This document shows, piece after piece, positions 1 to 64,000 of a DNA stretch of 64,000 nucleotides; positions within the stretch are counted from its first letter, which is position 1, and each line of letters opens with the position of its first letter. The stretch spans positions 2,170,001-2,234,000 of the forward strand of contig NZ_JAGINX010000001.1 in NCBI RefSeq assembly GCF_017876395.1, written 5' to 3'. The notes beneath the pieces were generated by a model. It did no database searches and had not been told where the DNA came from. It saw only the letters and a list, made by a program, of their open reading frames with translations. The stretch comes from Nesterenkonia lacusekhoensis. Its GTDB lineage: Bacteria; Actinomycetota; Actinomycetes; Actinomycetales; Micrococcaceae. The position numbers were made by a program, and so were the translations under genes.

Positions 1-2
1 TG

Positions 3-311
3 TGCCTGACCGCCGTCGGGCTGTGGGTGCTCAATGTGGCCCTGCGGCCGCTGAGCGTGCCGCGGATCATCCTGATCAGCTCCATGTACGTGCTGCTGGC
101 GCTGGTGCTTCTGGTGCCGATCTCCCAGCAGTACCACCTCTTCGCCATGCCCAGCGCCGAACTGCTGGCCGCCTCCTTCGTGGCCGCAGTGCTCGGCAGC
201 GGGCTGGTGGAGCTGGGATGGCGGCTCTACGCGGCCAGGGTGGAAGCCCCTTCAGCCTCCCAGGAAAACACCTCGGCAGAGACACCGCCGCTCCCTCCGC
301 GAACCTACTGA
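3..311 (+). CDS. C-terminal end of a cation-transporting P-type ATPase (cut by window edge)
   Basis: The frame is open from the first bases and ends at a TGA at 309-311. It reads as two or three hydrophobic helices followed by a short Pro/Ser/Thr-rich tail. The helix starting LTAVGLWVLNVALRPLS and the following VLLALVLLVPIS resemble the last membrane helices of HAD-type P-type ATPases, which carry an R-P pair before a helix near the C-terminus. The ATP-binding and phosphorylation domains lie outside the window, so the transported ion cannot be told. It could also be the end of another polytopic membrane protein. Confidence 0.6.
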   Translation, partial: CLTAVGLWVLNVALRPLSVPRIILISSMYVLLALVLLVPISQQYHLFAMPSAELLAASFVAAVLGSGLVELGWRLYAARVEAPSASQENTSAETPPLPPRTY

Positions 312-468
312 GAGGACTGACCGGAGAGGATCAACCCCTGATCTGGTGGCGGAAGTTCCCCTCAGAGAAGGAAAACCCGAGGTCAGCAGCACAATGACGC
401 CAGCTGAATAGTGGCTTAACTTTCATGCGACCAAAGAGATATTAGGGTGAAACAGCCCCGCCGTTCAC

Positions 469-508
469 GGGTTCTACGGAAGCCGAAAGGCGGCCCTCCG
501 TAGAACCA
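469..508 (+). promoter_or_regulatory. Perfect 11-bp hairpin directly upstream of the broken isochorismatase gene
   Basis: GGTTCTACGGA at 470-480 pairs exactly with TCCGTAGAACC at 497-507 around a 16-nt loop that has some self-complementarity of its own. It ends only a few bases before the GGAG ribosome-binding site of the gene starting at 522. No U-run follows, so a leader structure or protein operator is more likely than an intrinsic terminator, but the position downstream of the ATPase does not exclude termination. The rest of 312-468 shows nothing recognisable. Confidence 0.45.
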
Positions 509-521
509 GAGGAGTGGCACT

Positions 522-1176
522 ATGCCAGTGTGGGAGAAGTTTCTTACCGAGCAGGACAAGCGGATCTTCCCTCAGAGCGGTTACGGCTACTACTTGGGAC
601 CTGGTGAGCGTCCGGCCATTCTGGTCGTAGATATCAGCTATGTCTTCACCGGGGAGAAGGATGATCCCCTCGAAGACTCCGTCACCAAGTGGCACAACAG
701 CTGCGGCCCCACGCCTGGGAAGCGATGCCCTACGTGCAGGAGCTGCTGACCGCCGCCCGTGAGAAGAACCTTCCCATCCTCTACTCCACGGGGTACGACG
801 CACGCCCGGATGGGTTCGGCCGCGGGCTGTGGCGCAAAGACCCTGCCGTGGAGGCGAAGACTCCCCTGAAGGATACGGTCCGCAGGAGATCGTCCGGGAG
901 ATCGCTCCCGAGGAGCGTGATGTCGTCTACACCAAACGAGCGCCCAGCGTCTTCCACGGAACGCCGCTTGCCTCTGATCTGCGTCTGCTGGAGGCTGACA
1001 CGCTCATCCTTGTCGGCACCGCCACCTCCGGCTGCGTGCGTGCCACTGCGGTGGATGCCTTCTCCCACAACTTCCGGACGGTGCTGGCCGAAGAGGGTTG
1101 CTTCGACCGGGGTGAAGCGTCCCACGCCATGGCGCTCTTCTACATGGATCAGAAGTATGCGGATGTGATGGCCGCG
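522..1176 (+). pseudogene. Isochorismatase-family cysteine hydrolase (N-carbamoylsarcosine-amidase-like), two frameshifts, 3' end lost
   Basis: The reading frame begins with MPVWEKFLTEQDKRIF and contains the family Asp in LVVDISYVF. It then shifts frame near 705-710 (continuing as HAWEAMPYVQELL) and again near 850-865 (continuing as [14 protein letters not shown]). The last frame carries the Lys of YTKRAPSVF and the nucleophile Cys in [13 protein letters not shown]. The protein stops matching the family at about 1171-1176, just after DQKYADV, where ISAs1 transposase sequence continues in the same frame. All catalytic residues survive but no single frame joins them. Intact relatives hydrolyse amide bonds of small molecules. 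Confidence 0.8.
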
Positions 1177-1825
1177 GGCGTGGACCTGACCGGAAAGGTG
1201 ATCACCGCGGACGCCCTGCACACGCAGCGCGCCACGGCCGAGGACCTGGTCACGGCACAGCGCGCCGACTACGTGCTGACCGTCAAGGCCAACCAGCCGA
1301 CCCTGTTCGCCGCCTGCCAGCAGGCGCTATCCGGACCGGCCCGCGCCTTCGCCGCCGAGGACGTCAGTTCCGAGCGTGGTCACGGACGCACCGAGCAGCG
1401 CACCACCCGGACCATGCCGGTCACCGACGGCGACGGGATCGACTTCCCCCATGCCGCGCAGGTCTTCCGGATCCGCCGTGACACCGGCGGCCTGGACGGC
1501 CAGCGCATCCGGAAGGAGACCGCCTACTGCATCACCAGCCTGGCGCCCGCCCAGGCCGGCCCGGTTCGGCTCGGCGCGCTGGTGCGGGGGCACTGGGAGA
1601 TCGAGAACCGAGTCCACTGGGTCCGCGATGTCACCTACGACGAGGACCGCTCCCAGGTCCGCACCGGTGCTGCGCCCCAGGTCATGGCCAGCCTGCGCAA
1701 CCTGGTCATCAGCGCCTTCCGCATGGCCGGTCACACCAACATCGCCGCCGCCCTCCGCTGGGCAGCCCGCGACTATCACCGACCACTGACCATTCTCGGC
1801 CTCACATGACTTTGCCGGAGCCCTG
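1177..1825 (+). mobile_element. 3' half of an ISAs1-family insertion sequence with its right terminal repeat
   Basis: From about 1177 to the TGA at 1807-1809 the protein reads as the C-terminal half of an ISAs1-family DDE transposase. It has [10 protein letters not shown] (second catalytic Asp), [12 protein letters not shown], and further on [19 protein letters not shown], where the catalytic Glu lies. Right after the stop, CTTTGCCGGAGCCCTG ending at 1825 matches the CAGGGCTCCGGCAAAG-type terminal repeat of this family. The left end, the first catalytic Asp and the left repeat are absent, so this fragment cannot move by itself. The frame is continuous with the upstream hydrolase remnant, giving a chimeric 326-residue open frame from 829 to 1809. 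Confidence 0.88.
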
Positions 1826-2004
1826 CCGATTGGGGAGAGCAGATCGCGCACTCTAGGCATGTTGGTCATATCCACGCCCCTGGCCCCCTCCCAGCTTTCT
1901 GTTCTGCTGCGATCCGAAAGTCCATGCATTCTCGGGGGACGAGGCGCGTGCTGCACAGCTTCCTTCCTCGTCTTAGGGCCTGGTCGATCTCTTCGCTGAG
2001 TCGA

Positions 2005-3168
2005 TTATCCTTCGCGCGTGGTCTCGTCCAACGTCTCATCATCTTCCTTGGCTTCTCGTGAGCGTCGCAGCGCTTCGCGGCGTGCTCGTTCGCGGTAGCT
2101 GTAAGCGGCCTCGTGGACCGACTCTTCGCTTTCGAAGCCTGAGCCGATGGCGCCTGCGACGGTTGCGGCGGCGGTCGTTAACAGGGCGACGAGGAGGTGT
2201 TCTCCGAGTCCGTATTCAGGTCCGGCGTACTGGCTGAAGACTTCAGGGGTGAAGACGATGAGCGCGGCGATCAGGTTGAGGGCGAAGAGCCCCAGGTAGC
2301 CACACGTCAGCCCGATGGCGAGGGTTATCACGGTTGAAGCATTGAAAAGGACCGCTTGCTCACGTTGATATGCCGGTAGATTCCTCACCCGTTCCCACAG
2401 GTGATGATAGACGATGAGCCATGTGAGCATCACGGTGATCGAGGCGAGCACCACGGCGACCAGTTGCCACACCGCCATGGTGATCGCGAGTTCCCACAGG
2501 GTGGCGTTGATCAAATAGAAAGCGCTGAACGCGAACGCTCCCACCAGCGCCCCCCGCAGACCCGACACCAGCCGCCACGGTTGGTTATCCCGGACCATTC
2601 CGATGAGCAGCCGCAGCCGACCCCGACTCGCGAAGATACGCAGGTCGATGCCGTCTTGATCGGGTGTGGCCCGCCGGAAGGCCCCACCCAGTGCGCCCAG
2701 ACGGGATCGGCGATGTTCCTCAGAGCCCTCCTCTGGGGTTGTCTCGCCGCGCAGGTCCACGATGAGCTGTGCCACCACTCCCAGGACTCGACGTCGCAAT
2801 GCCATCGCGCCGAAGGCCGGCAGTGAGACCACCGCGACGTTTCGACTGCTACTGGCATCAGCGACGACAGGCTGCCGGTCGATGGCCAGCGGGAGATCGG
2901 TGACGCACACCGCGAAGTCCCAGCCGCGTTGCCGCTTGTGCTCCGTTGCGAGGTTCATCATCTCGAAGTGCTGCATGTCGCTGGGAGGCAACCGCTCACG
3001 GTGCACCTCGACTCTCCACTGGCGATCCGGCAACTGCTCGGCCAGTAGTCCTGGTAGTTCCTGTTCGAGTTGCTGCGCGACCTTTAGCGGGGTAGCCACC
3101 GGATCGGCGAGCACGCCGATCACCACCTCCCGCCCGGGGGTCTGCGTGTGGCTCTGCTGTGTCGTCAC
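2005..3168 (-). CDS. Uncharacterised membrane protein, 387 aa
   Basis: A soluble N-terminal half of about 200 residues is followed by four hydrophobic helices between roughly residues 205 and 345, arranged as two pairs around a charged WERVRNLPAYQREQ loop. The C-terminus is highly charged (Arg/Glu-rich). The N-terminus contains VVIGVLADPVATPLKVA and VCVTDLPLAID, features of an actinobacterial family sometimes labelled as methylenetetrahydrofolate dehydrogenase in databases without support. No nucleotide-binding or catalytic motif is visible. It lies 150 bp downstream of the dehydrogenase gene on the same strand and may be co-transcribed. Function unknown. Confidence 0.75.
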   Translation of the reverse strand: MTTQQSHTQTPGREVVIGVLADPVATPLKVAQQLEQELPGLLAEQLPDRQWRVEVHRERLPPSDMQHFEMMNLATEHKRQRGWDFAVCVTDLPLAIDRQPVVADASSSRNVAVVSLPAFGAMALRRRVLGVVAQLIVDLRGETTPEEGSEEHRRSRLGALGGAFRRATPDQDGIDLRIFASRGRLRLLIGMVRDNQPWRLVSGLRGALVGAFAFSAFYLINATLWELAITMAVWQLVAVVLASITVMLTWLIVYHHLWERVRNLPAYQREQAVLFNASTVITLAIGLTCGYLGLFALNLIAALIVFTPEVFSQYAGPEYGLGEHLLVALLTTAAATVAGAIGSGFESEESVHEAAYSYRERARREALRRSREAKEDDETLDETTREG

Positions 3169-3318
3169 CGGTCCGCTCCTTCCGCTGCTGAATGTGGGCC
3201 GTCGGGGTTATGTCGAGGTGGTGTGTGTTCATAACACTCCCCACACTTCTGGTCTACCTCTACACCCCGTGGGGGGGATCCCGGCATCGGCCCACCGACA
3301 CCCGATTATGGGTCCGGT

Positions 3319-4458
3319 TTAGGCGGGGTTGAGCACGACTTTGGTCCAGCCGTCTTCGCGGGCGTCGAAGTGCTCGTAGGCCTTCGGTGCTTCCGCCAGG
3401 GGCAGGTTGTGGGACACGATCCAGGAGGGAGTGACCTTCTCGGCGGCGATCAGGTCGCGCAGGTGGCGGTTGTAGCGCTTGACCGGGGCCTGCCCGTTGC
3501 CCATCTGCTGGCCCTTGAACCAGAAGTTACCGAAATCGAAGCGGGCCTTGCCCTGCTGGGCCAGCTCATCTGGGGCGCCTGGGTCCTCGGGGATGAACAC
3601 CCCGACGGTGCCGATCCCGCCAGTGAATCGCACTGAGGAGACCAGCTTATTCAGGGTCGCCGCGTTGTCCTCGTTGCCCTGGGGATCGTGGGCCTGGTAA
3701 CCGACACACTCGGCCCCACGGTCAGCACCGACGCCCTTGGTGTGCTCCATGACCTGTTCGACCGGGTCACCCTTGGAATCATCGATCGCGATCGCCCCGA
3801 TCTGCTCGGCCAAGCGCAGCCGGTCGGGATGGCGGTCCACGACCATCACCTTCAGCGCCCCCTTCACGCTCGCGGAGAGGGCGGCCATCAGCCCGACCGG
3901 GCCAGCGCCGTAGATGACTATGGATTCGCCCGCCTTCAGGCCCGACATCTCCACGGCGTGCCAGCCTGTGGGGAAGATGTCGGAGAGCATCACATAGTCG
4001 TTCTGCTTCTCGCGGGCGTCCTCGGGCAGGCGCAAGCACTGGAAGTCGCCCCACGGCACGCGCAGGTACTCGGCCTGGCCGCCGATCCAGCCGCCCATGT
4101 CGGCGAACCCGTATGCGCCGCCGGCCATGCCCTCCACGTTGGCGGCTAGACAGTAGCTAGTCAGCCCGTGCTCACAGTTCCGGCAGTGTCCGCAGGAGAC
4201 GTTGAACGGCACCGAGACCATGTCCCCGACCGCGACCTTATCGATCCCGGCTCCAACCTCGATGACCTCGCCGACGTTCTCGTGGCCCAAGACGCGGCCT
4301 TCCTCGAAGTCGGTGCGGCCCTCGTACATGTGCAGATCCGAGCCGCAGATGTTGGTCGCAGTAACCTTGACCAGGACATCGTTGGGTTGCTCAATACGCG
4401 CATCGGCAACGTCAGCGACCGCCACGTCGTGGGGCCCGTTGTAAACAAGTGCCTTCAT
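3319..4458 (-). CDS. Zinc-dependent, glutathione-independent formaldehyde dehydrogenase-type alcohol dehydrogenase
   Basis: A 379-residue medium-chain dehydrogenase. Catalytic zinc ligands fit C38 (NICGSD) and H59-E60 (GHE). The structural zinc site is the cluster C89, C92, C95 and C103 (CGHCRNC...C). A Rossmann fold follows with GAGPVGLMAA. Length, the GRTDFEEGRVLGHE segment and the extended loop near the middle fit the glutathione-independent formaldehyde dehydrogenase group, which oxidises formaldehyde (or dismutates it) with bound NAD(H). Other small alcohols or aldehydes remain possible. The start is ATG 4458 with AGGAGAT just upstream. The IS3 element begins 272 bp upstream of the start and may have separated the gene from older regulatory DNA. 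Confidence 0.85.
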   Translation of the reverse strand: MKALVYNGPHDVAVADVADARIEQPNDVLVKVTATNICGSDLHMYEGRTDFEEGRVLGHENVGEVIEVGAGIDKVAVGDMVSVPFNVSCGHCRNCEHGLTSYCLAANVEGMAGGAYGFADMGGWIGGQAEYLRVPWGDFQCLRLPEDAREKQNDYVMLSDIFPTGWHAVEMSGLKAGESIVIYGAGPVGLMAALSASVKGALKVMVVDRHPDRLRLAEQIGAIAIDDSKGDPVEQVMEHTKGVGADRGAECVGYQAHDPQGNEDNAATLNKLVSSVRFTGGIGTVGVFIPEDPGAPDELAQQGKARFDFGNFWFKGQQMGNGQAPVKRYNRHLRDLIAAEKVTPSWIVSHNLPLAEAPKAYEHFDAREDGWTKVVLNPA

Positions 4459-4730
4459 GATGATCTCCTTATGAGAACTTGTGGCCAGGTCAGTTCTAAG
4501 CGCCGTACCGCCCGGCCCCGACAGAAGTCGCGACCGAGCTGATCGCGGACATCAACCACATGACGTGGAGTTTTTTCCAAGACCTTCCGAGGTCGTTCGA
4601 TGAGCAATCGCGATCGGGGCCCAACCCCATCCTCCACCACCGCAATCCGGCTAACAAGGGTGGGTGCCCCGGCCAATGAGGACTCTCGTGGACTGCCCCC
4701 CGAATAACTACCACCTCGGCATACGGTGAC
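4459..4730. other. Intergenic region between the dehydrogenase gene and the IS3 element
   Basis: It must hold the promoter of the leftward dehydrogenase gene, but no convincing -35/-10 pair stands out. Short open stretches on both strands (for example plus strand 4530-4680) have no recognised homology and may be the decayed end of an older gene. A T-run with flanking GGAG lies at about 4568-4580. Confidence 0.4.
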
Positions 4731-4785
4731 TGAACCGCACTGGGATTCTTGGAGACTCCATCGTTTGGAAAGGGATGATGGAGAC

Positions 4786-5130
4786 ATGCCACAAGAGATC
4801 AAACCGGGCAACGCGACCACGCGCCGATACTCCGAGCAGGAGAAGGCCGCGGCGGTGCGAATGGTCCGCCAGCTACGCCAGGAGCTGGGCACCGACCGTG
4901 GCACCGTGAAGCGGGTGGCTACTCAGCTCGGCTACGGCCCCGAGCCAGTCCGGTCCTGGGTCCGCCAAGCAGACATCGATGAAGGCCACGCCCCGGGCCA
5001 GAGCACCGAGCAGTCGGCCCGCGAGAAAGCCCTGGAACAAGAGAACCGTGAACTGCGGCGGGCCAACGCGATCTTGAAGCGGGCCGCGACTTTCTTCGGG
5101 GCGGAGCTCGACCGCCAGTCACCGAGATAG
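4786..5130 (+). CDS. IS3-family transposase OrfA (helix-turn-helix subunit)
   Basis: A 114-residue DNA-binding protein that begins at ATG 4786 after GATGGAGAC. The N-terminal part (RRYSEQEKAAAVRMVRQL and VATQLGYGPEPVRSWVRQ) is the helix-turn-helix that recognises the terminal repeats. The C-terminal part (EQENRELRRANAILKRAATFF) is the leucine-zipper-like helix of IS3 OrfA proteins. The frame ends in TAG at 5128-5130. OrfB lies in the -1 frame, so the active transposase is expected from ribosomal slippage near 5100-5128, although no classical A6G slippery run is visible. Confidence 0.9.
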   Translation: MPQEIKPGNATTRRYSEQEKAAAVRMVRQLRQELGTDRGTVKRVATQLGYGPEPVRSWVRQADIDEGHAPGQSTEQSAREKALEQENRELRRANAILKRAATFFGAELDRQSPR

Positions 5131-6056
5131 TCGCCTTCATCGACGCCAACAGAGACGACGTCATCGACGGTCGTCGACTCGGAGTCGAGCCCATCTGGAC
5201 TCTGCTGCAGGTGGCTCCGAGCACCTACTACGCCGCAAAGAACCGCGCCCCCTCGGCCCGGAGCCTCAGGGATGCCGAGCTGATCCCGCAGCTGGTGGCC
5301 CTCCATGCCCAGAACTACGGGGTCTATGGAGCCAGGAAGCTCTGGAAGGCTGCGAACCGGGCCGGCCTGCAGATCGGCAGAGATCAGACAGCCAGACTGA
5401 TGCGCCACGCTGGCCTCGAAGGTGTCCTCCGGCGCAAAAAGGTTCGCACCACCGCACCTGATCCTGAAGCCCCGCGGCATCCGGATCTGGTCAATCGCGA
5501 GTTCACCGCGATCGCGCCGAACAGGCTCTGGGTCACCGATCTGACCTACGTACCGACCTGGGCCGGTGTCGCCTATGTCTGCTTCATCATCGATGCCTTC
5601 AGCCGCACGATTGTCGGGTGGCGGGTCGCCTCCACGATGCGCACCGACACGGTGCTCGACGCGATCGAGATGGCCCGCTGGTCCCGAGGCCTACGGCACG
5701 AGCAGCTACGGTGCCACAGCGATGCAGGACCTCAATTCACCTCCATTCGCTACGGCGAAAGACTGGCCGAAATCGGGGCCACTCCCTCGATCGGAACCGT
5801 CGGGGATAGCTACGACAATGCTCTGGCCGAGACCGTCAACGGTTACTACAAGGCCGAGCTCATCCGAGGACCGGTGCGCACCCATCGCGGTCCATGGAAG
5901 ACAGTCGAAGATGTGGAGCTGGCCACTCTCGGGTGGGTGCATTGGCACAACACTGAGCGGCTTCATGGGTACCTCGGTGACCGGCTGCCAGCTGAGTTCG
6001 AGGACCTGTTCTACGATGACAACATCAGACCCAATGAGCTGGTGGAATCCCTATAG
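5103..6056 (+). CDS. IS3-family transposase OrfB (DDE catalytic subunit), read by -1 frameshift from OrfA
   Basis: Homology-like sequence begins upstream of any start codon (VTEIVAFIDANRDDVIDG, from about 5118), so the protein is probably made as an OrfAB fusion. A GTG at 5211 could start a shorter form. The rve core is complete: first Asp in LWVTDLTYV, second Asp in CHSDAGPQFTS, Glu in DSYDNALAETVNGYYK. The segment RRGPWKT..VELATLGWVHWHN of related elements is present with a short insertion. All catalytic residues are in place and there is no stop, so the element looks competent to move. Confidence 0.9.
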   Translation, partial: GARPPVTEIVAFIDANRDDVIDGRRLGVEPIWTLLQVAPSTYYAAKNRAPSARSLRDAELIPQLVALHAQNYGVYGARKLWKAANRAGLQIGRDQTARLMRHAGLEGVLRRKKVRTTAPDPEAPRHPDLVNREFTAIAPNRLWVTDLTYVPTWAGVAYVCFIIDAFSRTIVGWRVASTMRTDTVLDAIEMARWSRGLRHEQLRCHSDAGPQFTSIRYGERLAEIGATPSIGTVGDSYDNALAETVNGYYKAELIRGPVRTHRGPWKTVEDVELATLGWVHWHNTERLHGYLGDRLPAEFEDLFYDDNIRPNELVESL

Positions 6057-6275
6057 CCGGAGTCTCCATCAATCCCAGTGCGGTTCAGTGCTGAGACATG
6101 GAGGCTCCTTGGAGTGATTCGTGCCCGAAGAGTTCAGGTGCGGCCACAGTAGGAGCGGAGACACCGCTCCCTCCACGTTTCTGGGGAGGGTCCCAGGCTT
6201 CCGGGGCGCTGGCTGTGCGGGCCCACACCGCGCCGAAACACAGCGGAAATACCGCCGTCCTACTGTTTCAGACTG

Positions 6276-7077
6276 ATGACACCGGACCATCTCTCCTCCG
6301 TGGGGCAGGCGGCGGCCGCCGGGCCGCGGATGCGCGACGTCCTGAGCTGGGCGGGGTTCGACGTCGAACTGGTCGCCGGGGAGCGTGGCCTCGACCGGGA
6401 GATCCGGGTCCCCCACGCCACGGAGCTGGAGGACCCGGGCCAATTCCTGCGCGGCGGCGAGCTGATCATGACCGTCGGCTCCGAGCTGAGCGACGCCGCA
6501 GCCTGCGAGCGCTTCGTCGCGAACCTGGTGCGCAGCCGGGCCGCGGGGCTGGCCCTGGCCGTGGACGTCCGCGGGCACCGGCCCCCGCCCGCCCTGGCTG
6601 GCCCCTGCCGCGGAGCAGGCCGGCCTGGCGATGATCACCGTGCCGCCCACATTTCCCTTCGTCCAGTTCACCGTGAAGTTCCAGCAGCTGGCCCGGACCC
6701 TGAAGGAGGGGATCGCGGCGCTGTCGCTGAGCGCCCGCCGCGGGGAGGCCGCCGGGCCCCGGGACCTCTCCACCCTCAACGGTCTGATCGAACGGCTCAG
6801 CGCCGAGCAGTTCCGCCCCTTCAGCGACCACATCATCCGGCCCCTGCCGCAGTACGACGCCAGGCACGGCCGGGCCCTGTGGCCCACGCTGAGCGCCTAT
6901 GTGGCCGCGGACGCCTCCGTCTCAGCGACCGCCGAGGCCCTGGGCATCCACGCCAACTCGGTGCGCAACCGGCTCAGCCGGATCGCTGAGCTCACCGGGC
7001 TGGATCCGCATTCGCTGGAGGATCAGATCTCCCTGGTGCTGGCCGTGCGCGACAGCTCCTCCTTCGCCCGGCGGTAG
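6276..7077 (+). pseudogene. PucR-family transcriptional regulator, frameshifted and internally deleted
   Basis: The 5' part (from ATG 6276) encodes the PucR N-terminal domain: MRDVLSWAGFDVELVAG and HATELEDPGQFLRGGELIMTVGSEL. Near 6595-6605 the frame shifts, and the correct sequence continues as AAEQAGLAMITVPPTFPFVQF. The 3' part ends with the CdaR-type helix-turn-helix (VSATAEALGIHANSVRNRLSRIAELTGLD). Total coding length is about 267 codons, against 450-550 for typical PucR proteins, so most of the central domain is deleted as well. Relatives control purine, pyrimidine or amino-acid catabolic genes. The original target is not evident. Confidence 0.82.
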
Positions 7078-7209
7078 CCTCGGTGATGGCCTCCGCGACG
7101 CCCCTCTCGGCCGTCGCCGTGGTGGTCTGCTGGACGAGCTCCGGTATCGTTGATCTGCTGCGGATGATCGTCCGCGGCAGATCGAGAAGCATTCCGGAGG
7201 GAAGCAGCG

Positions 7210-7641
7210 ATGCTGAGGACCGTCATCGGCGGCAAGATCCACCGAGCCACCGTCACCCAGGCCGATCTGCACTACGTCGGCTCCATCACCGTGGACGCAG
7301 ACCTGCTCGAGGCCGCGGGGATGGTCGAGGGAGAGAAGGTGCAGGTCGTCGACATCACCAACGGCGCCCGGCTGGAGACCTACACCATCGCCGGCGAGCG
7401 GGGCACCGGGGTCATCGGCATCAACGGCGCCGCGGCCCACCTGGTGAGCCCCGGGGACCTGATCATCATCATCTCCTACCTGATGGGCACCGACGCTGAG
7501 GTCGCAGAGCACCAGCCGCGTGTGGTCCACGTCGACGCGCAGAACGGGATCCTCCGGCTGGGGAACGACCCCGCCGAGCCCGTCCCGGGCGCTCAGGACC
7601 AGCTCAACCCGCGCTTCCCCGACTCCCCCGCACGTGAGTGA
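7210..7641 (+). CDS. panD: Aspartate 1-decarboxylase
   Basis: A 143-residue pyruvoyl enzyme that decarboxylates aspartate to beta-alanine for pantothenate and CoA synthesis. The self-cleavage site Gly24-Ser25 ([10 protein letters not shown]) is intact, as are the start [20 protein letters not shown], the active-site [11 protein letters not shown]-like segment ([11 protein letters not shown]) and [19 protein letters not shown]. The C-terminus after residue 125 is a Pro/Asp-rich extension common in actinobacteria. Start ATG 7210 follows a strong GGAGGGA ribosome-binding site. It is transcribed alone, converging on the ATP-grasp gene. Confidence 0.95.
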
Positions 7642-7702
7642 TCATTCCTGACCGCATCTCAGGGCCGGAGCGCTGAGAAGCGGGATCCGTCGATCACTCA
7701 CG
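7633..7702. terminator. Inverted repeat between convergent panD and ATP-grasp genes
   Basis: CGTGAGTGATC at 7633-7643 is exactly complementary to GATCACTCACG at 7692-7702, with 48 nt between. It overlaps the panD stop codon and ends 20 bp before the end of the opposing gene, so it is placed to end transcription from both sides. No strong T-runs are present, which makes this a tentative call. Confidence 0.45.
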
Positions 7703-7721
7703 GAACGGACGGATGCCCGGC

Positions 7722-8789
7722 TCAGCGGGAGGCGCGCTCCAGGATCTGCTCCATGATCGCGTCGGCCACACGGCGGGACTCCCCGTAGGCCGGATAGTGG
7801 AACTCGGTGATGTTGGCATACGGGTTGACCTCAAGGACCACCGCATCCTCAGCGCTGTCCAGGCTGGGCACGAGCAGATCCACAGCCGCGACGTTCAGCC
7901 CGGGGATGGACCACAGCCCGTCCACCGCCAGATCCTGCAGGTCATCGCTGAGCTGATCGGTGATGTCCACGGCCAGCCCTCCGCCGCGGGAGGTGTCTGC
8001 GATGGGAGTCAGCAGCTGCAGCGCGCCCTCATCCAGCACTGAGGCGCGGGTCAGCCCCACCGGATCCAGGAACTCATCCGTGACCTCGGGCTGCCGGGCG
8101 GCCAGGTAGCCCTCGGCGCCGCGGCGTTCGATCTCCGCATCCGCCAGACCCCCCACCGTGGTCACCCCGTCCCCCACGATGTAGAAGGGCACCCGCGCGA
8201 CGGCGCCGGCCACCTGCTGTCCCACCACGAAGACCCGGACGTCCAGCCCGGGATGATGCGCCTCCACCACCATCTGGTACTTCGACTCGGAGGTCGCCGA
8301 GCGGGCCGCCATCGCCCGGGACCAGGCCTGGCGCAGCTCAGTCTCTGTGGTCACGTTGGTGGTGATGCCCTTGCCGGTGCGCCCAGAAGAGGGCTTGACC
8401 GCCACCGGCTTGCCGAGAGCCTTCATGTACTTCACCGCGCGGGAGAACTCCGTGGTGTTGATCGCCTTGCCCTTCGGCGTCGGGACCTCCGAGGCCTCCA
8501 AGTAGCGCTTGGTCATCTGCTTGGACCGGGAGATCCGGCGGGCCTGGTGGCTGACCAGGGAGGTGATCACAGCATCCATCCCACCGACCACCACATCGGA
8601 GAGGAGGAAGATCCGGTTGGAGTCTGAAATCTGCTTGACCGTCATGGACTTGCGGTGGGCCGCACGCTGGATGAGCACGTCATGAGCCAGCGTGCCGGTC
8701 CAGGTGCGCAGCTGGTCGCGCTGCGGTTCGACGTGGTCGAGGATGAACCGTTCCGTGGCGCTGGGGTGGACAGCAGTACGAGGGGCCAT
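7722..8789 (-). CDS. ATP-grasp ligase-like protein, cyanophycin-synthetase/GshF type
   Basis: A 355-residue protein with a complete ATP-grasp core: VAVKPSSGRTGKGITTNV (residues 129-145, ATP-binding loop), YQMVVEAHHPGLDVRVFVVG (171-190), FYIVGDGVTTVGGL (202-215) and a metal-binding end VVLEVNPYANITEF (317-330). The DVRVFVVG...VGDG..TV pattern is closest to the ATP-grasp domains of cyanophycin synthetase and glutathione-type ligases, which join amino acids through acyl phosphates. No MurE-like or substrate domain is attached, so the substrate is unknown. Start ATG 8789 gives MAPRTAVHPS. It lies 20 bp downstream of a shortened paralogue with the same C-terminal ASR end, and probably forms an operon with it. 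Confidence 0.8.
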   Translation of the reverse strand: MAPRTAVHPSATERFILDHVEPQRDQLRTWTGTLAHDVLIQRAAHRKSMTVKQISDSNRIFLLSDVVVGGMDAVITSLVSHQARRISRSKQMTKRYLEASEVPTPKGKAINTTEFSRAVKYMKALGKPVAVKPSSGRTGKGITTNVTTETELRQAWSRAMAARSATSESKYQMVVEAHHPGLDVRVFVVGQQVAGAVARVPFYIVGDGVTTVGGLADAEIERRGAEGYLAARQPEVTDEFLDPVGLTRASVLDEGALQLLTPIADTSRGGGLAVDITDQLSDDLQDLAVDGLWSIPGLNVAAVDLLVPSLDSAEDAVVLEVNPYANITEFHYPAYGESRRVADAIMEQILERASR

Positions 8790-8809
8790 GGAGCAACAAT
8801 AACCTTCGG

Positions 8810-9547
8810 TCAGCGGGAGGCGCGGATGAGCAGCTGGTCGACGATCGCTCCGGCCACGTCCCGGCTCTGCCCCAGTGCCGGCAGATGATGGGTGACCACA
8901 CTGGCCTCCACATCCAGGCCCAGCACGACGGCGTCGGCGGCCGCATCCAGCTGCGGAACGAGCAGGTCCACGGCTCCGGCGGCCAGTCCGGGCACAGACC
9001 ACAGCGCGTCGGCGGCCAGCTCGGCCAGCGCCGGGTCCAGCAGCTCGGTGACGTCCACGGCGATGCCGCCCTCCGGATTCGCCGGGCCGCTGCGCAGGGA
9101 GGCGAGCTGCTCGGCGTTGAGCGTCTCCTCCGGAGAGATCTGCTCCTCCAGGGCGGCCAGCGGCACATAGGCCACAGCGGCCACCACCTGCGGGCCGGCC
9201 ACATAGGCGCGGACGTCCAGGCCGTCGGGAAGCGGCTGGTCCTCTGAGGGGACCGGCAGGTTCTGCAGCTGCAGGTGCTTGCGCGTCAGCGTCTGGTCCG
9301 CGGCGATCCGCCGAGCGTGCGCACTGACCAGAGTGGTCACCCGGTGGTCCATCCCACCGATCACCGTGCCGCCGAAGACGAAGACGTCGGTGTGGTCCAC
9401 GGTGCGGACCTCCACTGTGCGCCGGCTCAGCGCCTGGCGGAGCAGACTGCGGTGCGAAGGCGCCGTCTGGAGAATCCGAAGCTCCTGCAGCGAGGGTGCG
9501 ACATGTCCTTCTATGAACCCTCTCAGGGCCTCCTGATTCTCCGGCAT
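8810..9547 (-). CDS. Degenerate ATP-grasp paralogue lacking the ATP-binding segment
   Basis: A 245-residue protein that aligns along most of its length with the next gene: FVFGGTVIGGMDHRVTTLVS versus FLLSDVVVGGMDAVITSLVS, DGLDVRAYVAGPQVVAAVAYVP versus PGLDVRVFVVGQQVAGAVARVP, and ALWSVPGLAAGAVDLLVPQLD versus GLWSIPGLNVAAVDLLVPSLD. About 70 residues (110-179 of the paralogue) that bind ATP are missing, and the metal-binding EVNP is replaced by GLDV. The frame is clean and codon use is normal, so it looks like a retained pseudoenzyme, possibly a regulatory or structural partner, rather than a decaying gene. The start ATG 9547 is chosen from the alignment. It is divergent from the SAM-riboswitch-controlled monooxygenase. 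Confidence 0.72.
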   Translation of the reverse strand: MPENQEALRGFIEGHVAPSLQELRILQTAPSHRSLLRQALSRRTVEVRTVDHTDVFVFGGTVIGGMDHRVTTLVSAHARRIAADQTLTRKHLQLQNLPVPSEDQPLPDGLDVRAYVAGPQVVAAVAYVPLAALEEQISPEETLNAEQLASLRSGPANPEGGIAVDVTELLDPALAELAADALWSVPGLAAGAVDLLVPQLDAAADAVVLGLDVEASVVTHHLPALGQSRDVAGAIVDQLLIRASR

Positions 9548-9577
9548 GGGACCAGAATAGTAGAGTCGGGCGCGTAC

Positions 9578-9668
9578 CCCATCCAGAGCGGCTGAGAGAT
9601 CTGGCTCGACGACGCCGCAGCAACCCGAAACGATCCGTTCGCCGGGTGCTACCGCCAGAACCGATGGA
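9578..9668 (+). promoter_or_regulatory. SAM-I riboswitch upstream of the FMN monooxygenase
   Basis: Core elements appear in order. P1 5' strand CCATC (9579-9583) is followed by GAGCGGCTGAGAGATCTGGC, then GACGCCGCAGCAACC, whose GCCGC closes P2. Next come a P3 hairpin around CGATCCGTTCGCC, then GGTGCTACCGCCAG, and the P1 3' strand GATGG (9663-9667). It is the same architecture as the two elements at 24.7-25.0 kb. Only 18 nt separate P1 from the start codon, so translation control is more likely than termination. Confidence 0.9.
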
Positions 9669-9685
9669 AGAGGAGCCATCATCCT

Positions 9686-11089
9686 ATGCCTCACGCCACC
9701 ACACCTTCCGGCCAGCGCGAGATCCTGTTCAACGCCTTCGACATGAACTGCGTGGTCCACCAGTCCCCCGGACTGTGGCGTCACCCTGAGGACCGCGCAC
9801 GGGACTACAACACCATCGGCTACTGGACCCATGTGGCCCAGACCCTGGAGAAGGGCCTCTTCGACGGGCTGTTCATCGCCGACGTGCTCGGTCCCTATGA
9901 CGTCTTCGGCGCCACCCCCGACGCCGCACTGCGCTCCGGCGCCCAGGTTCCGCTGCAGGATCCGTTCCTGCTGGTCAGCGCGATGGCCGCCGTCACCGAG
10001 AACCTCGGCTTCGGACTCACCGCCGGCACCGCCTACGAGCACCCCTACCCCTTCTCCCGCCGGCTGGGCACCCTGGACCACCTCACCGGAGGTCGCGTGG
10101 GCTGGAACGTGGTCACCGGCTACCTGCCCTCGGCCGCCCAAAACATGGGCCAGGACGACCAGATGGAGCACGACCGGCGCTACGACCACGCCGACGAATA
10201 CATGGACGTGGTCTATAAGCTCCTCGAGGGCTCCTGGGAGGACGACGCCGTGGTGGCCGACAAGGAGGCCGGAGTCTTCACCGACCCCACCAAGGTCCAC
10301 CGGATCGAGCACGAGGGAGAGTTCTTCAAGACCCCGGGCATCGGTGTGGTGGAGCCCTCCCCGCAGCGCACCCCGGTCATCTACCAGGCTGGGGCCTCGA
10401 CCCGCGGCCGCGCCTTCGCCGGCAAGCACGCCGAGGCGGTCTTCATCAATCCGCCCACCAAGGAGCTCGCCAAGGCCTCGGTGCAGAAGATCCGTCAGGC
10501 AGCCGCCGACGCCGGCCGCGACCCCTACGATGTGCGCATCTTCGCGATGCAGACCATCGTCACCGGGCCGGACGAGGCCGCCGCTCAGGCCAAATATGAC
10601 GAGCTGACCCAGTACATCGACCCCGAGGGCGGCCTGGTGCTGATGTCTGGCTGGATGGGCACCGACTTCTCCCAGTTCGACCTGGACCAGCCCATCGGCG
10701 ACCTGAAGTCCAACGCCATCCAGTCGACTGTGGAGACCTTCCAGAAGGCCTCCGGACGGGAGGACGAGGTCTGGACGGTGCGCCAGCTGGCCGAATGGGT
10801 CGGCGTCGGGGGCTTCGGACCGGTCATCATCGGCGACGGCCCCTCAGCCGCCCAGCAGCTGATCGAGTGGCAGGAGGAGACCGACGTCGACGGCTTCAAC
10901 CTCGCCTACCACATCACTCCGGGCACCTTTGAAGACATCGTCGAGCACGTGGTCCCGGAGCTGCAGAAGGCCGGCCGGTATAAGACCGAGTACCGGCCGG
11001 GCACGCTGCGGAACAAGCTCTTCGAGAAGGGCGATCACCTGCCGGAGGCCCACCACGGCGCGCAGTTCCAGCTGCGGCGTCGCGGGTGA
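9686..11089 (+). CDS. NtaA/SnaA/DmoA-family FMN-dependent monooxygenase (LLM class)
   Basis: A 467-residue luciferase-fold enzyme that uses reduced FMN and oxygen. Family landmarks are ILFNAFDMNCVVHQSPGLWRH at the N-terminus, GRVGWNVVTGYLPSAAQNMG, YDHADEYMDVVYKLLEGSW, HEGEFFKTPGI and QRTPVIYQAGASTRGRAFA. Relatives oxidise organosulfur or chelating compounds such as dimethyl sulfide, dibenzothiophene sulfone and nitrilotriacetate. Control by a SAM-I riboswitch points to release of sulfur for methionine synthesis. A flavin reductase at 31993 is the likely FMNH2 supplier. The exact substrate is unknown. Start ATG 9686 follows GAAGAGGAG. Confidence 0.88.
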   Translation: MPHATTPSGQREILFNAFDMNCVVHQSPGLWRHPEDRARDYNTIGYWTHVAQTLEKGLFDGLFIADVLGPYDVFGATPDAALRSGAQVPLQDPFLLVSAMAAVTENLGFGLTAGTAYEHPYPFSRRLGTLDHLTGGRVGWNVVTGYLPSAAQNMGQDDQMEHDRRYDHADEYMDVVYKLLEGSWEDDAVVADKEAGVFTDPTKVHRIEHEGEFFKTPGIGVVEPSPQRTPVIYQAGASTRGRAFAGKHAEAVFINPPTKELAKASVQKIRQAAADAGRDPYDVRIFAMQTIVTGPDEAAAQAKYDELTQYIDPEGGLVLMSGWMGTDFSQFDLDQPIGDLKSNAIQSTVETFQKASGREDEVWTVRQLAEWVGVGGFGPVIIGDGPSAAQQLIEWQEETDVDGFNLAYHITPGTFEDIVEHVVPELQKAGRYKTEYRPGTLRNKLFEKGDHLPEAHHGAQFQLRRRG

Positions 11090-11112
11090 TGCTATTGGGT
11101 GTGGGCCCGCGA

Positions 11113-11179
11113 GGTGTGATCAGATACGCGCGTTATAAGCGCCGAAACTGCCGCTATAACGGCCCTATCTGATCACACC
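11113..11179. repeat. Long palindromic intergenic repeat, family A copy 1
   Basis: GGTGTGATCAGATA at 11113-11126 is complementary to TATCTGATCACACC at 11166-11179, and an inner CGTTATA/TATAACG pair extends the structure. A second copy with the same ends but a different centre lies at 11753-11816. It sits just after the stop of the monooxygenase gene, before a separate strong terminator. Confidence 0.8.
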
Positions 11180-11197
11180 AGGGGTCCACACAGAGAG

Positions 11198-11234
11198 AAG
11201 GGCCGCCTTCCGCTGGATGCGGGAGGCGGCCCTT
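11198..11234. terminator. Bidirectional intrinsic-type terminator between convergent genes
   Basis: AAGGGCCGCCTTCCGC and GCGGGAGGCGGCCCTT form a 16-bp stem (one mismatch) with a 5-nt loop. The element lies between the monooxygenase gene and the YtxH-type gene, which converge. Confidence 0.8.
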
Positions 11235-11251
11235 GTCGTGTGCCGGTGGGT

Positions 11252-11599
11252 CTAGGAGGTCTTTGCGTCGACCTTCTCTTCGGCTTCATCGACGGTCTGT
11301 TCGGCCTTCGCCGCGGCGTCGTCGATCTTCTCTTCGGCCTCGGCCGCGACGTCGGTGGCCTCAGAGAGACCGTCCTTGATCGCACCGGAGGCGGCAGTGA
11401 CAGCCTCCTTGGCACGGCCGGCGACGTCGTGGGCGACGTTGTTGGCCGTCTCCTCCGCCTTGCGGACGGCGTCCTGGACCTTGGGATCGTTCCACTTCTC
11501 CCCGGCGGTCCTCTTGAGGTTGTCGAAGTTCCTCTGGCCCGACTTCGTGCCGATCACATAACCGATCGCCACACCTGCACCCAGTGAAAGCAGTCCCAT
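11252..11599 (-). CDS. YtxH-like small membrane-anchored protein
   Basis: About 115 residues. A single N-terminal hydrophobic helix with glycines (MGLLSLGAGVAIGYVIGTKSG) is followed by a long Ala/Glu/Lys-rich amphipathic region predicted to be helical or coiled-coil (AEETANNVAHDVAGRAKEAV, EAEEKIDDAAAKAEQTV). This matches YtxH/gas-vesicle-like stress proteins, whose biochemical role is unclear. Two in-frame ATGs exist. The one at 11599 has GGAG at proper distance, while the one at 11605 overlaps that site, so the shorter start is preferred. It is a single-gene unit. Confidence 0.75.
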   Translation of the reverse strand: MGLLSLGAGVAIGYVIGTKSGQRNFDNLKRTAGEKWNDPKVQDAVRKAEETANNVAHDVAGRAKEAVTAASGAIKDGLSEATDVAAEAEEKIDDAAAKAEQTVDEAEEKVDAKTS

Positions 11600-11752
11600 G
11601 ATCATCTCCGTTTCCTCGACGGTATCCGTGTTAAGAACTTACTGGCCACAGCGGAAGGTTGTCACCAATTCTGCACCCTGAACCGGCCCTGGTCCTCAGA
11701 CCCTGGCAGGTCCCTGATGTCGGGCGTACGACAAGGATGTGAGCGGCACGCT

Positions 11753-11816
11753 TGAGCAGATACGCGCGGAACTCGGGCCGATTCGGCAGGAATGGCGGCC
11801 CTATCTGATCACACCT
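11753..11816. repeat. Palindromic intergenic repeat, family A copy 2
   Basis: It matches copy 1 (11117-11180) over the left end (CAGATACGCGCG) and the right end (GGCCCTATCTGATCACAC) with the same 64-nt overall length, while the central 30 bases differ. It lies at the 3' end of the phosphatase/nuclease-fold gene, just outside its stop codon at 11818. Nothing else is recognised in 11606-11752. Confidence 0.75.
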
Positions 11817-11817
11817 C

Positions 11818-12756
11818 TCAGCTGTCGGGCCGGCGGACGGTGGCGCGCACCGCAAGATGATCTGAGGGGAAGGCGTTGGCCCGCTGGTCCGGAATGTGCT
11901 GACACGGCCCACCATAGGGCGTGAAGCCTGCATCCTGGGCGGCATCGTCGTCATCGGCGGCGTCGCCGAAGTGATCGGCCGCATCCACGTCCAGGCCCAG
12001 CAGGTAGACGAAGTCGATCCGGTCCCGCGGCTCCTTCTCCAGGGGCTCGATCTGGGACCAGGTGCGCCCCGGCGCGGCGTCGGGATCTGGGTGCACCGCA
12101 CGGAAGGCGTCGGTGTAGCCGGCGTCGATGAACCGCTGGGTGGCCGGCCAGGCGGCCTGCGGGCGGTGATCTCCGTCCCAATCCGCCGGGGAGGGTACGT
12201 TGAAGTCGCCGGCCACGATCACCGGCAGCTCCCCCAGCTCAGCACGCAGCCGCTGGGTCTCAGTCAGGATGGCAGCAGCTTGTCGGTCCCGCTCGCGTTC
12301 CCCGTACTGAGCGAAGACCGACGCCGACTGCTCAGGCAGCTCATCCGCCCGGTAGGGCCCGTAGTCCCACGGACCCAGGTGCACCGACCAGGCGATCACC
12401 TCGCCGATGCGTGTCTGCACCAGCGCGGCGGTGCCGTAGGGGGTGGTGGAGGTCGCCAACAGTCTCGTCGGTGCCGCGCTGAGCACAGCGGTGTCGAAGT
12501 CCTGCTGAGCGACCGTCATGCCGCTGACGCGCCCCAGCTCCACTGCCGCGTCGCCGAAGCACTCCTGGACGAAGACGATGTCAGCCGGCTGCCCGCACAG
12601 CACCTCTGCCTGTTTCTCTCGGCCGTCGTCGATCTCTTCTCCGCCGTACCAGAGGTTCCAGCAGAAGAGCCGAAGCGTGCGCAGCTGGCGGATGGTGTCC
12701 TGAACCTTGGTGTCCTCCGGCCGCGGTTCCTGATCCGGGGTGGGGGTGTTCGTCAT
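11818..12756 (-). CDS. Endonuclease/exonuclease/phosphatase-family protein
   Basis: A 312-residue metal-dependent phosphoesterase fold. Motifs in order are LFCWNLWYGG (metal-binding Asn), IVFVQE (Glu), SVHLGPWDYGP (His), VIVAGDFNVPS (Asp/Asn), DRIDFVYLLG and FPSDHLAVRATV (catalytic Asp-His near the C-terminus). No signal peptide is seen, so it probably acts in the cytoplasm on a small phosphodiester or nucleic acid. It is the last gene on the same strand as the HAD/ABC operon, 53 bp after the HAD gene, so it may work on substrates brought in by that importer. This link is an inference. Confidence 0.82.
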   Translation of the reverse strand: MTNTPTPDQEPRPEDTKVQDTIRQLRTLRLFCWNLWYGGEEIDDGREKQAEVLCGQPADIVFVQECFGDAAVELGRVSGMTVAQQDFDTAVLSAAPTRLLATSTTPYGTAALVQTRIGEVIAWSVHLGPWDYGPYRADELPEQSASVFAQYGERERDRQAAAILTETQRLRAELGELPVIVAGDFNVPSPADWDGDHRPQAAWPATQRFIDAGYTDAFRAVHPDPDAAPGRTWSQIEPLEKEPRDRIDFVYLLGLDVDAADHFGDAADDDDAAQDAGFTPYGGPCQHIPDQRANAFPSDHLAVRATVRRPDS

Positions 12757-12809
12757 CGGGCGCTGCTCCTCCTGCTGCTCGTCATACGGGGCGTGTCATA
12801 CCGGGCTTG

Positions 12810-13508
12810 TCATGCGGGGGCCCTGATGCTGACCTGATGCAGATCGTTCAGGCGAAGGGCGCCCGGCAACTCCACCGTCTCGCTGTGGTTGACCCCGACC
12901 ACCGTCAGGCCCGCCCGCCGAGCAGACTCCACCCCAGCCGGAGAGTCCTCGAAGGCCACTGCCTGGCCAGGATCGATCCCCAGACGCCCGACGGCGGTCA
13001 GGTAGAGCTCCGGCTCCGGCTTGCCGTACAGCACATCATCCAACGTGCAGACCGTCGTGACCTTCTCCAGGATGCCCACCTGTTCCAGCATGGCACGGAC
13101 ATCCTGGCGCAGCCCGTTGCTGGCCACGGCGACAGGGAAGCGGGCGGCCAGTTCTGAGATCAGCTCCACCGCCCCAGGCATAGGCTCCACGCCCTGGGCC
13201 AGCAGTGCGGAGTACCGCTCAGTCAGCTCAGCCGCTATCCGCTCCTCCCCCGGAACGGTCGAGTCTCCGAGCATCTCGCTCAGAGATGCTGCGGTGTCAT
13301 GGACTGACATTCCCAGGAAGTCCTCCGGACGCACCGTCTGGACACCGTCAGCGGGCACACCGCGTTCGCCCAACCACGCGGCGAGCATCTGCAGCCAGAT
13401 GGACTCGGAATCCACCAGCAGTCCGTCACAGTCGAAGACGGCTCCGGTCACCTGGACCTCATATGAGCCCTCCCCCGTGTCCAATGTCAGCGTCAGCCCG
13501 GCGCTCAC
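12810..13508 (-). CDS. HAD-superfamily phosphatase, beta-phosphoglucomutase-like
   Basis: A 232-residue protein with motif I FDCDGLLVDSE (nucleophile and acid/base Asp pair), a helical cap (about residues 45-115), motif II VAVASNG, motif III Lys in GKPEPELYL and motif IV VAFEDSPAGVESA. This is the pattern of sugar-phosphate or phosphonate HAD hydrolases. Start GTG 13508 overlaps the stop of the upstream ABC ATPase gene (GTGA), so it is translated as part of the transport operon. An enzyme that dephosphorylates the imported substrate is a reasonable guess, but it lacks the active-site lysine context that would mark a phosphonoacetaldehyde hydrolase. Confidence 0.82.
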   Translation of the reverse strand: MSAGLTLTLDTGEGSYEVQVTGAVFDCDGLLVDSESIWLQMLAAWLGERGVPADGVQTVRPEDFLGMSVHDTAASLSEMLGDSTVPGEERIAAELTERYSALLAQGVEPMPGAVELISELAARFPVAVASNGLRQDVRAMLEQVGILEKVTTVCTLDDVLYGKPEPELYLTAVGRLGIDPGQAVAFEDSPAGVESARRAGLTVVGVNHSETVELPGALRLNDLHQVSIRAPA

Positions 13509-14611
13509 CGGGCAGCTCCCGCATGTGCTGACTGAGCGGATTCTGCCGCGGGGCGGCCCGCATCGGCGGGCAGGCGCAGTGCCGGGGCAGACATCACAAA
13601 AGGGCTCACCCGAGTGCCCGGCGTCATGTCCGCAGCCTCGGCCGCTGACACCGAGGTGACCAGCTCCAGCGGCCGGCCGTCGGCGTCGTGGGCAGCACCG
13701 GCGGCGCGGATGGTGGTGCGCTCACCGGTGTAGATCTGGCTGACCACGGTGCATTCGCCCTCAGGCTCCGGGACCAGGGTGAGATCCTCGGGACGGATGA
13801 AGACGGTGTCCAGGCCGGCGCCGGGGGCACGCACCGGAAGCCGTCCGCCCTGGAACCCGGCGTCCACGCCGAGCTCGGTGACCGTGCCGACGAACCTCGC
13901 CACGAATTGCGTGGCCGGAGCCTGGTAGACCTCATGCGGGACGTCGATCTGCTCGATGACCCCGTTGCGCAGCACGGCCACCCGGTCGGCGATGGCCAGG
14001 GCCTCCTCCTGATCGTGGGTGACGAACATCGTGGTGATCCCCAGCTGCTGCTGCAGTCGGCGGATCTCCTCACGGATCTGGACGCGCACGATGGCATCCA
14101 GTGCGGAGAGCGGCTCGTCCAGCAGCAGCACCTCGGGCTGGGTGGCCAGAGCCCGCGCCAGAGCCACACGCTGCTGCTGCCCTCCGGAGAGCTGGGCCGG
14201 GAACCGGGAGGCGAATTTGCCCAGGCCACACATCTCCAACATCTCCTGGGCGGTGCGGCGGCGCTTCTCACGGACCACCTTGCGCACGCGCAGCCCGTAC
14301 TCCACGTTGTCCTGCACGGTCAGGTTCGGGAAGAGGCTGTAGGCCTGGAAGACCATCCCGATGCCGCGACGGTTCGGCGGCACTGAGGTCAGGTCCCTGC
14401 CGCCCACCAGCACACGCCCCGCGGTGGGCTTCTCGAAGCCCGCCAGGATGCGCAGAGCAGTGGTCTTTCCGCAGCCGGAGGGGCCCAGGACGGTGACCAG
14501 CTCTCCGGCGCTGATGGTCAGGTCCAGATTCTGCAGCACGGTGGTGGGGCCGAAGGCCTTGGAGACCCCCTCGAGGGTCACTTCATTGGATGCGGGTGTG
14601 GTCACGTTCAT
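13505..14611 (-). CDS. ABC transporter ATPase, Fe3+/polyamine/2-aminoethylphosphonate class
   Basis: A 368-residue ATPase with Walker A GPSGCGKTTA, signature LSGGQQQRVALARAL, Walker B LLLDEPLSALDA and switch His FVTHDQEEALAIADR. A C-terminal TOBE-like regulatory domain follows (DTVFIRPEDLTLVPE). The start ATG 14611 overlaps the end of the permease gene. The open frame extends upstream over the permease gene but is not coding there. It belongs to the five-gene set 13505-17587 with two permeases, a binding protein and a HAD hydrolase. The overall class is shared by FbpC, PotA and PhnT importers. Confidence 0.88.
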   Translation of the reverse strand: MNVTTPASNEVTLEGVSKAFGPTTVLQNLDLTISAGELVTVLGPSGCGKTTALRILAGFEKPTAGRVLVGGRDLTSVPPNRRGIGMVFQAYSLFPNLTVQDNVEYGLRVRKVVREKRRRTAQEMLEMCGLGKFASRFPAQLSGGQQQRVALARALATQPEVLLLDEPLSALDAIVRVQIREEIRRLQQQLGITTMFVTHDQEEALAIADRVAVLRNGVIEQIDVPHEVYQAPATQFVARFVGTVTELGVDAGFQGGRLPVRAPGAGLDTVFIRPEDLTLVPEPEGECTVVSQIYTGERTTIRAAGAAHDADGRPLELVTSVSAAEAADMTPGTRVSPFVMSAPALRLPADAGRPAAESAQSAHAGAAR

Positions 14612-15471
14612 GAGGCGAGGGCTTTCTGGGTGGTCTTCTTCTGGAGCGTCTTTTCGGCACGGACCGCACGGCCGGCCGGGGAGAACCGGCCTGCCGACAG
14701 CGTAGCCACGAACAGCAGCGCCCAAGTGGTCAGGTTCAGCAGCACCGCGATGGCCACCGACGCCCGGAAGTTGTTGGAGGAGACGTCGTCCAGCCAGACC
14801 GGGATGGTCTGTTGGCTCAGCGTGGCCGCCAGGGAGTACTCGCCGAAGCACAGGGCCACGGCGAAGAACACCGAGAACAGCATGGATCCTCGGATGTTGG
14901 GGATGACCACTCGGAAGATGGTGCCGAAGGTGCTCGAGCCCAGGATGGCCGAGCCCTCCACCATGGCCTTGAGCGGGATGGTCCGCAGTCCGGCGTCGAT
15001 GGAGCGGAAGGTGAAGGGCAGGCAGAGCACCACGTAGGTGCCCACCAGGATCAGCGGCAGGTCCGGGTTCTGCAGGAACTGGCTGATGGCGTTGGGCAGC
15101 GAGCCCCTGCCCTGGCGTGCGCCCCAGCCCAACAGGGCCACCACACCGGCGGCGATGGCGATCGGCGGGACCACCAGCGGCAGGGTGCAGAGGATCTCCA
15201 GGATCGGTCGCAGCTTCGGCGCCCACAGGTGCACGGCCACCAGGGCCGGCACCAGAGTCACCACCAGGGTGACGATGGTCAGCGCGGTGATGGACAGGGT
15301 GCGGGTGGCCGCGGCCGCCAGCGAGGCGTCCTCGGCGATGACCGAATAGGCGCCCAGCGAGAAGCTGCCACCGGGGAAGACGGCGTAGTAGACGCTGCAC
15401 AGCACGGGGATCGCCACATAGAGCGCGACGGCGACCACAGGCACCCAGCGGGCATTCTTCAGCGCATCCAT
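14608..15471 (-). CDS. ABC transporter permease (second subunit)
   Basis: A 287-residue inner-membrane protein with six predicted helices of the PotC/PhnV type. The first is VPVVAVALYVAIPVLCSVYYAVF and the others include VVPPIAIAAGVVALLGWG and IAVLLNLTTWALLFVATL. The cytoplasmic EAA-like loop (MVEGSAILGSSTFGTIFRVVIPNIRGSM) that docks on the ATPase is clear. It overlaps the upstream permease by 13 bp and the downstream ATPase by 4 bp, indicating coupled translation. Confidence 0.85.
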   Translation of the reverse strand: MDALKNARWVPVVAVALYVAIPVLCSVYYAVFPGGSFSLGAYSVIAEDASLAAAATRTLSITALTIVTLVVTLVPALVAVHLWAPKLRPILEILCTLPLVVPPIAIAAGVVALLGWGARQGRGSLPNAISQFLQNPDLPLILVGTYVVLCLPFTFRSIDAGLRTIPLKAMVEGSAILGSSTFGTIFRVVIPNIRGSMLFSVFFAVALCFGEYSLAATLSQQTIPVWLDDVSSNNFRASVAIAVLLNLTTWALLFVATLSAGRFSPAGRAVRAEKTLQKKTTQKALAS

Positions 15472-16448
15472 CGGGCACTCCTGGACTGCAGTCGGTTGAA
15501 GGCGAAGAGCGTCACCACTGCGATGACCACCATGGTCACGCCCAGCGCCATGGCCACCTGCTGGCTGTCACCGGCCTGGCCCAGCAGGTCCCCGATGTTC
15601 AGCGGGATCAGCGGATAGCCGCCGGCGCCGATGAGCACCGCCGCGGAGGCGTGGGTCGCGAAGGCCGCGCCGAAGCACAGGATCCAGCCGCCCAGCAGTG
15701 CCGGTGCCGCGATGGGCAGGCCCACCCGACGCCAGAAGGTCGACGCCGAGCCGCCCAGGGCGGCGTTGGCCTCGCGCCATTCCTTCCGCAGCCCCACAAA
15801 GGTCGGCAGGCTGACCATGATCATCGTGGGGATCAGGAAGTACTGGTACATGACCACCAGCCCCTGCCAGGAGTACAGGGAGAAGCCGGTGGCTCCGAGG
15901 TTGAGCATCCCGAAGATCACTCCGGCGTTGCCCAAGGTCACGATGAAGGAGAACGCCAGGGGCGCGCCGCCGTCGTTGGCCAGCACCGAGGTGAAGACTG
16001 CGACCACCGAGTCCAGCTTCTCGGAGCGGATCTGGGCGATGCAGAACGAGGTCAGCGTTCCGACCACCGCCGCGATGGCGGAGCCCACCAGCGAGACCTG
16101 CACCGAGTTCACGATGGCGGCCGAGTGCGACCCGCGGTTCAGGGCCAGGAAGTTGTCCATCCCGACGCCGGTCCCGCCGTCCTGCGTGGTCACGGTGATG
16201 GCGATGATCGCCATACCCACGATCGGCACGATGAAGAAGAGCAGCAGGATCAGCCCCAGCGGCAGCAGCGAGAGGGTCGCCGGGGAGCGCAGCGCGGAGC
16301 CCACACCCTGCCACCGGGCACGGCTGAACAGCGAGGGCCGCTGAGCCGGCGATGCGGTTGCACCGCCCGTCTCAGCACCGCCCGACTCAGCACCGGTCTG
16401 AGTGTGAGGGGCCGGTGCGGCACCGGCCTGGGTCACGGGCAGACTCAC
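15459..16448 (-). CDS. ABC transporter permease (first subunit)
   Basis: A 329-residue PotB/PhnU-type permease. A Thr/Gly/Ala-rich cytoplasmic N-terminus is followed by helices beginning with LSLLPLGLILLLFFIVPIVGM. The EAA-type loop reads WREANAALGGSASTFWRRVGLPIAAPALL. The preferred start is GTG 16448, which forms a GTGA overlap with the stop of the binding-protein gene. An ATG at 16466 is also possible but would overlap by 22 bp. Confidence 0.83.
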   Translation of the reverse strand: MSLPVTQAGAAPAPHTQTGAESGGAETGGATASPAQRPSLFSRARWQGVGSALRSPATLSLLPLGLILLLFFIVPIVGMAIIAITVTTQDGGTGVGMDNFLALNRGSHSAAIVNSVQVSLVGSAIAAVVGTLTSFCIAQIRSEKLDSVVAVFTSVLANDGGAPLAFSFIVTLGNAGVIFGMLNLGATGFSLYSWQGLVVMYQYFLIPTMIMVSLPTFVGLRKEWREANAALGGSASTFWRRVGLPIAAPALLGGWILCFGAAFATHASAAVLIGAGGYPLIPLNIGDLLGQAGDSQQVAMALGVTMVVIAVVTLFAFNRLQSRSARWMR

Positions 16449-17587
16449 TGAACGGTGCCGTCCCACTGCTCGTTGACGATCGCCTGGTTGGCCTCACGCT
16501 GCTCCAGGGTCGGCTGCGGAGCCTCGACGCCGTCCTGGCTGGGCAGCTCAGCCAGTGCTTCCTCATCCACAGTGCCGTCTTCGATCATGGCGTCCAGGCG
16601 GACCGGAGAGACATAGCCCTCCAGCAGGATGTTCTGGCCCTCATCGGAGAAGAGGAACTCGTAGAACAGCCGGGCCGCCGCCGGGTGCGGGGCATCCTCG
16701 TTGATGGAGGCGGCGTAGAAGGAAGCGACCTGACCGTCCTCGGGCAGGTTGATCTCCAGCTCGGCGCCGGTGTCCTCCTCGAGGTCATCGGCGATGGGCT
16801 GAAGCAGGTAGTCCCAGTTGATGACGATGGGGGTCTCGCCGGTCTCCACGGTGCCGGCGTCGGCCTCCACAGGGATCAGGTTGCCCATCTCGGAGAGCTC
16901 CCCGAAGAACTCGATGCCGGGCTCGATGTCATCGAAGCTGCCGCCGTTGGCCTCAGCCGCGGCGTGGACGATCATGAAGGATCCCTCGGAGGCGGTGGGG
17001 CTGGACGGAAGGGCGACCTGTCCGGAGTACTGCGGGTCCAGCAGGTCTTCGAAGTCCTCCGGGCAGTCGTCCACCCGGGAGGTGTCGCAGCCGATGGCGA
17101 TGGTGCCGCCCAAGTGGTTGATCCAGGTGCCCGATTCCGAGGTGTACTCCTCGCCGATGTCCTCGATGGTCTCCGGGGCGTACTCGGCCAGCAGCCCGTC
17201 CTCTGCGGCTTCCTCGGCGTGGCTGACACCGGTGTCCAGGTAGTCCAGGGAGCTGTCCTGACCCTGACGGTTGACCACCGCGTTGATCAGGTCCTGGCTG
17301 GATCCGGTGGAGGTGTCGTTGGTGATCTCGATGCCGTATTCCTCAGAGAACGCCTCGAGCAGCTCACCGTAGTTGGCCCAATCCTCGAAGAGGCCCATGG
17401 CGTTGAACTGGCCTTCAGCCTGAGCATCCTCGATCAGCTGCTCCATGCCGCCGCCGTCCTCCGCCGACGTGGCGTCACGCCAGTTCGCAGAGGCTTCCGT
17501 CTCCTCCCCTCCGCCTCCGCATGCGGTCAGGCCGAGGGTCACGACGCCGAGGACGCCGAGCAGCTTGGGGGTGTGGGTGCGAGTCAT
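16445..17587 (-). CDS. ABC transporter substrate-binding lipoprotein (Fe3+/polyamine/aminoethylphosphonate class)
   Basis: A 380-residue lipoprotein. The signal peptide ends in the lipobox LGLTAC (Cys 23), followed by a Gly/Glu linker. The mature part has features of periplasmic-binding cluster D proteins: LLEAFSEEYGIEITNDTSTGSSQDLINAV near the N-terminus, a DPQYSGQVALPSSPTA hinge segment and WDYLLQPIADDL. It is very acidic, which fits an extracellular protein of a salt-tolerant actinobacterium. It is the first gene of the importer operon, divergent from a GntR regulator. Ligand not determinable from sequence; an organophosphate or phosphonate is suggested only by the HAD and phosphatase-fold neighbours. 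Confidence 0.85.
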   Translation of the reverse strand: MTRTHTPKLLGVLGVVTLGLTACGGGGEETEASANWRDATSAEDGGGMEQLIEDAQAEGQFNAMGLFEDWANYGELLEAFSEEYGIEITNDTSTGSSQDLINAVVNRQGQDSSLDYLDTGVSHAEEAAEDGLLAEYAPETIEDIGEEYTSESGTWINHLGGTIAIGCDTSRVDDCPEDFEDLLDPQYSGQVALPSSPTASEGSFMIVHAAAEANGGSFDDIEPGIEFFGELSEMGNLIPVEADAGTVETGETPIVINWDYLLQPIADDLEEDTGAELEINLPEDGQVASFYAASINEDAPHPAAARLFYEFLFSDEGQNILLEGYVSPVRLDAMIEDGTVDEEALAELPSQDGVEAPQPTLEQREANQAIVNEQWDGTVQ

Positions 17588-17644
17588 CAGGGTGGGTGTC
17601 CTTCTGTGTCCAGTGCGGCCGGCAGGCCCTAGCGTTCTCTATCC

Positions 17645-17687
17645 TCACTAGTGAACTCCCCCAAGTCAAGTAGAAGATCACTAGTGA
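17645..17687. promoter_or_regulatory. Two identical palindromic operators for the GntR-type regulator
   Basis: The perfect palindrome TCACTAGTGA occurs at 17645-17654 and again at 17678-17687, with centres 33 bp apart, close to three helical turns. Both lie in the 189-bp region between the divergent binding-protein and GntR genes. Paired sites on the same helix face suggest cooperative binding or looping by the regulator. Confidence 0.75.
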
Positions 17688-17776
17688 AAATGACAGCTTG
17701 TCGGATAGAAGGTGACACAGTGGTGAACAGCAGCGAGCGACGTGGGGAATTCTGAACAACGCCGTAGACTGGAGCG

Positions 17777-18541
17777 ATGGCAACGTTCGCCTTCTCCAAC
17801 ATCGCCCAGGCTCTGCGCGATGAGATCAGCGCAGGCACCTATCCTGTGGGCTCTTCCCTGCCTTCAGAGCGTGAACTCAGCTCGCGCTTCCAGGTCTCTC
17901 CCGGGACAGTGCGCGTGGCATTGAAGGAGCTGGTGGCCGAGGGGACAGTGGACGGCATCCGCGGACGCCCCAAGACGGTCATCCGCATGCCGCGCCGGCA
18001 GGCCTCCTTCGACGAGTTCCGCAGCTTCGCCCAGTGGGCCCGGCAGCAGAGCCTGAACCCGGGCGGACAGGTGATCACCTCGGAATGGCTGATCGCCTCA
18101 CGGATGGATCAGGACCTGCTTCGAGTGCCCGCCGGGCAGCGGGTCTTCAGTGTGGTGCGCCTGCGCACCCTGGACGGCAGCAACGTCATGCTCGAGCACA
18201 GCCACTACCCTGAGTGGTTGGGCGAGATCGTCACACGGATCCCACACGACGTTGCATCGGTCACCTCGGTCCTGGCAGACGAACATGACGTGCACTTCAG
18301 CCATGCCGAACATGTCTTCGCCGCCGAGGGCGCGAAGTCCAAGGAGGCCGCACGATTGGGCGTCTCCCGCGGGACCGCCCTGCTGGTGCACCGCCGAATC
18401 TCCCGGGACCCTTCGGGGCGGCCGTTGGAATGGTCCACCGACCGCTACATCTCCGGGAAGATCATGGTCTCGGCCGGGTCCTCCTGGCATCACAGCCCGC
18501 TGCAGTGGACCGTCCCCGACACCGAGCCCTGGAACTCCTGA
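17777..18541 (+). CDS. GntR/HutC-family transcriptional regulator with UTRA domain
   Basis: A 254-residue protein. The winged helix-turn-helix covers residues 5-75 (IAQALRDEISAGTYPVGSSL, LPSERELSSRFQVSPGTVR, VAEGTVDGIRGR). The UTRA ligand-binding domain follows (VFSVVRLRTLDGSNVMLEHSHYP, ARLGVSRGTALLVHRRI, STDRYISGKIMVS). HutC-type regulators usually repress an adjacent uptake operon until a transported ligand or its metabolite binds. The two TCACTAGTGA sites in the shared promoter region are the likely targets. Start ATG 17777 is chosen from domain length. Confidence 0.9.
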   Translation: MATFAFSNIAQALRDEISAGTYPVGSSLPSERELSSRFQVSPGTVRVALKELVAEGTVDGIRGRPKTVIRMPRRQASFDEFRSFAQWARQQSLNPGGQVITSEWLIASRMDQDLLRVPAGQRVFSVVRLRTLDGSNVMLEHSHYPEWLGEIVTRIPHDVASVTSVLADEHDVHFSHAEHVFAAEGAKSKEAARLGVSRGTALLVHRRISRDPSGRPLEWSTDRYISGKIMVSAGSSWHHSPLQWTVPDTEPWNS

Positions 18542-18547
18542 GGCCAT

Positions 18548-19894
18548 TCAGCCCAGCTGACGGGCCGGGTGGTCCTCGGCCAGGCGCGGACCGGCGCCCA
18601 GCAGCTGCTCCCGCAGCGTCACCGGGGTCTCCGGGCGCTCCTCCAGCAGGCCGCGGCGCTTCAGTTCCGGGGTCACATAGTGTTCGAACCGCTCGAAGTC
18701 AGCCGGGCGCACCGCCGCGGAGATGTTGAAGCCATCCACTCCGGAGACCTGCTGGAAGTGCTCCAGCTGGTCCACCACCTGAGACGGATCACCCACGATC
18801 AGCGGACCGCGCCCGCCGATCGAGATGAACTCGGCGACGTCGCGCACCGTCCACCGCTGTGAGGGATCCTTGGTGAACATGGCAAGCGCCGACTGGTTGG
18901 CCTCAGTCTGGACATCAGCCACATAGTCCTCATCCCTGAGATCGGAGAGGTCGACGCCGGTCCAGCCGCCGAAGAGCGTCAGCGCCGCCTCAGTGTCCAC
19001 ATACCTCTTATAGTCGGCCAGACGCGCCTGAGCCTCTTCCTCGGTCTCGGCGACGACGACGGTCACCATCGCCGAGAACTTCACCGACTGCGGATCACGT
19101 CCGGCCTCCTTGAGAGCGGCGCGGGTGTCCTGGACCTGCTGAGCCAGCTTCTCCGGCTTGGCATTGATGACGAAGATCGCTTCCCCGTGGTCCACAGCGA
19201 ACTTCTGGCCGCGTGCCGAGGATCCGGCCTGGAAGAGCAGCGGAGTGCGCTGCGGGCCGGGGTGGGTCAGCATCTGGCCCGGCACTGAGAACCAGGGTGA
19301 GCTGTGCTCGATGCCGTGGACCTTCTCCGGATCGGTGAAGACGCCGGTCTCACGATCGGCCACCACCGCCCCATCCTCCACCGAGTGTTCGAAGAGCTTA
19401 TACATGACCTCGAGGAACTCATCAGCCCGGTCATAGCGCTCGTCGTGCGGGATCTGGCCCTCCATGCCCAGGTTCCGCGCCGCAGAGTCCTGGTAGCTGG
19501 TGACGATGTTCCAGGCGATCCGACCCTTGGTCAGGTGATCCAGTGTGGCGAAGCGCCGTGCCAGCAGATAGGGCTGCTCGTAGGTGACCGAGGCCGTCAG
19601 CCCGAATCCCAGGTGTGTGGTGGCTGCGGCCAGCGCCGGGATGATCACCTGCGGATCCAGCAGCGGGTACTGCACTCCCCCGCGGGCGGCGGCGTGGTGG
19701 CTGCTGCCGTAGACGTCATAGAGCCCGGGGACATCGGCCAGGAACAGGCTGGAGAACCCGGCCCGCTCCAGCGTCTGAGCCAGGGAGGTCCAATAGTCCA
19801 GCTGGTCGAACTCATCGATCCTCGACTCCGGATGCCGCCACAGCCCCGGGGACTGGTGGACCGGTACGAGCATGTCGAAGGCGTTGAAGTGCAT
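18548..19894 (-). CDS. Second NtaA/SnaA-family FMN-dependent monooxygenase (LLM class)
   Basis: A 448-residue paralogue of the enzyme at 9686. Landmarks are MHFNAFDMLVPVHQSPGLWRHP, RIAWNIVTSYQDSAARNLGM, YDRADEFLEVMYKLFEHS and LLFQAGSSARGQKFAVDHGE. It is the last gene of the metNIQQ-sfnB operon behind a SAM-I riboswitch, 2 bp after sfnB. This places it in oxidative C-S bond cleavage of an imported sulfur compound, probably with reduced flavin from the reductase at 31993. The two monooxygenases share fold and order of motifs but differ enough to suggest different substrates. Confidence 0.87.
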   Translation of the reverse strand: MHFNAFDMLVPVHQSPGLWRHPESRIDEFDQLDYWTSLAQTLERAGFSSLFLADVPGLYDVYGSSHHAAARGGVQYPLLDPQVIIPALAAATTHLGFGLTASVTYEQPYLLARRFATLDHLTKGRIAWNIVTSYQDSAARNLGMEGQIPHDERYDRADEFLEVMYKLFEHSVEDGAVVADRETGVFTDPEKVHGIEHSSPWFSVPGQMLTHPGPQRTPLLFQAGSSARGQKFAVDHGEAIFVINAKPEKLAQQVQDTRAALKEAGRDPQSVKFSAMVTVVVAETEEEAQARLADYKRYVDTEAALTLFGGWTGVDLSDLRDEDYVADVQTEANQSALAMFTKDPSQRWTVRDVAEFISIGGRGPLIVGDPSQVVDQLEHFQQVSGVDGFNISAAVRPADFERFEHYVTPELKRRGLLEERPETPVTLREQLLGAGPRLAEDHPARQLG

Positions 19895-19896
19895 GC

Positions 19897-21222
19897 TCAG
19901 TTCTTCTCCTCAGTCGTCCCCTGGGCATCAGTCTTCTGGGCATCAGTCTTCTGGGCCTCAGTCTTCTGGGCATCTCCGATGGCGTTGAGGCCCTCCGGCA
20001 GCGTGCCGTTGATCTCGTAGTCGCCGATCGAGCGTGCCCGGAAGACGATCGGATTATGGGTGGCGATCGTCTGGGCGTTGCGCCAATGCCGGTCCAGTGC
20101 CTTGGGCCGCATCGTCGCTGAGGCGCCGACGGTCTGGAAGAGCTCCTGAGTGACCCCGATGACCAGATCCGGGACTGTCACGTGGGCGCGCTCCACCGCG
20201 ATCTCGGCGTCGTAGACCTCTTCTGGCAGCTCACCGCTGAACCCGGGACGGTCTGTCCCGGCGGCCAGTCCCGCCGCCAGGGCCCGATCCTGGATCCGGG
20301 CCACCTCCAGCACAGTGGCTTCGGCGGCGAAGGTCTTGGCCGACATCGTGCCGATGATCTGTTGGATCAGCGGATCCTCCCTGAACAGCTGCCCGCTGCC
20401 GGAGGTGTTGAAGGTGCGCCTGCGTGTGGCCACCAGTGCGGCGGCGTCGCGGACCGCGGCCTTGGCCACGCCCACCTGGGCGGCCAACAGGTAGAGCTGG
20501 AAGAAGGCGGCCTCATGCACGGCCTCATGACCGCCGACCACACGGTCGAGCACTCCGTGCGGTGCGACCTCTGCGCGGTCGAACTCCGTGGTGCCGGTCC
20601 CGGTCAGCCGCTGGCCGAAGCCGTCCCAGTCGTCGTGGACGGTCACTCCCGGCGCATCCACCGCGACGACGGCGAACTTCCGCCCGCCCTCGGCCCGGGA
20701 GGCTGAGACTCGGGTGTAGTCGGAGAAGATCGTGCCGGTGCAGTAGAACTTCTCCCCGGTCAGCAGCGGCCGGCCGTCCTCCTCGGTGAGCACCGTGTTG
20801 AGCTCACCCAGAGCGTTGCCGCCCTTCTCCGTCGAGGCGTTGCCCACCGTCCTGCCGTCCAGCACCTGGCTGTACCAGTGGGCGCGGACCTCCTCCGGCT
20901 GGAAGCGGATGGCCTCCACGAACCCGAAGTGTCCGCGGTAGAGGTGGGCCACGTTGGAGTCGGCCTCGGCCAGGCGGATCAGTTCGGTCACCAGCTGCTC
21001 GATGCTCAGCCCCGGGCCGCCGTATTCGGCCGGCACACGCAGGGCGCCGAACCGCGCGGCGTCGAGCTGACGGACGGGTTCGAAGGGAAGCTCCCGCTCC
21101 AGCTCACGCTGGACCGCGCCAGCAGCGATCTCCTCCAGCAGCTCCTCGGAGAGCCGCGGAGCAGCGGCCTCAACAGGCCCCACCCCAGCAGCCGCGGCGG
21201 CGGATATGGTCTCAGTGCTCAT
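19897..21222 (-). CDS. SfnB/DszC-type acyl-CoA dehydrogenase-fold monooxygenase for sulfur acquisition
   Basis: A 441-residue flavoprotein. The N-terminal helical domain contains VRQLDAARFGALRVPAEYGGPGLS. The middle beta domain has LLTGEKFYCTGTIFSDYTRVSA and WDGFGQRLTGTGTTEFDRAEV. The C-terminal helices include FFQLYLLAAQVGVAKAAV. Such proteins (SfnB, DszC, DmoB-like) use reduced flavin and oxygen rather than acyl-CoA. The last 25 residues are four near-identical pentapeptides (DAQKT, EAQKT, DAQKT, DAQGT) encoded by a 15-bp tandem repeat at about 19915-19976. Its start overlaps the end of the upstream metQ by 11 bp. Confidence 0.84.
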   Translation of the reverse strand: MSTETISAAAAAGVGPVEAAAPRLSEELLEEIAAGAVQRELERELPFEPVRQLDAARFGALRVPAEYGGPGLSIEQLVTELIRLAEADSNVAHLYRGHFGFVEAIRFQPEEVRAHWYSQVLDGRTVGNASTEKGGNALGELNTVLTEEDGRPLLTGEKFYCTGTIFSDYTRVSASRAEGGRKFAVVAVDAPGVTVHDDWDGFGQRLTGTGTTEFDRAEVAPHGVLDRVVGGHEAVHEAAFFQLYLLAAQVGVAKAAVRDAAALVATRRRTFNTSGSGQLFREDPLIQQIIGTMSAKTFAAEATVLEVARIQDRALAAGLAAGTDRPGFSGELPEEVYDAEIAVERAHVTVPDLVIGVTQELFQTVGASATMRPKALDRHWRNAQTIATHNPIVFRARSIGDYEINGTLPEGLNAIGDAQKTEAQKTDAQKTDAQGTTEEKN

Positions 21223-22165
21223 TGACGTCCTCCCAGGCGGAATCGATGTCTCGGTCGAAGGCCGGGGTCAGCAGGCCGTCGAGATACTCGCCGTACCATT
21301 CCCGCACCTCATCGGAGTGATAGGCGGACTTCAGCGCCTCGTACTTCTCCGGCTCCTCCTCGCGGAATCCGGGGCGGGCGCAGACGGTCAGCGCGAAGGG
21401 CAGCGCCTCCTCCTCCGTCTCCATGATCAGGACCTCATCCGGCATGACATCGATCTCAGCGAGCAGGCGGGCGAAGCCGAAGACGGCGTCGACGTCGGGA
21501 TAGATCTGGCCCACAGACTGCTGATCCACCTCCACGAACTCCAGGTCCCTGGGGTTGGAGGTGATGTCGCGGGTGCTCAGCTCGGCCACCCACTTGGACT
21601 CATCGATCTCGATCAGACCGGCCCGCGCCAGCAGCCGGATGCCCCGTCCGTTGTTCGCAGTGTCCACCGGCAGTGCGACCTGGGCGCCGTCGGGGAGGTC
21701 CTCCAAGGAGTGATGCTGGGAGGAGTAGATCCCTGAGGGCTGTTCGAACATGAAGAAGATCGGTTCCAGATCGAGGTCGTTGTCCTCGTTGAACTGCCGC
21801 AGGTAGCTGATGTTCTGGAAGAAGTTGACATCGTACTCGCCGTTGTCCACTGCCGTGTTGGGCTGGATGATGTCGGTGACGTAGGTGGCATCAAAGGTCC
21901 ACCCTTCATCCTCGAGGATCCGCTCGGCGATCTGAGTGGGCTCCTGGAACGGGGCGTTCTCCGTGACGATGATGCGGATCCGCCGATCATCGCCCACCAG
22001 TCCGCAGGAGGCGGTGAGGCTCCCGACGCCGGCCAGCACGCCCAATCCGAGCACCCCGCGGCCAAACTGCCGGCGGGAGACCTCTGCGGGTCCGCCCGCA
22101 CTGCTCGCGCCAGCCGCACTATGTGGGCCAGTCGCCCTGTATGGTCCGGATGCACGGGGGCTCAC
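21212..22165 (-). CDS. MetQ/NlpA-family substrate-binding lipoprotein (Tat-type signal)
   Basis: A 317-residue protein. A twin-arginine signal (SRRQFGRGVLGLGVLAG) precedes a lipobox-like LTASC. The mature domain has the NlpA signature IRIIVTENAPFQEPTQIAERIL, GEYDVNFFQNISYLRQF, and DGAQVALPVDTANNGRGIRLL. It is a close paralogue of the protein encoded just upstream. MetQ proteins bind D/L-methionine. Its place with two flavin-dependent oxygenases suggests that at least one of the two binding proteins takes another sulfur compound. Start GTG 22165 overlaps the previous stop (GTGA). Confidence 0.85.
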   Translation of the reverse strand: MSPRASGPYRATGPHSAAGASSAGGPAEVSRRQFGRGVLGLGVLAGVGSLTASCGLVGDDRRIRIIVTENAPFQEPTQIAERILEDEGWTFDATYVTDIIQPNTAVDNGEYDVNFFQNISYLRQFNEDNDLDLEPIFFMFEQPSGIYSSQHHSLEDLPDGAQVALPVDTANNGRGIRLLARAGLIEIDESKWVAELSTRDITSNPRDLEFVEVDQQSVGQIYPDVDAVFGFARLLAEIDVMPDEVLIMETEEEALPFALTVCARPGFREEEPEKYEALKSAYHSDEVREWYGEYLDGLLTPAFDRDIDSAWEDVNEH

Positions 22166-23049
22166 GCCTGGAACTCTTCCCAGACCTCGGCGGCGTCGTC
22201 GATGGTGATGGAGTCGTCATAGTCCACGACGCCGCCCTGGTAGTCCTCGAACCACTGCTCCACCTCCTCGGACTGGAAGGCATCCTGGAGCAGCTCGGCC
22301 TCCTCGCTGGTGACATCCTCAGGGTTGACCGCCACGACGCAGGTGAAGGGTGTCCGCACCTCCTCGCGGCCGTCCTCGATGGCCAGAGTCGCGTCCTCGA
22401 CGTCGTGGCCGGCCTCAGCGACCAGACGGACGAAGGCGAAGCCGGCGTCGACGTCGGAGAGGGCCCGGGCGCCCTCCTGTTGGTCGGTCTCGATGAAGTC
22501 GAGGTCCTTCGGGTTGCTGGTGATGTCACTCTGGGTGAGTTCGATGACCGGGACGCTCTCATCGATCTCGATCAGCCCCTCGTCGGCGAGCAGCTGCAGG
22601 GCGCGACCGTTGTTGGAGGGGTCCACCGGCAGGTTGATCTGGGCACCGTCGGGCAGCTCGTCCAGGGAGTCATATTCCAAGGAGAAGAGCCCGGCCGGGG
22701 CGTAGTAGACGGAGAACGCCGGAGCGATCTCCGTATCGTTGGAGCGGTTGAAGTTGTCCAAGTAGGCCAGGTGCTGGAAGTAGTTGGCGTCGTACTCGCC
22801 GTCCTGCACCGACTGGTTGGGGATGTTGATGTCGGTGACGTAGCGGATGTCGAGCTCATAGCCCTGGTCCGCCAACTGGTCGGCCACGATCTCCGCAGGC
22901 TCCTGGAAGGGTGCGGACTCGGTGACGATGATGCTGATGGTGTTCTCATCGTCACCGGTCAGGCCGCAGCCGGAGGCGGCCAGCAGGGCGACCGCACCGG
23001 CTGCGGTCAGCGACAGACGGCGGACAGGGGCGTGCGAGTGATCGCTCAT
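22162..23049 (-). CDS. metQ: MetQ/NlpA-family substrate-binding lipoprotein
   Basis: A 295-residue lipoprotein. The signal peptide LSLTAAGAVALLAASGC ends in a lipobox (Cys 28). The mature domain shows ISIIVTESAPFQEPAEIVAD, DGEYDANYFQHLAYLDNF and DGAQINLPVDPSNNGRALQLL, as in methionine-binding MetQ. It is 84 bp downstream of metI and feeds the MetNI transporter. A second, Tat-exported paralogue follows it. Confidence 0.87.
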   Translation of the reverse strand: MSDHSHAPVRRLSLTAAGAVALLAASGCGLTGDDENTISIIVTESAPFQEPAEIVADQLADQGYELDIRYVTDINIPNQSVQDGEYDANYFQHLAYLDNFNRSNDTEIAPAFSVYYAPAGLFSLEYDSLDELPDGAQINLPVDPSNNGRALQLLADEGLIEIDESVPVIELTQSDITSNPKDLDFIETDQQEGARALSDVDAGFAFVRLVAEAGHDVEDATLAIEDGREEVRTPFTCVVAVNPEDVTSEEAELLQDAFQSEEVEQWFEDYQGGVVDYDDSITIDDAAEVWEEFQA

Positions 23050-23133
23050 GGGGTTCTGCTTTCGTGTTCGACGGACGCGCCTCAGCCTGTGACCGGGCTG
23101 GGCGTCAGGGGGAAGGTGCGGAGGAGAGACGTC

Positions 23134-23796
23134 TCAGACGCGTTTGTCGGTCAGGCTGGCCAGCCGTGTCCCGCCCCACTGGACCACAGTGACCAGCAGG
23201 ATCATCAGCACGATGGCCACCAGCATCACGTCGGTCTCGTAGCGGTAGTAGCCGTAGCGGATGGCGAAGTCGCCGATGCCGCCGCCGCCGACCAGCCCGA
23301 CCATGGCCGAGTAGGAGATGAAGCTGACGGTGGTGATGGTGATCGAGCCGATGATCGCCGGCTTGGCGTCCACCAGCAGGACGTTGCGGATGATCTGACC
23401 CCTGGTCGCCCCCATGGCGCGGGAGGCCTCCACTGCTCCGGTGCCGAGCTGGGTGATGTTCTGCTCGACCAGCCGGGCGAAGTACGGGATCGCGTTGATG
23501 GTCAGCGGCACGATCGCCGCCGCAGTGCCCACTGTGGTGCCCACCAGCAGGCGGGTGAAGGGGATGATCGCGATCAGCAGGATCAGGAACGGGAAGGACC
23601 GGATCGTGTTGACGATGCCGTTGACCACGGCATGGGTCTTGGGCAGCGGAGCGATTCCGCCCGGGGCGTGGATGAACAGCCAGATCCCCACCGGAGTGCC
23701 CAGCAGCACCGCCAAAGGGATCGCGACGCCGATCATCGCGAAGGTCTGGAGCATCGCCTCGCTGAACTCGGGCAGCAGCTGGATGACACGTTCCAT
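23134..23796 (-). CDS. metI: Methionine-type ABC transporter permease
   Basis: A 220-residue permease with five helices. The MetI signature EASRAMGATRGQIIRNVLLVDAKPAIIGS forms the cytoplasmic coupling loop. The first helices cover FAMIGVAIPLAVLLGTPVGIWLF and IVNTIRSFPFLILLIAIIPF. Start ATG 23796 overlaps the metN stop codon (TGATG). Confidence 0.92.
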   Translation of the reverse strand: MERVIQLLPEFSEAMLQTFAMIGVAIPLAVLLGTPVGIWLFIHAPGGIAPLPKTHAVVNGIVNTIRSFPFLILLIAIIPFTRLLVGTTVGTAAAIVPLTINAIPYFARLVEQNITQLGTGAVEASRAMGATRGQIIRNVLLVDAKPAIIGSITITTVSFISYSAMVGLVGGGGIGDFAIRYGYYRYETDVMLVAIVLMILLVTVVQWGGTRLASLTDKRV

Positions 23797-24650
23797 CAGC
23801 GGACACCTCCTGCTGCGGTGAGATTCTCCTCCACCCGAGGAGCAGGCGTGGGCGCGCTCTCTTCCGCACCGGCGGTGTGCCCGCCGCCGCGGTCCACGTT
23901 GATCCCATCGCTCATCAGGTAACGGCCGATGGAGGTCCTCGGAGTGAAGTCCTCGCGGTGCAGGTCAGCGGCAGGGAACTTCTCCACCAGCCGGCCGTCC
24001 TCCATGACCGCGACGTCGTCGGCCAGAGCCTTGATGACCTCCATCTCATGGGTCACGATCACCACGGTGATGCCCAGGTCCCGGTTCACATCGGCCAGGT
24101 ACTGCAGCACCGTCGCCGTGGTGAAGGGGTCCAGGGCAGAGGTGGGCTCATCGCAGAGCAGCACCTGAGGGCGGGTGGCCAGGGCACGAGCGATGGCCAC
24201 CCGCTGCTTCTGGCCGCCGGAGAGCTGGGCCGGATAGGCCTTGGCCTTCTCCGTGATGTCCACGATCTCCAGGGCCTCGGCCGCACGGGCCTGGCGGACG
24301 CTCTTGGAGCTCTCTCCCGCGAACTTCAGGGAGAGCTCCACATTCTGGGCCACTGTCAGGTTGTTCACCAGGTTGAAGCCCTGGAAGATCATGCCGATCT
24401 GGTGGCGAGCCTGGCGCAGCTCCTCCCCGTCCAGCGAGGTCAGCTCGGTGCCGGCGACCTCCACCTCGCCCGTGCTGGGACGCTCGAGCAGGTTGATGTT
24501 GCGCAGCAGCGTGGATTTTCCGGCACCGGAGAAGCCGATGATGCCTTGGATGCTCCCCTGCGGGATCTCAAGGCTCACATCTTCGACGGCGACCACCGGC
24601 TCCTTGCCGCGGGCGGCGAAGGTCGTGGTGACATGGCGCAATGAAATCAT
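23796..24650 (-). CDS. metN: Methionine-type ABC transporter ATPase
   Basis: About 284 residues. Walker A GFSGAGKSTLLR, signature LSGGQKQRVAIARAL, Walker B LLCDEPTSALDP and switch His IVTHEMEVIKALAD are complete. After the ATPase domain a short C-terminal part (DFTPRTSIGRYLM) is present, shorter than the full NIL/C2 regulatory domain of E. coli MetN, so transinhibition by internal methionine may be missing. ATG 24650 is preferred over a GTG at 24656 because GGAG lies 7 nt upstream of the ATG. It is the first gene behind a leftward SAM-I riboswitch. Confidence 0.92.
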   Translation of the reverse strand: MISLRHVTTTFAARGKEPVVAVEDVSLEIPQGSIQGIIGFSGAGKSTLLRNINLLERPSTGEVEVAGTELTSLDGEELRQARHQIGMIFQGFNLVNNLTVAQNVELSLKFAGESSKSVRQARAAEALEIVDITEKAKAYPAQLSGGQKQRVAIARALATRPQVLLCDEPTSALDPFTTATVLQYLADVNRDLGITVVIVTHEMEVIKALADDVAVMEDGRLVEKFPAADLHREDFTPRTSIGRYLMSDGINVDRGGGHTAGAEESAPTPAPRVEENLTAAGGVR

Positions 24651-24658
24651 GAACACTC

Positions 24659-24744
24659 TCCATCGTTCCTGGCGTTAGCACCGAGCCCCGAGGGGTGGTT
24701 GCTGCGACATCTTCGAGCCAGATCTCTCAGTCGCTCTGGATGGT
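24659..24744 (-). promoter_or_regulatory. SAM-I riboswitch upstream of metNIQQ-sfnB operon
   Basis: Read on the minus strand: P1 CCATC (24743-24739), GAGCGACTGAGAGATCTGGC, GATGTCGCAGCAACC, a CCCCTCGGGG P3 hairpin, GGTGCTAACGCCAG and the P1 3' strand GATGG next to AGAG. GCGAC pairs with GTCGC in P2, a compensated version of the GCGGC/GCCGC pair in the other two elements. The GGAG ribosome-binding site overlaps the last bases of P1. Confidence 0.92.
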
Positions 24745-24926
24745 CTCAGCCGATCAGCGGCGTGATCAGCTGATGTTCACTGTACGTCCTGCCACACCGA
24801 AGACGTCAAACGAGCCCCGCTGCCGGTCACATGACGTAAGAATCTCTGATCGAACATTTCTCCGCGTCTCAGAATGGGAGAGGCTTTTTGCCCACCGGGA
24901 GCCGATGCGCTTACTGTGGGCTGGTA
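24745..24926. promoter_or_regulatory. Divergent promoter region between two SAM-riboswitch operons
   Basis: For the rightward unit, TTGCCC (24888-24893) and TACTGT (24912-24917) with an 18-bp spacer form a plausible promoter ending about 10 bp before the riboswitch. The leftward promoter is not clear. An imperfect repeat of GATCAG around 24751-24772 could bind a regulator. Confidence 0.5.
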
Positions 24927-25024
24927 ACCATCCCGAGCGGCTGAGAGATCTGGCTCTGTGACGCCGCAGCAACCATCGGAGAGACGTCCTCTCCCCGAAA
25001 GGTGCTACCGCCAGGATCGATGGG
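24927..25024 (+). promoter_or_regulatory. SAM-I riboswitch upstream of the ssu-metY operon
   Basis: P1 CCATCC (24928-24933), GAGCGGCTGAGAGATCTGGC, GACGCCGCAGCAACC, a long P3 (GGAGAGACGTCCTCTCC), GGTGCTACCGCCAG and P1 3' strand GATGG (25019-25023) are all present. The ribosome-binding site GGGAG overlaps the P1 3' strand, and the ATG is at 25037. Confidence 0.92.
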
Positions 25025-25036
25025 AGTGATTTTCCT

Positions 25037-25900
25037 ATGGGCTCGTCCGCACCCACCCTGGAGCGCGACGCCGTCAGCACCGCCGGAACCGGCGGCCATG
25101 ACGCACCCACCCCGCTTCCGGCGGCCGCCCCGCCGGCGCCTTCGCTCGCTGTGGATCTGCTCAATGTGGGCAGGACCTTCGGCGAGCGCACTGTGCTGCG
25201 CGACGTCTCCCTGGAGATCCGTCCCGGTGAGGTCATCGCCATCCTGGGCTCCTCCGGCTGCGGCAAGTCCACGCTGCTGCGTCAGGTCGGAGGCCTGGAC
25301 ACCGGCCACCAGGGCCAGATCCTCATCGCTGGCGAGCCGGTGCGGCGCTACGACCCGCGTACGGCCGTCGGCTTTCAGGAGCCCCGGCTGCTGCCGTGGC
25401 GCTCGATCCGGAAGAACGTCGCACTCGGGCTGCCTCGCGGGCTTCCCAAGGCTCAGGGCCGTGAACGGGTCGATGAGCTCCTGGAACTGGTCGGGCTGAG
25501 CGATCGCGCTCATCTGCGTCCCCGCGAGATCTCCGGAGGCATGGCCCAGCGCGCCTCCCTGGCGCGGGCGCTGGCCCGCCGCCCCGGGGTGCTGCTGCTC
25601 GACGAGCCGTTCGGCGCCCTCGACGCTCTGACCCGTCTGAAGATGCAGGACCTGCTCCTCGACGTCCACGCCCAGACCGGCACCACTGTGCTGCTGGTGA
25701 CCCACGACGTCGACGAGTCCCTGCAGCTGGCCGACCGCATCCTGCTGTTGGGCGCTGAGGAGCACGCCGAGCGCGAAGGCGCCACCATCACCCGGCTGCT
25801 CACCGTGCCCGGCCGACGCCCCCGCTCCCGCTCCTCCGCCGAGTTCGCCGCTCTGCGCGAGGAGCTGCTCTCCGGGCTGGGCGTGGACGGGACCCACTGA
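25037..25900 (+). CDS. ssuB: Sulfonate/taurine-type ABC transporter ATPase
   Basis: A 287-residue ATPase with Walker A GSSGCGKSTLLR, the family-typical FQEPRLLPWRSIRKNV (Q-loop of SsuB/TauB proteins), signature ISGGMAQRASLARAL, Walker B LLLDEPFGALDALTR and switch His VTHDVDESLQLADR. A Pro/Ala-rich extension of about 35 residues precedes the ATPase domain. It is the first gene of an operon with a binding protein, a permease and methionine-synthesis genes, behind a SAM-I riboswitch. The solute is probably an alkanesulfonate or similar organosulfur compound. Confidence 0.87.
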   Translation: MGSSAPTLERDAVSTAGTGGHDAPTPLPAAAPPAPSLAVDLLNVGRTFGERTVLRDVSLEIRPGEVIAILGSSGCGKSTLLRQVGGLDTGHQGQILIAGEPVRRYDPRTAVGFQEPRLLPWRSIRKNVALGLPRGLPKAQGRERVDELLELVGLSDRAHLRPREISGGMAQRASLARALARRPGVLLLDEPFGALDALTRLKMQDLLLDVHAQTGTTVLLVTHDVDESLQLADRILLLGAEEHAEREGATITRLLTVPGRRPRSRSSAEFAALREELLSGLGVDGTH

Positions 25901-26070
25901 CGCCGTGGTGCATCCGCGGATGCACCCGTCCCCTCCCCGCCCCTGGACCGGAGGCGGAGAGCTGCGGCCCCGCTCCTGGACCTGGCCCCGCCCCTCCTGA
26001 GAACCCGCCCGTGACCGTGTCCATCGCCGGCACAGTCCGCCACATCCGTTTCACCACCGAAAGGCCTCAC

Positions 26071-27135
26071 ATGCCCACCACCGCTCGCCGATTCACCCGC
26101 TCCGCCCAGGCTCTCTGCGGCACTGCAGCTGTGATGCTGCTGGCCACCTCCTGCGGCTCCGGGGAGAACGACGGCGAGCTGGAGACGCTCACCATCGATT
26201 TCGCCACCTACAACCCGCTCTCCCTGGTCATGCTGGAGCACGGCTGGCTGGAGGAGGAGCTCGAAGAGCTGGGCACCGAGGTCCAGTGGATCCAGTCCCA
26301 CGGCTCCAACCAGGCCAACGAGAACCTGCGGGCCGGCAACCTGGACGTGGGCTCCGCCGCCGGTTCCGCCGCGCTGCTGAACCGTTCGGTGGGTGCTGAT
26401 GTCCACACCTTCTACGTGGAGTCCCAGCCCGAATGGTCGGCGCTGGTGACCACCCCGGATTCCGACATCCAAGGCCCGGAGGACCTCGAGGGCGCGTCGG
26501 TGGCCGCCACCCCGGCCACGGACCCCTTCTTCTTCCTGGCCCGCTCGCTGGAGGAGGCGGGCCTGACGACGGCGGATGTGGAGGTCCAGGCTCTGCAGCA
26601 TGCCGATGGCCGTCAGGCCCTGGAGAACGGCGACGTCGATGCCTGGGCGGGCCTGGACCCGATCATGGCCGATGCGGAGCTGAGCGGGGCTGAGCTGGTG
26701 CACCGCGACGTCGACTTCAACACCTACTCCACGATCAACGCCACCGCTGATTTCCTGGAGGGTCATCCCGAGGTCGCCCAGACTGTGGCCGACGTCTACG
26801 AACAGGCTCGTCAGTGGGCCCTGGAGCACCCGGAGGAGACCGCCGAGATCCTCGCCGAGCATGCGAGCATCGACCTCGAGGTCGCCGAGCTGGTCCTCGA
26901 GGAGCGGGTGGACTTCGACATCGATCCGGTGCCCGGAGACGACCTCCGTCAGTCCCTGGAGCCGGTGGGTCCTGCTTTCGTGGAGAACGGCGACGTCGAC
27001 TCCCAGGATCAGGTGGACGAGGCTCTCGAGGAGCTCTTCTTCACCGACTATGCCGAGCAGGCTGAGCCCTCCGACGCCGAGGGCTCTGAGGACGCGGCCG
27101 AGGAAGCCGACATCGCAGAGGATGAGGACGCATGA
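26071..27135 (+). CDS. ssuA: Sulfonate-type ABC transporter substrate-binding lipoprotein
   Basis: A 354-residue lipoprotein. The signal peptide ends in LLATSC and is followed by an acidic linker. The NMT1/SsuA-type fold shows LTIDFATYNPLSLVMLEHGWLEEEL, LRAGNLDVGSAAGSAALLN and VAATPATDPFFFLARSLEEAGL. The C-terminus has an extra strongly acidic tail (about 30 residues, mostly Glu/Asp/Ala). ATG 26071 is chosen because it starts the signal peptide and follows GAAAGG; upstream codons in the same frame look non-coding. There is a 170-bp gap after ssuB with no feature seen. Confidence 0.85.
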   Translation: MPTTARRFTRSAQALCGTAAVMLLATSCGSGENDGELETLTIDFATYNPLSLVMLEHGWLEEELEELGTEVQWIQSHGSNQANENLRAGNLDVGSAAGSAALLNRSVGADVHTFYVESQPEWSALVTTPDSDIQGPEDLEGASVAATPATDPFFFLARSLEEAGLTTADVEVQALQHADGRQALENGDVDAWAGLDPIMADAELSGAELVHRDVDFNTYSTINATADFLEGHPEVAQTVADVYEQARQWALEHPEETAEILAEHASIDLEVAELVLEERVDFDIDPVPGDDLRQSLEPVGPAFVENGDVDSQDQVDEALEELFFTDYAEQAEPSDAEGSEDAAEEADIAEDEDA

Positions 27136-28049
27136 GCCAGGTCTCCACCGCCTCCGCAGCCCCCGCGGACTCGAGCGACGCCGCGGTCAGCGGAACCTCC
27201 GCTGAGAGCACCGCCTCCGCGGCCCCCGCCAGCAGCACCGGAGACAGCGCCTCCGGAAAGGCCCGTCGCACTGCCGAGCCGACCCGCCGCGGACTGCATC
27301 CGCTGACCAAAGTCGCCGTGGGCGCCGTCGTGCCGCTGCTCCTGCTGGCCGTGTGGTGGGTGGTGACCGAGGAGCTGGAGATCTTCTCCCCCATCCAGCT
27401 GCCCGCTCCGCTGGATGTCTATGAGGCCGGCGTCGGGCTCTACGAATCGGGCCTGCTCGCCGAGCACATGAGCATCTCGCTGCAGCGGGTGCTGCTGGGC
27501 TTCGGCGTCGGTGCCGGACTGGGACTGGCGCTGGGCTCGCTGCTGGGCCTGTCGAAGATCGCTGACCTTCTGCTCAACCCGACTGTGGGAGCCTTCCGTG
27601 CCGTCCCCTCCCTCGCCTGGGTTCCGCTGCTGCTGCTCTGGGTGGGCATCGGTGAGGACTCCAAGGTCCTGCTGATCGCCATCGGCGCGTTCTTCCCCGT
27701 CTTCACCTCAGTCCACTCGGCGCTGCGCCACGTGGATCCGCAGCTGGTGGAGGCCGGCCGGGCGTTCGGCTTCCACGGCCTGCGCCTGTTGGGCACCGTC
27801 CAGCTGCCCGCCGTGGTGCCTCCGGTGTTCTCCGGACTGCGCTTGGGGCTGGCGCAGGCCTGGCTGTTCCTGGTCGCCGCTGAGCTGCTGGCCGCGGCCG
27901 AGGGGCTCGGGTTCCTGCTGACCGAATCGCAGAACAACGGCCGCACCGACCGCCTGCTGCTGGCGATCGTGCTGCTGGCCCTGCTGGGCAAGCTCACCGA
28001 TGCTCTGCTCGGTGTGATCGAACGAAAGGCGCTGACGAAATGGGCCTGA
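27132..28049 (+). CDS. ssuC: Sulfonate-type ABC transporter permease
   Basis: A 305-residue BPD-type permease. The first 55 residues are a Ser/Ala/Thr-rich cytoplasmic segment, unusual in length for SsuC. Helices follow, for example VAVGAVVPLLLLAVWWVV and ALGSLLGLSKIADLLLNPT. The coupling loop is VEAGRAFGFHGLRLLGTVQLPAVVPPVFSGLRL. It overlaps the ssuA stop by 4 bp and the next gene by 10 bp. Confidence 0.87.
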   Translation: MSQVSTASAAPADSSDAAVSGTSAESTASAAPASSTGDSASGKARRTAEPTRRGLHPLTKVAVGAVVPLLLLAVWWVVTEELEIFSPIQLPAPLDVYEAGVGLYESGLLAEHMSISLQRVLLGFGVGAGLGLALGSLLGLSKIADLLLNPTVGAFRAVPSLAWVPLLLLWVGIGEDSKVLLIAIGAFFPVFTSVHSALRHVDPQLVEAGRAFGFHGLRLLGTVQLPAVVPPVFSGLRLGLAQAWLFLVAAELLAAAEGLGFLLTESQNNGRTDRLLLAIVLLALLGKLTDALLGVIERKALTKWA

Positions 28050-30160
28050 GCACACACACCAGGACCGCACACCCACGGGCCGCCCACACCAGGACCGCAC
28101 ACCCGCTGGAGTCCGACGTCCATGCCTGGGATGAGCCGGACCTGAGCGATGACACCCCGGAGGCAGAGGCCGCGCGGTTGGACTTCTGGGCCCGGGCCGC
28201 AGGACTGCTGGACTGGGAGACCGGCTTCCAGACCACCCACAGCTGGACCCCGCCTGACCCTGAGGCCCGGCGCGGCCCGCAGATGCGCTGGTTCGAGGAC
28301 GGGAAGCTCAACGCGGCGGTGAACTGCGTGGACCGTCATGTCCAGACCGGCCGCGGCGACGTCGTCGCTCTGCACTTCGAGGGCGAGCCGGGCGATCGCG
28401 AGGACGTCACCTACGCCGACCTGCAGGAGAGGGTGAACCGGGCCGCCAACGCCCTGGAGTCCCTCGGCGTCACCCAGGGCGACCGCGTGGTCATCTACCT
28501 GCCGGTGCTGGTGGAGACCATCGTGATCACGCTGGCCTGCGCGCGGATCGGTGCGGTGCATTCGCTGGTCTTCGGCGGCTTCTCCGCTGAGGCGCTGCAG
28601 TTCCGCGTGGAGGACACCGGGGCCAAGCTGCTGGTCACCACCGACGGCCAGTTCCGGCGCGGCAGGGCGGTCCCGGTCAAGGAGAACGCCGACGCCGCCG
28701 TCGCCGGGGAGAACCAGATCGAACACGTGCTGGTGCTGCGCCGCACCGGCAGTGAGATCCCGTGGAGCTCCGAGGACCTCAACGGCGACGGCCTGGGCCG
28801 CGACATCTGGTGGCACGAGATCGTCGACACCGCCTCGGCCGAGCACGAGCCGCAGTTCTTCGAGGCCGAGACCCCGCTGTTCATCATGTACACCTCGGGG
28901 ACCACCGGAAAGCCCAAGGGGCTGGTGCACACCACCGGCGGCTACCTGACCGGTGCTGTCTACAGCTACCTGCGGCTGTTCGCGCATCCGGATCCGGACC
29001 AGCGCGACGCCGACGTCCATTGGTGCACCGCCGACCTCGCCTGGGTCACCGCCCACACCTATGAGATGTACGGGCCGCTGGGCGCCGGAGCCACCCAGGT
29101 GATCTACGAGGGCGTGCCGAACGTCCCCCACGCCGGTCGGCACTTCGAGATCATCCAGCGCCACCGGGTGACCAGCTACTACACCGCCCCCACGCTGATC
29201 CGTTCGCTGATGGGATGGTGGCCTTCAGGCATCCCTGCCGACTATGACCTCTCCTCCATCCGTCTGGGCGGGACCGTGGGAGAGGCGGTGAACCCGGAGG
29301 CCGCCGAGTGGCTGCGCCGGGAGATCGGCCGGGACACCCGGGAGGAGGGGAACGACGCCGGCCGGCCGGCCCTCCCACTGGTGGACACCTGGTGGCAGTC
29401 CGAGTCCGGCTCCACCGTCCTCTCCCCCAGGCCGGAGCAGCGGGATCCCTCCCGGTTCAAGCCGGGTTCGGTGGCCCGGGAGATGCCCGGATGGAAGACC
29501 GCCGTGGTCGATGAGTTCGGCAACCCCTCGGGCACCGACGTCCAGGGCAACATCGTCGTCACCCGGACCGGGCCCTCCATGGCACGGACCGTCTGGGGCG
29601 ACCCGGAGCGGTTCTACACCTCCTACTGGGAGAAGTACGCCCAGGCCGAGGGCGGTCGCGGCTGGTTCCTCGCCGGGGACGGGGCCCGCCGCGACGCCGA
29701 GGGCGACATCTGGATCCTGGGCCGCATCGACGACGCCATCAATGTCTCCGGCCATCTGCTCTCCACCATCGAGATCGAATCCGCCCTGGTGACCCATCCC
29801 GATGTGGTCGAGGCCGGCGTCGCGCCCTGCTATGACGCCACCACCGGTCATGCCGCCGTCGCCTTCGTGGTGCTCAGCGGCAGCGGGCGGCACCGCTCCG
29901 AGGAGGAGCTGTTGCCGGAGCTGCGCGCCCATGTGGGAGAGGTCATCGGTCCGGTGGCCAAACCGCGCACAGTGATCGTCGTGCCGGAGGTCCCCAAGAC
30001 CAGATCGGGGAAGATCATGCGCCGGCTGCTGACCCAGCTGCACGACGGTGAGACCCTCGGCGACACCACAAGCCTGCAGAACGAACCCTGCGTCCCCCAG
30101 ATCCAACAGATCTGCGAAGACCTTAAGACCGCACACCAGAGAGAAGAGGCCACAGCATGA
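28040..30160 (+). CDS. Acetyl-CoA synthetase-like AMP-forming acyl-CoA ligase
   Basis: A 706-residue adenylate-forming enzyme. The P-loop is YTSGTTGKPKGLVHT, the A5-type motif DTWWQSESGS, the A7 LAGDGARRD, the hinge GRIDDAINVSGHLLST, and the catalytic Lys is K658 in TRSGKIMRR. The Trp of the WWQ(S)E motif that limits acyl size in acetyl-CoA synthetase is kept, so acetate or another short acid is likely. It is more divergent than housekeeping Acs (VPNVPHAGRHFEI in place of the usual PNWPTPARM-type loop). The N-terminus carries a 30-bp duplication (28055-28074, 28085-28104). Its place between ssuC and metY suggests that it activates an acid made during desulfonation or supplies acetyl-CoA for O-acetylhomoserine. 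Confidence 0.8.
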   Translation: MGLSTHTRTAHPRAAHTRTAHPLESDVHAWDEPDLSDDTPEAEAARLDFWARAAGLLDWETGFQTTHSWTPPDPEARRGPQMRWFEDGKLNAAVNCVDRHVQTGRGDVVALHFEGEPGDREDVTYADLQERVNRAANALESLGVTQGDRVVIYLPVLVETIVITLACARIGAVHSLVFGGFSAEALQFRVEDTGAKLLVTTDGQFRRGRAVPVKENADAAVAGENQIEHVLVLRRTGSEIPWSSEDLNGDGLGRDIWWHEIVDTASAEHEPQFFEAETPLFIMYTSGTTGKPKGLVHTTGGYLTGAVYSYLRLFAHPDPDQRDADVHWCTADLAWVTAHTYEMYGPLGAGATQVIYEGVPNVPHAGRHFEIIQRHRVTSYYTAPTLIRSLMGWWPSGIPADYDLSSIRLGGTVGEAVNPEAAEWLRREIGRDTREEGNDAGRPALPLVDTWWQSESGSTVLSPRPEQRDPSRFKPGSVAREMPGWKTAVVDEFGNPSGTDVQGNIVVTRTGPSMARTVWGDPERFYTSYWEKYAQAEGGRGWFLAGDGARRDAEGDIWILGRIDDAINVSGHLLSTIEIESALVTHPDVVEAGVAPCYDATTGHAAVAFVVLSGSGRHRSEEELLPELRAHVGEVIGPVAKPRTVIVVPEVPKTRSGKIMRRLLTQLHDGETLGDTTSLQNEPCVPQIQQICEDLKTAHQREEATA

Positions 30161-31458
30161 CTGATGACCGCACCTTCGGCTTCCGCACGCGAGCGCTGCA
30201 CGCCGGCGCCGTCCCGGACGCCACCTACGGCACCCGTGCGGTGCCGATCCACCAGTCCACCTCGTTCGTCTTCAAAGACACCGACGACGCCGCCAACCTG
30301 TTCGCCCTGCAGAAGTACGGCAACATCTACTCCCGGATCGGCAACCCGACCGTCGCCGCTCTGGAGGAGCGCCTCGCCTCACTGGAGGGCGGCATCGGAG
30401 CGGTGGCCACGGCGTCGGGAATGTCCGCGGAGTTCCTGGTCTTCGCCGCCCTGTGCGGCCAGGGCGACCACATCGTCGCCAGTTCCAAGCTCTACGGCGG
30501 GACCGTCACCCAGCTGGATGTGAGCCTGCGCCGCTTCGGCATCGAGACCACCTTTGTGGACTCGGACGAGGCCGAGGACTTCGCCGCGGCGGTCCAGGAG
30601 AACACCAAGCTGATCTTCACCGAGATCGTCTCCAACCCCAGCTCCGATGTGGTGGATCTGCGTGGTCTGGCCGATGTGGCCCACGAGCGCGGCATCCCGC
30701 TGGTGGTGGACTCCACGCTGACCACTCCGTACCTGATCCGGCCGATCGAGCACGGCGCCGACATCGTCACCCATTCGGTCACCAAGTTCCTGGGCGGGCA
30801 CGGCACCACCCTGGGCGGTGTGATCGTGGAGTCCGGGACGTTCCCGTGGAACAACGGCAACTTCCCGCAGATGACCGAAGAGGTCCCCTCCTACGGCGGA
30901 CTGACCTGGTGGGGGAACTTCGCCGAGTACGGCTTCCTCACCAAGATCCGTGCCGAGCAGCTGCGCGACTTCGGCCCCAGCCTCACCCCGCAGGCCGCCT
31001 TCCAACTGATCCAGGGAATCGAAACCCTGCCTCAGCGCATTGAAGAACATGTGAGCAACGCGCAGCGGGTGGCCGAATGGCTCGACGCCGACGACCGCGT
31101 CGAGTACGTGAACTATGCCGGCCTGCCCGCCCACCCGCACCACGCCCGCGGCAAGGAGCTGCTGCCCCAGGGGGTCGGCTCGGTCTTCAGCTTCGGCGTG
31201 AAGGGTGGCCGCGAGGTCGGTGCGGACTTCATCGGCAGGCTGCAGCTGGCCAGCCACCTGGCCAATGTGGGCGATGCCCGCACCCTGGTGCTGCACCCGG
31301 CCTCCACCACCCACCAGCAGCTCAGCACCGAGCAGCTGGACGCCGCCGGCATCCCTGATGACCTGGTGCGCATCTCCGTGGGTCTCGAAGACGTCGAGGA
31401 CATCATCTGGGACCTGGACCAGGCCCTGACCGCCGCTCTGGAAGGAGCACAGGCATGA
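30157..31458 (+). CDS. metY: O-acetylhomoserine aminocarboxypropyltransferase (sulfhydrylase)
   Basis: A 433-residue PLP enzyme of the Cys/Met metabolism family. It begins FGFRTRALHAGAVPDATYGTRAVPIHQSTSF, has the MetY-type long insertion between the catalytic region and the end, and PLP binds K210 (HSVTKFLGGHGTTLGG). It condenses O-acetylhomoserine with sulfide to homocysteine, or with methanethiol to methionine. Located downstream of sulfonate-import genes and under the same SAM riboswitch, it is the probable sink for sulfur released by the monooxygenases. It overlaps the preceding and following genes by 4 bp. Confidence 0.93.
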   Translation: MTDDRTFGFRTRALHAGAVPDATYGTRAVPIHQSTSFVFKDTDDAANLFALQKYGNIYSRIGNPTVAALEERLASLEGGIGAVATASGMSAEFLVFAALCGQGDHIVASSKLYGGTVTQLDVSLRRFGIETTFVDSDEAEDFAAAVQENTKLIFTEIVSNPSSDVVDLRGLADVAHERGIPLVVDSTLTTPYLIRPIEHGADIVTHSVTKFLGGHGTTLGGVIVESGTFPWNNGNFPQMTEEVPSYGGLTWWGNFAEYGFLTKIRAEQLRDFGPSLTPQAAFQLIQGIETLPQRIEEHVSNAQRVAEWLDADDRVEYVNYAGLPAHPHHARGKELLPQGVGSVFSFGVKGGREVGADFIGRLQLASHLANVGDARTLVLHPASTTHQQLSTEQLDAAGIPDDLVRISVGLEDVEDIIWDLDQALTAALEGAQA

Positions 31459-31982
31459 CCGCCACCGTTGAGAACACCCAGCACCCGCATGGCTCCTGGG
31501 AGGAGCCCGGCCCGGCCCGGCGCCTGCAGCTGCTGCGCAGCGCCGAGTCCGTGGCCATCGTGGGCATGTCGAATAAGCCCGCCCGGGCCAGCTACTTCGT
31601 GGGCACCTACCTGACCTCGGACTCCAGCTACCGGCTCTACTGGATCAACCCTGCCCTGGAGGGCAAGGAAGTCCTGGGCCGTCCCGGCTACGCCTCTCTG
31701 GCAGATCTGCCGGAGTCCCCGGACATCGTGGTGGCCTTCCGCAAGCCCGCCGATCTGCCGGCGCTGGCTGAGGACGCCGCCCAGGCCGGAGCCAAGACTC
31801 TGTGGGTCCAGCTGGGCATCCATTCGGAGGAGGCGATGCAGAAGGCCACGGACCTGGGGCTGAACGCCGTGCAGAACCGCTGCATCAAAATCGAGCACGG
31901 GCGCTTCCACGGCAATCTGCATCTGGGCGGCTTCGACACCGGAGTCATCAGCGCCAAGCGCCAGCTCCGGGACGAGGGATGA
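31455..31982 (+). CDS. CoA-binding-domain protein (YccU-like)
   Basis: A 175-residue single-domain Rossmann protein. SVAIVGMSNKPARASYFVGTYL is the glycine-rich nucleotide loop, and LWVQLGIHSEEAMQKATDLGLNAVQNRCIKIEH is the typical C-terminal half. Relatives bind CoA but have no assigned reaction. It is translationally coupled to metY (ATGA overlap). That link recurs in actinobacteria and suggests a function in homocysteine or acyl-CoA handling. Confidence 0.82.
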   Translation: MTATVENTQHPHGSWEEPGPARRLQLLRSAESVAIVGMSNKPARASYFVGTYLTSDSSYRLYWINPALEGKEVLGRPGYASLADLPESPDIVVAFRKPADLPALAEDAAQAGAKTLWVQLGIHSEEAMQKATDLGLNAVQNRCIKIEHGRFHGNLHLGGFDTGVISAKRQLRDEG

Positions 31983-31992
31983 GGGGTCGTCC

Positions 31993-32511
31993 ATGAGTGA
32001 TGTCCAGCCCCGTGCCTTCGATCCCCTGGACCTGCGGCGGGCCTTCTCCCAGTTCCCCCAGGGCGTGGTCACCGTCGCTGCGGAGGTGGACGGTCGGCCG
32101 GAAGTCCTGCTGGCCTCCACCTTCACCGTGGGCGTCTCCCTGGAGCCGCCGCTGGTGACCTTCGCGGTCCAGCACACCTCCTCGACCTGGCCGAAGCTGC
32201 GCGACGGCGCCTCCCGCCTGGGCATCTCGGTTATCGGGCGCGAGCATTCGGACCTGTGCCGGCAGATCGCCTCGAAGGACCGAGAGAACCGGTTCGCCGG
32301 CGTCGGGTATCACGTGGCCGAGGACGGGGCACTCATCCTCGAGGATGTGCCGATGTGGCTGAACACGCGCATCCACTCCCAGTTCGCCGCAGGCGACCAT
32401 GACGTGGTCGTCCTGGAGGTGATGGACCTGGGCGTACAGGAGGACGCAGAGCCTGTGGCCTTCCACCGCAGCGAGTTCAAGGAGCTCTCCCCGCTGACCG
32501 TGCGCGTCTGA
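31993..32511 (+). CDS. Flavin reductase family protein (HpaC/NtaB-like)
   Basis: A 172-residue split-barrel flavoprotein: LRRAFSQFPQGVVTVAAEVDGRPEVLLASTFT, VSLEPPLVTFAVQHTSSTWPKLRDG and GISVIGREHSDLCRQIASKDRENRF are the family blocks. Such enzymes reduce FMN or FAD with NAD(P)H and deliver it to separate monooxygenases. It is the last gene of the riboswitch-controlled operon and the only flavin reductase in the window, so it probably serves the two LLM monooxygenases and SfnB. Confidence 0.88.
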   Translation: MSDVQPRAFDPLDLRRAFSQFPQGVVTVAAEVDGRPEVLLASTFTVGVSLEPPLVTFAVQHTSSTWPKLRDGASRLGISVIGREHSDLCRQIASKDRENRFAGVGYHVAEDGALILEDVPMWLNTRIHSQFAAGDHDVVVLEVMDLGVQEDAEPVAFHRSEFKELSPLTVRV

Positions 32512-32537
32512 GCCGAACGCCGCGCTAGGCTGAGGCT

Positions 32538-33026
32538 ATGAGGTTCGGACGGCTCATCGGGGAGGTGCTGCTGTGGCTGGCCTCGCTGGTGGGGCTGGCC
32601 TGCATCCTCCTGGTGGTCCTGGCCTGGACGTTCAACATCAGCCTCATCATGTTCCGCACCGGCTCCATGGAGCCCACCATCCCCAGCGGCTCTGTGGCGG
32701 TGGTCCGCGAGGTCCCCGCCGAGAGCGTGGAACGCGGCGAGATCCTCACCGTGGACCGGCCCGGCCAGCTGCCGGTCACCCACCGGGTCATCGACGTCCA
32801 GCCCGGGGACAGCTCGGGCGAACGGGTGATCAGGATGCAGGGCGACGCGAACGAGGTCGAAGACCCCCACCCCTACACGATCACTGAGGCGCGGACCTAC
32901 CTCACCCACGTGCCCCATGTGGCGAACGCGGTGCATCAGATGAGCAACCCCTGGGTGCTGGGCGGCGTCACCCTGGCCGCCTCCGTGCTGGTCGGATGGG
33001 CGTTCTGGCCGCGCAGGCACACCTGA
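32538..33026 (+). CDS. SipW-type (ER-like) signal peptidase I
   Basis: A 162-residue membrane peptidase with N-terminal helix LLWLASLVGLACILLVVLAW and C-terminal helix PWVLGGVTLAASVLVGWAFW. The nucleophile is Ser43 (TGSMEPTIPSGS). The general base is His82 (VTHRVID) in place of the bacterial lysine, and an acidic residue follows (QGDANEVED, D103). This Ser-His arrangement marks the SipW/archaeal/ER subtype, which in bacteria processes TasA-like and pilus-like proteins. The next genes are remnants of such substrates, so this is a dedicated processing locus. Confidence 0.88.
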   Translation: MRFGRLIGEVLLWLASLVGLACILLVVLAWTFNISLIMFRTGSMEPTIPSGSVAVVREVPAESVERGEILTVDRPGQLPVTHRVIDVQPGDSSGERVIRMQGDANEVEDPHPYTITEARTYLTHVPHVANAVHQMSNPWVLGGVTLAASVLVGWAFWPRRHT

Positions 33027-33072
33027 TCCTCAGTCAGACCCTTGTGAAGCACCTCACGAATATCTAATCTGA

Positions 33073-33516
33073 GGAGGCAGAGGCCCGCTCACTCGCACGG
33101 GGCCTGCAGCGCAGCTGGCCTTCGACGCCGGCGCCCTGAATCCCGGCGGAACGGTCTCCGCCCCGCTGTGGATCCGCGCCGACGCGGTCACCACCGTGGC
33201 CGGAGTCGTCGGATCAGGCGGCATCACCGTGGATGCGGAGGGCGGCAACACCGACGCCCTCTCCTACTCGATCTACGCGATGAATGCCGACGCCACCTGC
33301 AGCGAGTCCCCCGAGGGAACTCCAGTGGCCACCGGTTCCACCCTCGGCTCCTCCACTGAGCTGAGCTCTGACCTCACCCTTGATCCCGGATCCGGGGAGG
33401 CCGCGGACACGGCAGTCCAGCTGTGCTTCGTCGTGGACGCCGCGGAGGAGGGCTTCGCGCAGGCCACTGAGACCAGCGCAGTGTGGACGGTCACCGCCAC
33501 CAGCGTCGAAGACTGA
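33073..33516 (+). pseudogene. SipW-dependent surface protein, N-terminus lost
   Basis: The frame is open from 33073 without an ATG or signal peptide; a GTG at 33196 is the first possible start. The sequence (AAQLAFDAGALNPGGTVSAPLWIRAD, then LSYSIYAMNADATCSESPEGTPVATG and VQLCFVVDAAEEG) has the layout of TasA-like proteins made with a SipW-type signal: an NxGGTVxAPL strand and a later Cys pair. The hydrophobic export signal that must have stood in front is absent. Confidence 0.65.
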
Positions 33517-33959
33517 TGGTGCCCGCGCGACGTTCCCGAGCGGCGCCGCGACCTGGACAGAGCTCAGACGCCCCTGTCCCCGGTGTCAGCTTGCCTGAGG
33601 GCCGGACGGCGCGGCGGCATGCCGCGCGGAGACTGCGCTCCCGCCGTCTGCGTGCAGTGCTCGCGGACGAGTCCAATGGGCAGGGTCTCGGCCAGTGGCT
33701 GAGCTACTCCGCCCGGGTCATCGAAGCCGGCACGACCTGCGCCTCTGCGGTCTTCGAGAACGGAACGGGGACCGCCGTCGTCCCCCGCGGAAGCGCCGTC
33801 ACCGCGAGTTCCGAGTCCAGCCAGGAGCTCGCCGAAGATCGGGGCAGCGTGGTCAGCTACTGCCTGGAGCTTACCCTCCCCGAGGACGCCCCGAACGAGG
33901 CGCAGGGCACTCAGGGGACACCCCTGTGGGAGTTCCGCGCCACCAATTCCCCGGAGTGA
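33516..33959 (+). pseudogene. Second SipW-dependent-type surface protein, signal segment deleted
   Basis: ATG 33516 overlaps the previous stop (TGATG). The product starts with a long Arg-rich stretch (RTARRHAARRLRSRRLRAVLA), as expected before a SipW-type signal helix, but runs straight into the mature domain (ESNGQGLGQWLSYSARVIEAG, TTCASAVFENGTG, VSYCLELTLPED). The hydrophobic helix appears to be deleted, so the 147-residue product could not be exported normally. It shares the GTxxAVVPRGSAV strand and two Cys with the preceding remnant. Confidence 0.6.
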
Positions 33960-33961
33960 CC

Positions 33962-34765
33962 ATGTCTTCGCTGCTCTCCGCGATCCTGGCCGCCGCGACC
34001 CTGGCGACCTTCCCGCTGGGTTCTGCGCCCTCGTATCCCGAGGAGGTCGAGGTGCACACTGTGCGGGGCGAGCACGTCACGCTGATCACAGCCACTGTGC
34101 CGGAAGCGAAGACCAACCTCATCCCGGGACAGACAGCACGCTGGGATGTGGGCGTGCATGTCCATGCGCCTTCCGCCGGGACGATCTCCGCCGGGCTCTC
34201 CGTCTCCGGGGACTTCCCCCTGGAGGCCAGCGTCTACTCGTGTCCGGCGCCCTGGACGGCTCCTCCCACCGGCGAGGGTTCCATCGAGGAGGAGTGCCCC
34301 GCAGACCTGGAGGCGATGACAGTCTTCCGCCCGGTGCACCCCGGGCACGAGACCGACTGGGTGGGCAGCTTCTCCTCTGAGGAGGAGGAGCGCTGGCTGC
34401 GCGTCGAGGCCCGCATGCCGTTGGACTCTCCTCACGAGACGCAGAACTCCACGAGCAGACTGCGGTTCCACATCTCGGGGGACGGGCATGAGATATCCTC
34501 CGAGCTGCCGGGGGAATCTTCTCCCTCAGACGCGCCCGGTGCGGCGTCAGAAGCGGACCCGCTTGAGGGTTCCGAGAGGCCGGACGACTCCGCGGCAGGC
34601 TCACCAGATGCGGGGTCCGGTCCTGGTGAGACGCGCGCCCAGGCGCCCGGACGGCTCGCACAGACCGGCTTCTCCCTGCTCGCGCTGGTGGGAACCGGTC
34701 TGCTCTCTGTCCTGCTGGGCCGAGCCCTTCATCGCGGCTCGCAGGAGGTGAGGGACGATGCCTGA
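33962..34765 (+). CDS. Cell-wall-anchored surface protein with LAQTG sorting signal
   Basis: A 267-residue protein. A short N-terminal signal (LLSAILAAATLATFPLG) leads into a beta-rich domain with one Cys pair (VYSCPAPW...EEECPADLEAM), then a Ser/Pro/Asp/Gly-rich stalk (residues 180-230). The C-terminus is a canonical sorting signal: LAQTG, a hydrophobic helix (FSLLALVGTGLLSVLLG) and a basic tail (RALHRGSQ). LAxTG is the preference of class E sortases of high-GC Gram-positives. No sortase gene is in the window. It starts 2 bp after the previous gene and is the only intact member of the surface-protein set. Confidence 0.75.
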   Translation: MSSLLSAILAAATLATFPLGSAPSYPEEVEVHTVRGEHVTLITATVPEAKTNLIPGQTARWDVGVHVHAPSAGTISAGLSVSGDFPLEASVYSCPAPWTAPPTGEGSIEEECPADLEAMTVFRPVHPGHETDWVGSFSSEEEERWLRVEARMPLDSPHETQNSTSRLRFHISGDGHEISSELPGESSPSDAPGAASEADPLEGSERPDDSAAGSPDAGSGPGETRAQAPGRLAQTGFSLLALVGTGLLSVLLGRALHRGSQEVRDDA

Positions 34766-35200
34766 GCAGAACGCCCGCCGTCGTCGTCGCAGCGCCCGGT
34801 GGGCAGCCACTCTGCTGACGGGCGGGCTCATCCTGACCTCGGTGCAGGCCTCCGGTGCCGGCGCTCCGACCACGGAATGGACCGACGCCAGCTGGCCGGC
34901 GCGCAGACCATCGCGGGATCCGTCCAGGCCGGCGTGGTCCCCACTCCGACCAACGTCCGCTGCGTCGGCGGCGGTGTGCTCCAGAACCCCACAGTGCATT
35001 GGGAGATGCCCTCCGGGGCGACCTCCCCCACAGGGTTCCGCATCGAGTTCTACAACCGCGGACTGCTCGGCCAACGACTGGGCGAGTGGGTCTCGTGGGC
35101 GGTCTCGTCGTCTACTGCGCCTGACTCCCTCAGATCACCCTCGTTTTACCAACCGTTCCTAGGATTACCCCTGCGGATCCGGAGGGGTAATCCGAATCTG
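34758..35200 (+). pseudogene. Third SipW-dependent-type surface protein, frameshifted and truncated by a palindromic repeat
   Basis: ATG 34758 overlaps the previous stop. The first 45 residues look right for a SipW-type signal (RRRRRSARWAATLLTGGLILTSVQ, then TEWTDASW). Near 34893-34905 the frame shifts, and the mature domain continues one frame over as GAQTIAGSVQAGVVPTPTNVRCVGGG and HWEMPSGATSPTGFRIEFYN. The reading then runs into the palindromic repeat at 35121 without a plausible C-terminus. Both a frameshift and a 3' truncation are therefore present. Confidence 0.65.
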
Positions 35201-35230
35201 CCTTGGTAAGACGAGGGTGGAGGGATTCAG
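35121..35230. repeat. Long palindromic intergenic repeat, family B copy 1
   Basis: Nested inverted arms: CACCCTCGTTTTACCAA (35136-35152) pairs with its near-complement ending at 35219, and GGATTACCCCT pairs with GGGGTAATCC in the centre. It separates the broken surface-protein gene from convergent purA and overlaps the purA stop codon. A second copy lies at 47173-47254. Confidence 0.85.
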
Positions 35231-36516
35231 TCCTCGATCAGGTCATAGCGCTGGATGGTCTGCTCACGGCCCGGGCCCACGCCGATGCCGGAGATCCGCG
35301 TGCCGGACATCTTCTCCAGGGCCAGCACGTAGTTCTGCGCGTTGACCGGCAGGTCCTCCAGAGTCTGGGCCTCGGAGATGTCCTCGGTCCAGCCCTCGAA
35401 GTGCTCGAAGATCGGGGTGGCGTGGTGGAACTCGGTCTGGCTCATCGGCATCTCGTCGTGGCGCACACCGTCGATCTCGTAGGCGACGCAGACCGGGATC
35501 TGCTCGATGCCGGTCAGGACGTCGAGTTTGGTGAGGAAGTAGTCGGTGAACCCGTTGATGCGGGTGGCGTAGCGGGCCATCACGGCGTCGTACCAGCCGC
35601 AACGGCGCGGCCGACCGGTGTTCACACCGAACTCGCCGCCGGTCTTCTGCAGGTACTCGCCCCACTCGTCGAAGAGCTCCGTGGGGAACGGGCCGGCACC
35701 CACACGTGTGGTGTAGGCCTTCACGATGCCGATGGAGCGATTGATCCGAGTGGGCCCGATGCCGGATCCCACCGAGGCGCCCCCGGCCGTCGGGTTGGAG
35801 GAGGTCACGAACGGGTAGGTGCCGTGGTCCACGTCGAGGTAGGTGGCCTGGCCACCCTCCATGAGCACCACCTTCTCCTCATCCAGGGCGTCGTTGAGCA
35901 GGATGGTCGTGTCCACGACCATCGGGCGCAGCCGCTCGGCGAAGGACAGGAAGTACTCGGCGATCTCATCGACGGTGATCGCCCGGCGGTTGTACAGCTT
36001 GACCAGCAGCTCGTTCTTCTGACGCAGCGCGCCGTCGATCTTCTGCCGCAGGATGGACTCATCGAAGATGTCCTGGACGCGGATGCCCAGACGCCCCACC
36101 TTGTCCATATAGGTAGGTCCGATGCCGCGGCCAGTGGTGCCGATGGCCCGCTTGCCCAGGAAGCGCTCCGTGACCTTGTCCATCGTCTGGTGATACGGGG
36201 CCACCAGGTGGGCGTTGGCGGAGATGCGCAGCTTGGAAGTGTCCGCCCCGCGGGCCTGAAGGCCGTCGATCTCCTCGAACAGGGCCTCCAGGTTGACCAC
36301 CACGCCGTTGCCGATGACCGGAGTGGCGTTGGGCGAGAGGATTCCGGCGGGCAGCAGCTTCAGCTCGAACTTCTCACCGCCGACCACCACCGTGTGCCCG
36401 GCGTTGTTGCCGCCGTTGGGCTTGACCACATAGTCCACGCGGGAGCCGAGAAGGTCAGTCGCCTTGCCTTTTCCTTCGTCGCCCCACTGGGCGCCGACGA
36501 TCACGATGGCTGGCAT
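35227..36516 (-). CDS. purA: Adenylosuccinate synthetase
   Basis: A 429-residue enzyme making adenylosuccinate from IMP, GTP and aspartate in AMP synthesis. The GTP-binding loop GDEGKGK is at residues 12-18 with catalytic Asp13. NNAGHTVVV, the IMP loop [13 protein letters not shown], and [14 protein letters not shown] are all present. Length is normal. Start ATG 36516 gives [15 protein letters not shown]. About 170 bp upstream to tdk are without a recognised feature. Confidence 0.97.
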
Positions 36517-36687
36517 GGAATTCCTCTCGACATGAAGCGGTCAGGTCCGGACACAGACCCGTTCGAGTCTATCAACGTTAGGGTGAGATCAATGGTTCCG
36601 GGGCCTCCCGAGGACATACACCCAGGAGCGGCGGCTCTTCCGATGAAGAGTTCCCGCCTCGCCGCCGATCAGCCGCGCCCGGTGGGT

Positions 36688-37332
36688 TCAGCCGAGGCGG
36701 CCTCCGCTGGCCTCCAGATAGCAGGCCGCGCAGAGCGACTCGTAGGTGACGTCAGCACCGTCGATGGCGACCTGGTCGCCGTCGAAGATGATCTCCTGAC
36801 CCACTCGGCGCGCATTGAAGACCGCCTTGCTGCCGCAGCGGCAGATGGTCTTCAGCTCCTCCAGGGCGTGAGCCAGATCCATCAGGCGCGCAGACCCCGG
36901 GAAGGCACGGGTGCGGAAGTCGGTGCGGATGCCATAGGCCAGCACCGGCACCCCATCGAGCACGGCGATCCGCAGCAGGTCATCCACCTGCTCCTCGGTG
37001 AGGAACTGGGCCTCATCCACCAACAGGCAGGAGACCGGTTTGGTGCGCAGGGCCGCCCCTTCTGCGCCCAGGCCCTCCAGCAGAGTGCCTTGGGGGTCGA
37101 CTTCGGCGTGCTGACGGAAGAGTTCGCGCAGCTCAGTGCCCGGCGGGATCAGAAAATCCACCGTGCGGGCCACTCCGAGCCGGGAGACGATCTCGTCCTC
37201 GCCTTTGGTGTCGATGGCTGGCTTGGCCAGCAGCACCCGCTGGCCGCGCTCCTCATAGTTGAAGGCCGCCTGGAGCAGTCCGGTGGACTTGCCGGAGTTC
37301 ATCGCCCCATAGCGGAAATAGAGCTTGGCCAC
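36688..37332 (-). CDS. tdk: Thymidine kinase
   Basis: A 214-residue type II thymidine kinase. The P-loop GAMNSGKST is at residues 9-17. The Walker B region is LLVDEAQFLTEEQVDDL with the catalytic Glu. A zinc finger of two Cys pairs is CRCG and CAAC. The lasso region VTYESLCAACYLE is at the C-terminus. It salvages thymidine to dTMP. It starts 3 bp after the DUF3151 gene and is probably co-transcribed with it. Confidence 0.95.
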   Translation of the reverse strand: MAKLYFRYGAMNSGKSTGLLQAAFNYEERGQRVLLAKPAIDTKGEDEIVSRLGVARTVDFLIPPGTELRELFRQHAEVDPQGTLLEGLGAEGAALRTKPVSCLLVDEAQFLTEEQVDDLLRIAVLDGVPVLAYGIRTDFRTRAFPGSARLMDLAHALEELKTICRCGSKAVFNARRVGQEIIFDGDQVAIDGADVTYESLCAACYLEASGGRLG

Positions 37333-37335
37333 CGC

Positions 37336-37758
37336 TCAGCGCAGCTTGGCGAGCTCCTCCGGGGCGGAGGGGTCGCTGTCCTTGATGAGCTTCTCGATGC
37401 GGGTGACCTCCTCAGTCTCCCCGATGGCGGCCGCGGCCTGTCCCAGCGCACCCAGGGCACGCAGGAAGCCGCGATTGGGCTCGTGGGACCACGGCACCGG
37501 ACCGGCACCGCGCCAACCGGATCCGCGCAGGGCATCCAGACCCCGGTGATAGCCCACCCGAGCGTAGGCGTAGCCCTCCACGGTGTAGCCCTGGTTCAGG
37601 GCCTCCTCGGCCAGCAGCGCCCAGACCAGCGAGGACTCGGGATGCTTGGCGGCCAGATCCACCGGCTCCTCCCCGGCGGCCAGGGACTCGGTGACTTCGG
37701 GCTCGGCCGGAAGCAGCGTGGGCTCCGGCTCCATCAGGTTCTGTCCGACGAGGCTCAT
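37336..37758 (-). CDS. DUF3151-family protein
   Basis: A 140-residue cytoplasmic protein, conserved in actinobacteria, of unknown function. It reads as alpha-helical repeats of TPR character (SSLVWALLAEEALNQGYTVEGYAYARVGYHRGLDALR, GFLRALGALGQAAAAIGE). The GWRGAGPVPWSHEPNRGFLRALG segment is the family hallmark. No catalytic motif is seen. Confidence 0.85.
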   Translation of the reverse strand: MSLVGQNLMEPEPTLLPAEPEVTESLAAGEEPVDLAAKHPESSLVWALLAEEALNQGYTVEGYAYARVGYHRGLDALRGSGWRGAGPVPWSHEPNRGFLRALGALGQAAAAIGETEEVTRIEKLIKDSDPSAPEELAKLR

Positions 37759-37839
37759 GGGCTCATCCTAACGGTTCACCGTCGGCCCCCTGCCACCTCA
37801 GACATACCGTCTCAGACACGCCGCCTCACGCGTGCCCTC

Positions 37840-39039
37840 TCACACCGGGACTGCGGCAGCGCGGGTGTCTCCCGAACCGCCGTCGTCGTTTCCTGCGCTC
37901 TTGGCGGCCTTCTTCCGGCGCACAGTCGCGCCGTGGATGACGCGGTGCCGCACGAAGCCGGAGACCTGGTCCACCAGCATGGTGATCAGGATGATCACGA
38001 ACAGGGTGATGCCGATGGCGTCCCACTCATAAGGACGCTGGCCGAAGAGCCCATTGGGCGGGCTGATCAGCCGGCCGATGCCGCCGGCGCCCAGTGCGCC
38101 CAGGATGGCGGAGGCGCGGATGTTGACCTCGAAGCGGTAGAGCCAGATCGCCAGCACCTCAGGCAGCACCTGCGGCAGCACCGCCCAGCGGATCCGCTGG
38201 AGGTGGGTGGCGCCCGAGGCCATGGCGGCCTCCAGCGGTCCGGGGTCCACCCCTTCGATGGCCTCGGAGATCAGCTTGGACAGCGTGCCGATGCTGCTGA
38301 TGCCCAGTGCGAAGGCGCCTGCCATAGCACCGCCCATATTCGCCGGGCCCACACCGAGAAGGGGGATGAAGATCGCCACGGCGAAGACCAGCTCCGGCAC
38401 CGCACGGATGACGGAGAGGATGAACCGCATGGGGATGTAGATCGCCAACGGAGTCATGTTCCGGGCTGCGAGGATGCCGCAGAACAGCGAGAACAGCGCG
38501 CCCACCAGTGTGCCGATCCAGGCGATGGCCACCGATTCCAGCATCGCGTCGAAGGCGTCGGCCCAGTGGCCCTGGGCCTCCTCATCCGGGACCTGGGCCA
38601 CGCCGCCCACCATCTGCACGATGTAGTCCCACATCCGGAAGGGCATCTCGATCAGAGCGGAGAGCGTCATCCCGGTGCCCGCCGCGGAGGAGACGAACAG
38701 GACTCCGATGGAGATCAGAGCCAGGTTGTACCAGAACTTCGAGGGTCGCACGGGGCGCTGATCCAGGGCGTCCGGGGTGAACGCACGCTCGCCGGTCTTC
38801 AGCCGCTCGGTCTCCTTCGCCCGGCGCCTGCCGGTGGCCGCATAGGCCGCGCCGTAGACCGCCAGGGCGAGGGCGATCAGCCCTGTGCAGGCCGCCGAGC
38901 CCCACATGGCTCGACGGAAGACGTCCGAGGTCTCGGCGGCGGGGGCCGCGGTCAGCAGCACGGAGCCGGCGGCCACCAGCACGGCGAGGACCAGGGTCAC
39001 CGCGATCTTCTGCCCGTAGGTCATCGATGCCTTCGTCAT
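37840..39039 (-). CDS. phnE: Phosphonate-type ABC transporter permease, second subunit
   Basis: A permease of 399 residues beginning MTKASMTYGQKIAV. An extra pair of N-terminal helices (residues 8-70) precedes the PhnE domain, whose coupling loop is LISEAIEGVDPGPLEAAMASGATHLQRIRWAVLP. The domain ends RASAILGALGAGGIG, as in PhnE. The start overlaps the upstream phnE stop by one base (TGATG). Confidence 0.87.
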   Translation of the reverse strand: MTKASMTYGQKIAVTLVLAVLVAAGSVLLTAAPAAETSDVFRRAMWGSAACTGLIALALAVYGAAYAATGRRRAKETERLKTGERAFTPDALDQRPVRPSKFWYNLALISIGVLFVSSAAGTGMTLSALIEMPFRMWDYIVQMVGGVAQVPDEEAQGHWADAFDAMLESVAIAWIGTLVGALFSLFCGILAARNMTPLAIYIPMRFILSVIRAVPELVFAVAIFIPLLGVGPANMGGAMAGAFALGISSIGTLSKLISEAIEGVDPGPLEAAMASGATHLQRIRWAVLPQVLPEVLAIWLYRFEVNIRASAILGALGAGGIGRLISPPNGLFGQRPYEWDAIGITLFVIILITMLVDQVSGFVRHRVIHGATVRRKKAAKSAGNDDGGSGDTRAAAVPV

Positions 39040-40109
39040 CACAGAAGCCTCTTCCTGATCCACAGTGAGAGCAGATCGACCGCCAGCACCACAGCCACCA
39101 GCGCCCACAGGATGGCTCCGACGTGCTCATACCCCTGGGACATGCGCCCGATCTGACGGCTCAGCTCGCCACCGATGCCGGCCACTCCGACGACGCCGAG
39201 CGCGGCCGAGGCACGGACGTTCAGTTCGAAGACGTAGAGGCTGTAGGAGATGAAGCTGGGCATCACCGCCGGCAGCACGGACCAGCGGTTGCGCTGCCAG
39301 AGGGTCGCTCCGGAGGCGTCGGCGGCCTCCAGCGGACCGGGCGCCACAGCGTCGATGGATTCGCCGAGCAGCTTCGCCACGATCCCGATGTTGAACATGA
39401 TCAGCGCCAGCACTGCCGCCAGCGCACCGAAGCCGTAGGCGGTGCTGCCGATGAACGCGGCGAAGAGCAGCGCCCAGCCGACGTCGGGGATCGAGCGGAC
39501 CACGGAGTTCAGGCTCTTGAAGCCCTGGCTGGTGGCCTTGTTCGGACTGGAGACCGGGGAGGCCACCATGGCCAGCAGCAGCCCGATGAAGCATCCCACG
39601 ATCGTGGCCACCACGGCCATGCACAGGGTGATCAGCCATTCGCCCCAGATGGGCCGGGAGGTGCCGGCCACGTTCGAGAGGAAGAGATACGACCAGTCCG
39701 GGTTGAAGTAGCCCACCAGCTGCTCGCGGGTGCTGCCGCCGGTCAGCCGACCGGGCACCTCAGTGATGCGCTCCAGGAAGTAGATGCTGGAGCCGGCCCA
39801 GTAGGTGACGATCACGCAGGTCAGCGCGCCGAAGGCGCCCATGGCGCTGACCCGCGTGGCTCGGCAGAGCCCCAGGACGGCCAGCATCACCAGAAAGCCG
39901 ATCAGCGGCCACTGCGGGGCCCAGAGCGTGGTGAAGCCCAGCGGCAGGAACAGCACTGCGGTGTCTTCGCGCGTCCACCAGAAGAAGGCGAAGGCCAGCA
40001 CAGCGACGCCGACCAGCAGCAGGTAGGAGGAGAGCGAGGGCTTGGACGGCGAGGGTCTCTTCGAGGGGCCGGTGCTCAGTGCCGCCGGCCGGTCGGCCAG
40101 CTCGGTCAC
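39039..40109 (-). CDS. phnE: Phosphonate-type ABC transporter permease, first subunit
   Basis: A 356-residue permease with several helices before a PhnE core whose loop reads LLGESIDAVAPGPLEAADASGATLWQRNRWSVLP and ends RASAALGVVGVAGIGGEL. It pairs with the following phnE to form the heterodimeric channel. It overlaps phnC by 4 bp. Confidence 0.87.
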   Translation of the reverse strand: MTELADRPAALSTGPSKRPSPSKPSLSSYLLLVGVAVLAFAFFWWTREDTAVLFLPLGFTTLWAPQWPLIGFLVMLAVLGLCRATRVSAMGAFGALTCVIVTYWAGSSIYFLERITEVPGRLTGGSTREQLVGYFNPDWSYLFLSNVAGTSRPIWGEWLITLCMAVVATIVGCFIGLLLAMVASPVSSPNKATSQGFKSLNSVVRSIPDVGWALLFAAFIGSTAYGFGALAAVLALIMFNIGIVAKLLGESIDAVAPGPLEAADASGATLWQRNRWSVLPAVMPSFISYSLYVFELNVRASAALGVVGVAGIGGELSRQIGRMSQGYEHVGAILWALVAVVLAVDLLSLWIRKRLL

Positions 40110-40876
40110 TGAGCCCCCTCGACGACGTCTTCCTGGCTGAGGGGCCGCTGGTAGACCTCTTGGATGACGGCGTCGGTGGCCTCCGCGGTGGGTCCGTCGA
40201 AGACGACTTCGCCGTCGCGCATGCCGATGATGCGGTCGGCGTAGTCCCGGGCGAGGTCCAGATGGTGCATGTTCACCACGCAGGTGATGCCCAGCTCGCT
40301 CTGGATCCGCCGCAGGTCCCCGAGGACCCTGCGCGCCGTGGGCGGGTCCAGGGAAGCCACGGGCTCATCGGCCAGGATGACCTCGGGGTCCTGGGCGATC
40401 ACGCGGGCGATGGCCACGCGCTGCTGCTGACCGCCTGAGAGGGCGGCCGCACGGTTATAGGCCTTGTCGACGATCCCCACCCGCTCCAGGGACTGGAACG
40501 CGATCTCCCTGTCCTCGGGGCGGTACCAGCCCAGCAGCGAGCGCCAGGTGGGCGTCATCGCGGAGCGGCCGATCAGCACGTTGTTCAGCACGCTGATGCG
40601 GCCGACGTTGTTGAACTGCTGGAAGATCATGCCGACCCGTGAACGCAGTCGGCGCAGCTTGGCCTTGTTCCTCGGGTCCACCACAGTGTCGCCCACCGTC
40701 AGCGTGCCGTCGGTATAGGGCACCAGGCCGTTGACCGCGCGGATCAGCGTGGACTTCCCGGCTCCGGAGAGGCCGATGATCGCGACGAACTCACCCTGCT
40801 CGATGGTCAGGGAGATGTCGTTCAGGCCTTTGAAGCCGTTGGGGTAGACGACGTGGACGTTCTCGAAAGTGATCAT
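40106..40876 (-). CDS. phnC: Phosphonate-type ABC transporter ATPase
   Basis: A 256-residue ATPase: Walker A GLSGAGKSTLIRAVN, the PhnC-typical QFNNVGRISVLNNVLIGR, signature LSGGQQQRVAIARVI, Walker B ILADEPVASLDPPTAR and switch His NMHHLDLARDYADR. The frame remains open upstream, but ATG 40876 (MITFENVHVVYPNG) is the start expected from the family. Confidence 0.92.
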   Translation of the reverse strand: MITFENVHVVYPNGFKGLNDISLTIEQGEFVAIIGLSGAGKSTLIRAVNGLVPYTDGTLTVGDTVVDPRNKAKLRRLRSRVGMIFQQFNNVGRISVLNNVLIGRSAMTPTWRSLLGWYRPEDREIAFQSLERVGIVDKAYNRAAALSGGQQQRVAIARVIAQDPEVILADEPVASLDPPTARRVLGDLRRIQSELGITCVVNMHHLDLARDYADRIIGMRDGEVVFDGPTAEATDAVIQEVYQRPLSQEDVVEGAQ

Positions 40877-40976
40877 GTGGGTAGGGTCCTCAGCACTGGA
40901 GGCGCGGACCCGGCGCTCGGCCGGACCGCGCCCCAGGTTCTCAGAGAATGTCACTGAGTTCAGTGAGCAGAACGAG

Positions 40977-42026
40977 TCACTCGCCGGCTTCGTCGCCGAA
41001 GTCGTTGTAGACCTCGCGGGCGACGTCCAGCGCGTCCTCGTCAGCCTCGGCCAGGCCCTCGATCTCGTAGACCTGGTACAGCGGGTCACCCTCGGTGCCC
41101 TCGTCCTCATCGCCGACCTCAACCTCTTCGCCGAAGGACAGGAAGGCCTCCTTCAGGACCTCCAGCTCGTCCTCGTCGAACTCATCGGATGCGACGATGC
41201 CGTCGTTCGGGATCGGTCCGGCCCAGGCGAAGACCACGAGCTCTTCGCCGACGTCGGGGTTCTCTTCGGCGATGTTCTCGCGGGCGTCGTCGAAGGAGGT
41301 GCCGATCGGGAACTCGCCGTTGTAGACGTTCTGCACGGCCTCGTCGTGGCCGCCGGAGAACTGGGCGTCCACCTCGACGCCGAGGTCGTTGAGCTGGGTC
41401 TGCGGGAAGTAGAAGCCGGAGGCGGAGCCTTCCTCCACGTAGGCCACCGGGGTGCCGTCCTCGATCAGCTCCAGGGCGTCCTCACCCATGGGGCCGTACT
41501 CAGCCATCTCGCCGGACTCTTCGTCGTAGATGCCGTTGCAGAAGGAGAAGCCGTTCTCGTCCTCGACGACGTCGTCCAGGCAGTAGGTGTCCGGGTCGTT
41601 GGTGAACCACTGGGTGACGTACTGGTCCTCGCCGTAGCGGATGGACTGGAGGATCGGGTGGCCGCCTGCCTCGTCCTCGGCCTGGATCATGCCCACCGGA
41701 CCGGACATCAGCAGCTGCACGTCGCCGGCCTGCATGCCCTGGATGACGCCCAGGTAGCTGTCGGCGAAGAAGATCTCGACGTCGAAGCCGTCCAGTGCCT
41801 CGGAGAGCTGGTCCGCCAGCGCGTTGGCGTTCTCCTCCTCGGCCTCGGTGGCGGAGTCGGTGGCCGGGACCAGGCCGATGGTGATGGTGTCCACCGACTC
41901 GATGCCGGAATCACCGCCGCCTTCGCCGCCCTCGTTGTCGACGTCGCCCTCATCGCCGGCGCAGGCGGTCAGCCCCAGGGTCAGAACGCCTGCCAGCGCG
42001 AAGGCAGACTTGGTCGTGAAACGCAT
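40977..42026 (-). CDS. phnD: Phosphate/phosphite/phosphonate-binding lipoprotein
   Basis: A 349-residue lipoprotein with lipobox LGLTAC, a Gly/Glu/Asp linker and a PhnD-type domain: ITIGLVPATDSATEAEEEN, VEIFFADSYLGVIQGMQAGDVQLLMSGPVG and DVEVDAQFSGGHDEAVQNVYNG-like segments. It is strongly acidic. It delivers its ligand to PhnCEE. No C-P lyase or phosphonatase genes are next to it, so the ligand may be phosphite, phosphate or an ester. Confidence 0.9.
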   Translation of the reverse strand: MRFTTKSAFALAGVLTLGLTACAGDEGDVDNEGGEGGGDSGIESVDTITIGLVPATDSATEAEEENANALADQLSEALDGFDVEIFFADSYLGVIQGMQAGDVQLLMSGPVGMIQAEDEAGGHPILQSIRYGEDQYVTQWFTNDPDTYCLDDVVEDENGFSFCNGIYDEESGEMAEYGPMGEDALELIEDGTPVAYVEEGSASGFYFPQTQLNDLGVEVDAQFSGGHDEAVQNVYNGEFPIGTSFDDARENIAEENPDVGEELVVFAWAGPIPNDGIVASDEFDEDELEVLKEAFLSFGEEVEVGDEDEGTEGDPLYQVYEIEGLAEADEDALDVAREVYNDFGDEAGE

Positions 42027-42182
42027 ATGGATTTCCCTCTTTCCTCAAGATGCAGGTGAGCGGCCGCGACGGCCGCCTGCGCAGCGATCAGCCGGTGAGG
42101 CGCTGACAGGCGCAGTTATGAGCATCACTCTAGAGTGCGGCATGAGGGGCGACAACCTGGCACCGCGCAGTTGGATCAGCTG

Positions 42183-43022
42183 TCACCCAATGTTTACGTG
42201 GGTCATCTCCGTCAGCAGATCAGAGACCTGACTCCACTGCTGCACACGGCGAGTGGGATCACCCAGCCCGGTGCCGAAGCGGTCGATGAGCACCGTGGTG
42301 CCGCCCTGGGCGTGGACATGCTCCAGATCATTGCGCCAGATGTCCCCCACCGAGATGATCCGCTCCGGGACCACCTCCAGGCCGCCGTCGGCCCGAGCCG
42401 CCTGCTCCTGGGCGGCACGCACCGCGGCCGGCATGCCGAAGGGCTTCTGCGCCCCGTTGATCACTGCATCGAAGCTGTCGGTCAGCCCCAGATGCTGCAA
42501 CCAGGGGCCGAAGGCATCGGCGGGAGAGTTGGTGATCAGCACGACGCCGGCCACCTCCCGCAGCTGAGCCAGCAGCTGTTCCACCCCCTGAGGGGCGTGG
42601 ACGTCCGAGTGCTCCAGTCCGCGGGCCAGCAGAGCCCGGCGGCCCTGCGCAAAGGCGACGCCGGCCTCCTCATCGGTCAGTCCCGCCTGGACGGCGAGCA
42701 GCTGGACCAGCTGGTAGCCGTCCTGCAGGGGCCAGGAGGTCGGATGGGCTTTGGCCTTCCCCGCCTCCTGTGCCGCGGCTGAGCGGACGGCCTCCTGGTC
42801 CACGTGCAGCGGCCACCCCGAGGCGTCGTAGCGGATCTCGGAAGCGAGCAGGGTGTTCTGCGCGAAGGCACGCTCCACAGCCGCGCGGACCGTGCCGGCC
42901 TCGGGACCGTCCCTGCCCTGCTCAGCCAGGAGGCGATCGACCTCCTCGGCGTAGAAGAGCACCGGGTCATCGCCCAGGCAGAGAGTGCCGTCGAAGTCCA
43001 GGAGGATCAGCTGGTCGCGCAT
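42183..43022 (-). CDS. HAD-superfamily hydrolase
   Basis: A 279-residue protein. Motif I is LLDFDGTLCLGDDPV (Asp nucleophile), the cap domain is helical, motif II is VVLITNSPADAFG, the motif III Lys is in GAQKPFGMP, and motif IV is ISVGDIWRNDLEH. The GDxxxND end is typical of class I HAD phosphatases. The substrate cannot be told. It lies downstream of fba behind a very strong terminator and is therefore probably transcribed separately. Confidence 0.8.
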   Translation of the reverse strand: MRDQLILLDFDGTLCLGDDPVLFYAEEVDRLLAEQGRDGPEAGTVRAAVERAFAQNTLLASEIRYDASGWPLHVDQEAVRSAAAQEAGKAKAHPTSWPLQDGYQLVQLLAVQAGLTDEEAGVAFAQGRRALLARGLEHSDVHAPQGVEQLLAQLREVAGVVLITNSPADAFGPWLQHLGLTDSFDAVINGAQKPFGMPAAVRAAQEQAARADGGLEVVPERIISVGDIWRNDLEHVHAQGGTTVLIDRFGTGLGDPTRRVQQWSQVSDLLTEMTHVNIG

Positions 43023-43054
43023 GCCAGTGATCTTGGCACACCCACAGAGACGAA

Positions 43055-43120
43055 ATCACCCCGCCGATCTCCTGCGGGCCGCCCCAGAAGGGCGGGTCCG
43101 CAGGAGATCAGCGGGGTGAT
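43055..43120. terminator. Strong long-stem terminator after fba
   Basis: ATCACCCCGC and GATCTCCTGCGG on the left pair with CCGCAGGAGATC and GCGGGGTGAT on the right (22 pairs, one bulge-sized mismatch), with an inner GCCC/GGGC hairpin. It lies between the fba stop and the next gene. Confidence 0.85.
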
Positions 43121-43147
43121 CCCAAGGGCGCGTGGACGCTCAGCGCA

Positions 43148-44170
<1,023 letters not shown>

Positions 44171-44338
44171 GCTGAACTCCTTCAGGTCTGAATCGATGGC
44201 GGCGACGGCGTCGGTGCCCTCGCCCCCATCCTAACCAGCGGCCCCGAAGGGGTCACCCCGACAGCACCGCGTCCGACAGGTGAGCAGAGTGATCCAGCCC
44301 CTACGGAGCGGCGTCGGGCTCCTGTTAGGTTGGCGGGC

Positions 44339-44752
44339 ATGAAACTCAGCCATCTCCCCGCACGAGTGACCGCCGGCGCCCTGATCCTGAACGCAGGACT
44401 GGACATCAAGAAGCTGCCCGATGAGGCGGCCGCCGGCATGCAGGACATGGGCGCCAACGGCGTTCCCCCGGTGAAGAAGCTCTCCCCCGGCACCTTCCGC
44501 AAGGCACTCTCCCGCAGCGAGGTGGCACTCGGCGCCGCCCTGCTGACCCCGTTCGTGCCCAGCTGGATGGCCGGCGCCGGCCTGGCCGGGTTCTCCGGCG
44601 CCCTGATGGCCATGTACTTCCGCACCCCGGAGATGACCAAGGAGGACGGCATCCGGCCCACAGAGGCAGGCACGCCGATCGCCAAGGACGCCATCATGTT
44701 CGGCACCGGTGTGACACTGATGCTGGATGACCTGATGAGGACCAAGAAGTGA
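44339..44752 (+). CDS. DoxX-like small membrane protein
   Basis: A 137-residue protein with three or four weak hydrophobic segments (VTAGALILNAGLDI, VALGAALLTPFVPSWMAGAGLAGFSGALMAMYF, AIMFGTGVTLMLDDLM). The pattern and size resemble DoxX-family membrane proteins of unknown function. ATG 44339 is preferred over a TTG at 44330. It overlaps the following HAD gene by 4 bp. Confidence 0.65.
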   Translation: MKLSHLPARVTAGALILNAGLDIKKLPDEAAAGMQDMGANGVPPVKKLSPGTFRKALSRSEVALGAALLTPFVPSWMAGAGLAGFSGALMAMYFRTPEMTKEDGIRPTEAGTPIAKDAIMFGTGVTLMLDDLMRTKK

Positions 44753-45567
44753 GCACACCGCCCTTCGGGCTGCTGCTCGACGTCGACGGCCCCATCGCCT
44801 CCCCGGTCTCCCGGACGGTGGCGGTGGGGTCGATCGGCGGGGACCTGGCGGCCATGGCCAACGCCGGGATCCCCGTCATCTTCAACACCGGGCGTTCCGA
44901 TGCGTTCATCGCCGAACAGGTGGTCCCGGTGCTGCGCGCGGCCGGACTGCAGTCCTCGACCCCTGTGCATACCGTGAGCGAGAAGGGCGCCGTCTGGGCC
45001 GAGGTCACCCCGCAGGGCCTGGGCGAGATCTCGGTGGACGAGGAGCTCCGACTGCCTGTTGCCCTCGGCGAGGAGGTCCGGCACCTGGTGGCCGAGCGCT
45101 TCTCGGAGCTGATGTTCTTCGACGAGACCAAGCGTGCGATGGTCTCCGTGGAGCAGCACGTGGAGGTCGCCTCGGAGGACTACCTGGCCGCCCAGAAGGA
45201 GTTCGACGCCGCCATAGGCGCCCTGCTGGAGAAGCGCGGCCTGGATGAGGTGCGGATCGACCCGACGATCATCTCCACGGATGTGGAGCACCAGCGCCTG
45301 GGCAAGGACCTAGGGGCGGCCCGGAGCCTGAGCCTGCTGGCCGAGCAGGGCATCCGCCCGCAGGCCTGGTACACCATGGGCGACTCACGCAGCGACTACA
45401 AGATGGCCGACTGGCTTCACGAGCAGGGTCACACTGTCAGCCATGTGGACGTGCGTCCGGCCGACGGCATCCCGGAGACCGAGTACCCGGTGCTGGTCTC
45501 CGAGTCCGGGGCCATCCATGATGAGGCCGGCGCAGAGTTCCTGAGTCGGTGGGCGGCGTCGCTGTGA
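44749..45567 (+). CDS. HAD-superfamily protein, trehalose-phosphatase/Cof-like
   Basis: A 272-residue protein. Motif I is LLLDVDGPIASPV (first Asp nucleophile), motif II IFNTGRSDAFI, and motif IV MGDSRSDYKMADWLHEQG. A C2-type cap occupies about residues 85-190. The combination fits sugar-phosphate phosphatases of the Cof/SPP type. Start GTG 44749 overlaps the DoxX-like gene stop, so the two are translated together. Confidence 0.78.
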   Translation: MSTPPFGLLLDVDGPIASPVSRTVAVGSIGGDLAAMANAGIPVIFNTGRSDAFIAEQVVPVLRAAGLQSSTPVHTVSEKGAVWAEVTPQGLGEISVDEELRLPVALGEEVRHLVAERFSELMFFDETKRAMVSVEQHVEVASEDYLAAQKEFDAAIGALLEKRGLDEVRIDPTIISTDVEHQRLGKDLGAARSLSLLAEQGIRPQAWYTMGDSRSDYKMADWLHEQGHTVSHVDVRPADGIPETEYPVLVSESGAIHDEAGAEFLSRWAASL

Positions 45568-45611
45568 ACGCCTGACCGATTCCTGCGGGACCGGCCCCGA
45601 CGACGCGATCG

Positions 45612-45926
45612 CTACTGGACGCCGAGCAGCCGCAGGCCTGCTGCGGCCGCGGCACCGACGAGCACCACGACGATGAACGGGGCCCGCAGCAGCAGGGCGA
45701 CGGCGGCGGCCAGCAGCGCGCCGACGCGTGCGTCGAAGGAGAGGCCGTCGTCGCCGGAGAAGGTGTTCATCGCGACCAGCGCGGCCAGCAGCGCGACGGT
45801 GAGCACTCCGGAGATCTGAGTGACCAGCCGGTGCTGCAGCCAGGCGGCGGGCACCAGGTAGCCGATGATCTTGGTGGCGTAGGCGGCGGCGCAGGCCAGC
45901 AGGATCCACATCCACAGACTGCTCAT
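45612..45926 (-). CDS. azlD: AzlD-type branched-chain amino acid exporter subunit
   Basis: A 104-residue membrane protein with three to four helices (WMWILLACAAAYATKIIGYLVP, VLTVALLAALVAMNTF, APFIVVVLVGAAAAAGLRLL). AYATKIIGYLVPAAWL is the family signature. It overlaps azlC by 4 bp and is its partner. Confidence 0.88.
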   Translation of the reverse strand: MSSLWMWILLACAAAYATKIIGYLVPAAWLQHRLVTQISGVLTVALLAALVAMNTFSGDDGLSFDARVGALLAAAVALLLRAPFIVVVLVGAAAAAGLRLLGVQ

Positions 45927-46636
45927 GCGCGGCTCACCGCCTCCTGACGGCGGGCTGAGATCAGGCCCCAGATCACCGCGACGCCGGCGGCGATGAGGAT
46001 CGGGATGCCCGCCGGCACCGCGGGCATGGTCAGCGTGGTCACCAGCGCGGCGAGCACCGCAAGGGCCCACGGCTCCTTGGAGCGCAGACGCGGCCAGAGC
46101 AGGGCGAGGAAGGCGGCGACCACGGCGCCGTCGAGCCCGAGGGCCTCCGGCTCGGCGATGTGGTCTCCGGCCACGGCCCCGATCACTGTGGCGATGTTCC
46201 AACCGATGTAGACGCCCACTCCGGTGATCCAGAAGCCGCGACGCCGCTCGGCCTGGGTCTGTTGAGCGGTGGCCACGGCCATCGACTCATCGATCGTGAC
46301 CTGGGCGGCGCCGTACCGGGCGAGGCCGGTGGGGTTCAGCAGCGCCTTGAGCTGGACCGCGTAGATCGTGTTGCGCACCGACAGCAGCGTGGCCCCGGTG
46401 AACGCGGTGGCCGGAGAGCCGCCGGAGGCCAGCACCCCGATGAGGGCGAACTGCGATCCCCCGGTGAACATCAGCGCGCTCAGCGCCACGGTCTGCCAGA
46501 AGGTCAGCCCTGAGGCCACCGACAGGGCGCCGAAGGAGAGGCCGTAGAGCGCCACGGCGAAGGAGACGGAGAGCCCGGCGCGGGCGGCTGGGGTCAGACG
46601 CAGCAGGCGGCCGTCGTCCTTCGGAGCATCATGCAC
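45923..46636 (-). CDS. azlC: AzlC-type branched-chain amino acid exporter subunit
   Basis: A 237-residue membrane protein. The AzlC blocks are LSVSFAVALYGLSFGALS, FTGGSQFALIGVLASGGSPATAF and LSVRNTIYAVQLKALL, followed by DESMAVATAQQ. AzlCD exports branched-chain amino acids or analogues. A divergent Lrp-type gene 63 bp away is the probable regulator. Confidence 0.9.
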   Translation of the reverse strand: MHDAPKDDGRLLRLTPAARAGLSVSFAVALYGLSFGALSVASGLTFWQTVALSALMFTGGSQFALIGVLASGGSPATAFTGATLLSVRNTIYAVQLKALLNPTGLARYGAAQVTIDESMAVATAQQTQAERRRGFWITGVGVYIGWNIATVIGAVAGDHIAEPEALGLDGAVVAAFLALLWPRLRSKEPWALAVLAALVTTLTMPAVPAGIPILIAAGVAVIWGLISARRQEAVSRA

Positions 46637-46699
46637 AGGGCAATAATAGTCAAAATATCAGGCGCAGAAATTGCCTCCGCGCGATGATATTCTCAGATT
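46637..46699. promoter_or_regulatory. AT-rich azlC-lrp intergenic region with candidate Lrp sites
   Basis: It is a clear AT-rich dip in a GC-rich setting. ATATCA and TGATAT (near 46654 and 46684) and ATAAT/ATTAT further out make a nested dyad that fits an Lrp-type operator overlapping both promoters. Confidence 0.5.
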
Positions 46700-47152
46700 A
46701 TGCGCAATAACCACTCGGTGAATGACTTGGACCGTGCGATCATTGCCGAGCTTCAGCGGGACGCTCGGCTGAGCAACACTGAACTGGCCCGGCGCGTGGG
46801 GCTGACCCCCGCCCCCTGCCTGCGTCGCGTACAGCGCTTGGAGAAGGACGGGGTGATCGAGGGGTACCACGCCGCGCTGAACCCCAAGGCCGCCGGACAG
46901 GGGTTCGAGGTGATCGTGGCGGTGGACATCGCCGTGAACAACACGGCCACTGTGCAGGACTTCGAGGCCGCCGCCGTCGCGGTGCCCGAAGTGACCGAGG
47001 TGCGGCGCATGTTCGGCCAGCCCGACTACTACCTGAGGGTCCAGGTGGCCGACGGTGAGGCCTACGAGGCGCTGAGCATCTCCACGCTCTCTCAGCTGCC
47101 GGCGGTCAGCCGGGTCCTGTCCCACCAGACCATGCGCCGCCTGAAGGGCTGA
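46700..47152 (+). CDS. Lrp/AsnC-family transcriptional regulator
   Basis: A 150-residue protein. The N-terminal helix-turn-helix is LDRAIIAELQRDARLSNTELARRVGLTPAPCLRRVQRLEKDG, followed by the RAM ligand-binding domain (VIVAVDIAVNNTATVQDFEA, VTEVRRMFGQPDYYLRVQVADGEAY). It is divergent from azlCD and most likely controls it in response to an amino acid. Confidence 0.93.
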   Translation: MRNNHSVNDLDRAIIAELQRDARLSNTELARRVGLTPAPCLRRVQRLEKDGVIEGYHAALNPKAAGQGFEVIVAVDIAVNNTATVQDFEAAAVAVPEVTEVRRMFGQPDYYLRVQVADGEAYEALSISTLSQLPAVSRVLSHQTMRRLKG

Positions 47153-47172
47153 GCCTCCACCCCTCCCCTACA

Positions 47173-47254
47173 ACCCTCGTTTTACCAAGCGATTTTCGCT
47201 TTACCCACCCGTATACGCGGGGGTAATCCGAATTCAGGGTGGTAAAACGAGGGT
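47173..47254. repeat. Long palindromic intergenic repeat, family B copy 2
   Basis: ACCCTCGTTTTACCA (47173-47187) is exactly complementary to TGGTAAAACGAGGGT (47240-47254), with an inner TTACCC/GGGTAA pair. It shares the outer arms and the GGGGTAATCCGAAT block with the repeat at 35121. It lies between convergent lrp and putP genes. Confidence 0.87.
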
Positions 47255-47285
47255 CAGAACAGCAGAGGGCCAGGACAGCAGAAGG

Positions 47286-48779
47286 TCAGGACTTGGCCTG
47301 CTCCACGGCCAGGTCGAACTCGCGCTCCAGCTCCGGGTCCTCGCGGAAGGTCAGCAGGCTGACCACGACGGCGACCAGCACGTTGGCCGCGAAGCCGGGG
47401 ATGATCTCGTAGAGCGTCGCCCCGAAGACCTCCGGGCCGAAGGCCGACCACAGGAACACAGTGGCCGCACCGGCCACCATGCCCGCGAGGGCACCCCAGG
47501 CGCTGAGCCGCCGCCAGAACAGGGAGAGCAGGATGGCCGGCCCGAAGGAGGCCCCGAAGCCCGCCCAGGCGAAGGCCACCAGCTCCAGGATCGTTCCACC
47601 GGGGTTCAGCGCGAGCAGCACGCCCACCACGGCCACCAGCAGCACGCAGACCCGGCCCATCAGCAGCAGGCGCCGCGGGGAGGTTCTGCGCCCGAGCACC
47701 TGGTAGATGTCCTCCACGAAGGCCGAGGAGCTCACGATCAGCTGGCTGGAGACCGTGCTCATGATCGAGGCCAGCACGGCGGCGAAGACCAGGCCTACGA
47801 CCAGCGGGTGCAGCAGGATCTGAGACAGCGCGAGGACCACATGTTCCGGGTTCTCCAGGCTGTGCTCGGTGTCGTTGAAGTAGGCCACACCCACCAGCCC
47901 GGCCACCACTGCTCCCAGCAGGGACAGCGCCATCCAGCCGATGCCGATCCGCCGGGCCGCCTTGGCCTCAGAGGGCCTGCGCAGCGCCATGAAGCGCACG
48001 ATCACGTGGGGCTGGCCGAAGTAGCCCAGGCCCCAGGCCAGCGCGGAGACGACGCCGACCACAGTGGCCGCCGTCAGTGCCTCCCCGCCGATCAGCGAGA
48101 GCCGTGAGGGATCCACGTCCTCGATCACGGCCACAGCCTCGCCCACCCCGCCCAGGGAGAACAGGGCGATCACCGGCACGATGAGCAGGGCGAAGAGCAT
48201 CATCGCACCCTGAACCACATCGGTCAGCGAGGCGCCCAGGAATCCGCCCAGCAGCGTGTAGAGCAGCGTGACGCCGGCGACGACGAACATGCCGGTCAGG
48301 TACGGGGTGTCGAAGGCCAGGCGGAAGAACTCGCCGCCGGCGACCATCATGGAGGCCACGTAGAAGGTGAAGAACACCAGCACGATCACCCCGGAGACGA
48401 TGCGCAGCAGGCGGCTGCGGTCATGCAGCCGATTCTCGAAGAAGCTGGGGATGGTGATCGAGTTCTTCGCCACCTCGGTGTAGGAGCGCAGCCGCGGTGC
48501 CACGATCCGCCAGTTCAGATAGGCGCCCAGGGTCAGTCCGACGGCGATCCACGCCTCGATCAGGCCGGTCAGGTAGATAGCACCGGGCAGGCCCATCATG
48601 AGCCAGCCGGACATGTCCGAGGCGCCTGCGCTCAGCGCTGCCGCCCAGGAGGGCAGCCTGCGCCCGGCCAACAGATAGCCCTCATGGTCGTCGGTGCGCC
48701 GATAGGCGTAGATCCCGATGGCGATCATCACCGCGAAGTAGAGGATCAGCGCGACGACGAGGTAGGCCTGGTCAGACAA
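47286..48779 (-). CDS. putP: Sodium/proline symporter
   Basis: A 497-residue SSS-family transporter with about 13 helices. GASDMSGWLMMGLPGAIYLTGL, YFGQPHVIVRFMALR and QLIVSSSAFVEDIYQVLGR are PutP signatures, including the Na+-binding Ser region. It imports proline with sodium, for nutrition or as an osmoprotectant. The start is a TTG at 48779 preceded by AGGAG; no ATG is available at the right place. Confidence 0.92.
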   Translation of the reverse strand: MSDQAYLVVALILYFAVMIAIGIYAYRRTDDHEGYLLAGRRLPSWAAALSAGASDMSGWLMMGLPGAIYLTGLIEAWIAVGLTLGAYLNWRIVAPRLRSYTEVAKNSITIPSFFENRLHDRSRLLRIVSGVIVLVFFTFYVASMMVAGGEFFRLAFDTPYLTGMFVVAGVTLLYTLLGGFLGASLTDVVQGAMMLFALLIVPVIALFSLGGVGEAVAVIEDVDPSRLSLIGGEALTAATVVGVVSALAWGLGYFGQPHVIVRFMALRRPSEAKAARRIGIGWMALSLLGAVVAGLVGVAYFNDTEHSLENPEHVVLALSQILLHPLVVGLVFAAVLASIMSTVSSQLIVSSSAFVEDIYQVLGRRTSPRRLLLMGRVCVLLVAVVGVLLALNPGGTILELVAFAWAGFGASFGPAILLSLFWRRLSAWGALAGMVAGAATVFLWSAFGPEVFGATLYEIIPGFAANVLVAVVVSLLTFREDPELEREFDLAVEQAKS

Positions 48780-48847
48780 ACGAACTCCTGGGACTGGCGG
48801 ACAGTGAGCGGCACCACGTTACTCGAGAAACTCTGATTCCACTCAAC

Positions 48848-49465
48848 TCACCCGAAGCGGTGCTGGCGCACCCAGGCATGCATGGCGACGCCGGCCGCCA
48901 CCCCCGCGTTGATCGAACGCGTGGAGCCGAACTGAGCGATGGAGAGCGTGTCCCGCGAGGCCTGCCGGATCTCCTCGCTGAGTCCCGGTCCCTCCTGCCC
49001 GAAGACCAGCACGCAGCGTTTCGGCAGATCATAGGTCTCCAGCGGCACAGATTCGGGGAAGAGATCGACGCCGATCACCGGCAGCCCCTCCTGCTGCGCC
49101 CACTCGACGAAGTCCTCCACACTCGGGTGGTGCCTCACATGCTGGTAGCGGTCGGTGACCATCGCCCCGCGCCGGTTCCAGCGCCTCTTGCCGATGATGT
49201 GCACCTCGGCGGCCAGAAAGGCGTTGGCGGTGCGGACCACCGTGCCGATGTTGAAGTCGTGCTGCCAGTTCTCGATGGCCACGTGGAAGCCGTGCCGGCG
49301 TCGGTCCAGGTCAGCGACGATCGCCTCGCGGCTCCAGTACCGGTATTCGTCCACCACGTTGCGGCGGTCCCCGTCGCGCAGCAGCTCCGGATCCCAGTGC
49401 TCACCCTCCGGCCACGGGCCCTCCCGCGGCCCGACGCCGACCTCTCGCTGTTCTTCATCTGTCAC
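48848..49465 (-). CDS. SpoU/TrmH-family RNA 2'-O-methyltransferase
   Basis: A 205-residue SPOUT methyltransferase: NWQHDFNIGTVVRTANAFLA (motif 1 with catalytic Arg), VLVFGQEGPGLSEE (motif 2) and LSIAQFGSTRSINAGVAAGVAMHAW (motif 3). The knot that binds SAM is complete. The target (tRNA or rRNA ribose) is not determined. Start GTG 49465. Confidence 0.9.
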   Translation of the reverse strand: MTDEEQREVGVGPREGPWPEGEHWDPELLRDGDRRNVVDEYRYWSREAIVADLDRRRHGFHVAIENWQHDFNIGTVVRTANAFLAAEVHIIGKRRWNRRGAMVTDRYQHVRHHPSVEDFVEWAQQEGLPVIGVDLFPESVPLETYDLPKRCVLVFGQEGPGLSEEIRQASRDTLSIAQFGSTRSINAGVAAGVAMHAWVRQHRFG

Positions 49466-49496
49466 ACCGTCGAGCGTATCTGAGTAGGCTCAGAGC

Positions 49497-50675
49497 ATGA
49501 GCCAGCTCCCCAATCCCCTGGAACAGCTCTCCCTCGATCAGCTCCGGCAGCGCCGCTCGGCGAAGTGGCGGGCCTTCGGCGATGACGTCCTGCCGCTGTG
49601 GGTGGCCGAGCAGGACGTGCCTCTGGCTGAGCCGGTGGCCCAGGCCCTGCACCGGGCGGTGGAGCTGGGCGACACCGGCTATCCCTTCTCCGGCGAGTTC
49701 GCGGAGTCGCTCTCCGAGTTCGCCTCCGCCCGCTGGGGCTGGAAGCCTGCGCTGACACAGATCCGCCCGGTGCGGGACGTGATGACCGGCGTCGTGGAGG
49801 CGCTGAAGCTGGTCACGGATCTGGCCGACACCGTGATCGTGAACTCCCCGGTCTATCCCCCGTTCTTCAACTATCCGCGCAGCGCCGGGATGCGGGTGGT
49901 CGAAGCTCCGCTGGGGGCCGACGGTCGGCTGGACCTTCAGATGTTGGAGGAATCGTTCAACCTGCGCACCCTGGGCGGCAGCGCGGCGTTTCTGCTGTGC
50001 AATCCGCATAACCCCACCGGTGCGGTGCATTCCCGGGAGGAGCTGGAGCAGGTCGCCCAGCTGGCCGAGAAGTACGGCATCCGGGTGGTCGCCGATGAGA
50101 TCCACGCACCCCTGACCTACGACGCCGAGTTCGTCCCGTACCTGTCGGTGGATCCGCGCGGCTTCTCCGTGATGGCGGCGTCGAAGGCGTGGAACCTGGC
50201 GGGCACCAAGGCAGGTCTGCTGGTCGCCGGAGAGGAGGCCGTCGCCGAGCTGAGCGAACTGCCCCGGGAGGCGGCCCACGGCGCCAGCCACTTCGGGGTC
50301 ATCGCCCAGACAGCGGCCTACCGCGAGGGTGGAGACTGGCTGGAGGCGCTGCTGGCGGGGCTGGACTCCAACCGGAGGCTGCTGGGCGAACTGCTCAGCG
50401 ACCATCTTCCGGATCTGACCTGGACCGCCCCGCAGGGGACCTATCTGGCCTGGTTGGACTTCAGCGCCTACGGCTTTGAAGACGACGTGGCCGAAGGCGG
50501 CGAGGAGACCCCCATCAAGGGACCGGCCAAGTTCCTGCTGCAGCAGGCGAAGGTCGCGCTGACGGCGGGACATCCCTTCGGCACGGGCGGCGAGCGCCAT
50601 GCGCGGCTGAACTTCGCCGCCTCCCAGCAGACCATCACCGAGGCTGTGGAACGGATGGGCGCAGCGCTGCGCTGA
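49497..50675 (+). CDS. MalY/PatB-type aminotransferase-fold C-S lyase
   Basis: A 392-residue PLP enzyme. It has the PatB N-terminus (RQRRSAKWRAFGDDVLPLWVAEQDVPLAEPV), GYPFSGEFAESLSEFASARWGW, LCNPHNPTGAVHSREEL, and PLP lysine K230 (ASKAWNLAGTKAGLL). PatB/MalY proteins cleave cystathionine and related C-S bonds, giving homocysteine, pyruvate and ammonia, or act on other cysteine conjugates. It fits the sulfur theme of the window but has no SAM riboswitch and stands at the head of a two-gene unit. Confidence 0.87.
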   Translation: MSQLPNPLEQLSLDQLRQRRSAKWRAFGDDVLPLWVAEQDVPLAEPVAQALHRAVELGDTGYPFSGEFAESLSEFASARWGWKPALTQIRPVRDVMTGVVEALKLVTDLADTVIVNSPVYPPFFNYPRSAGMRVVEAPLGADGRLDLQMLEESFNLRTLGGSAAFLLCNPHNPTGAVHSREELEQVAQLAEKYGIRVVADEIHAPLTYDAEFVPYLSVDPRGFSVMAASKAWNLAGTKAGLLVAGEEAVAELSELPREAAHGASHFGVIAQTAAYREGGDWLEALLAGLDSNRRLLGELLSDHLPDLTWTAPQGTYLAWLDFSAYGFEDDVAEGGEETPIKGPAKFLLQQAKVALTAGHPFGTGGERHARLNFAASQQTITEAVERMGAALR

Positions 50676-50681
50676 AGAACC

Positions 50682-51326
50682 ATGTTCGCAGGATGGAGCC
50701 GCCGACGCCGGCAGAACAAGGTCAAGCCCGGCGACGGGCATCATCTCAAGGCCTTCCGCTGGTGGCATCTGGCCCACCGGTCACTGTTCCACCTGCGGAT
50801 GGAGGGAAGCACTCGGGTCTACGCGGTCAGCCTGGACCACTTCGACCTCGACGAGAAGGCCCACCTGTACCTGGACGGGCGGCATGAGGCGGAGTCCACC
50901 CTGCCGGCCGCCTTCCCCGTGCCGGGCGGGCATATCGAGGTGGCGGCCTCGACCTTCGGGGTCAGGCGGATGCACTATGTGCCCCAGGAGGGCGGGCCGG
51001 AGCGGCAGCTGACCCCGGATGCGGACTCCAACGAGGGCTACCGGGCCCGCTTCGCGGCCCGGCATCCGCTGGCCAGCCGCATGATCGGCGTCGTGTCCCT
51101 GGTGGTTCTGGTGGTCGCGCTGGTGCTGGGCATCCCCCAGCTGCTCGAAGAGATCACCAGCATCGAGGCGGTGGCCGATGTGGTGGGGACCTTCAGCTCA
51201 CCGCTGCATCTGCCGGTCTGGGCGAACACCGCGCTGGTCGTCGCCGCTGCTCTGGCCAGCTTTGAGCGGGCGCTGCGGCTGCGGCACAACTGGCTGCTGG
51301 ACGGCGACGCCGACCTAGACCTCTGA
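50682..51326 (+). CDS. Uncharacterised membrane protein, 214 aa
   Basis: A basic N-terminus (WSRRRRQNKVKPGDGHHLKAFRWWH) and a beta-rich soluble part precede two hydrophobic helices at about residues 134-152 (MIGVVSLVVLVVALVLGIP) and 182-197 (WANTALVVAAALASFE). It starts 6 bp after the PatB-type gene and is likely co-expressed. Not recognised. Confidence 0.7.
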   Translation: MFAGWSRRRRQNKVKPGDGHHLKAFRWWHLAHRSLFHLRMEGSTRVYAVSLDHFDLDEKAHLYLDGRHEAESTLPAAFPVPGGHIEVAASTFGVRRMHYVPQEGGPERQLTPDADSNEGYRARFAARHPLASRMIGVVSLVVLVVALVLGIPQLLEEITSIEAVADVVGTFSSPLHLPVWANTALVVAAALASFERALRLRHNWLLDGDADLDL

Positions 51327-51379
51327 AGCAGCCCTGGACCTCTGAAGCAGACCTGGATCCCTGAAGGGGCCTGCCCGCC

Positions 51380-51718
51380 TCAGAGCTGCGCGCTGATCTG
51401 GTCCGCGTAGCTGCTCACCCGGGCATAGACCCCGGGGTACCCGGCCTGCGCACAACCGTTGCCGAAGGAGACGACGCCGACCAGCTGATCGCCGACCACG
51501 AGCGGACCGCCCGAATCGCCCTGGCAGGCGTCCTGGCCCGCGGCCGGGAAGGCTGGATCATCAGCCAGCTCGATCGTCGGAGCATCGACGGCACGGTCCA
51601 GAGTGACCACGGCGATGTCATGGTCATGGGCCGTGTCGGAGTACTCGGGGTGGACCCAGACATCCTCGACGCCGGCCTGCTCCCCGCCCCTCGGCGGCAC
51701 CCCGCGGAAGTGGATTTC
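51380..51718 (-). pseudogene. Trypsin-like serine protease remnant with internal deletion
   Basis: The frame encodes [28 protein letters not shown] (catalytic Asp region) and [41 protein letters not shown] (catalytic Ser and substrate pocket). The signal peptide and the catalytic His segment are missing, and only about 15 residues separate the Asp and Ser blocks where about 80 are normal. The 5' side ends at a tandem repeat of a 16-bp unit (about 51719-51758) next to the MFS gene. Confidence 0.78.
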
Positions 51719-51758
51719 TGCTGGGCTGTATCTCTGCTGGGCTGTATCTCTGCTGGGC

Positions 51759-52907
51759 TCAGGCTTCGCGGCCTCGAGTGACCAGGGGCATCGCTGCAGC
51801 GATGATGATCGCCGCCACCGCCATCGCGGCGAAGGCCCCGCTGTAGCCCGCGGCCCCGATGACAGCGCCCAGTGCCACTGCCCCGACGCCGAACCCTCCG
51901 TCATAGGCCACGTTCCAGACCGTGCTGGCCGCACCGGACTTGCCGGGACCGAACCGTTCCACGGTCACCACGAAGGAGTCGTTCTGCGCAGCCCCGAACC
52001 CTGCTCCCACCAGTGCCGAACCGAGCAGCAGAAGCGGCAGCGGACCCTGCAGGGAGAGGGCCAGCAGCCCCAGCCCAGCACCGGCGAGCAGAGTGGAGAG
52101 CACCACCAGCCGCCCGGCTCCTGAACGGCCGATGACTCCGGCGCCGAGGCGGCCCAGGATCAGTGCGATCGAGGCGACCAGCAGAGCCGTGGCGGCCTGG
52201 CCGGCGTCGGGACCCGCCAACGGCAGGAACGTGGTCAGCGCGCCGAAGGCGGCCGCGGTGAGGAGGAAGAGGAGCAGCGGAGGCAGGACCTTCCCCATGC
52301 CGGCCAGCGAGCTGAGTGAGAACTCGGTGCGCACTGCCGGCAGCAGCGCACTGAGCCCGGCCGCTGCCAGCGAGGCGATGCCCGCACCCCAGAAGACCAC
52401 CTCGAAGCTGACCGTCTGAGCCACCCAGACACCACCGGAGAGGGCCCCGAGGTTGGGCAGAGCGGCCGCGGCCCCGTAGAGCGCGGCCACAGTGGAGAGC
52501 TTGCCCATGCCGGCCAGCTCGGCCAGCAGAGCAGCGCCGGCCACGACCATCATGGCGAACCCGATGCCGCGCACTGCGGTGATCAGCAGGATCCAGAGCA
52601 GGCCGTCGGAGAGGACGTAGAGCGGCGTCGGGGCTCCCAGGAGCACGGCGCCGAGGATGATCATCCCGCGCAGGCTCATCAGGCGGAACAGCCAGGGTGA
52701 GGCCATCTGCGCAGCCACGGTGGCACCCATCATCACCCCGGTGGTGGCTCCCACGGCCACGCTGGCAGCCCCACCGGCCGAGGCCCACAGCGGCACCACG
52801 GAGAGCAGCCCGGCGTAGTTGCCGAAGGCCAGGGCAGTGACCAGCAGCAACAGGGCCAGCCCACGGACGTCAGGGCTCTGCCACGGCTGCTCCTGGGGCT
52901 CACTCAC
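51759..52907 (-). CDS. Major facilitator superfamily transporter
   Basis: A 382-residue protein with 12 predicted helices in two halves. The first helices read [19 protein letters not shown] and [42 protein letters not shown] segment between helices 8 and 9 matches the loop motif of this family. It is probably a drug or metabolite efflux pump. It is not obviously linked to its neighbours. Confidence 0.83.
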
Positions 52908-52989
52908 CGACGATCACGCACCTATCGTAAGGGGACGCCGCCTCGCCACCTTCATTTCCAGGAAACTTCTGCGTGATTAGACTCGGGGC

Positions 52990-53814
52990 ATGCGCGAGCT
53001 ACAGTCTGAGATCGTCGAAGAGATGGGCGTCAAGCCGGAGATCGACCCGGCGGAGGAGGTGCGGCGCCGCACCGACTTCCTGGCGGAGTATCTGCAGTCG
53101 GTGGGAGCCCGGGGCTTCGTGCTCGGCATCTCCGGCGGCGTGGATTCCTCCCTGGCCGGCAAGCTGTGCCAGCTGGCGGTGGAGAAGCTGCGCGATCAGG
53201 GCGTGGACGCTTCCTTCCATGCCATGCGGCTTCCCCATGGCATCCAGAAGGATGAGGACGACGCCGCCCGCGCTCTGGAGTTCATCGGACCGGACCACAC
53301 CCACACCTTCAACATCGAGAAGGCCGTCACCGGCGTCGATGTGGCCTTCACCGAGAGCTTCGGACGGAACCTGAGGGACTACCACCGCGGCAACGTGAAG
53401 GCCCGCCTGCGGATGACCGCTCAGTACGCAGTGGCCGGCGAACAGCAGGCATTGGTGGTCGGCACCGACCAGGGCGCGGAGTCCATCACCGGATTCTTCA
53501 CCAAACACGGTGACGGCGGCGCCGACGTCCTGCCGCTGTTCACCTTGAACAAGCGCCAGGTCCGGCAGCTTCTGAAGCACCTGGGCGCCTCGGAGCCGCT
53601 CTACACCAAGGCCCCCACCGCCGATCTGCTCGATGAGAACCCCGGACAGCTGGATGAGGCCGAGCTGGGGATCAGCTACGACCACATCGACGACTACCTA
53701 GAGGGCCGCGAGATCCCGGCGGATGAGGCGGAGAAGCTGGAGAGGCGCTATCTGGCCACTCGCCATAAGCGCACTGTTCCAGTCTCGATCCAGGACCAGT
53801 GGTGGCGTGACTGA
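52990..53814 (+). CDS. nadE: Ammonia-dependent NAD synthetase
   Basis: A 274-residue enzyme that converts nicotinic acid adenine dinucleotide to NAD. The PP-loop SGGVDSS is at residues 48-54. NVKARLRMTAQYAVAGEQQALVVGTDQGAES and KAPTADLLDENPGQLDEAELG are conserved segments. There is no glutaminase domain, so free ammonia is used. Start ATG 52990 follows a TTAGACT -10-like box closely, so the mRNA may be nearly leaderless. Confidence 0.95.
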   Translation: MRELQSEIVEEMGVKPEIDPAEEVRRRTDFLAEYLQSVGARGFVLGISGGVDSSLAGKLCQLAVEKLRDQGVDASFHAMRLPHGIQKDEDDAARALEFIGPDHTHTFNIEKAVTGVDVAFTESFGRNLRDYHRGNVKARLRMTAQYAVAGEQQALVVGTDQGAESITGFFTKHGDGGADVLPLFTLNKRQVRQLLKHLGASEPLYTKAPTADLLDENPGQLDEAELGISYDHIDDYLEGREIPADEAEKLERRYLATRHKRTVPVSIQDQWWRD

Positions 53815-53888
53815 TCTGCGCGTCCCACTGAATTTGCGCGCCCCTGGGAGTTGCCCCTAAACTCTTATAGGTTCCCACGAGGGTTCGC

Positions 53889-53961
53889 GCCCCCATCGTC
53901 TAGCGGCCTAGGACACCGCCCTTTCACGGCGGCGGCACGGGTTCGAATCCCGTTGGGGGTA
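53889..53961 (+). tRNA. tRNA-Glu (TTC anticodon)
   Basis: A 73-nt cloverleaf with acceptor stem GCCCCCA/TGGGGGT, anticodon loop CTTTCAC (TTC), and T-loop GTTCGAATC. First of a three-tRNA cluster. Confidence 0.97.
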
Positions 53962-54051
53962 CTCTCCGCAGAGACCGGTCACCGATTTTGCGGAGGCGGA
54001 GAAAGCCTGGTAGAGTTTCTCCTCGTGCTGAACGGCACAACAGATGAATAA

Positions 54052-54125
54052 GGCCCTGTGGCGCAGTTGGTTAGCGCGCCGCCCTGTCACGGCGGAGGTC
54101 GCGGGTTCAAGTCCCGTCAGGGTCG
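54052..54125 (+). tRNA. tRNA-Asp (GTC anticodon)
   Basis: A 74-nt cloverleaf with acceptor GGCCCTG/CAGGGTC, anticodon loop CTGTCAC (GTC), T-loop GTTCAAGTC, and discriminator G. Confidence 0.97.
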
Positions 54126-54176
54126 CTCTCGCCAGAGCTGAGGCGCCAAGCTCGCGGTATGCTTGTTGGCGAGTAT

Positions 54177-54252
54177 GGCTCTGTAGCTCAGTTGGTAGAG
54201 CGTTCGACTGAAAATCGAAAGGTCACCGGATCGACGCCGGTCGGAGCCACCA
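54177..54252 (+). tRNA. tRNA-Phe (GAA anticodon), with encoded CCA
   Basis: Acceptor GGCTCTG/CGGAGCC, anticodon loop CTGAAAA (GAA), and an encoded CCA at 54250-54252. Its 3' half from 54213 on is duplicated at 55852, marking it as the integration site of the following islet. Confidence 0.96.
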
Positions 54253-54342
54253 GAGCAGTAAGGCCCCGTTCCTCCTCGGAGGGACGGGGCCTTACTCGTG
54301 TCTCAACCGTTCACTGCTCGTTCCACCGGCCCAGAAGCTGCG
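54213..54342. repeat. 130-bp direct repeat, left copy (tRNA-Phe 3' end, terminator, neighbour gene 3' end)
   Basis: It is identical to 55852-55981 except at 54300 (G versus A). It contains 37 nt of tRNA-Phe plus CCA, the tRNA terminator and a copy of the last codons and stop of the PEP-mutase-family gene (minus strand). That gene segment belongs at the right copy, so the left copy is a displaced duplicate. Confidence 0.93.
54259..54295 (+). terminator. Terminator of the tRNA cluster
   Basis: AAGGCCCCGTTCC and GGGACGGGGCCTT form a strong stem with a short loop right after tRNA-Phe. The same structure is repeated at about 55898-55934 in the right copy of the direct repeat, where it lies 3' of the PEP-mutase-family gene. 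Confidence 0.85.
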
Positions 54343-54536
54343 TGGCCAACCGCTCGCCTTGTGACTCCCAGAACGCCTCAGCGATGTCCTGGCCTCGTAC
54401 AGCTAGCTCCGCGGCCACTCCTCACCGACCCGACGGAGCCGCTGGTAGTCGGTGATTCGCTTGGCAAACCGGCACGTAGGGATCGGAACACAACCCAGGA
54501 CAGTTCACCCTGTTCCTGCATCAGCCCCACAACTAA
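54343..54536. other. Left part of the tRNA-Phe islet, no intact gene
   Basis: There is no convincing frame. On the minus strand a fragment reads AELAVRGQDIAEAFWESQGE across 54345-54420, which may be the decayed end of a larger protein, possibly from the element that brought the islet. It is not recognised. Confidence 0.4.
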
Positions 54537-54572
54537 AGAGCGCTATCTCCGAAGTACTGGAGATAGCGCTCT
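54537..54572 (-). terminator. Perfect 14-bp hairpin ending the islet operon
   Basis: AGAGCGCTATCTCC (54537-54550) pairs with GGAGATAGCGCTCT (54559-54572) over an 8-nt loop. On the minus strand it is followed by CTTTAGTT. It lies 17 bp after the stop of the 111-residue membrane protein. Confidence 0.88.
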
Positions 54573-54589
54573 CTAGATCAGGCTTCCAA

Positions 54590-54925
54590 TTAATCGGTCA
54601 CCCGCTCGGAGCGGGGCCTCTCAGCCTGATATGCGTGCCACAACGTCAGTACAAGCAACAAGCCATAGCCAATGTTGATCAGCATGCCGGTGGCCGTAAC
54701 GACCCCTATCGAAGCGACCAAGAAGCCTAAAACCGGAGGCCAAGCGAAGTGAGCCCAACCCCGCGCGTAGGACAGTCCGGTCAAAATCATCGCGGCCAAA
54801 ACTGTTGCGACCCCGTGATTCACCCATTGGTCACTGGTACCAATGGTTCCGGCAGCTGCGATACCAATACTCAACGAGCCGAGCAACAGAATCGCGAGGC
54901 TAGGTCCAAATTTGATCAGCATCAC
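54590..54925 (-). CDS. Small membrane protein of the tRNA-Phe islet (candidate immunity protein)
   Basis: A 111-residue protein that is almost entirely membrane-embedded. Its four helices are KFGPSLAILLLGSLSIGIAAAG, GVATVLAAMILTGLSYA, WPPVLGFLVASIGVVTATGM and NIGYGLLLVLTLWHAYQ, with a charged C-terminus (ERPRSERVTD). It has lower GC than the chromosome around it. It is 25 bp downstream of the secreted-protein gene on the same strand and shares its terminator. Size and topology fit immunity proteins of bacteriocin operons, but no homology is recognised. Confidence 0.68.
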   Translation of the reverse strand: MMLIKFGPSLAILLLGSLSIGIAAAGTIGTSDQWVNHGVATVLAAMILTGLSYARGWAHFAWPPVLGFLVASIGVVTATGMLINIGYGLLLVLTLWHAYQAERPRSERVTD

Positions 54926-54950
54926 GGTCTCCTAACCTGAGAGATGTCTA

Positions 54951-55556
54951 TCAGCAGCTGGATACCGGGAAGACCGTAATCGGATTAGTCGGCTTTGCAG
55001 CCATGCACGTGCTACCCACTGCTCCTGGGTCGTACGCATCGATCGCCTCTGACACTGCGAGGCCAGCTGCAGCGCATCCTATTCCGCCCCACACGTTAGC
55101 AATAAAGCCACAGGCCAGTGCGCCCACGCTTGTTCCAGTCGAGGCAGCCGACTGCCACTGGCTCACAGTGGCAGCTACGTAAGGTCCACTGCTCCAACCA
55201 ACACTCCACATAGGCTGGATGGTCCCGGGGTCAACAGATGTGTCGATACTCCAGCCCAAAGTCACCCCGTCAACGGTCTTTTCATAGCGTTCACCCTCGC
55301 CCGAAACTTGTTCGAACCCTTCTGCTACCAGAATCTCTCGCTTCTCGTCTTCGGTAGCGGCGTTAGCGACGGTATCGAAAAGGCTTCCTTCTTCAGGGGC
55401 CGGCGCGTCGATTGCAGCCTGGGTGGTCGCTTCTACTTGCGCCGCAGAGGTCTGAGTTGGCGTGCCACTCGCCGAGGCTCCAGTTGCTGTTGCAAGCGGC
55501 AGGACAAGCGCCAGGGCAACCGTAGTTGACAGCTTAGTCAGGTTTCGGATCATCAC
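54951..55556 (-). CDS. Secreted Gly/Cys-rich protein of the tRNA-Phe islet (candidate bacteriocin precursor)
   Basis: A 201-residue protein. The signal peptide (LSTTVALALVLPLATATGASASG) is clear. An acidic mid-region (residues 35-100, with ATEDEKREILVAEGFEQVSG) looks like a propeptide. The last 75 residues are hydrophobic, rich in Gly/Ala/Ser and contain four Cys: SVGALACGFIANVWGGIGC, then GSTCMAAKP and a C-terminal VSSC. A long pro-region ending in a compact, Cys-containing hydrophobic peptide is the layout of halocin-C8-like and other secreted peptide bacteriocins. No enzyme motif is seen. Codon use is less GC-biased than in neighbours, which suggests recent transfer. Confidence 0.65.
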   Translation of the reverse strand: MMIRNLTKLSTTVALALVLPLATATGASASGTPTQTSAAQVEATTQAAIDAPAPEEGSLFDTVANAATEDEKREILVAEGFEQVSGEGERYEKTVDGVTLGWSIDTSVDPGTIQPMWSVGWSSGPYVAATVSQWQSAASTGTSVGALACGFIANVWGGIGCAAAGLAVSEAIDAYDPGAVGSTCMAAKPTNPITVFPVSSC

Positions 55557-55716
55557 ATGTTTTCAAGTTGGATATGTTCATTCGATCTATACGCGTGCCT
55601 GCCGCATCCTGTCATTTCTGCAACTCGCTGTAAACACGAGCATTCGGCGGGTTTCCGCTTGGTGATGACCAGTCATGGGTCCTGCTCCGATCTATTGAAC
55701 GAAGAGGGTCGGGGTT
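55557..55716. other. Upstream region of the islet operon
   Basis: A region of comparatively low GC that should contain the leftward promoter. TTGTAA-like and TATAGA-like stretches (around 55590 and 55630) are candidates, but none is compelling. Confidence 0.35.
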
Positions 55717-55776
55717 ATGCTCAAGAAGTGCAGCCCGGCTTTCAAGGAGCGGGCGATCAGGATGTTGAACCACTAG
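55717..55776 (+). pseudogene. N-terminal remnant of an IS3-family OrfA transposase
   Basis: The frame ATG 55717 to TAG 55776 encodes 19 residues, MLKKCSPAFKERAIRMLNH, very like the first residues of many IS3 OrfA proteins (K-K-Y-S-x-E-F-K-E-R-A-V-R-M). It continues into unrecognised sequence up to the right repeat. It is different from the complete IS3 element at 4731. Confidence 0.65.
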
Positions 55777-55851
55777 TCAGCATCGCAGTAATCGGAGAGT
55801 TCGAGCGGTTCGCCGCTTCGAGCTCATCGCCCCCGAACGCAACGATCTCTG

Positions 55852-55981
55852 AATCGAAAGGTCACCGGATCGACGCCGGTCGGAGCCACCAGAGCAGTAA
55901 GGCCCCGTTCCTCCTCGGAGGGACGGGGCCTTACTCGTATCTCAACCGTTCACTGCTCGTTCCACCGGCCCAGAAGCTGCG
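55852..55981. repeat. 130-bp direct repeat, right copy
   Basis: See the left copy at 54213. Here the tRNA-Phe 3' segment is only a partial tRNA (no 5' half) and is not functional, while the PEP-mutase-family gene end is complete. The distance between equivalent bases of the two copies is 1639 bp. Confidence 0.93.
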
Positions 55982-56753
55982 CAGCCTGCTCGCCGAGCGC
56001 CATCTGCAGCAACGGACCGAAGCTGATCCGGCTGACCCCCAGTTCGGCCAGCCGCGGCAGAGCCAGCCCCTCGGGGATGGCGCCGCGTTCGGGATGCGCC
56101 GTGACATTCAGCGGCGTGCTGACCTGCTCGAGGATCGTGGTGAGGACCTGCTCACTGGGCAGTCCCACGGGGTAGAGGCTGTCCGCGCCGGCCTGTTCCA
56201 GCAGAGACAGCCGGTGCAGAGTCTCGGCAAGCGGATCGGCGAAATCGTCCGCGTGCTTATAGACGTCGGTACGGCCGTTGATCACCAGGTGGACTCCGGC
56301 CGCCTCGGCGGCCCGGCGGATTCCGGCGATGTACTCGCCATGCTCCTCAGCGCCACGCATCTGACCGCGGGAATGGACAGTGTCCTCGATGTTGATACCC
56401 ACGACGCCGGCCGCCAGCGCCTTCTCCACCAGTTCCGCGGGATCGGTGTCATAACCGGATTCGAGGTCGGCCGAGACCGGGATGTCCACGGCGGCGGTGA
56501 TGCGCGCGATCGCCTCCAGCGCCTGGTCCAGGGTCATGTCTTCGCCGTCGCCCGCGCCCAGCGAGTCGGCGAGCGGGTGACTGCCCACGGTGAGCGCGTC
56601 GAAGCCGGCGTCGGCGATCAGCCGCGCGGACCAGACGTCCCACGCGGTGGGCAGGACCACCGGAGCGTCCCGATGATGGAGCTGCAGCAGAGTCTCGGCA
56701 CGGGCACGCAGAGTGGCGGCGTCGAAGACGGGGGTTGAGCCGGAGGAGGTCAT
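55950..56753 (-). CDS. Isocitrate lyase/PEP mutase-superfamily enzyme
   Basis: A 267-residue TIM-barrel protein. LPTAWDVWSARLIADAGFDALTVGSHPLADSLG is the N-terminal barrel signature, VSADLESGYDTDPAELVEKAL contains the metal-binding Asp, and GINIEDTVHSRGQM the Glu-Asp pair. The KKCGH motif of true isocitrate lyases is absent. Members make or break C-C or C-P bonds next to carboxylates (oxaloacetate decarboxylases, 2-methylisocitrate lyase-like, carboxyphosphonoenolpyruvate mutase-like). Its 3' end lies in the direct repeat that borders the islet. Confidence 0.83.
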   Translation of the reverse strand: MTSSGSTPVFDAATLRARAETLLQLHHRDAPVVLPTAWDVWSARLIADAGFDALTVGSHPLADSLGAGDGEDMTLDQALEAIARITAAVDIPVSADLESGYDTDPAELVEKALAAGVVGINIEDTVHSRGQMRGAEEHGEYIAGIRRAAEAAGVHLVINGRTDVYKHADDFADPLAETLHRLSLLEQAGADSLYPVGLPSEQVLTTILEQVSTPLNVTAHPERGAIPEGLALPRLAELGVSRISFGPLLQMALGEQAAQLLGRWNEQ

Positions 56754-56891
56754 GGAGGGTCCTTTCCCTGAAGAAGATCCGGTGGCGCTGATGATCCAGC
56801 GCCGAGGGCTGACAGGCGGTGATGTTCACCCGTCCCGCATGCTGTGGAGAACCGGCGCGATGTGTCAGACCCCTGTGGCAGAGTGAACACC

Positions 56892-59030
56892 GTGACCTCC
56901 TCACCGATTCCTCCCTCCGCAGCCTTCCACGCCGAAGCCCGGGAGCGCCTCACCGCCCTCACCGGGCGGGACGCAGACTTCCGCCCCGGTCAGCTGGAGG
57001 CGATCTCCGCCCTGGTGGAGCAGCGGCGCCGAGTGCTGGTGGTGCAGAAGACCGGATGGGGCAAGTCAGCCGTGTACTTCCTGGCCGCGCATCTGCTGCG
57101 CCGTCGGGGCCGCGGCGTGAGCCTGATCGTCTCTCCGCTGATCGCCCTGATGCGGGACCAGATCGCAGCCGCGGCTCGAGCCGGAGTCAGCGCGCAGGCG
57201 GTGAACTCCGCGAACGCCCACGAATGGGACTCCGTGGTGGAGGCGCTGGCCGCCGATGAGCTGGATGTGCTGCTGATCTCTCCGGAGCGCCTGGCGAACC
57301 CTCGGTTCCGCGACGAAGTGCTGCCCGGGCTGCTCGAGCGGCTGGGCATGCTGGTGGTGGACGAGGCCCACTGCATCTCTGACTGGGGCCACGACTTCCG
57401 TCCCGACTACCGCCGGATCGGGGAGATCGTCCGCGGACTGCCCACTGAGGTCCCGGTGCTGGCCACTACGGCGACGGCCAACTCGCGGGTCGTGGACGAC
57501 GTCGCCGCGCAGCTGGCCCCGGCCGGCGACACCAGCGATCAGCAGGTGATGGTGCTGCGTGGCAGCCTCAGCCGCGATTCGCTCCGGCTCGGGGTGCTCA
57601 CACTGCCGGAGTCCGAGCAGCGGATCGCCTGGCTGACCCAACATCTGGGCTCGCTGACCGGAAGCGGCATCGTCTATGCGCTGACCGTCTCCCAGGCCCA
57701 GGACCTGACCCGGCATCTGCGCGAGCACGGTCATGAGGTCGCCGCCTACACCGGCCAGACCGACCCGGACGAACGTCAGCAGCTCGAGGCCGCGCTGAAG
57801 GAGAACCGGGTCAAGGCGCTGATCGCCACCTCCGCGCTGGGCATGGGCTTCGACAAACCGGACCTGGGATTCGTCGTGCACCTGGGGGCGCCGTCGTCGC
57901 CGGTGTCCTACTATCAGCAGATCGGACGCGCCGGGCGTGCAGTCGACAGTGCGGACGTGCTGCTGCTCCCCGGTCAGGAGGACGTGCGGATCTGGGAGCA
58001 CTTCGCCCAGGCCTCCATGCCCACCCAGCAGCGGGCGGATGCGGTGCTGACCTCGCTGGCTGAGCATCCGGAGGAGCCGCTCTCAGCGGCTCGCCTGGAG
58101 ACGATGGTGGAGATCCGACGCTCCCCCTTGGAGCTGCTGCTGAAAGTCCTGGAGGTGGACGGCGCGGTGCACCGGGTGCGCGGCGGCTGGGTCTCCACAG
58201 GGCAGGGCTGGCAGTACGACGCCGAGCGCTACGACACCATCCTGCGGCTGCGCCGCGCCGAGCAGCAGGCGATGCTCGACTACGAGCGGCTGGAGCCCGG
58301 TCAGTGCCGGATGGCCCACCTGGCAGGGACCCTCGACGACGACGCCGCCACCGCCTGCGGCCGGTGCGACACCTGCGCGGGCCCCTGGTATCCGCGCCAG
58401 CTGGACCAGGACTCGGTCAGCCAGGCACGTGCCTCGATGGACCGGGTCGGGGTGGAGATCGCCCCACGGAAGCAGTGGCCCACCGGCCTGGCCGCACTGG
58501 GCCTGTCTCTGAAGGGCCGGCTCGGCCCCGGCGAAGTGGCCGAGGAGGGCCGAGCCCTGGCCCGGCTCTCAGACCTCGGATGGGGCCCGCCGGTGCGCGA
58601 GGCGCTCCAGAGTGAGGACGCCGCGGTGCCTGATCAGCTGGCCGGCGCCGTGGTGCGGGTCCTCTCCGAATGGGACTGGCCGCGCCGCCCGGATGTGGTC
58701 GTCTCGGTGCCCTCGCGCCGGCACCCGCAGCTGATCGCCTCACTGGCTCGCGGCGTGGCCCAGGTGGGGCAGCTCCCCTACGCCGGTGCTCTGGAACCGG
58801 TCGAGGGCGGGCCGTCGAGCTCTCCGGAGGCCAACAGCGCCTTCCGCCTGGCAGGCCTGCTGGGGCGGTTCAGCGTGCCGGAGCAGATGGCCTCCCAGAT
58901 CCAGGGTGCTGCCGTGCTGCTGGTGGACGACGAGGTGATCTCCCGCTGGACGCTCACCGTGGCCGCCCGAGAGCTGCGCGGGGCCGGGGCGGAGATGGTG
59001 CTGCCCTTCACTCTGGGCATGCGCGGCTGA
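56892..59030 (+). CDS. RecQ-like DNA helicase with C-terminal phosphoribosyltransferase-like domain
   Basis: About 712 residues. The helicase core has FRPGQLEAI, Walker A VQKTGWGKSAVYF (about residue 50), SPLIALMRDQI, DEAH in VVDEAHCISDWGHDFRPDYRR, TTATAN and IGRAGRA. A zinc-binding Cys cluster (CRMAHL...CGRCDTC) follows near residues 475-495. The last 110 residues read VVVSVPSRRHPQLIASLARGVA and AAVLLVDDEVISRWTLTVAARELRGAGA, which is the PRPP-binding layout (VLLVDDxxxSxxT) of ComF/PRTase proteins. Usual RecQ proteins end in an HRDC domain, which is absent. The start is uncertain: GTG 56892 gives a clean N-terminus, GTG 56844 is in frame upstream. Confidence 0.85.
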   Translation: MTSSPIPPSAAFHAEARERLTALTGRDADFRPGQLEAISALVEQRRRVLVVQKTGWGKSAVYFLAAHLLRRRGRGVSLIVSPLIALMRDQIAAAARAGVSAQAVNSANAHEWDSVVEALAADELDVLLISPERLANPRFRDEVLPGLLERLGMLVVDEAHCISDWGHDFRPDYRRIGEIVRGLPTEVPVLATTATANSRVVDDVAAQLAPAGDTSDQQVMVLRGSLSRDSLRLGVLTLPESEQRIAWLTQHLGSLTGSGIVYALTVSQAQDLTRHLREHGHEVAAYTGQTDPDERQQLEAALKENRVKALIATSALGMGFDKPDLGFVVHLGAPSSPVSYYQQIGRAGRAVDSADVLLLPGQEDVRIWEHFAQASMPTQQRADAVLTSLAEHPEEPLSAARLETMVEIRRSPLELLLKVLEVDGAVHRVRGGWVSTGQGWQYDAERYDTILRLRRAEQQAMLDYERLEPGQCRMAHLAGTLDDDAATACGRCDTCAGPWYPRQLDQDSVSQARASMDRVGVEIAPRKQWPTGLAALGLSLKGRLGPGEVAEEGRALARLSDLGWGPPVREALQSEDAAVPDQLAGAVVRVLSEWDWPRRPDVVVSVPSRRHPQLIASLARGVAQVGQLPYAGALEPVEGGPSSSPEANSAFRLAGLLGRFSVPEQMASQIQGAAVLLVDDEVISRWTLTVAARELRGAGAEMVLPFTLGMRG

Positions 59031-59066
59031 GGGTCGCAAGCAGCGCACGTCCCAGCCCGCAGCGGC

Positions 59067-59783
59067 TCAGTGCTGGCGCATCACGACCTCGGCCACGCTC
59101 CGGCGGCCGAAGGCCCAGAGCACCAGCTCGCTCGGGGCGCCTTCGAGGGAGATCATCGGGTCCCTGGAGGCTCCGTGCGTGACCGACCCGTGGCCTGGGC
59201 TGATGTAGGTGATGCGGCGCCGGTGCTTCCGGGCCGCGGCCATCAGCAGAGTGCGTGAGGCCTGCTTCCAAAGACGCCTCTGGAGGCTCGGAGACAGCCT
59301 GCGGCGGTACGGCTGCAGAGCAGATGAACTCGCCGGTCCGCCATCAGCTCCAGCGCTTCGGTCATCAGCTCCGGCGCTGTAGTTGCCGGCCCCTGCGCGT
59401 TCGCCTTCGGACTCCGGACTCGTCCCCGGCTCCCCGGCACGCAGGACATCCTCCGTGTGGACGAAGAACTCCAGGGTGTTCATCGCGTCATCGACGGCCC
59501 GGCTCCGGGCCGGATGCCAGGAGGGTACTCCGGCCTCGATCCGGTCCACCAGTTCGGCAAAGCTGAGCCCCTCGATGTTCCGGTACTGCTCCTGCGCCTT
59601 GGAACCCACCACCGGCAGCTCTCTGCCGAAGACCAGGTGCGGACGGGAGTCGCGGGCGACCACATGGACTGCGAGGTCATGGGTGGTCCAGCCTTCGCAG
59701 AGGGTGGCGGCCCTCGGGCCCTTCTCGCGCAGAGCTGCGACGAGAGCCTGACGCTCAGCGGCGGCGGTGGATGATGAGCGCAT
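59067..59783 (-). CDS. TIGR03085-type metal-binding protein (mycothiol-dependent/DinB fold)
   Basis: A 238-residue protein. ERQALVAALREKGPRAATLCEGWTTHDLAVHVVARDSRPH is the family N-terminus with a metal His, and MNTLEFFVHTEDVLRAG carries two more potential ligands (His, Glu). A Gly/Ala/Asp/Ser-rich insertion (AGNYSAGADDRSAGADGGPASSS) interrupts the fold before the C-terminal half. DinB-fold proteins in actinobacteria often use mycothiol, but the reaction is unknown here. Confidence 0.82.
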   Translation of the reverse strand: MRSSSTAAAERQALVAALREKGPRAATLCEGWTTHDLAVHVVARDSRPHLVFGRELPVVGSKAQEQYRNIEGLSFAELVDRIEAGVPSWHPARSRAVDDAMNTLEFFVHTEDVLRAGEPGTSPESEGERAGAGNYSAGADDRSAGADGGPASSSALQPYRRRLSPSLQRRLWKQASRTLLMAAARKHRRRITYISPGHGSVTHGASRDPMISLEGAPSELVLWAFGRRSVAEVVMRQH

Positions 59784-59846
59784 CGGTGGGGGGTCCTCAC
59801 TGTCGGGGCGGCGGCATGGTCAGAGGGCTGGAGCATCAGCGGCGGC

Positions 59847-61562
59847 TCAGAACAGCTGACGCCAGTTGGTGCGGGCCAGGTCCACCAGCTCGTCGCCGCG
59901 GCCGGAGAGCACCGTACGGATGGCATAGAGGGTGAAGCCCTTGGCCTGCTCAGCGGTCACGGCCGGAGGCATGGACAGCTCCTGCCGTTCGGTGACCACA
60001 TCCAGCACGGCCGGACCATCATGGGCGAAGAACTCCTCCACCGCGTCCGGGAGCTCCGCTGAGGATTCCACGCGGATGCCGCGGATCCCCATGGATTCGG
60101 CGATGTCGGCGAAGCTCGGGTTGGTCAGGCCGGTGCCGTAGTTCACGAAGCCGGCGGCCTTCATCTCCACCTCCACAAAGTTCAGCGAAGAGTTGTTGAA
60201 GACCACCGTCTTCACCGGCAGCTGCGCCTGAGTCAGCGTCAGCAGCTCACCGAGCATCATGGTCAGTCCGCCGTCGCCGGCCAGGGCCACCACCTGCCGC
60301 GAGGGGTCAGCCGCAGCCGCGCCGACCGACTGGGTGAGCGCATTGGCCATGGAACCGTGGGAGAAGGAGCCGATCAGCCGGCGTCGGCCGTTCATGCTCA
60401 GGTACCGCGAGGCCCAGACCACCGGGGAACCGACGTCGGGGATGAACACGGCGTCCTCAGCGGCGGCCTGGTCCACCAGCCGCGCCAGATACTGCGGGTG
60501 GATGGTGCGTTTGGAGGGCGAAGCCAGCGAATCCAGGTCCTTGCGGGTGCGCCGGTAGTGCTTGGTCATCGTCTCGAGGTGCTTGGAGCTGCGGTCAGTC
60601 TTCAGCCGCGGCAGCAGGGCTTCGATGGTCTCCCTGACCCCGCCGACCAGCCCGACGTCGACGTGGGTGCGCCGCCCCAGCTGGGATCCGCGCAGGTCCA
60701 CCTGCACCACTGAGGCGTCCTGCGGGTAGAACTGCTGGTAGGGCAGGTCGGAGCCCAGGACCAGCAGCGTCTCGGCGGCCTCCATGGCGTGGTAGCCCGA
60801 GGAGAAGCCCAGCAGGCCGGTCATGCCGACGTCATAGGGGTTGTCGTAGGCGACGTGCTCCTTGCCGCGCAGAGCATGGACGATCGGGGCCTGGAGTCGC
60901 TCGGCGATCTGCAGCAGCTCATCATGAGCTCCCGCCGCACCGGCACCGGCGAGGATGGTGACCCGCTCGCAGCCGTTGAGCGCCTCTGCCGCAGCCTCGA
61001 GCTCCCCTTCTGCCGGGGTGACCACAGAGGCCGTCGGCCGGATCGTCTCAGGCTCCGCGCTGATCTCCTGCAAGGCGACGTCGCCGGGGATCACCAGCAC
61101 TGCCACGCCCTGCTTCTCGATGGCCTCACGCATGGCGACCCGCATCAGACGGGGCATCTGGTCGGCCTGGGAGACGTGCTCGACGTAGACGCTGCACTCG
61201 CGGAAGAGCTCCTGCGGGTGGGTCTCCTGGAAGTAGCCCGAGCCGATCTCCTCACTGGGGATATGAGCGGCGATGGCCAGCACCGGGGTGCGGGATCGTT
61301 GGGCGTCGTAGAGCCCGTTGATCAGGTGGAGGTTGCCGGGACCGCAGCTGCCCGCGCAGACGGCGAGCTCACCGGTGAGCTGGGACTCCGCGCTGGCGGC
61401 GAAGGCCGCCGTCTCCTCATGCCGGACCTGGACCCAATCGATGGTTCCGGAGGCGCGCAGCGCGTCGGTGAATCCGTTGAGCGAGTCGCCGGGGATCCCG
61501 TAGACCCGCTGGACCCCGCTGGCGTGCAAGGTGTCGACCATTGTGCGTGCGACAGTCGGCAT
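59847..61562 (-). CDS. poxB: Pyruvate dehydrogenase (quinone)/pyruvate oxidase
   Basis: A 571-residue TPP enzyme: GVQRVYGIPGDSLNGFTDAL, VRHEETAAFAASAESQLTG (catalytic Glu), GSCGPGNLHLINGLYDAQ, and the TPP motif GDGGLTMMLGELLTLTQAQLPVKTVVFNN. The C-terminal GFTLYAIRTVLSGRGDELVDL is the PoxB membrane-binding region. It oxidatively decarboxylates pyruvate to acetate with electron transfer to quinone via FAD. Single-gene unit. Confidence 0.92.
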   Translation of the reverse strand: MPTVARTMVDTLHASGVQRVYGIPGDSLNGFTDALRASGTIDWVQVRHEETAAFAASAESQLTGELAVCAGSCGPGNLHLINGLYDAQRSRTPVLAIAAHIPSEEIGSGYFQETHPQELFRECSVYVEHVSQADQMPRLMRVAMREAIEKQGVAVLVIPGDVALQEISAEPETIRPTASVVTPAEGELEAAAEALNGCERVTILAGAGAAGAHDELLQIAERLQAPIVHALRGKEHVAYDNPYDVGMTGLLGFSSGYHAMEAAETLLVLGSDLPYQQFYPQDASVVQVDLRGSQLGRRTHVDVGLVGGVRETIEALLPRLKTDRSSKHLETMTKHYRRTRKDLDSLASPSKRTIHPQYLARLVDQAAAEDAVFIPDVGSPVVWASRYLSMNGRRRLIGSFSHGSMANALTQSVGAAAADPSRQVVALAGDGGLTMMLGELLTLTQAQLPVKTVVFNNSSLNFVEVEMKAAGFVNYGTGLTNPSFADIAESMGIRGIRVESSAELPDAVEEFFAHDGPAVLDVVTERQELSMPPAVTAEQAKGFTLYAIRTVLSGRGDELVDLARTNWRQLF

Positions 61563-61718
61563 AGAACGTTCCCCTTTCCGCGGCAGGACTCGGCCGACCC
61601 GAATCTCGGACCGCCCGGCCCGCCTGCGACCGAGTCTATGACTATGGCGCCCCGGAGACCATGACCTGCTTCACCCGGCTCCGGACCCCGGCGGCGAGGT
61701 CGGTCGTCTGCCCCGGTG

Positions 61719-61763
61719 TTGCCATATGATGCAGATCACGCTACAGTCCCTGACACGTGTTAG
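61719..61763 (+). promoter_or_regulatory. Sigma-70-type promoter with a LacI-like operator
   Basis: TTGCCA (61719-61724) and TACAGT (61742-61747) are separated by 17 bp. Directly downstream, CTGACACGTGTTAG (61750-61763) is a dyad with one mismatched pair of positions and a central ACGT, as in LacI-family operators. It lies over the predicted transcription start, where a repressor would block initiation of the sugar-importer operon. Confidence 0.72.
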
Positions 61764-61772
61764 GAAGGTGTG

Positions 61773-63185
61773 ATGAATCACTCGACAGATCTTCGGAGGC
61801 TCTCTCGCCGAGGCCTCCTCGGCCTGGGCGGACTCACGGCAGTCGGCCTCACCTGAGCGGCCTGGCCGCGACTGACCGGGACCGACATCCCCGGCCGCAA
61901 CGAGGACGTGCTGCGGATCGCTATCCAGGGAACTGCCCAGGACGCGGCCGCCCGCCAAAGCCTCGTGGACGCCTTCACCGAGGCCCACCCTGATATTCCC
62001 GTCCGCCTCCAAGCGATCCAATCGGCGGACTGGGGCGATTTCTTCACCAAGATCCTGACGATGACGGCGGCCGGAACCGCACCTGATGTGACCTATGTGG
62101 CCACTGAGGGAGCCCAGCTCTTCGCCGAACGTATGGCCGAACCGCTCGACCGATGGGTCGATGGTGACCACACTGAGGTCGCCGACTACTTCGAGGATGT
62201 CCACCCCTCGCTCATCGACTCCTTCATGTACGACGGCAGCCTCTATACGCTGCCGCTGGACTTCAACGCGGCCAATATGTATCTGAATCTGGACACCCTG
62301 CGCTCCTCGAACCTGGATTTCCCCTCAGAGGACTGGGATGTCGAGGAGTTCGAATCGATGCTGCGGACCATGAAGGAGCACCAGGGCACGGACTTCAGCC
62401 CGTACTACTGGACCAACCGGCTCTTCGGGGGCATCGTGCCGTGGCTCTATGCCAACGACACCTCCATTCTCCGCGAAGATCGGTTCGACGGAGGCAGCTG
62501 GCTGTGGGACCGCTTCTACTCCGCCGACCAGCTGGCAGAGCGCCGGGGCGGCTACCGCTGGACGACGTCGAACGTATCCTCCGATGCTGTGGGCGAGACC
62601 TTCGAGATGCTCAACCGCTGGGTCCGGGAAGGGCTCAGCGTGCGCCCTGAGGAGGGCGGCGGCAATGCGCTGGTCGGCCTGTTCGCCTCCTCCCGGATCG
62701 GCGCCACTCCGGCAGGGGGCTACTGGGCACAGGGGCTCCACGAGGCCGGAATGACCGAAGACCGGTTCGACGTCCAGTACTTCCCCCGTTGGCGGAGCCA
62801 GCGTCACCAGTTCGGATCCGCCGGCTACGCCATGATGCGCAGCTCAGAACGCAAGGAGCAGGCTTGGGAATGGCTAAAATTCACGGCCTCCAAGGAGGGG
62901 ATGGAACTGGCATTCCCCAGCCCGCAGACCACTCCGACCCGTCGTTCGATGGCCACTCCTGAGTTCTACCGCGAGACCGGACCGGAACGTTGGAAGGTCT
63001 TCTACGACACCCTCGACGAATTTCCCGACTCAGGGCCGATCCCGGCACCGCCCCAGCAGGCAGAGATCGAGAATGCCTTGGCACGCAACGTGGCCACAGC
63101 GATGGGCGGCAGCCAGGCGCAGCTTCATGACGCGCTCGATCGCCTCGATGGTGAACTCACCGCTGCAATGGAGTCCCCAGCATGA
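61773..63185 (+). pseudogene. Sugar ABC transporter substrate-binding protein with a TGA in its signal peptide
   Basis: ATG 61773, after AGGAAGG, encodes a Tat-like signal (LRRLSRRGLLGLGGLTAVGLT) that ends in an in-frame TGA at 61854-61856. The same frame then continues without interruption for about 440 codons as a family-1 binding protein (LRIAIQGTAQDAAARQSLVDAFTEAHPDIPVRLQAI, ILTMTAAGTAPDVTYVATEGAQLF, YALPLDFNAANMYLN-like LPLDFNAANMYLNLDTL, GSAGYAMMRSSERKEQAWEWLKF). Translation could start at GTG 61908 but the product would lack an export signal. The mature domain shows no other damage, so the lesion is recent, or the stop is read through, or it is a sequencing error. Confidence 0.8.
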
Positions 63186-64000
63186 TCAGCACCGACAAGC
63201 CCACAGGCACCCCAGCACGCCGCCGCTCCCACCGGTGGTTCATCGCCCTTCTCCTGGCACCCACTCTGGTGGGCATGGGGATCTTCACCATCCTGCCGAT
63301 CCTCGGCTCGCTGGTCCTCGCCTTCTTCGAATGGGACCTGGTCAGTGCACCCACGTTCAACGGAGTGGACAACTTCGTCGCGCTGGGTGCCGACACCACC
63401 ATCCGCCGGGCCTTCATCAACACCATCGGATTCGTGGCCATCGCCGTGACGCTCCAGCTGGCTCTTGCGATGTTCTTGGCCGTCATGATCCAGTCCCGGA
63501 TGCCCAACTGGCTGCGGCTGTTCTTCCGCTCGACGTTCTTCTTCCCACTGGTGCTCTCCGCCGCCAGCGTCTCGATCTTCATGCGGTACATGTTCAACGA
63601 GCAGTTCGGCGTCGTGAACTGGATGCTGAACCTCGTGGGCATCTCGTCGGTCCCCTGGCTGACGACCCAGACGGGCGCGGCCGCCGTGGTGATCTTCGTC
63701 TTCGTCTGGCAGAACTTCGGCTTCTCGTTCCTCATCCTGATCGGCGGACTCGCCTCCATCCCCAAGGAGCTGCACGAGGCCGCCGAGATCGACGGGGCCA
63801 GCGGCTGGAGGCATTTCCGCAACATCACCTTGCCGCTGATCTCGCCCTCCATGCTCGTCGCCTCAGTGACGGCGATGATCACCGCCCTTCAGGTCTTCGA
63901 CCAGCCCTACGTGCTGACCCGCGGCGGACCCGGGGACTCCACCCGCTCAGCTGTGATGGTCGTCTTCGAAGCGGCCTTCCAACGGCTCGAATTCGGCCTG
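63182..64000 (+). CDS. Sugar ABC transporter permease, MalF/UgpA type (cut by window end)
   Basis: ATG 63182 overlaps the binding-protein stop (ATGA). The frame stays open to the end of the window (273 codons). Helices include WFIALLLAPTLVGMGIFTILPILGSLVLAFF, the TMD signature is complete, and the coupling loop reads ELHEAAEIDGASGWRHFRNITLPLISPSM. LTRGGPGDSTRSAVMVVFEAAF is the typical segment before the last helix. The second permease is expected outside the window. Confidence 0.9.
   Translation, partial: MISTDKPTGTPARRRSHRWFIALLLAPTLVGMGIFTILPILGSLVLAFFEWDLVSAPTFNGVDNFVALGADTTIRRAFINTIGFVAIAVTLQLALAMFLAVMIQSRMPNWLRLFFRSTFFFPLVLSAASVSIFMRYMFNEQFGVVNWMLNLVGISSVPWLTTQTGAAAVVIFVFVWQNFGFSFLILIGGLASIPKELHEAAEIDGASGWRHFRNITLPLISPSMLVASVTAMITALQVFDQPYVLTRGGPGDSTRSAVMVVFEAAFQRLEFGL

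Follow-up and report, generated by a model that had tools for sequence, protein, structure and literature searches.

P4-less SAM-I aptamers at the head of predicted organosulfur-scavenging operons in Nesterenkonia lacusekhoensis

Three elements in a 64,000-nt stretch of the Nesterenkonia lacusekhoensis genome (the window) are SAM-I riboswitch aptamers, as judged from score and core, in a variant without the P4 helix. Probably they are working riboswitches that switch expression off at the level of the Shine-Dalgarno (SD) sequence, and the 14 genes behind them would be the part of a wider SAM regulon that serves to scavenge organic sulfur.

When the window was scanned with cmscan (Rfam 15), three matches to the SAM-I family RF00162 scored above its gathering score of 44.4: 9576-9670 on the plus strand (aptamer 1; 52.6 bits, E 2.9e-9), 24657-24746 on the minus strand (aptamer 2; 58.7 bits, E 5.1e-11), and 24925-25026 on the plus strand (aptamer 3; 55.2 bits, E 5.3e-10). 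The other matches at the gathering threshold were three tRNAs only. A sequence-only reading of this DNA had assigned the three elements to SAM-I and proposed a covariance search, which thus bears out the assignment for all of them; the core letters it quoted as common are present in all three sequences. Aptamer 1 occupies 9579..9667, with P1 (CCATC/GATGG) at 9579-9583 and 9663-9667, and AACC links the pseudoknot strand CCAG to P1. Aptamer 2 occupies 24660..24743, the last G of P1 being at 24660, and aptamer 3 occupies 24928..25023. R1, a model made in this analysis, gave 97.7 bits for aptamer 1 and 99.5 bits for aptamer 3.

In the cmscan alignment, the 17 model positions of the P4 region are set against one nucleotide in all three aptamers, and the P2 loop has one nucleotide more than in RF00162. 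P4 is absent, yet the RF00162 score and the core fit; the elements are therefore regarded as SAM-I in a P4-less variant. Three to four nucleotides join the pseudoknot to P1 in place of P4 in 168 of 170 distinct aptamers (from 294 matches), a set holding only aptamers that fit the subtype pattern, which canonical P4-bearing ones do not. P1, P2, P3, the internal loop of P2 and the P2-loop pseudoknot are kept, with pairing in 99.7% of cells across 122 distinct sequences. In these sequences, 9 of 23 pairs are changed on both sides, a level reached in none of 500 shuffles, and three pairs of the pseudoknot are so changed. A first alignment of 30 near-identical sequences had given one such pair of 23, equalled by 142 of 500 shuffles. 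P1 reads CCATC/GATGG in 114 of 126 aptamers.

The Rfam consensus includes P4, and its loss might be the mark of decayed or re-targeted aptamers in which SAM binding is lost. This seems extremely unlikely in view of the constant linker, the compensatory changes in the retained helices and pseudoknot, and the first genes, which are mostly sulfur or methionine genes. Furthermore, 22 of 23 highly conserved SAM-I positions are present, by hand mapping on the cmscan alignment of the list in PMC3764141.

Out of 297 genomes in the order, RF00162 and R1 each matched 128, and in 114 the RF00162 cut-off was exceeded; since RF00162 matches as many genomes as R1, the idea that Rfam misses the P4-less type was dropped. 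Two long-P3 copies score below that cut-off. A further search took in 84 chosen sources, with E no higher than 1e-10. To see which genes come first after P4-less aptamers elsewhere, 36 of 44 listed ORFs were scanned, leaving out both L185 entries (window genes) and L187, L189, L191, L197, L204 and L222 (doubtful frames). They included 11 ABC ATPases, 6 LLM oxygenases, 4 NIR_SIR reductases, 3 MTHFR, 3 SBP_bac_5, 2 flavin reductases and 2 of peroxiredoxin type. At L187, the aptamer is followed by what we take, by eye, to be a rhodanese-like ORF and then a frame resembling homoserine sulfhydrylase. It should be mentioned that the longest ORF was the wrong first gene at some loci, and that several leaders listed as having no gene carry leader-peptide ORFs. 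In other families, some P4-less aptamers are stacked on a leader-peptide ORF.

SAM-I/IV (RF01725) belongs to the same clan of SAM riboswitches. According to PMC2864571 it lacks the internal loop in P2; this loop is present in the window aptamers, and membership was dropped as RF01725 has no match in the genome. SAM-IV (RF00634) resembles the window aptamers in that its structure line has no helix between P3 and P1. It has 9 nt there, about four of which would lie 3' of the pseudoknot strand. However, the window aptamers are without the hairpin found 3' of P1 in SAM-IV, and they were not among the RF00634 matches in the genome up to E 10. The likeness to SAM-I (S-box, RF00162) extends to P1, P2 with its internal loop, P3, the P2-loop pseudoknot, the conserved core and the sulfur genes, whereas the lack of P4, the 3-4 nt linker and the extra P2-loop nucleotide are differences. 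A ribosome-binding site (RBS) in or adjoining P1 of SAM-I was reported before (PMC2258182) and is a further likeness; an RBS within P1 as a new finding was dropped accordingly. What is new is the aptamer without P4, with a 3-4 nt linker and a covarying pseudoknot; no description of P4-less SAM-I was found in the literature searched. Somewhat speculatively, the P4-less type might be a separate minimal three-helix subclass, the common core of SAM-I and SAM-IV without either outer scaffold. Nesterenkonia would then split SAM sensing between SAM-IV (metY-metX) and P4-less SAM-I (scavenging), and in other families P4-less SAM-I would be combined with a leader-peptide attenuator: SAM would decide whether the peptide is made, and the peptide would in turn respond to an amino acid, perhaps cysteine.

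The position of the SD sequence is close to P1 in all three leaders. The SD of the first LLM monooxygenase gene (LLM1), AGAGGAG at 9669..9675 on the plus strand, lies one nucleotide past P1 and does not overlap it. In aptamer 2 (metN) the SD duplex begins at the last two G of P1, and in aptamer 3 (ssuB) P1 nucleotides form part of it. In 145 of 178 leaders (matches that ended 60 nt or less from the edge of a locus were dropped), P1 is followed within 35 nt, the median being 11 nt, by the start of an ORF 90 aa or longer, or 60 if open-ended; in 131 of these 145, the best SD:anti-SD duplex takes in at least 2 nt of P1. The remaining 33 (25 with a short ORF, 8 with none) mean that other platforms exist.

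When SAM is plentiful, it is predicted to bind between P1 and P3, and P1 would close. The 3' strand GATGG of the closed P1 would overlap the SD (metN, ssuB) or adjoin it by one nucleotide (LLM1); owing to this placement, the leading gene of each operon is proposed to be translated less. When SAM is scarce, P1 would open and the operons would be translated. Both this OFF logic and the translational level of control are predictions. In free-energy folding of the three leaders, the SD was not clearly freer when P1 was absent; folding was thus uninformative, and thermodynamic proof of SD release was dropped. Invariance of P1 was likewise dropped as proof of a double role, because the pattern used to collect aptamers had P1 fixed and many canonical actinobacterial leaders also read GATGAG followed by a purine-rich SD. 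Transcription attenuation is common among Firmicutes SAM-I riboswitches, and some relatives have longer leaders. Nevertheless, it is very unlikely that the present switches work by attenuation rather than by hiding the SD: the start codon follows P1 after only 18 nt in LLM1, 9 nt in metN and 13 nt in ssuB, and a scan of 24500-25200, around the divergent metN/ssuB pair, found no terminator-like site.

The operons behind aptamers 1, 2 and 3 comprise one, six and seven genes, in agreement with the 14 counted earlier. The single gene, LLM1 (9686..11089, plus strand), encodes an FMN-dependent monooxygenase of the NtaA/DmoA family (TIGR03860, 546.2 bits; subfamily cut-off 279.7). The metN-metI-metQ-metQ-SfnB/DszC-like-LLM unit (24650-18548, minus strand, by HMM) begins with a metN-like ABC ATPase (23796..24650, start ATG at 24650; PF00005), which scores 278.8 bits against the TIGR02314 equivalog cut-off of 499.7 and matches profile positions 1-236 of 343, with 237-343 unmatched. 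It is followed by a metI-like permease (23134..23796; PRK10782, 190 bits, cut-off 212), two metQ-like NlpA lipoproteins (22162..23049 and 21212..22165; PF03180, 185 and 161.3 bits), an SfnB/MsuC/DszC-like flavin monooxygenase of the acyl-CoA dehydrogenase family (19897..21222), and LLM2 (18548..19894), also of the NtaA/DmoA family (TIGR03860, 488.6 bits, cut-off 279.7). The third unit (25037-32511, plus strand, by HMM) consists of an ssuB-like ABC ATPase (25037..25900; best NCBIfam PRK11247, 217.6 bits, cut-off 395), an ssuA sulfonate-type binding protein (26011..27135; TIGR01728, 173 bits, cut-off 163.5), an ssuC-like permease (27132..28049; PF00528; PRK11365, 160.8 bits, cut-off 347), acs for acetate--CoA ligase (28040..30160; PRK00174, 763.6 bits, cut-off 657; TIGR02188, 719.1, just below 724.95), metY of the O-acetylhomoserine sulfhydrylase subfamily (30157..31458; TIGR01326, 584.8 bits, cut-off 495.1), a CoA-binding protein (CoA_binding_2, 31455..31982; PF13380, 112.3 bits) and a flavin reductase (31993..32511; PF01613, 105.1 bits).

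MetN, MetI, SsuB and SsuC all score under their NCBIfam equivalog or subfamily cut-offs, and the SfnB-like protein reaches 266.1 bits against the TIGR04022 equivalog cut-off of 430.9, so that "SfnB" denotes a likeness and not a name. The nearest solved chains to this protein are TdsC (5xb8) and methanesulfinate monooxygenase (6u76). Dimethyl-sulfide monooxygenase 6ak1 is nearest among solved chains to LLM1 (51.0% identity) and LLM2 (46.6%). From family membership we infer C-S cleavage, the sulfur donor of MetY and the response to SAM. A search for viral copies of LLM1 gave 12 stretches that fit a pattern, none of them a relative.

Among 30 Nesterenkonia genomes, the present one included, a SAM-I of its own precedes 65 of the 68 units whose first gene is ssuB, metN, acs or that for the flavin reductase (by script: SsuB 19/19, MetN 21/22, flavin reductase 23/25, Acs 2/2). 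SAM-I precedes 6 of 19 LLM1 heads by script; of the 13 misses, 9 sit behind a diverged SfnB-like gene inside a SAM-I-headed unit, and two have a long-P3 aptamer found by R1 only (L136 3932-4092 and L164 17827-17987). With these two added, 17 of 90 heads scored by script are without an aptamer; in 9 of the 17, the diverged SfnB-like gene comes before the head. The count covers the window and L136-L171 at identity of at least 50%, and aptamer-less heads were left out if the locus ended no more than 450 nt away. Across the genus the units have been reshuffled, divided and joined, yet most heads keep SAM-I, which argues for one co-controlled organosulfur gene set; good comparative evidence thus suggests a single SAM-controlled organosulfur regulon.

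This regulon is not confined to the window. RF00162 has four matches in the genome, and the fourth, a P4-bearing paralogue at C1:133 kb, is some 2.05 Mb distant from the window; it stands ahead of a 52-aa ORF that has no family match; as a general target this ORF was dropped, being present in 2 of 30 genomes only. SAM-IV heads a second metY with metX and is the sole RF00634 match above cut-off in the genome. The earlier proposal of one local regulon therefore holds for co-control and fails for locality. The proposal that one SAM-gated pathway runs all the way from uptake to homocysteine goes too far, because the NIR_SIR reductase found with cysH-cysD-cysN is encoded at another place (C1:2062 kb) and in this genome has no SAM-I.

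As to the chemistry, the two ABC importers would take up sulfonate- or thioether-type compounds, and the three flavin monooxygenases would oxidise them, fed by the co-encoded flavin reductase. MetY would add the sulfide (or thiol) set free in this way to O-acetylhomoserine, Acs possibly reclaiming acetate, and the second metY and metX would be under the separate SAM-IV riboswitch. These substrates and the flux are predicted. Within the same regulon, DmoA-like oxygenases might instead release methanethiol or another thiol, from which MetY would make methionine directly with O-acetylhomoserine, leaving sulfite reduction and homocysteine off the main route. The kinship of both LLM enzymes to DmoA and the position of the cysH-linked reductase outside SAM-I control fit this route, as does methanethiol use by MetY, stated for Pelagibacter, with SAM-V ahead of metY, in PMC5069961. 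It seems rather unlikely, since the orthologous reductase-cysH unit has SAM-I in 6 of 29 other genus genomes, the SsuABC and SfnB/MsuC-like genes suit a sulfone or sulfonate route ending in sulfite, and TIGR03860 relatives among solved chains use many different substrates.

That one flavin reductase serves several oxygenases, as proposed earlier for three, has an experimental precedent in the dimethyl sulfide/sulfone assimilation of Acinetobacter baylyi ADP1 (PMC13352529); against it, the genome has two PF01613 matches. ADP1 is alike in having flavin monooxygenases of two groups with one flavin reductase, induced there without sulfate; it is unlike in that the main text mentions no riboswitch, and the sections consulted describe no MetY-Acs unit. 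In Pelagibacter, SAM-V and SAM-II riboswitches likewise stand over metY and other sulfur genes, SAM-V being translational, but these are different aptamer classes, and organosulfur transporters are not raised in the available part of PMC5069961.

The organosulfur-scavenging set of a little-studied actinobacterial genus thus appears to be under direct SAM control. Because operons break and fuse while the switch mostly remains at the head, the genus offers a clean comparative test. The P4-less form provides a natural deletion series for the role of P4 in SAM-I and for the kinship of SAM-I and SAM-IV. Since a genome of 2.7 Mb has SAM riboswitches of two classes, and relatives place SAM-I on leader peptides, layered control of sulfur metabolism becomes testable.

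The three elements in the window, at 9576-9670 (+), 24657-24746 (-) and 24925-25026 (+), are matched by the Rfam SAM-I covariance model RF00162 at 52.6-58.7 bits, all above the curated cut-off of 44.4 bits. Their identity as SAM-I, proposed in the sequence-only reading, was thus borne out for all three, and the sequences and coordinates quoted there were correct. The aptamers head three units: a single gene for the monooxygenase LLM1 (9686-11089); a six-gene unit, metNIQQ followed by genes for an SfnB-like flavin monooxygenase and a second LLM enzyme, LLM2; and a seven-gene unit, ssuBAC-acs-metY-CoA_binding-flavin reductase. These units of one, six and seven genes account for the 14 genes counted in that reading. 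The whole genome (2.74 Mb) has four RF00162 matches, the fourth lying beyond the window on the same genome's contig C1 at 133294-133404.

Between the SAM-I units, at 11818-18541, are genes for an ABC importer resembling phosphonate types, a HAD-type phosphatase, an endonuclease/phosphatase-family protein and a GntR/UTRA regulator, with no SAM-I aptamer at their head. A signal peptidase-like gene (32538-33026) begins 27 nt past the flavin reductase gene, among the mapped genus loci in the window only. For the MetN-like ATPase (23796-24650), the match covers positions 1-236 of the 343-position profile, and the C-terminal part seems to be absent. In E. coli MetN, this part is a regulatory domain.

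Both LLM1 and LLM2 exceed the NtaA/DmoA family cut-off, with identities of 51.0% and 46.6%, respectively, to the dimethyl-sulfide monooxygenase 6ak1, and the solved chains closest to the SfnB-like enzyme are TdsC and a methanesulfinate monooxygenase. Flavin reductase (PF01613) matches number two in the genome, one of them within the cluster. According to the available text of PMC13352529, A. baylyi ADP1 has several such oxygenases, which are induced without sulfate and all served by one flavin reductase; that of PMC5069961 describes a Pelagibacter MetY that can accept methanethiol. The adjacency of acs and metY suggests that Acs may recover the acetate released by MetY.

RF00162 matches are present in all 30 Nesterenkonia genomes searched, including this one, and the window genes and P4-less-type aptamers were mapped in regions of all 30. 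The SfnB-like enzyme shares 91% identity with a protein of Nesterenkonia cremea. Of the 57 loci matched by it, from which its own record may be missing, the best 20 include 19 labelled Nesterenkonia, and on this basis the window is assigned to that genus. LLM1 shows 84-92% identity in most mapped loci and 96-97% in the nearest, and is better conserved than most neighbouring genes. The gene order of the cluster is highly variable: LLM1 stands by itself, follows a diverged SfnB-like gene, or is fused to the metN unit, and the flavin reductase gene is at the head of its own unit or at the end of another.

One regulon predicts that the sensors track the transcription units across this variation. 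By script, an aptamer was found within 450 nt of the unit head in 71 of 90 cases (SsuB 19/19, MetN 21/22, flavin reductase 23/25, Acs 2/2, LLM1 6/19, SfnB-like 0/2, LLM2 0/1), versus 9 of 243 unit-internal genes. Nine of the 13 LLM1 heads scored as lacking an aptamer stand behind a diverged SfnB-like gene, whose unit has one at its head. Another two have, upstream of LLM1, a 161-nt aptamer whose P3 is greatly lengthened (L136:3932-4092 and L164:17827-17987), overlooked by the pattern and detected by R1, the model made here for this aptamer type; RF00162 scores these at about 33 bits, below the cut-off. The two misses left over are loci L142 and L146. From the head-versus-internal counts and the sorted LLM1 misses, sensor placement largely tracks transcription units. 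This comparison supports the proposed SAM-I-headed organosulfur gene set as a real regulon, ordinary in its logic.

In cmscan alignments, the 17 consensus positions of P4 face 1 nt in each of the three window aptamers. Among 170 distinct aptamers fitting the sequence signature of this P4-less subtype, the linker between the pseudoknot strand and P1 is 4 nt in 163, 3 nt in 5 and 20 nt in 2; the last two, the fourth copy of this genome and one in genome G005, might each have a short P4. An alignment of 126 matches (122 distinct) has standard pairs in 99.7% of pair cells, both sides changed in 9 of 23 pairs, three of them pseudoknot pairs, and covariation values reached by none of 500 shuffles; being fitted to the model, it leans towards it, and the pseudoknot is not part of the model. 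In an earlier alignment the 30 sequences were nearly identical, leaving too little variation for covariation to show. Natural compensatory pseudoknot variants, with both sides changed, occur in L224 and L222 (CUAG/CUAG and GUGG/CCAC). The P4-less form is a clade-wide structural subtype.

These aptamers keep the SAM-I core. As in SAM-IV, there is no helix between P3 and P1; they leave no room for the SAM-IV hairpin 3' of P1. According to the available text of PMC2864571, SAM-I/IV variants lack the P2 internal loop; the SAM-I/IV model RF01725 has no match in this genome. R1, which also matches P4-bearing aptamers weakly, has hits in 128 of the 297 genomes searched in the order, with up to 13 matches per genome; G385 is the genome with 13, the highest among the 297. 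RF00162 likewise matches 128 of the 297 (114 above the cut-off), which means that Rfam does detect the P4-less type. Sampling the class gave R1 matches in 135 of 296 genomes, mostly below 54 bits. The low-scoring aptamers that were inspected (L227-L243 except L236) look canonical, with P4; P4-less ones were recognised by inspection in 13 genomes. The literature search found no recognised description of P4-less SAM-I and no paper joining Nesterenkonia and riboswitch, and the type is unmentioned in the available text of PMC3764141, PMC8250186, PMC3651934 and PMC3766115. Since figures and most subscription papers were outside its reach, this is weak evidence that the type is new to the literature.

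The distance from P1 to the start codon is 18 nt for LLM1, 9 nt for metN and 13 nt for ssuB. The best SD:anti-SD duplex takes in P1 nucleotides for metN and ssuB and starts one nt past P1 for LLM1. Among relatives, 145 of 178 leaders have an ORF start within 35 nt of P1, and in 131 of these 145 the best SD duplex includes at least 2 nt of P1. A ribosome-binding site in or next to P1 of SAM-I was already reported by Barrick and Breaker (available text of PMC2258182). A search of the divergent metN/ssuB region turned up no terminator-like site. In free-energy folding, ligand-free P1 pair probabilities are 0.01-0.04; a freer SD is not evident from the folding itself. Upstream of the SfnB-like gene in L036, L040, L042, L043 and L048, P4-less aptamers lead into a longer leader in which no start is evident close to P1; a different expression platform may operate there.

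Thirty-three leaders have no long ORF near P1, and 25 of them have a short one. The NCBIfam scan covered ten sequences: nine of the encoded peptides and the 52-aa ORF behind the fourth aptamer. Five passed the cut-off of NF042934, 'putative leader peptide' (L206, L207, L208, L210 and L218; 27.9-36.6 bits against 27), the L194 peptide was 0.3 bits short, and L215, L216, L220 and the 52-aa ORF had no NCBIfam match; none of seven peptides tested had a Pfam match. In L194 and the five passing loci, from other actinobacterial families, the short ORF directly follows the P4-less aptamer. Given the NF042934 matches, P4-less SAM-I in some other families appears to gate a leader peptide before a NIR_SIR reductase or a transporter/binding-protein gene, and in these six loci a SAM riboswitch appears to be stacked on a leader-peptide attenuator. 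The fourth aptamer and its 52-aa ORF span C1:133126-133404 (-; L001:1333-1611). This ORF is present in 2 of 30 Nesterenkonia genomes. It converges with a frame that has a weak match to the MetE catalytic domain, and its role may be that of a leader, a small protein or antisense control.

At C1:2062 kb, a NIR_SIR reductase gene forms an array with cysH, cysD and cysN, and from this context the enzyme is taken for a sulfite reductase. It reaches no NCBIfam cut-off, the best model being ferredoxin-nitrite reductase (334.5 bits versus 594 needed); a second NIR_SIR frame is at C1:157852. The whole-genome RF00162 search found no SAM-I leader at the C1:2062 kb gene. Among the loci retrieved, such a leader is found on orthologous reductases (77-83% identity) in 6 of 29 other genus genomes (L172, L173, L176, L177, L181 and L182), P4-less and heading NIR_SIR reductase-cysH units, and on 60-63% identical reductases of four more distant genomes (L194, L206, L208 and L220). 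Since six genus genomes have it and this one does not, SAM-I control of these units was gained or lost inside the genus.

A SAM-IV riboswitch (C1:1920724-1920840, -; L133:9724-9840; 111.3 bits) is directly followed by a second metY and then metX, and RF00634 exceeds its cut-off in this genome only there. Together with the SAM-I elements, this gives the genome two SAM aptamer classes. The organosulfur regulon, built from a clade-wide aptamer subtype, shares its genome with a second SAM class.
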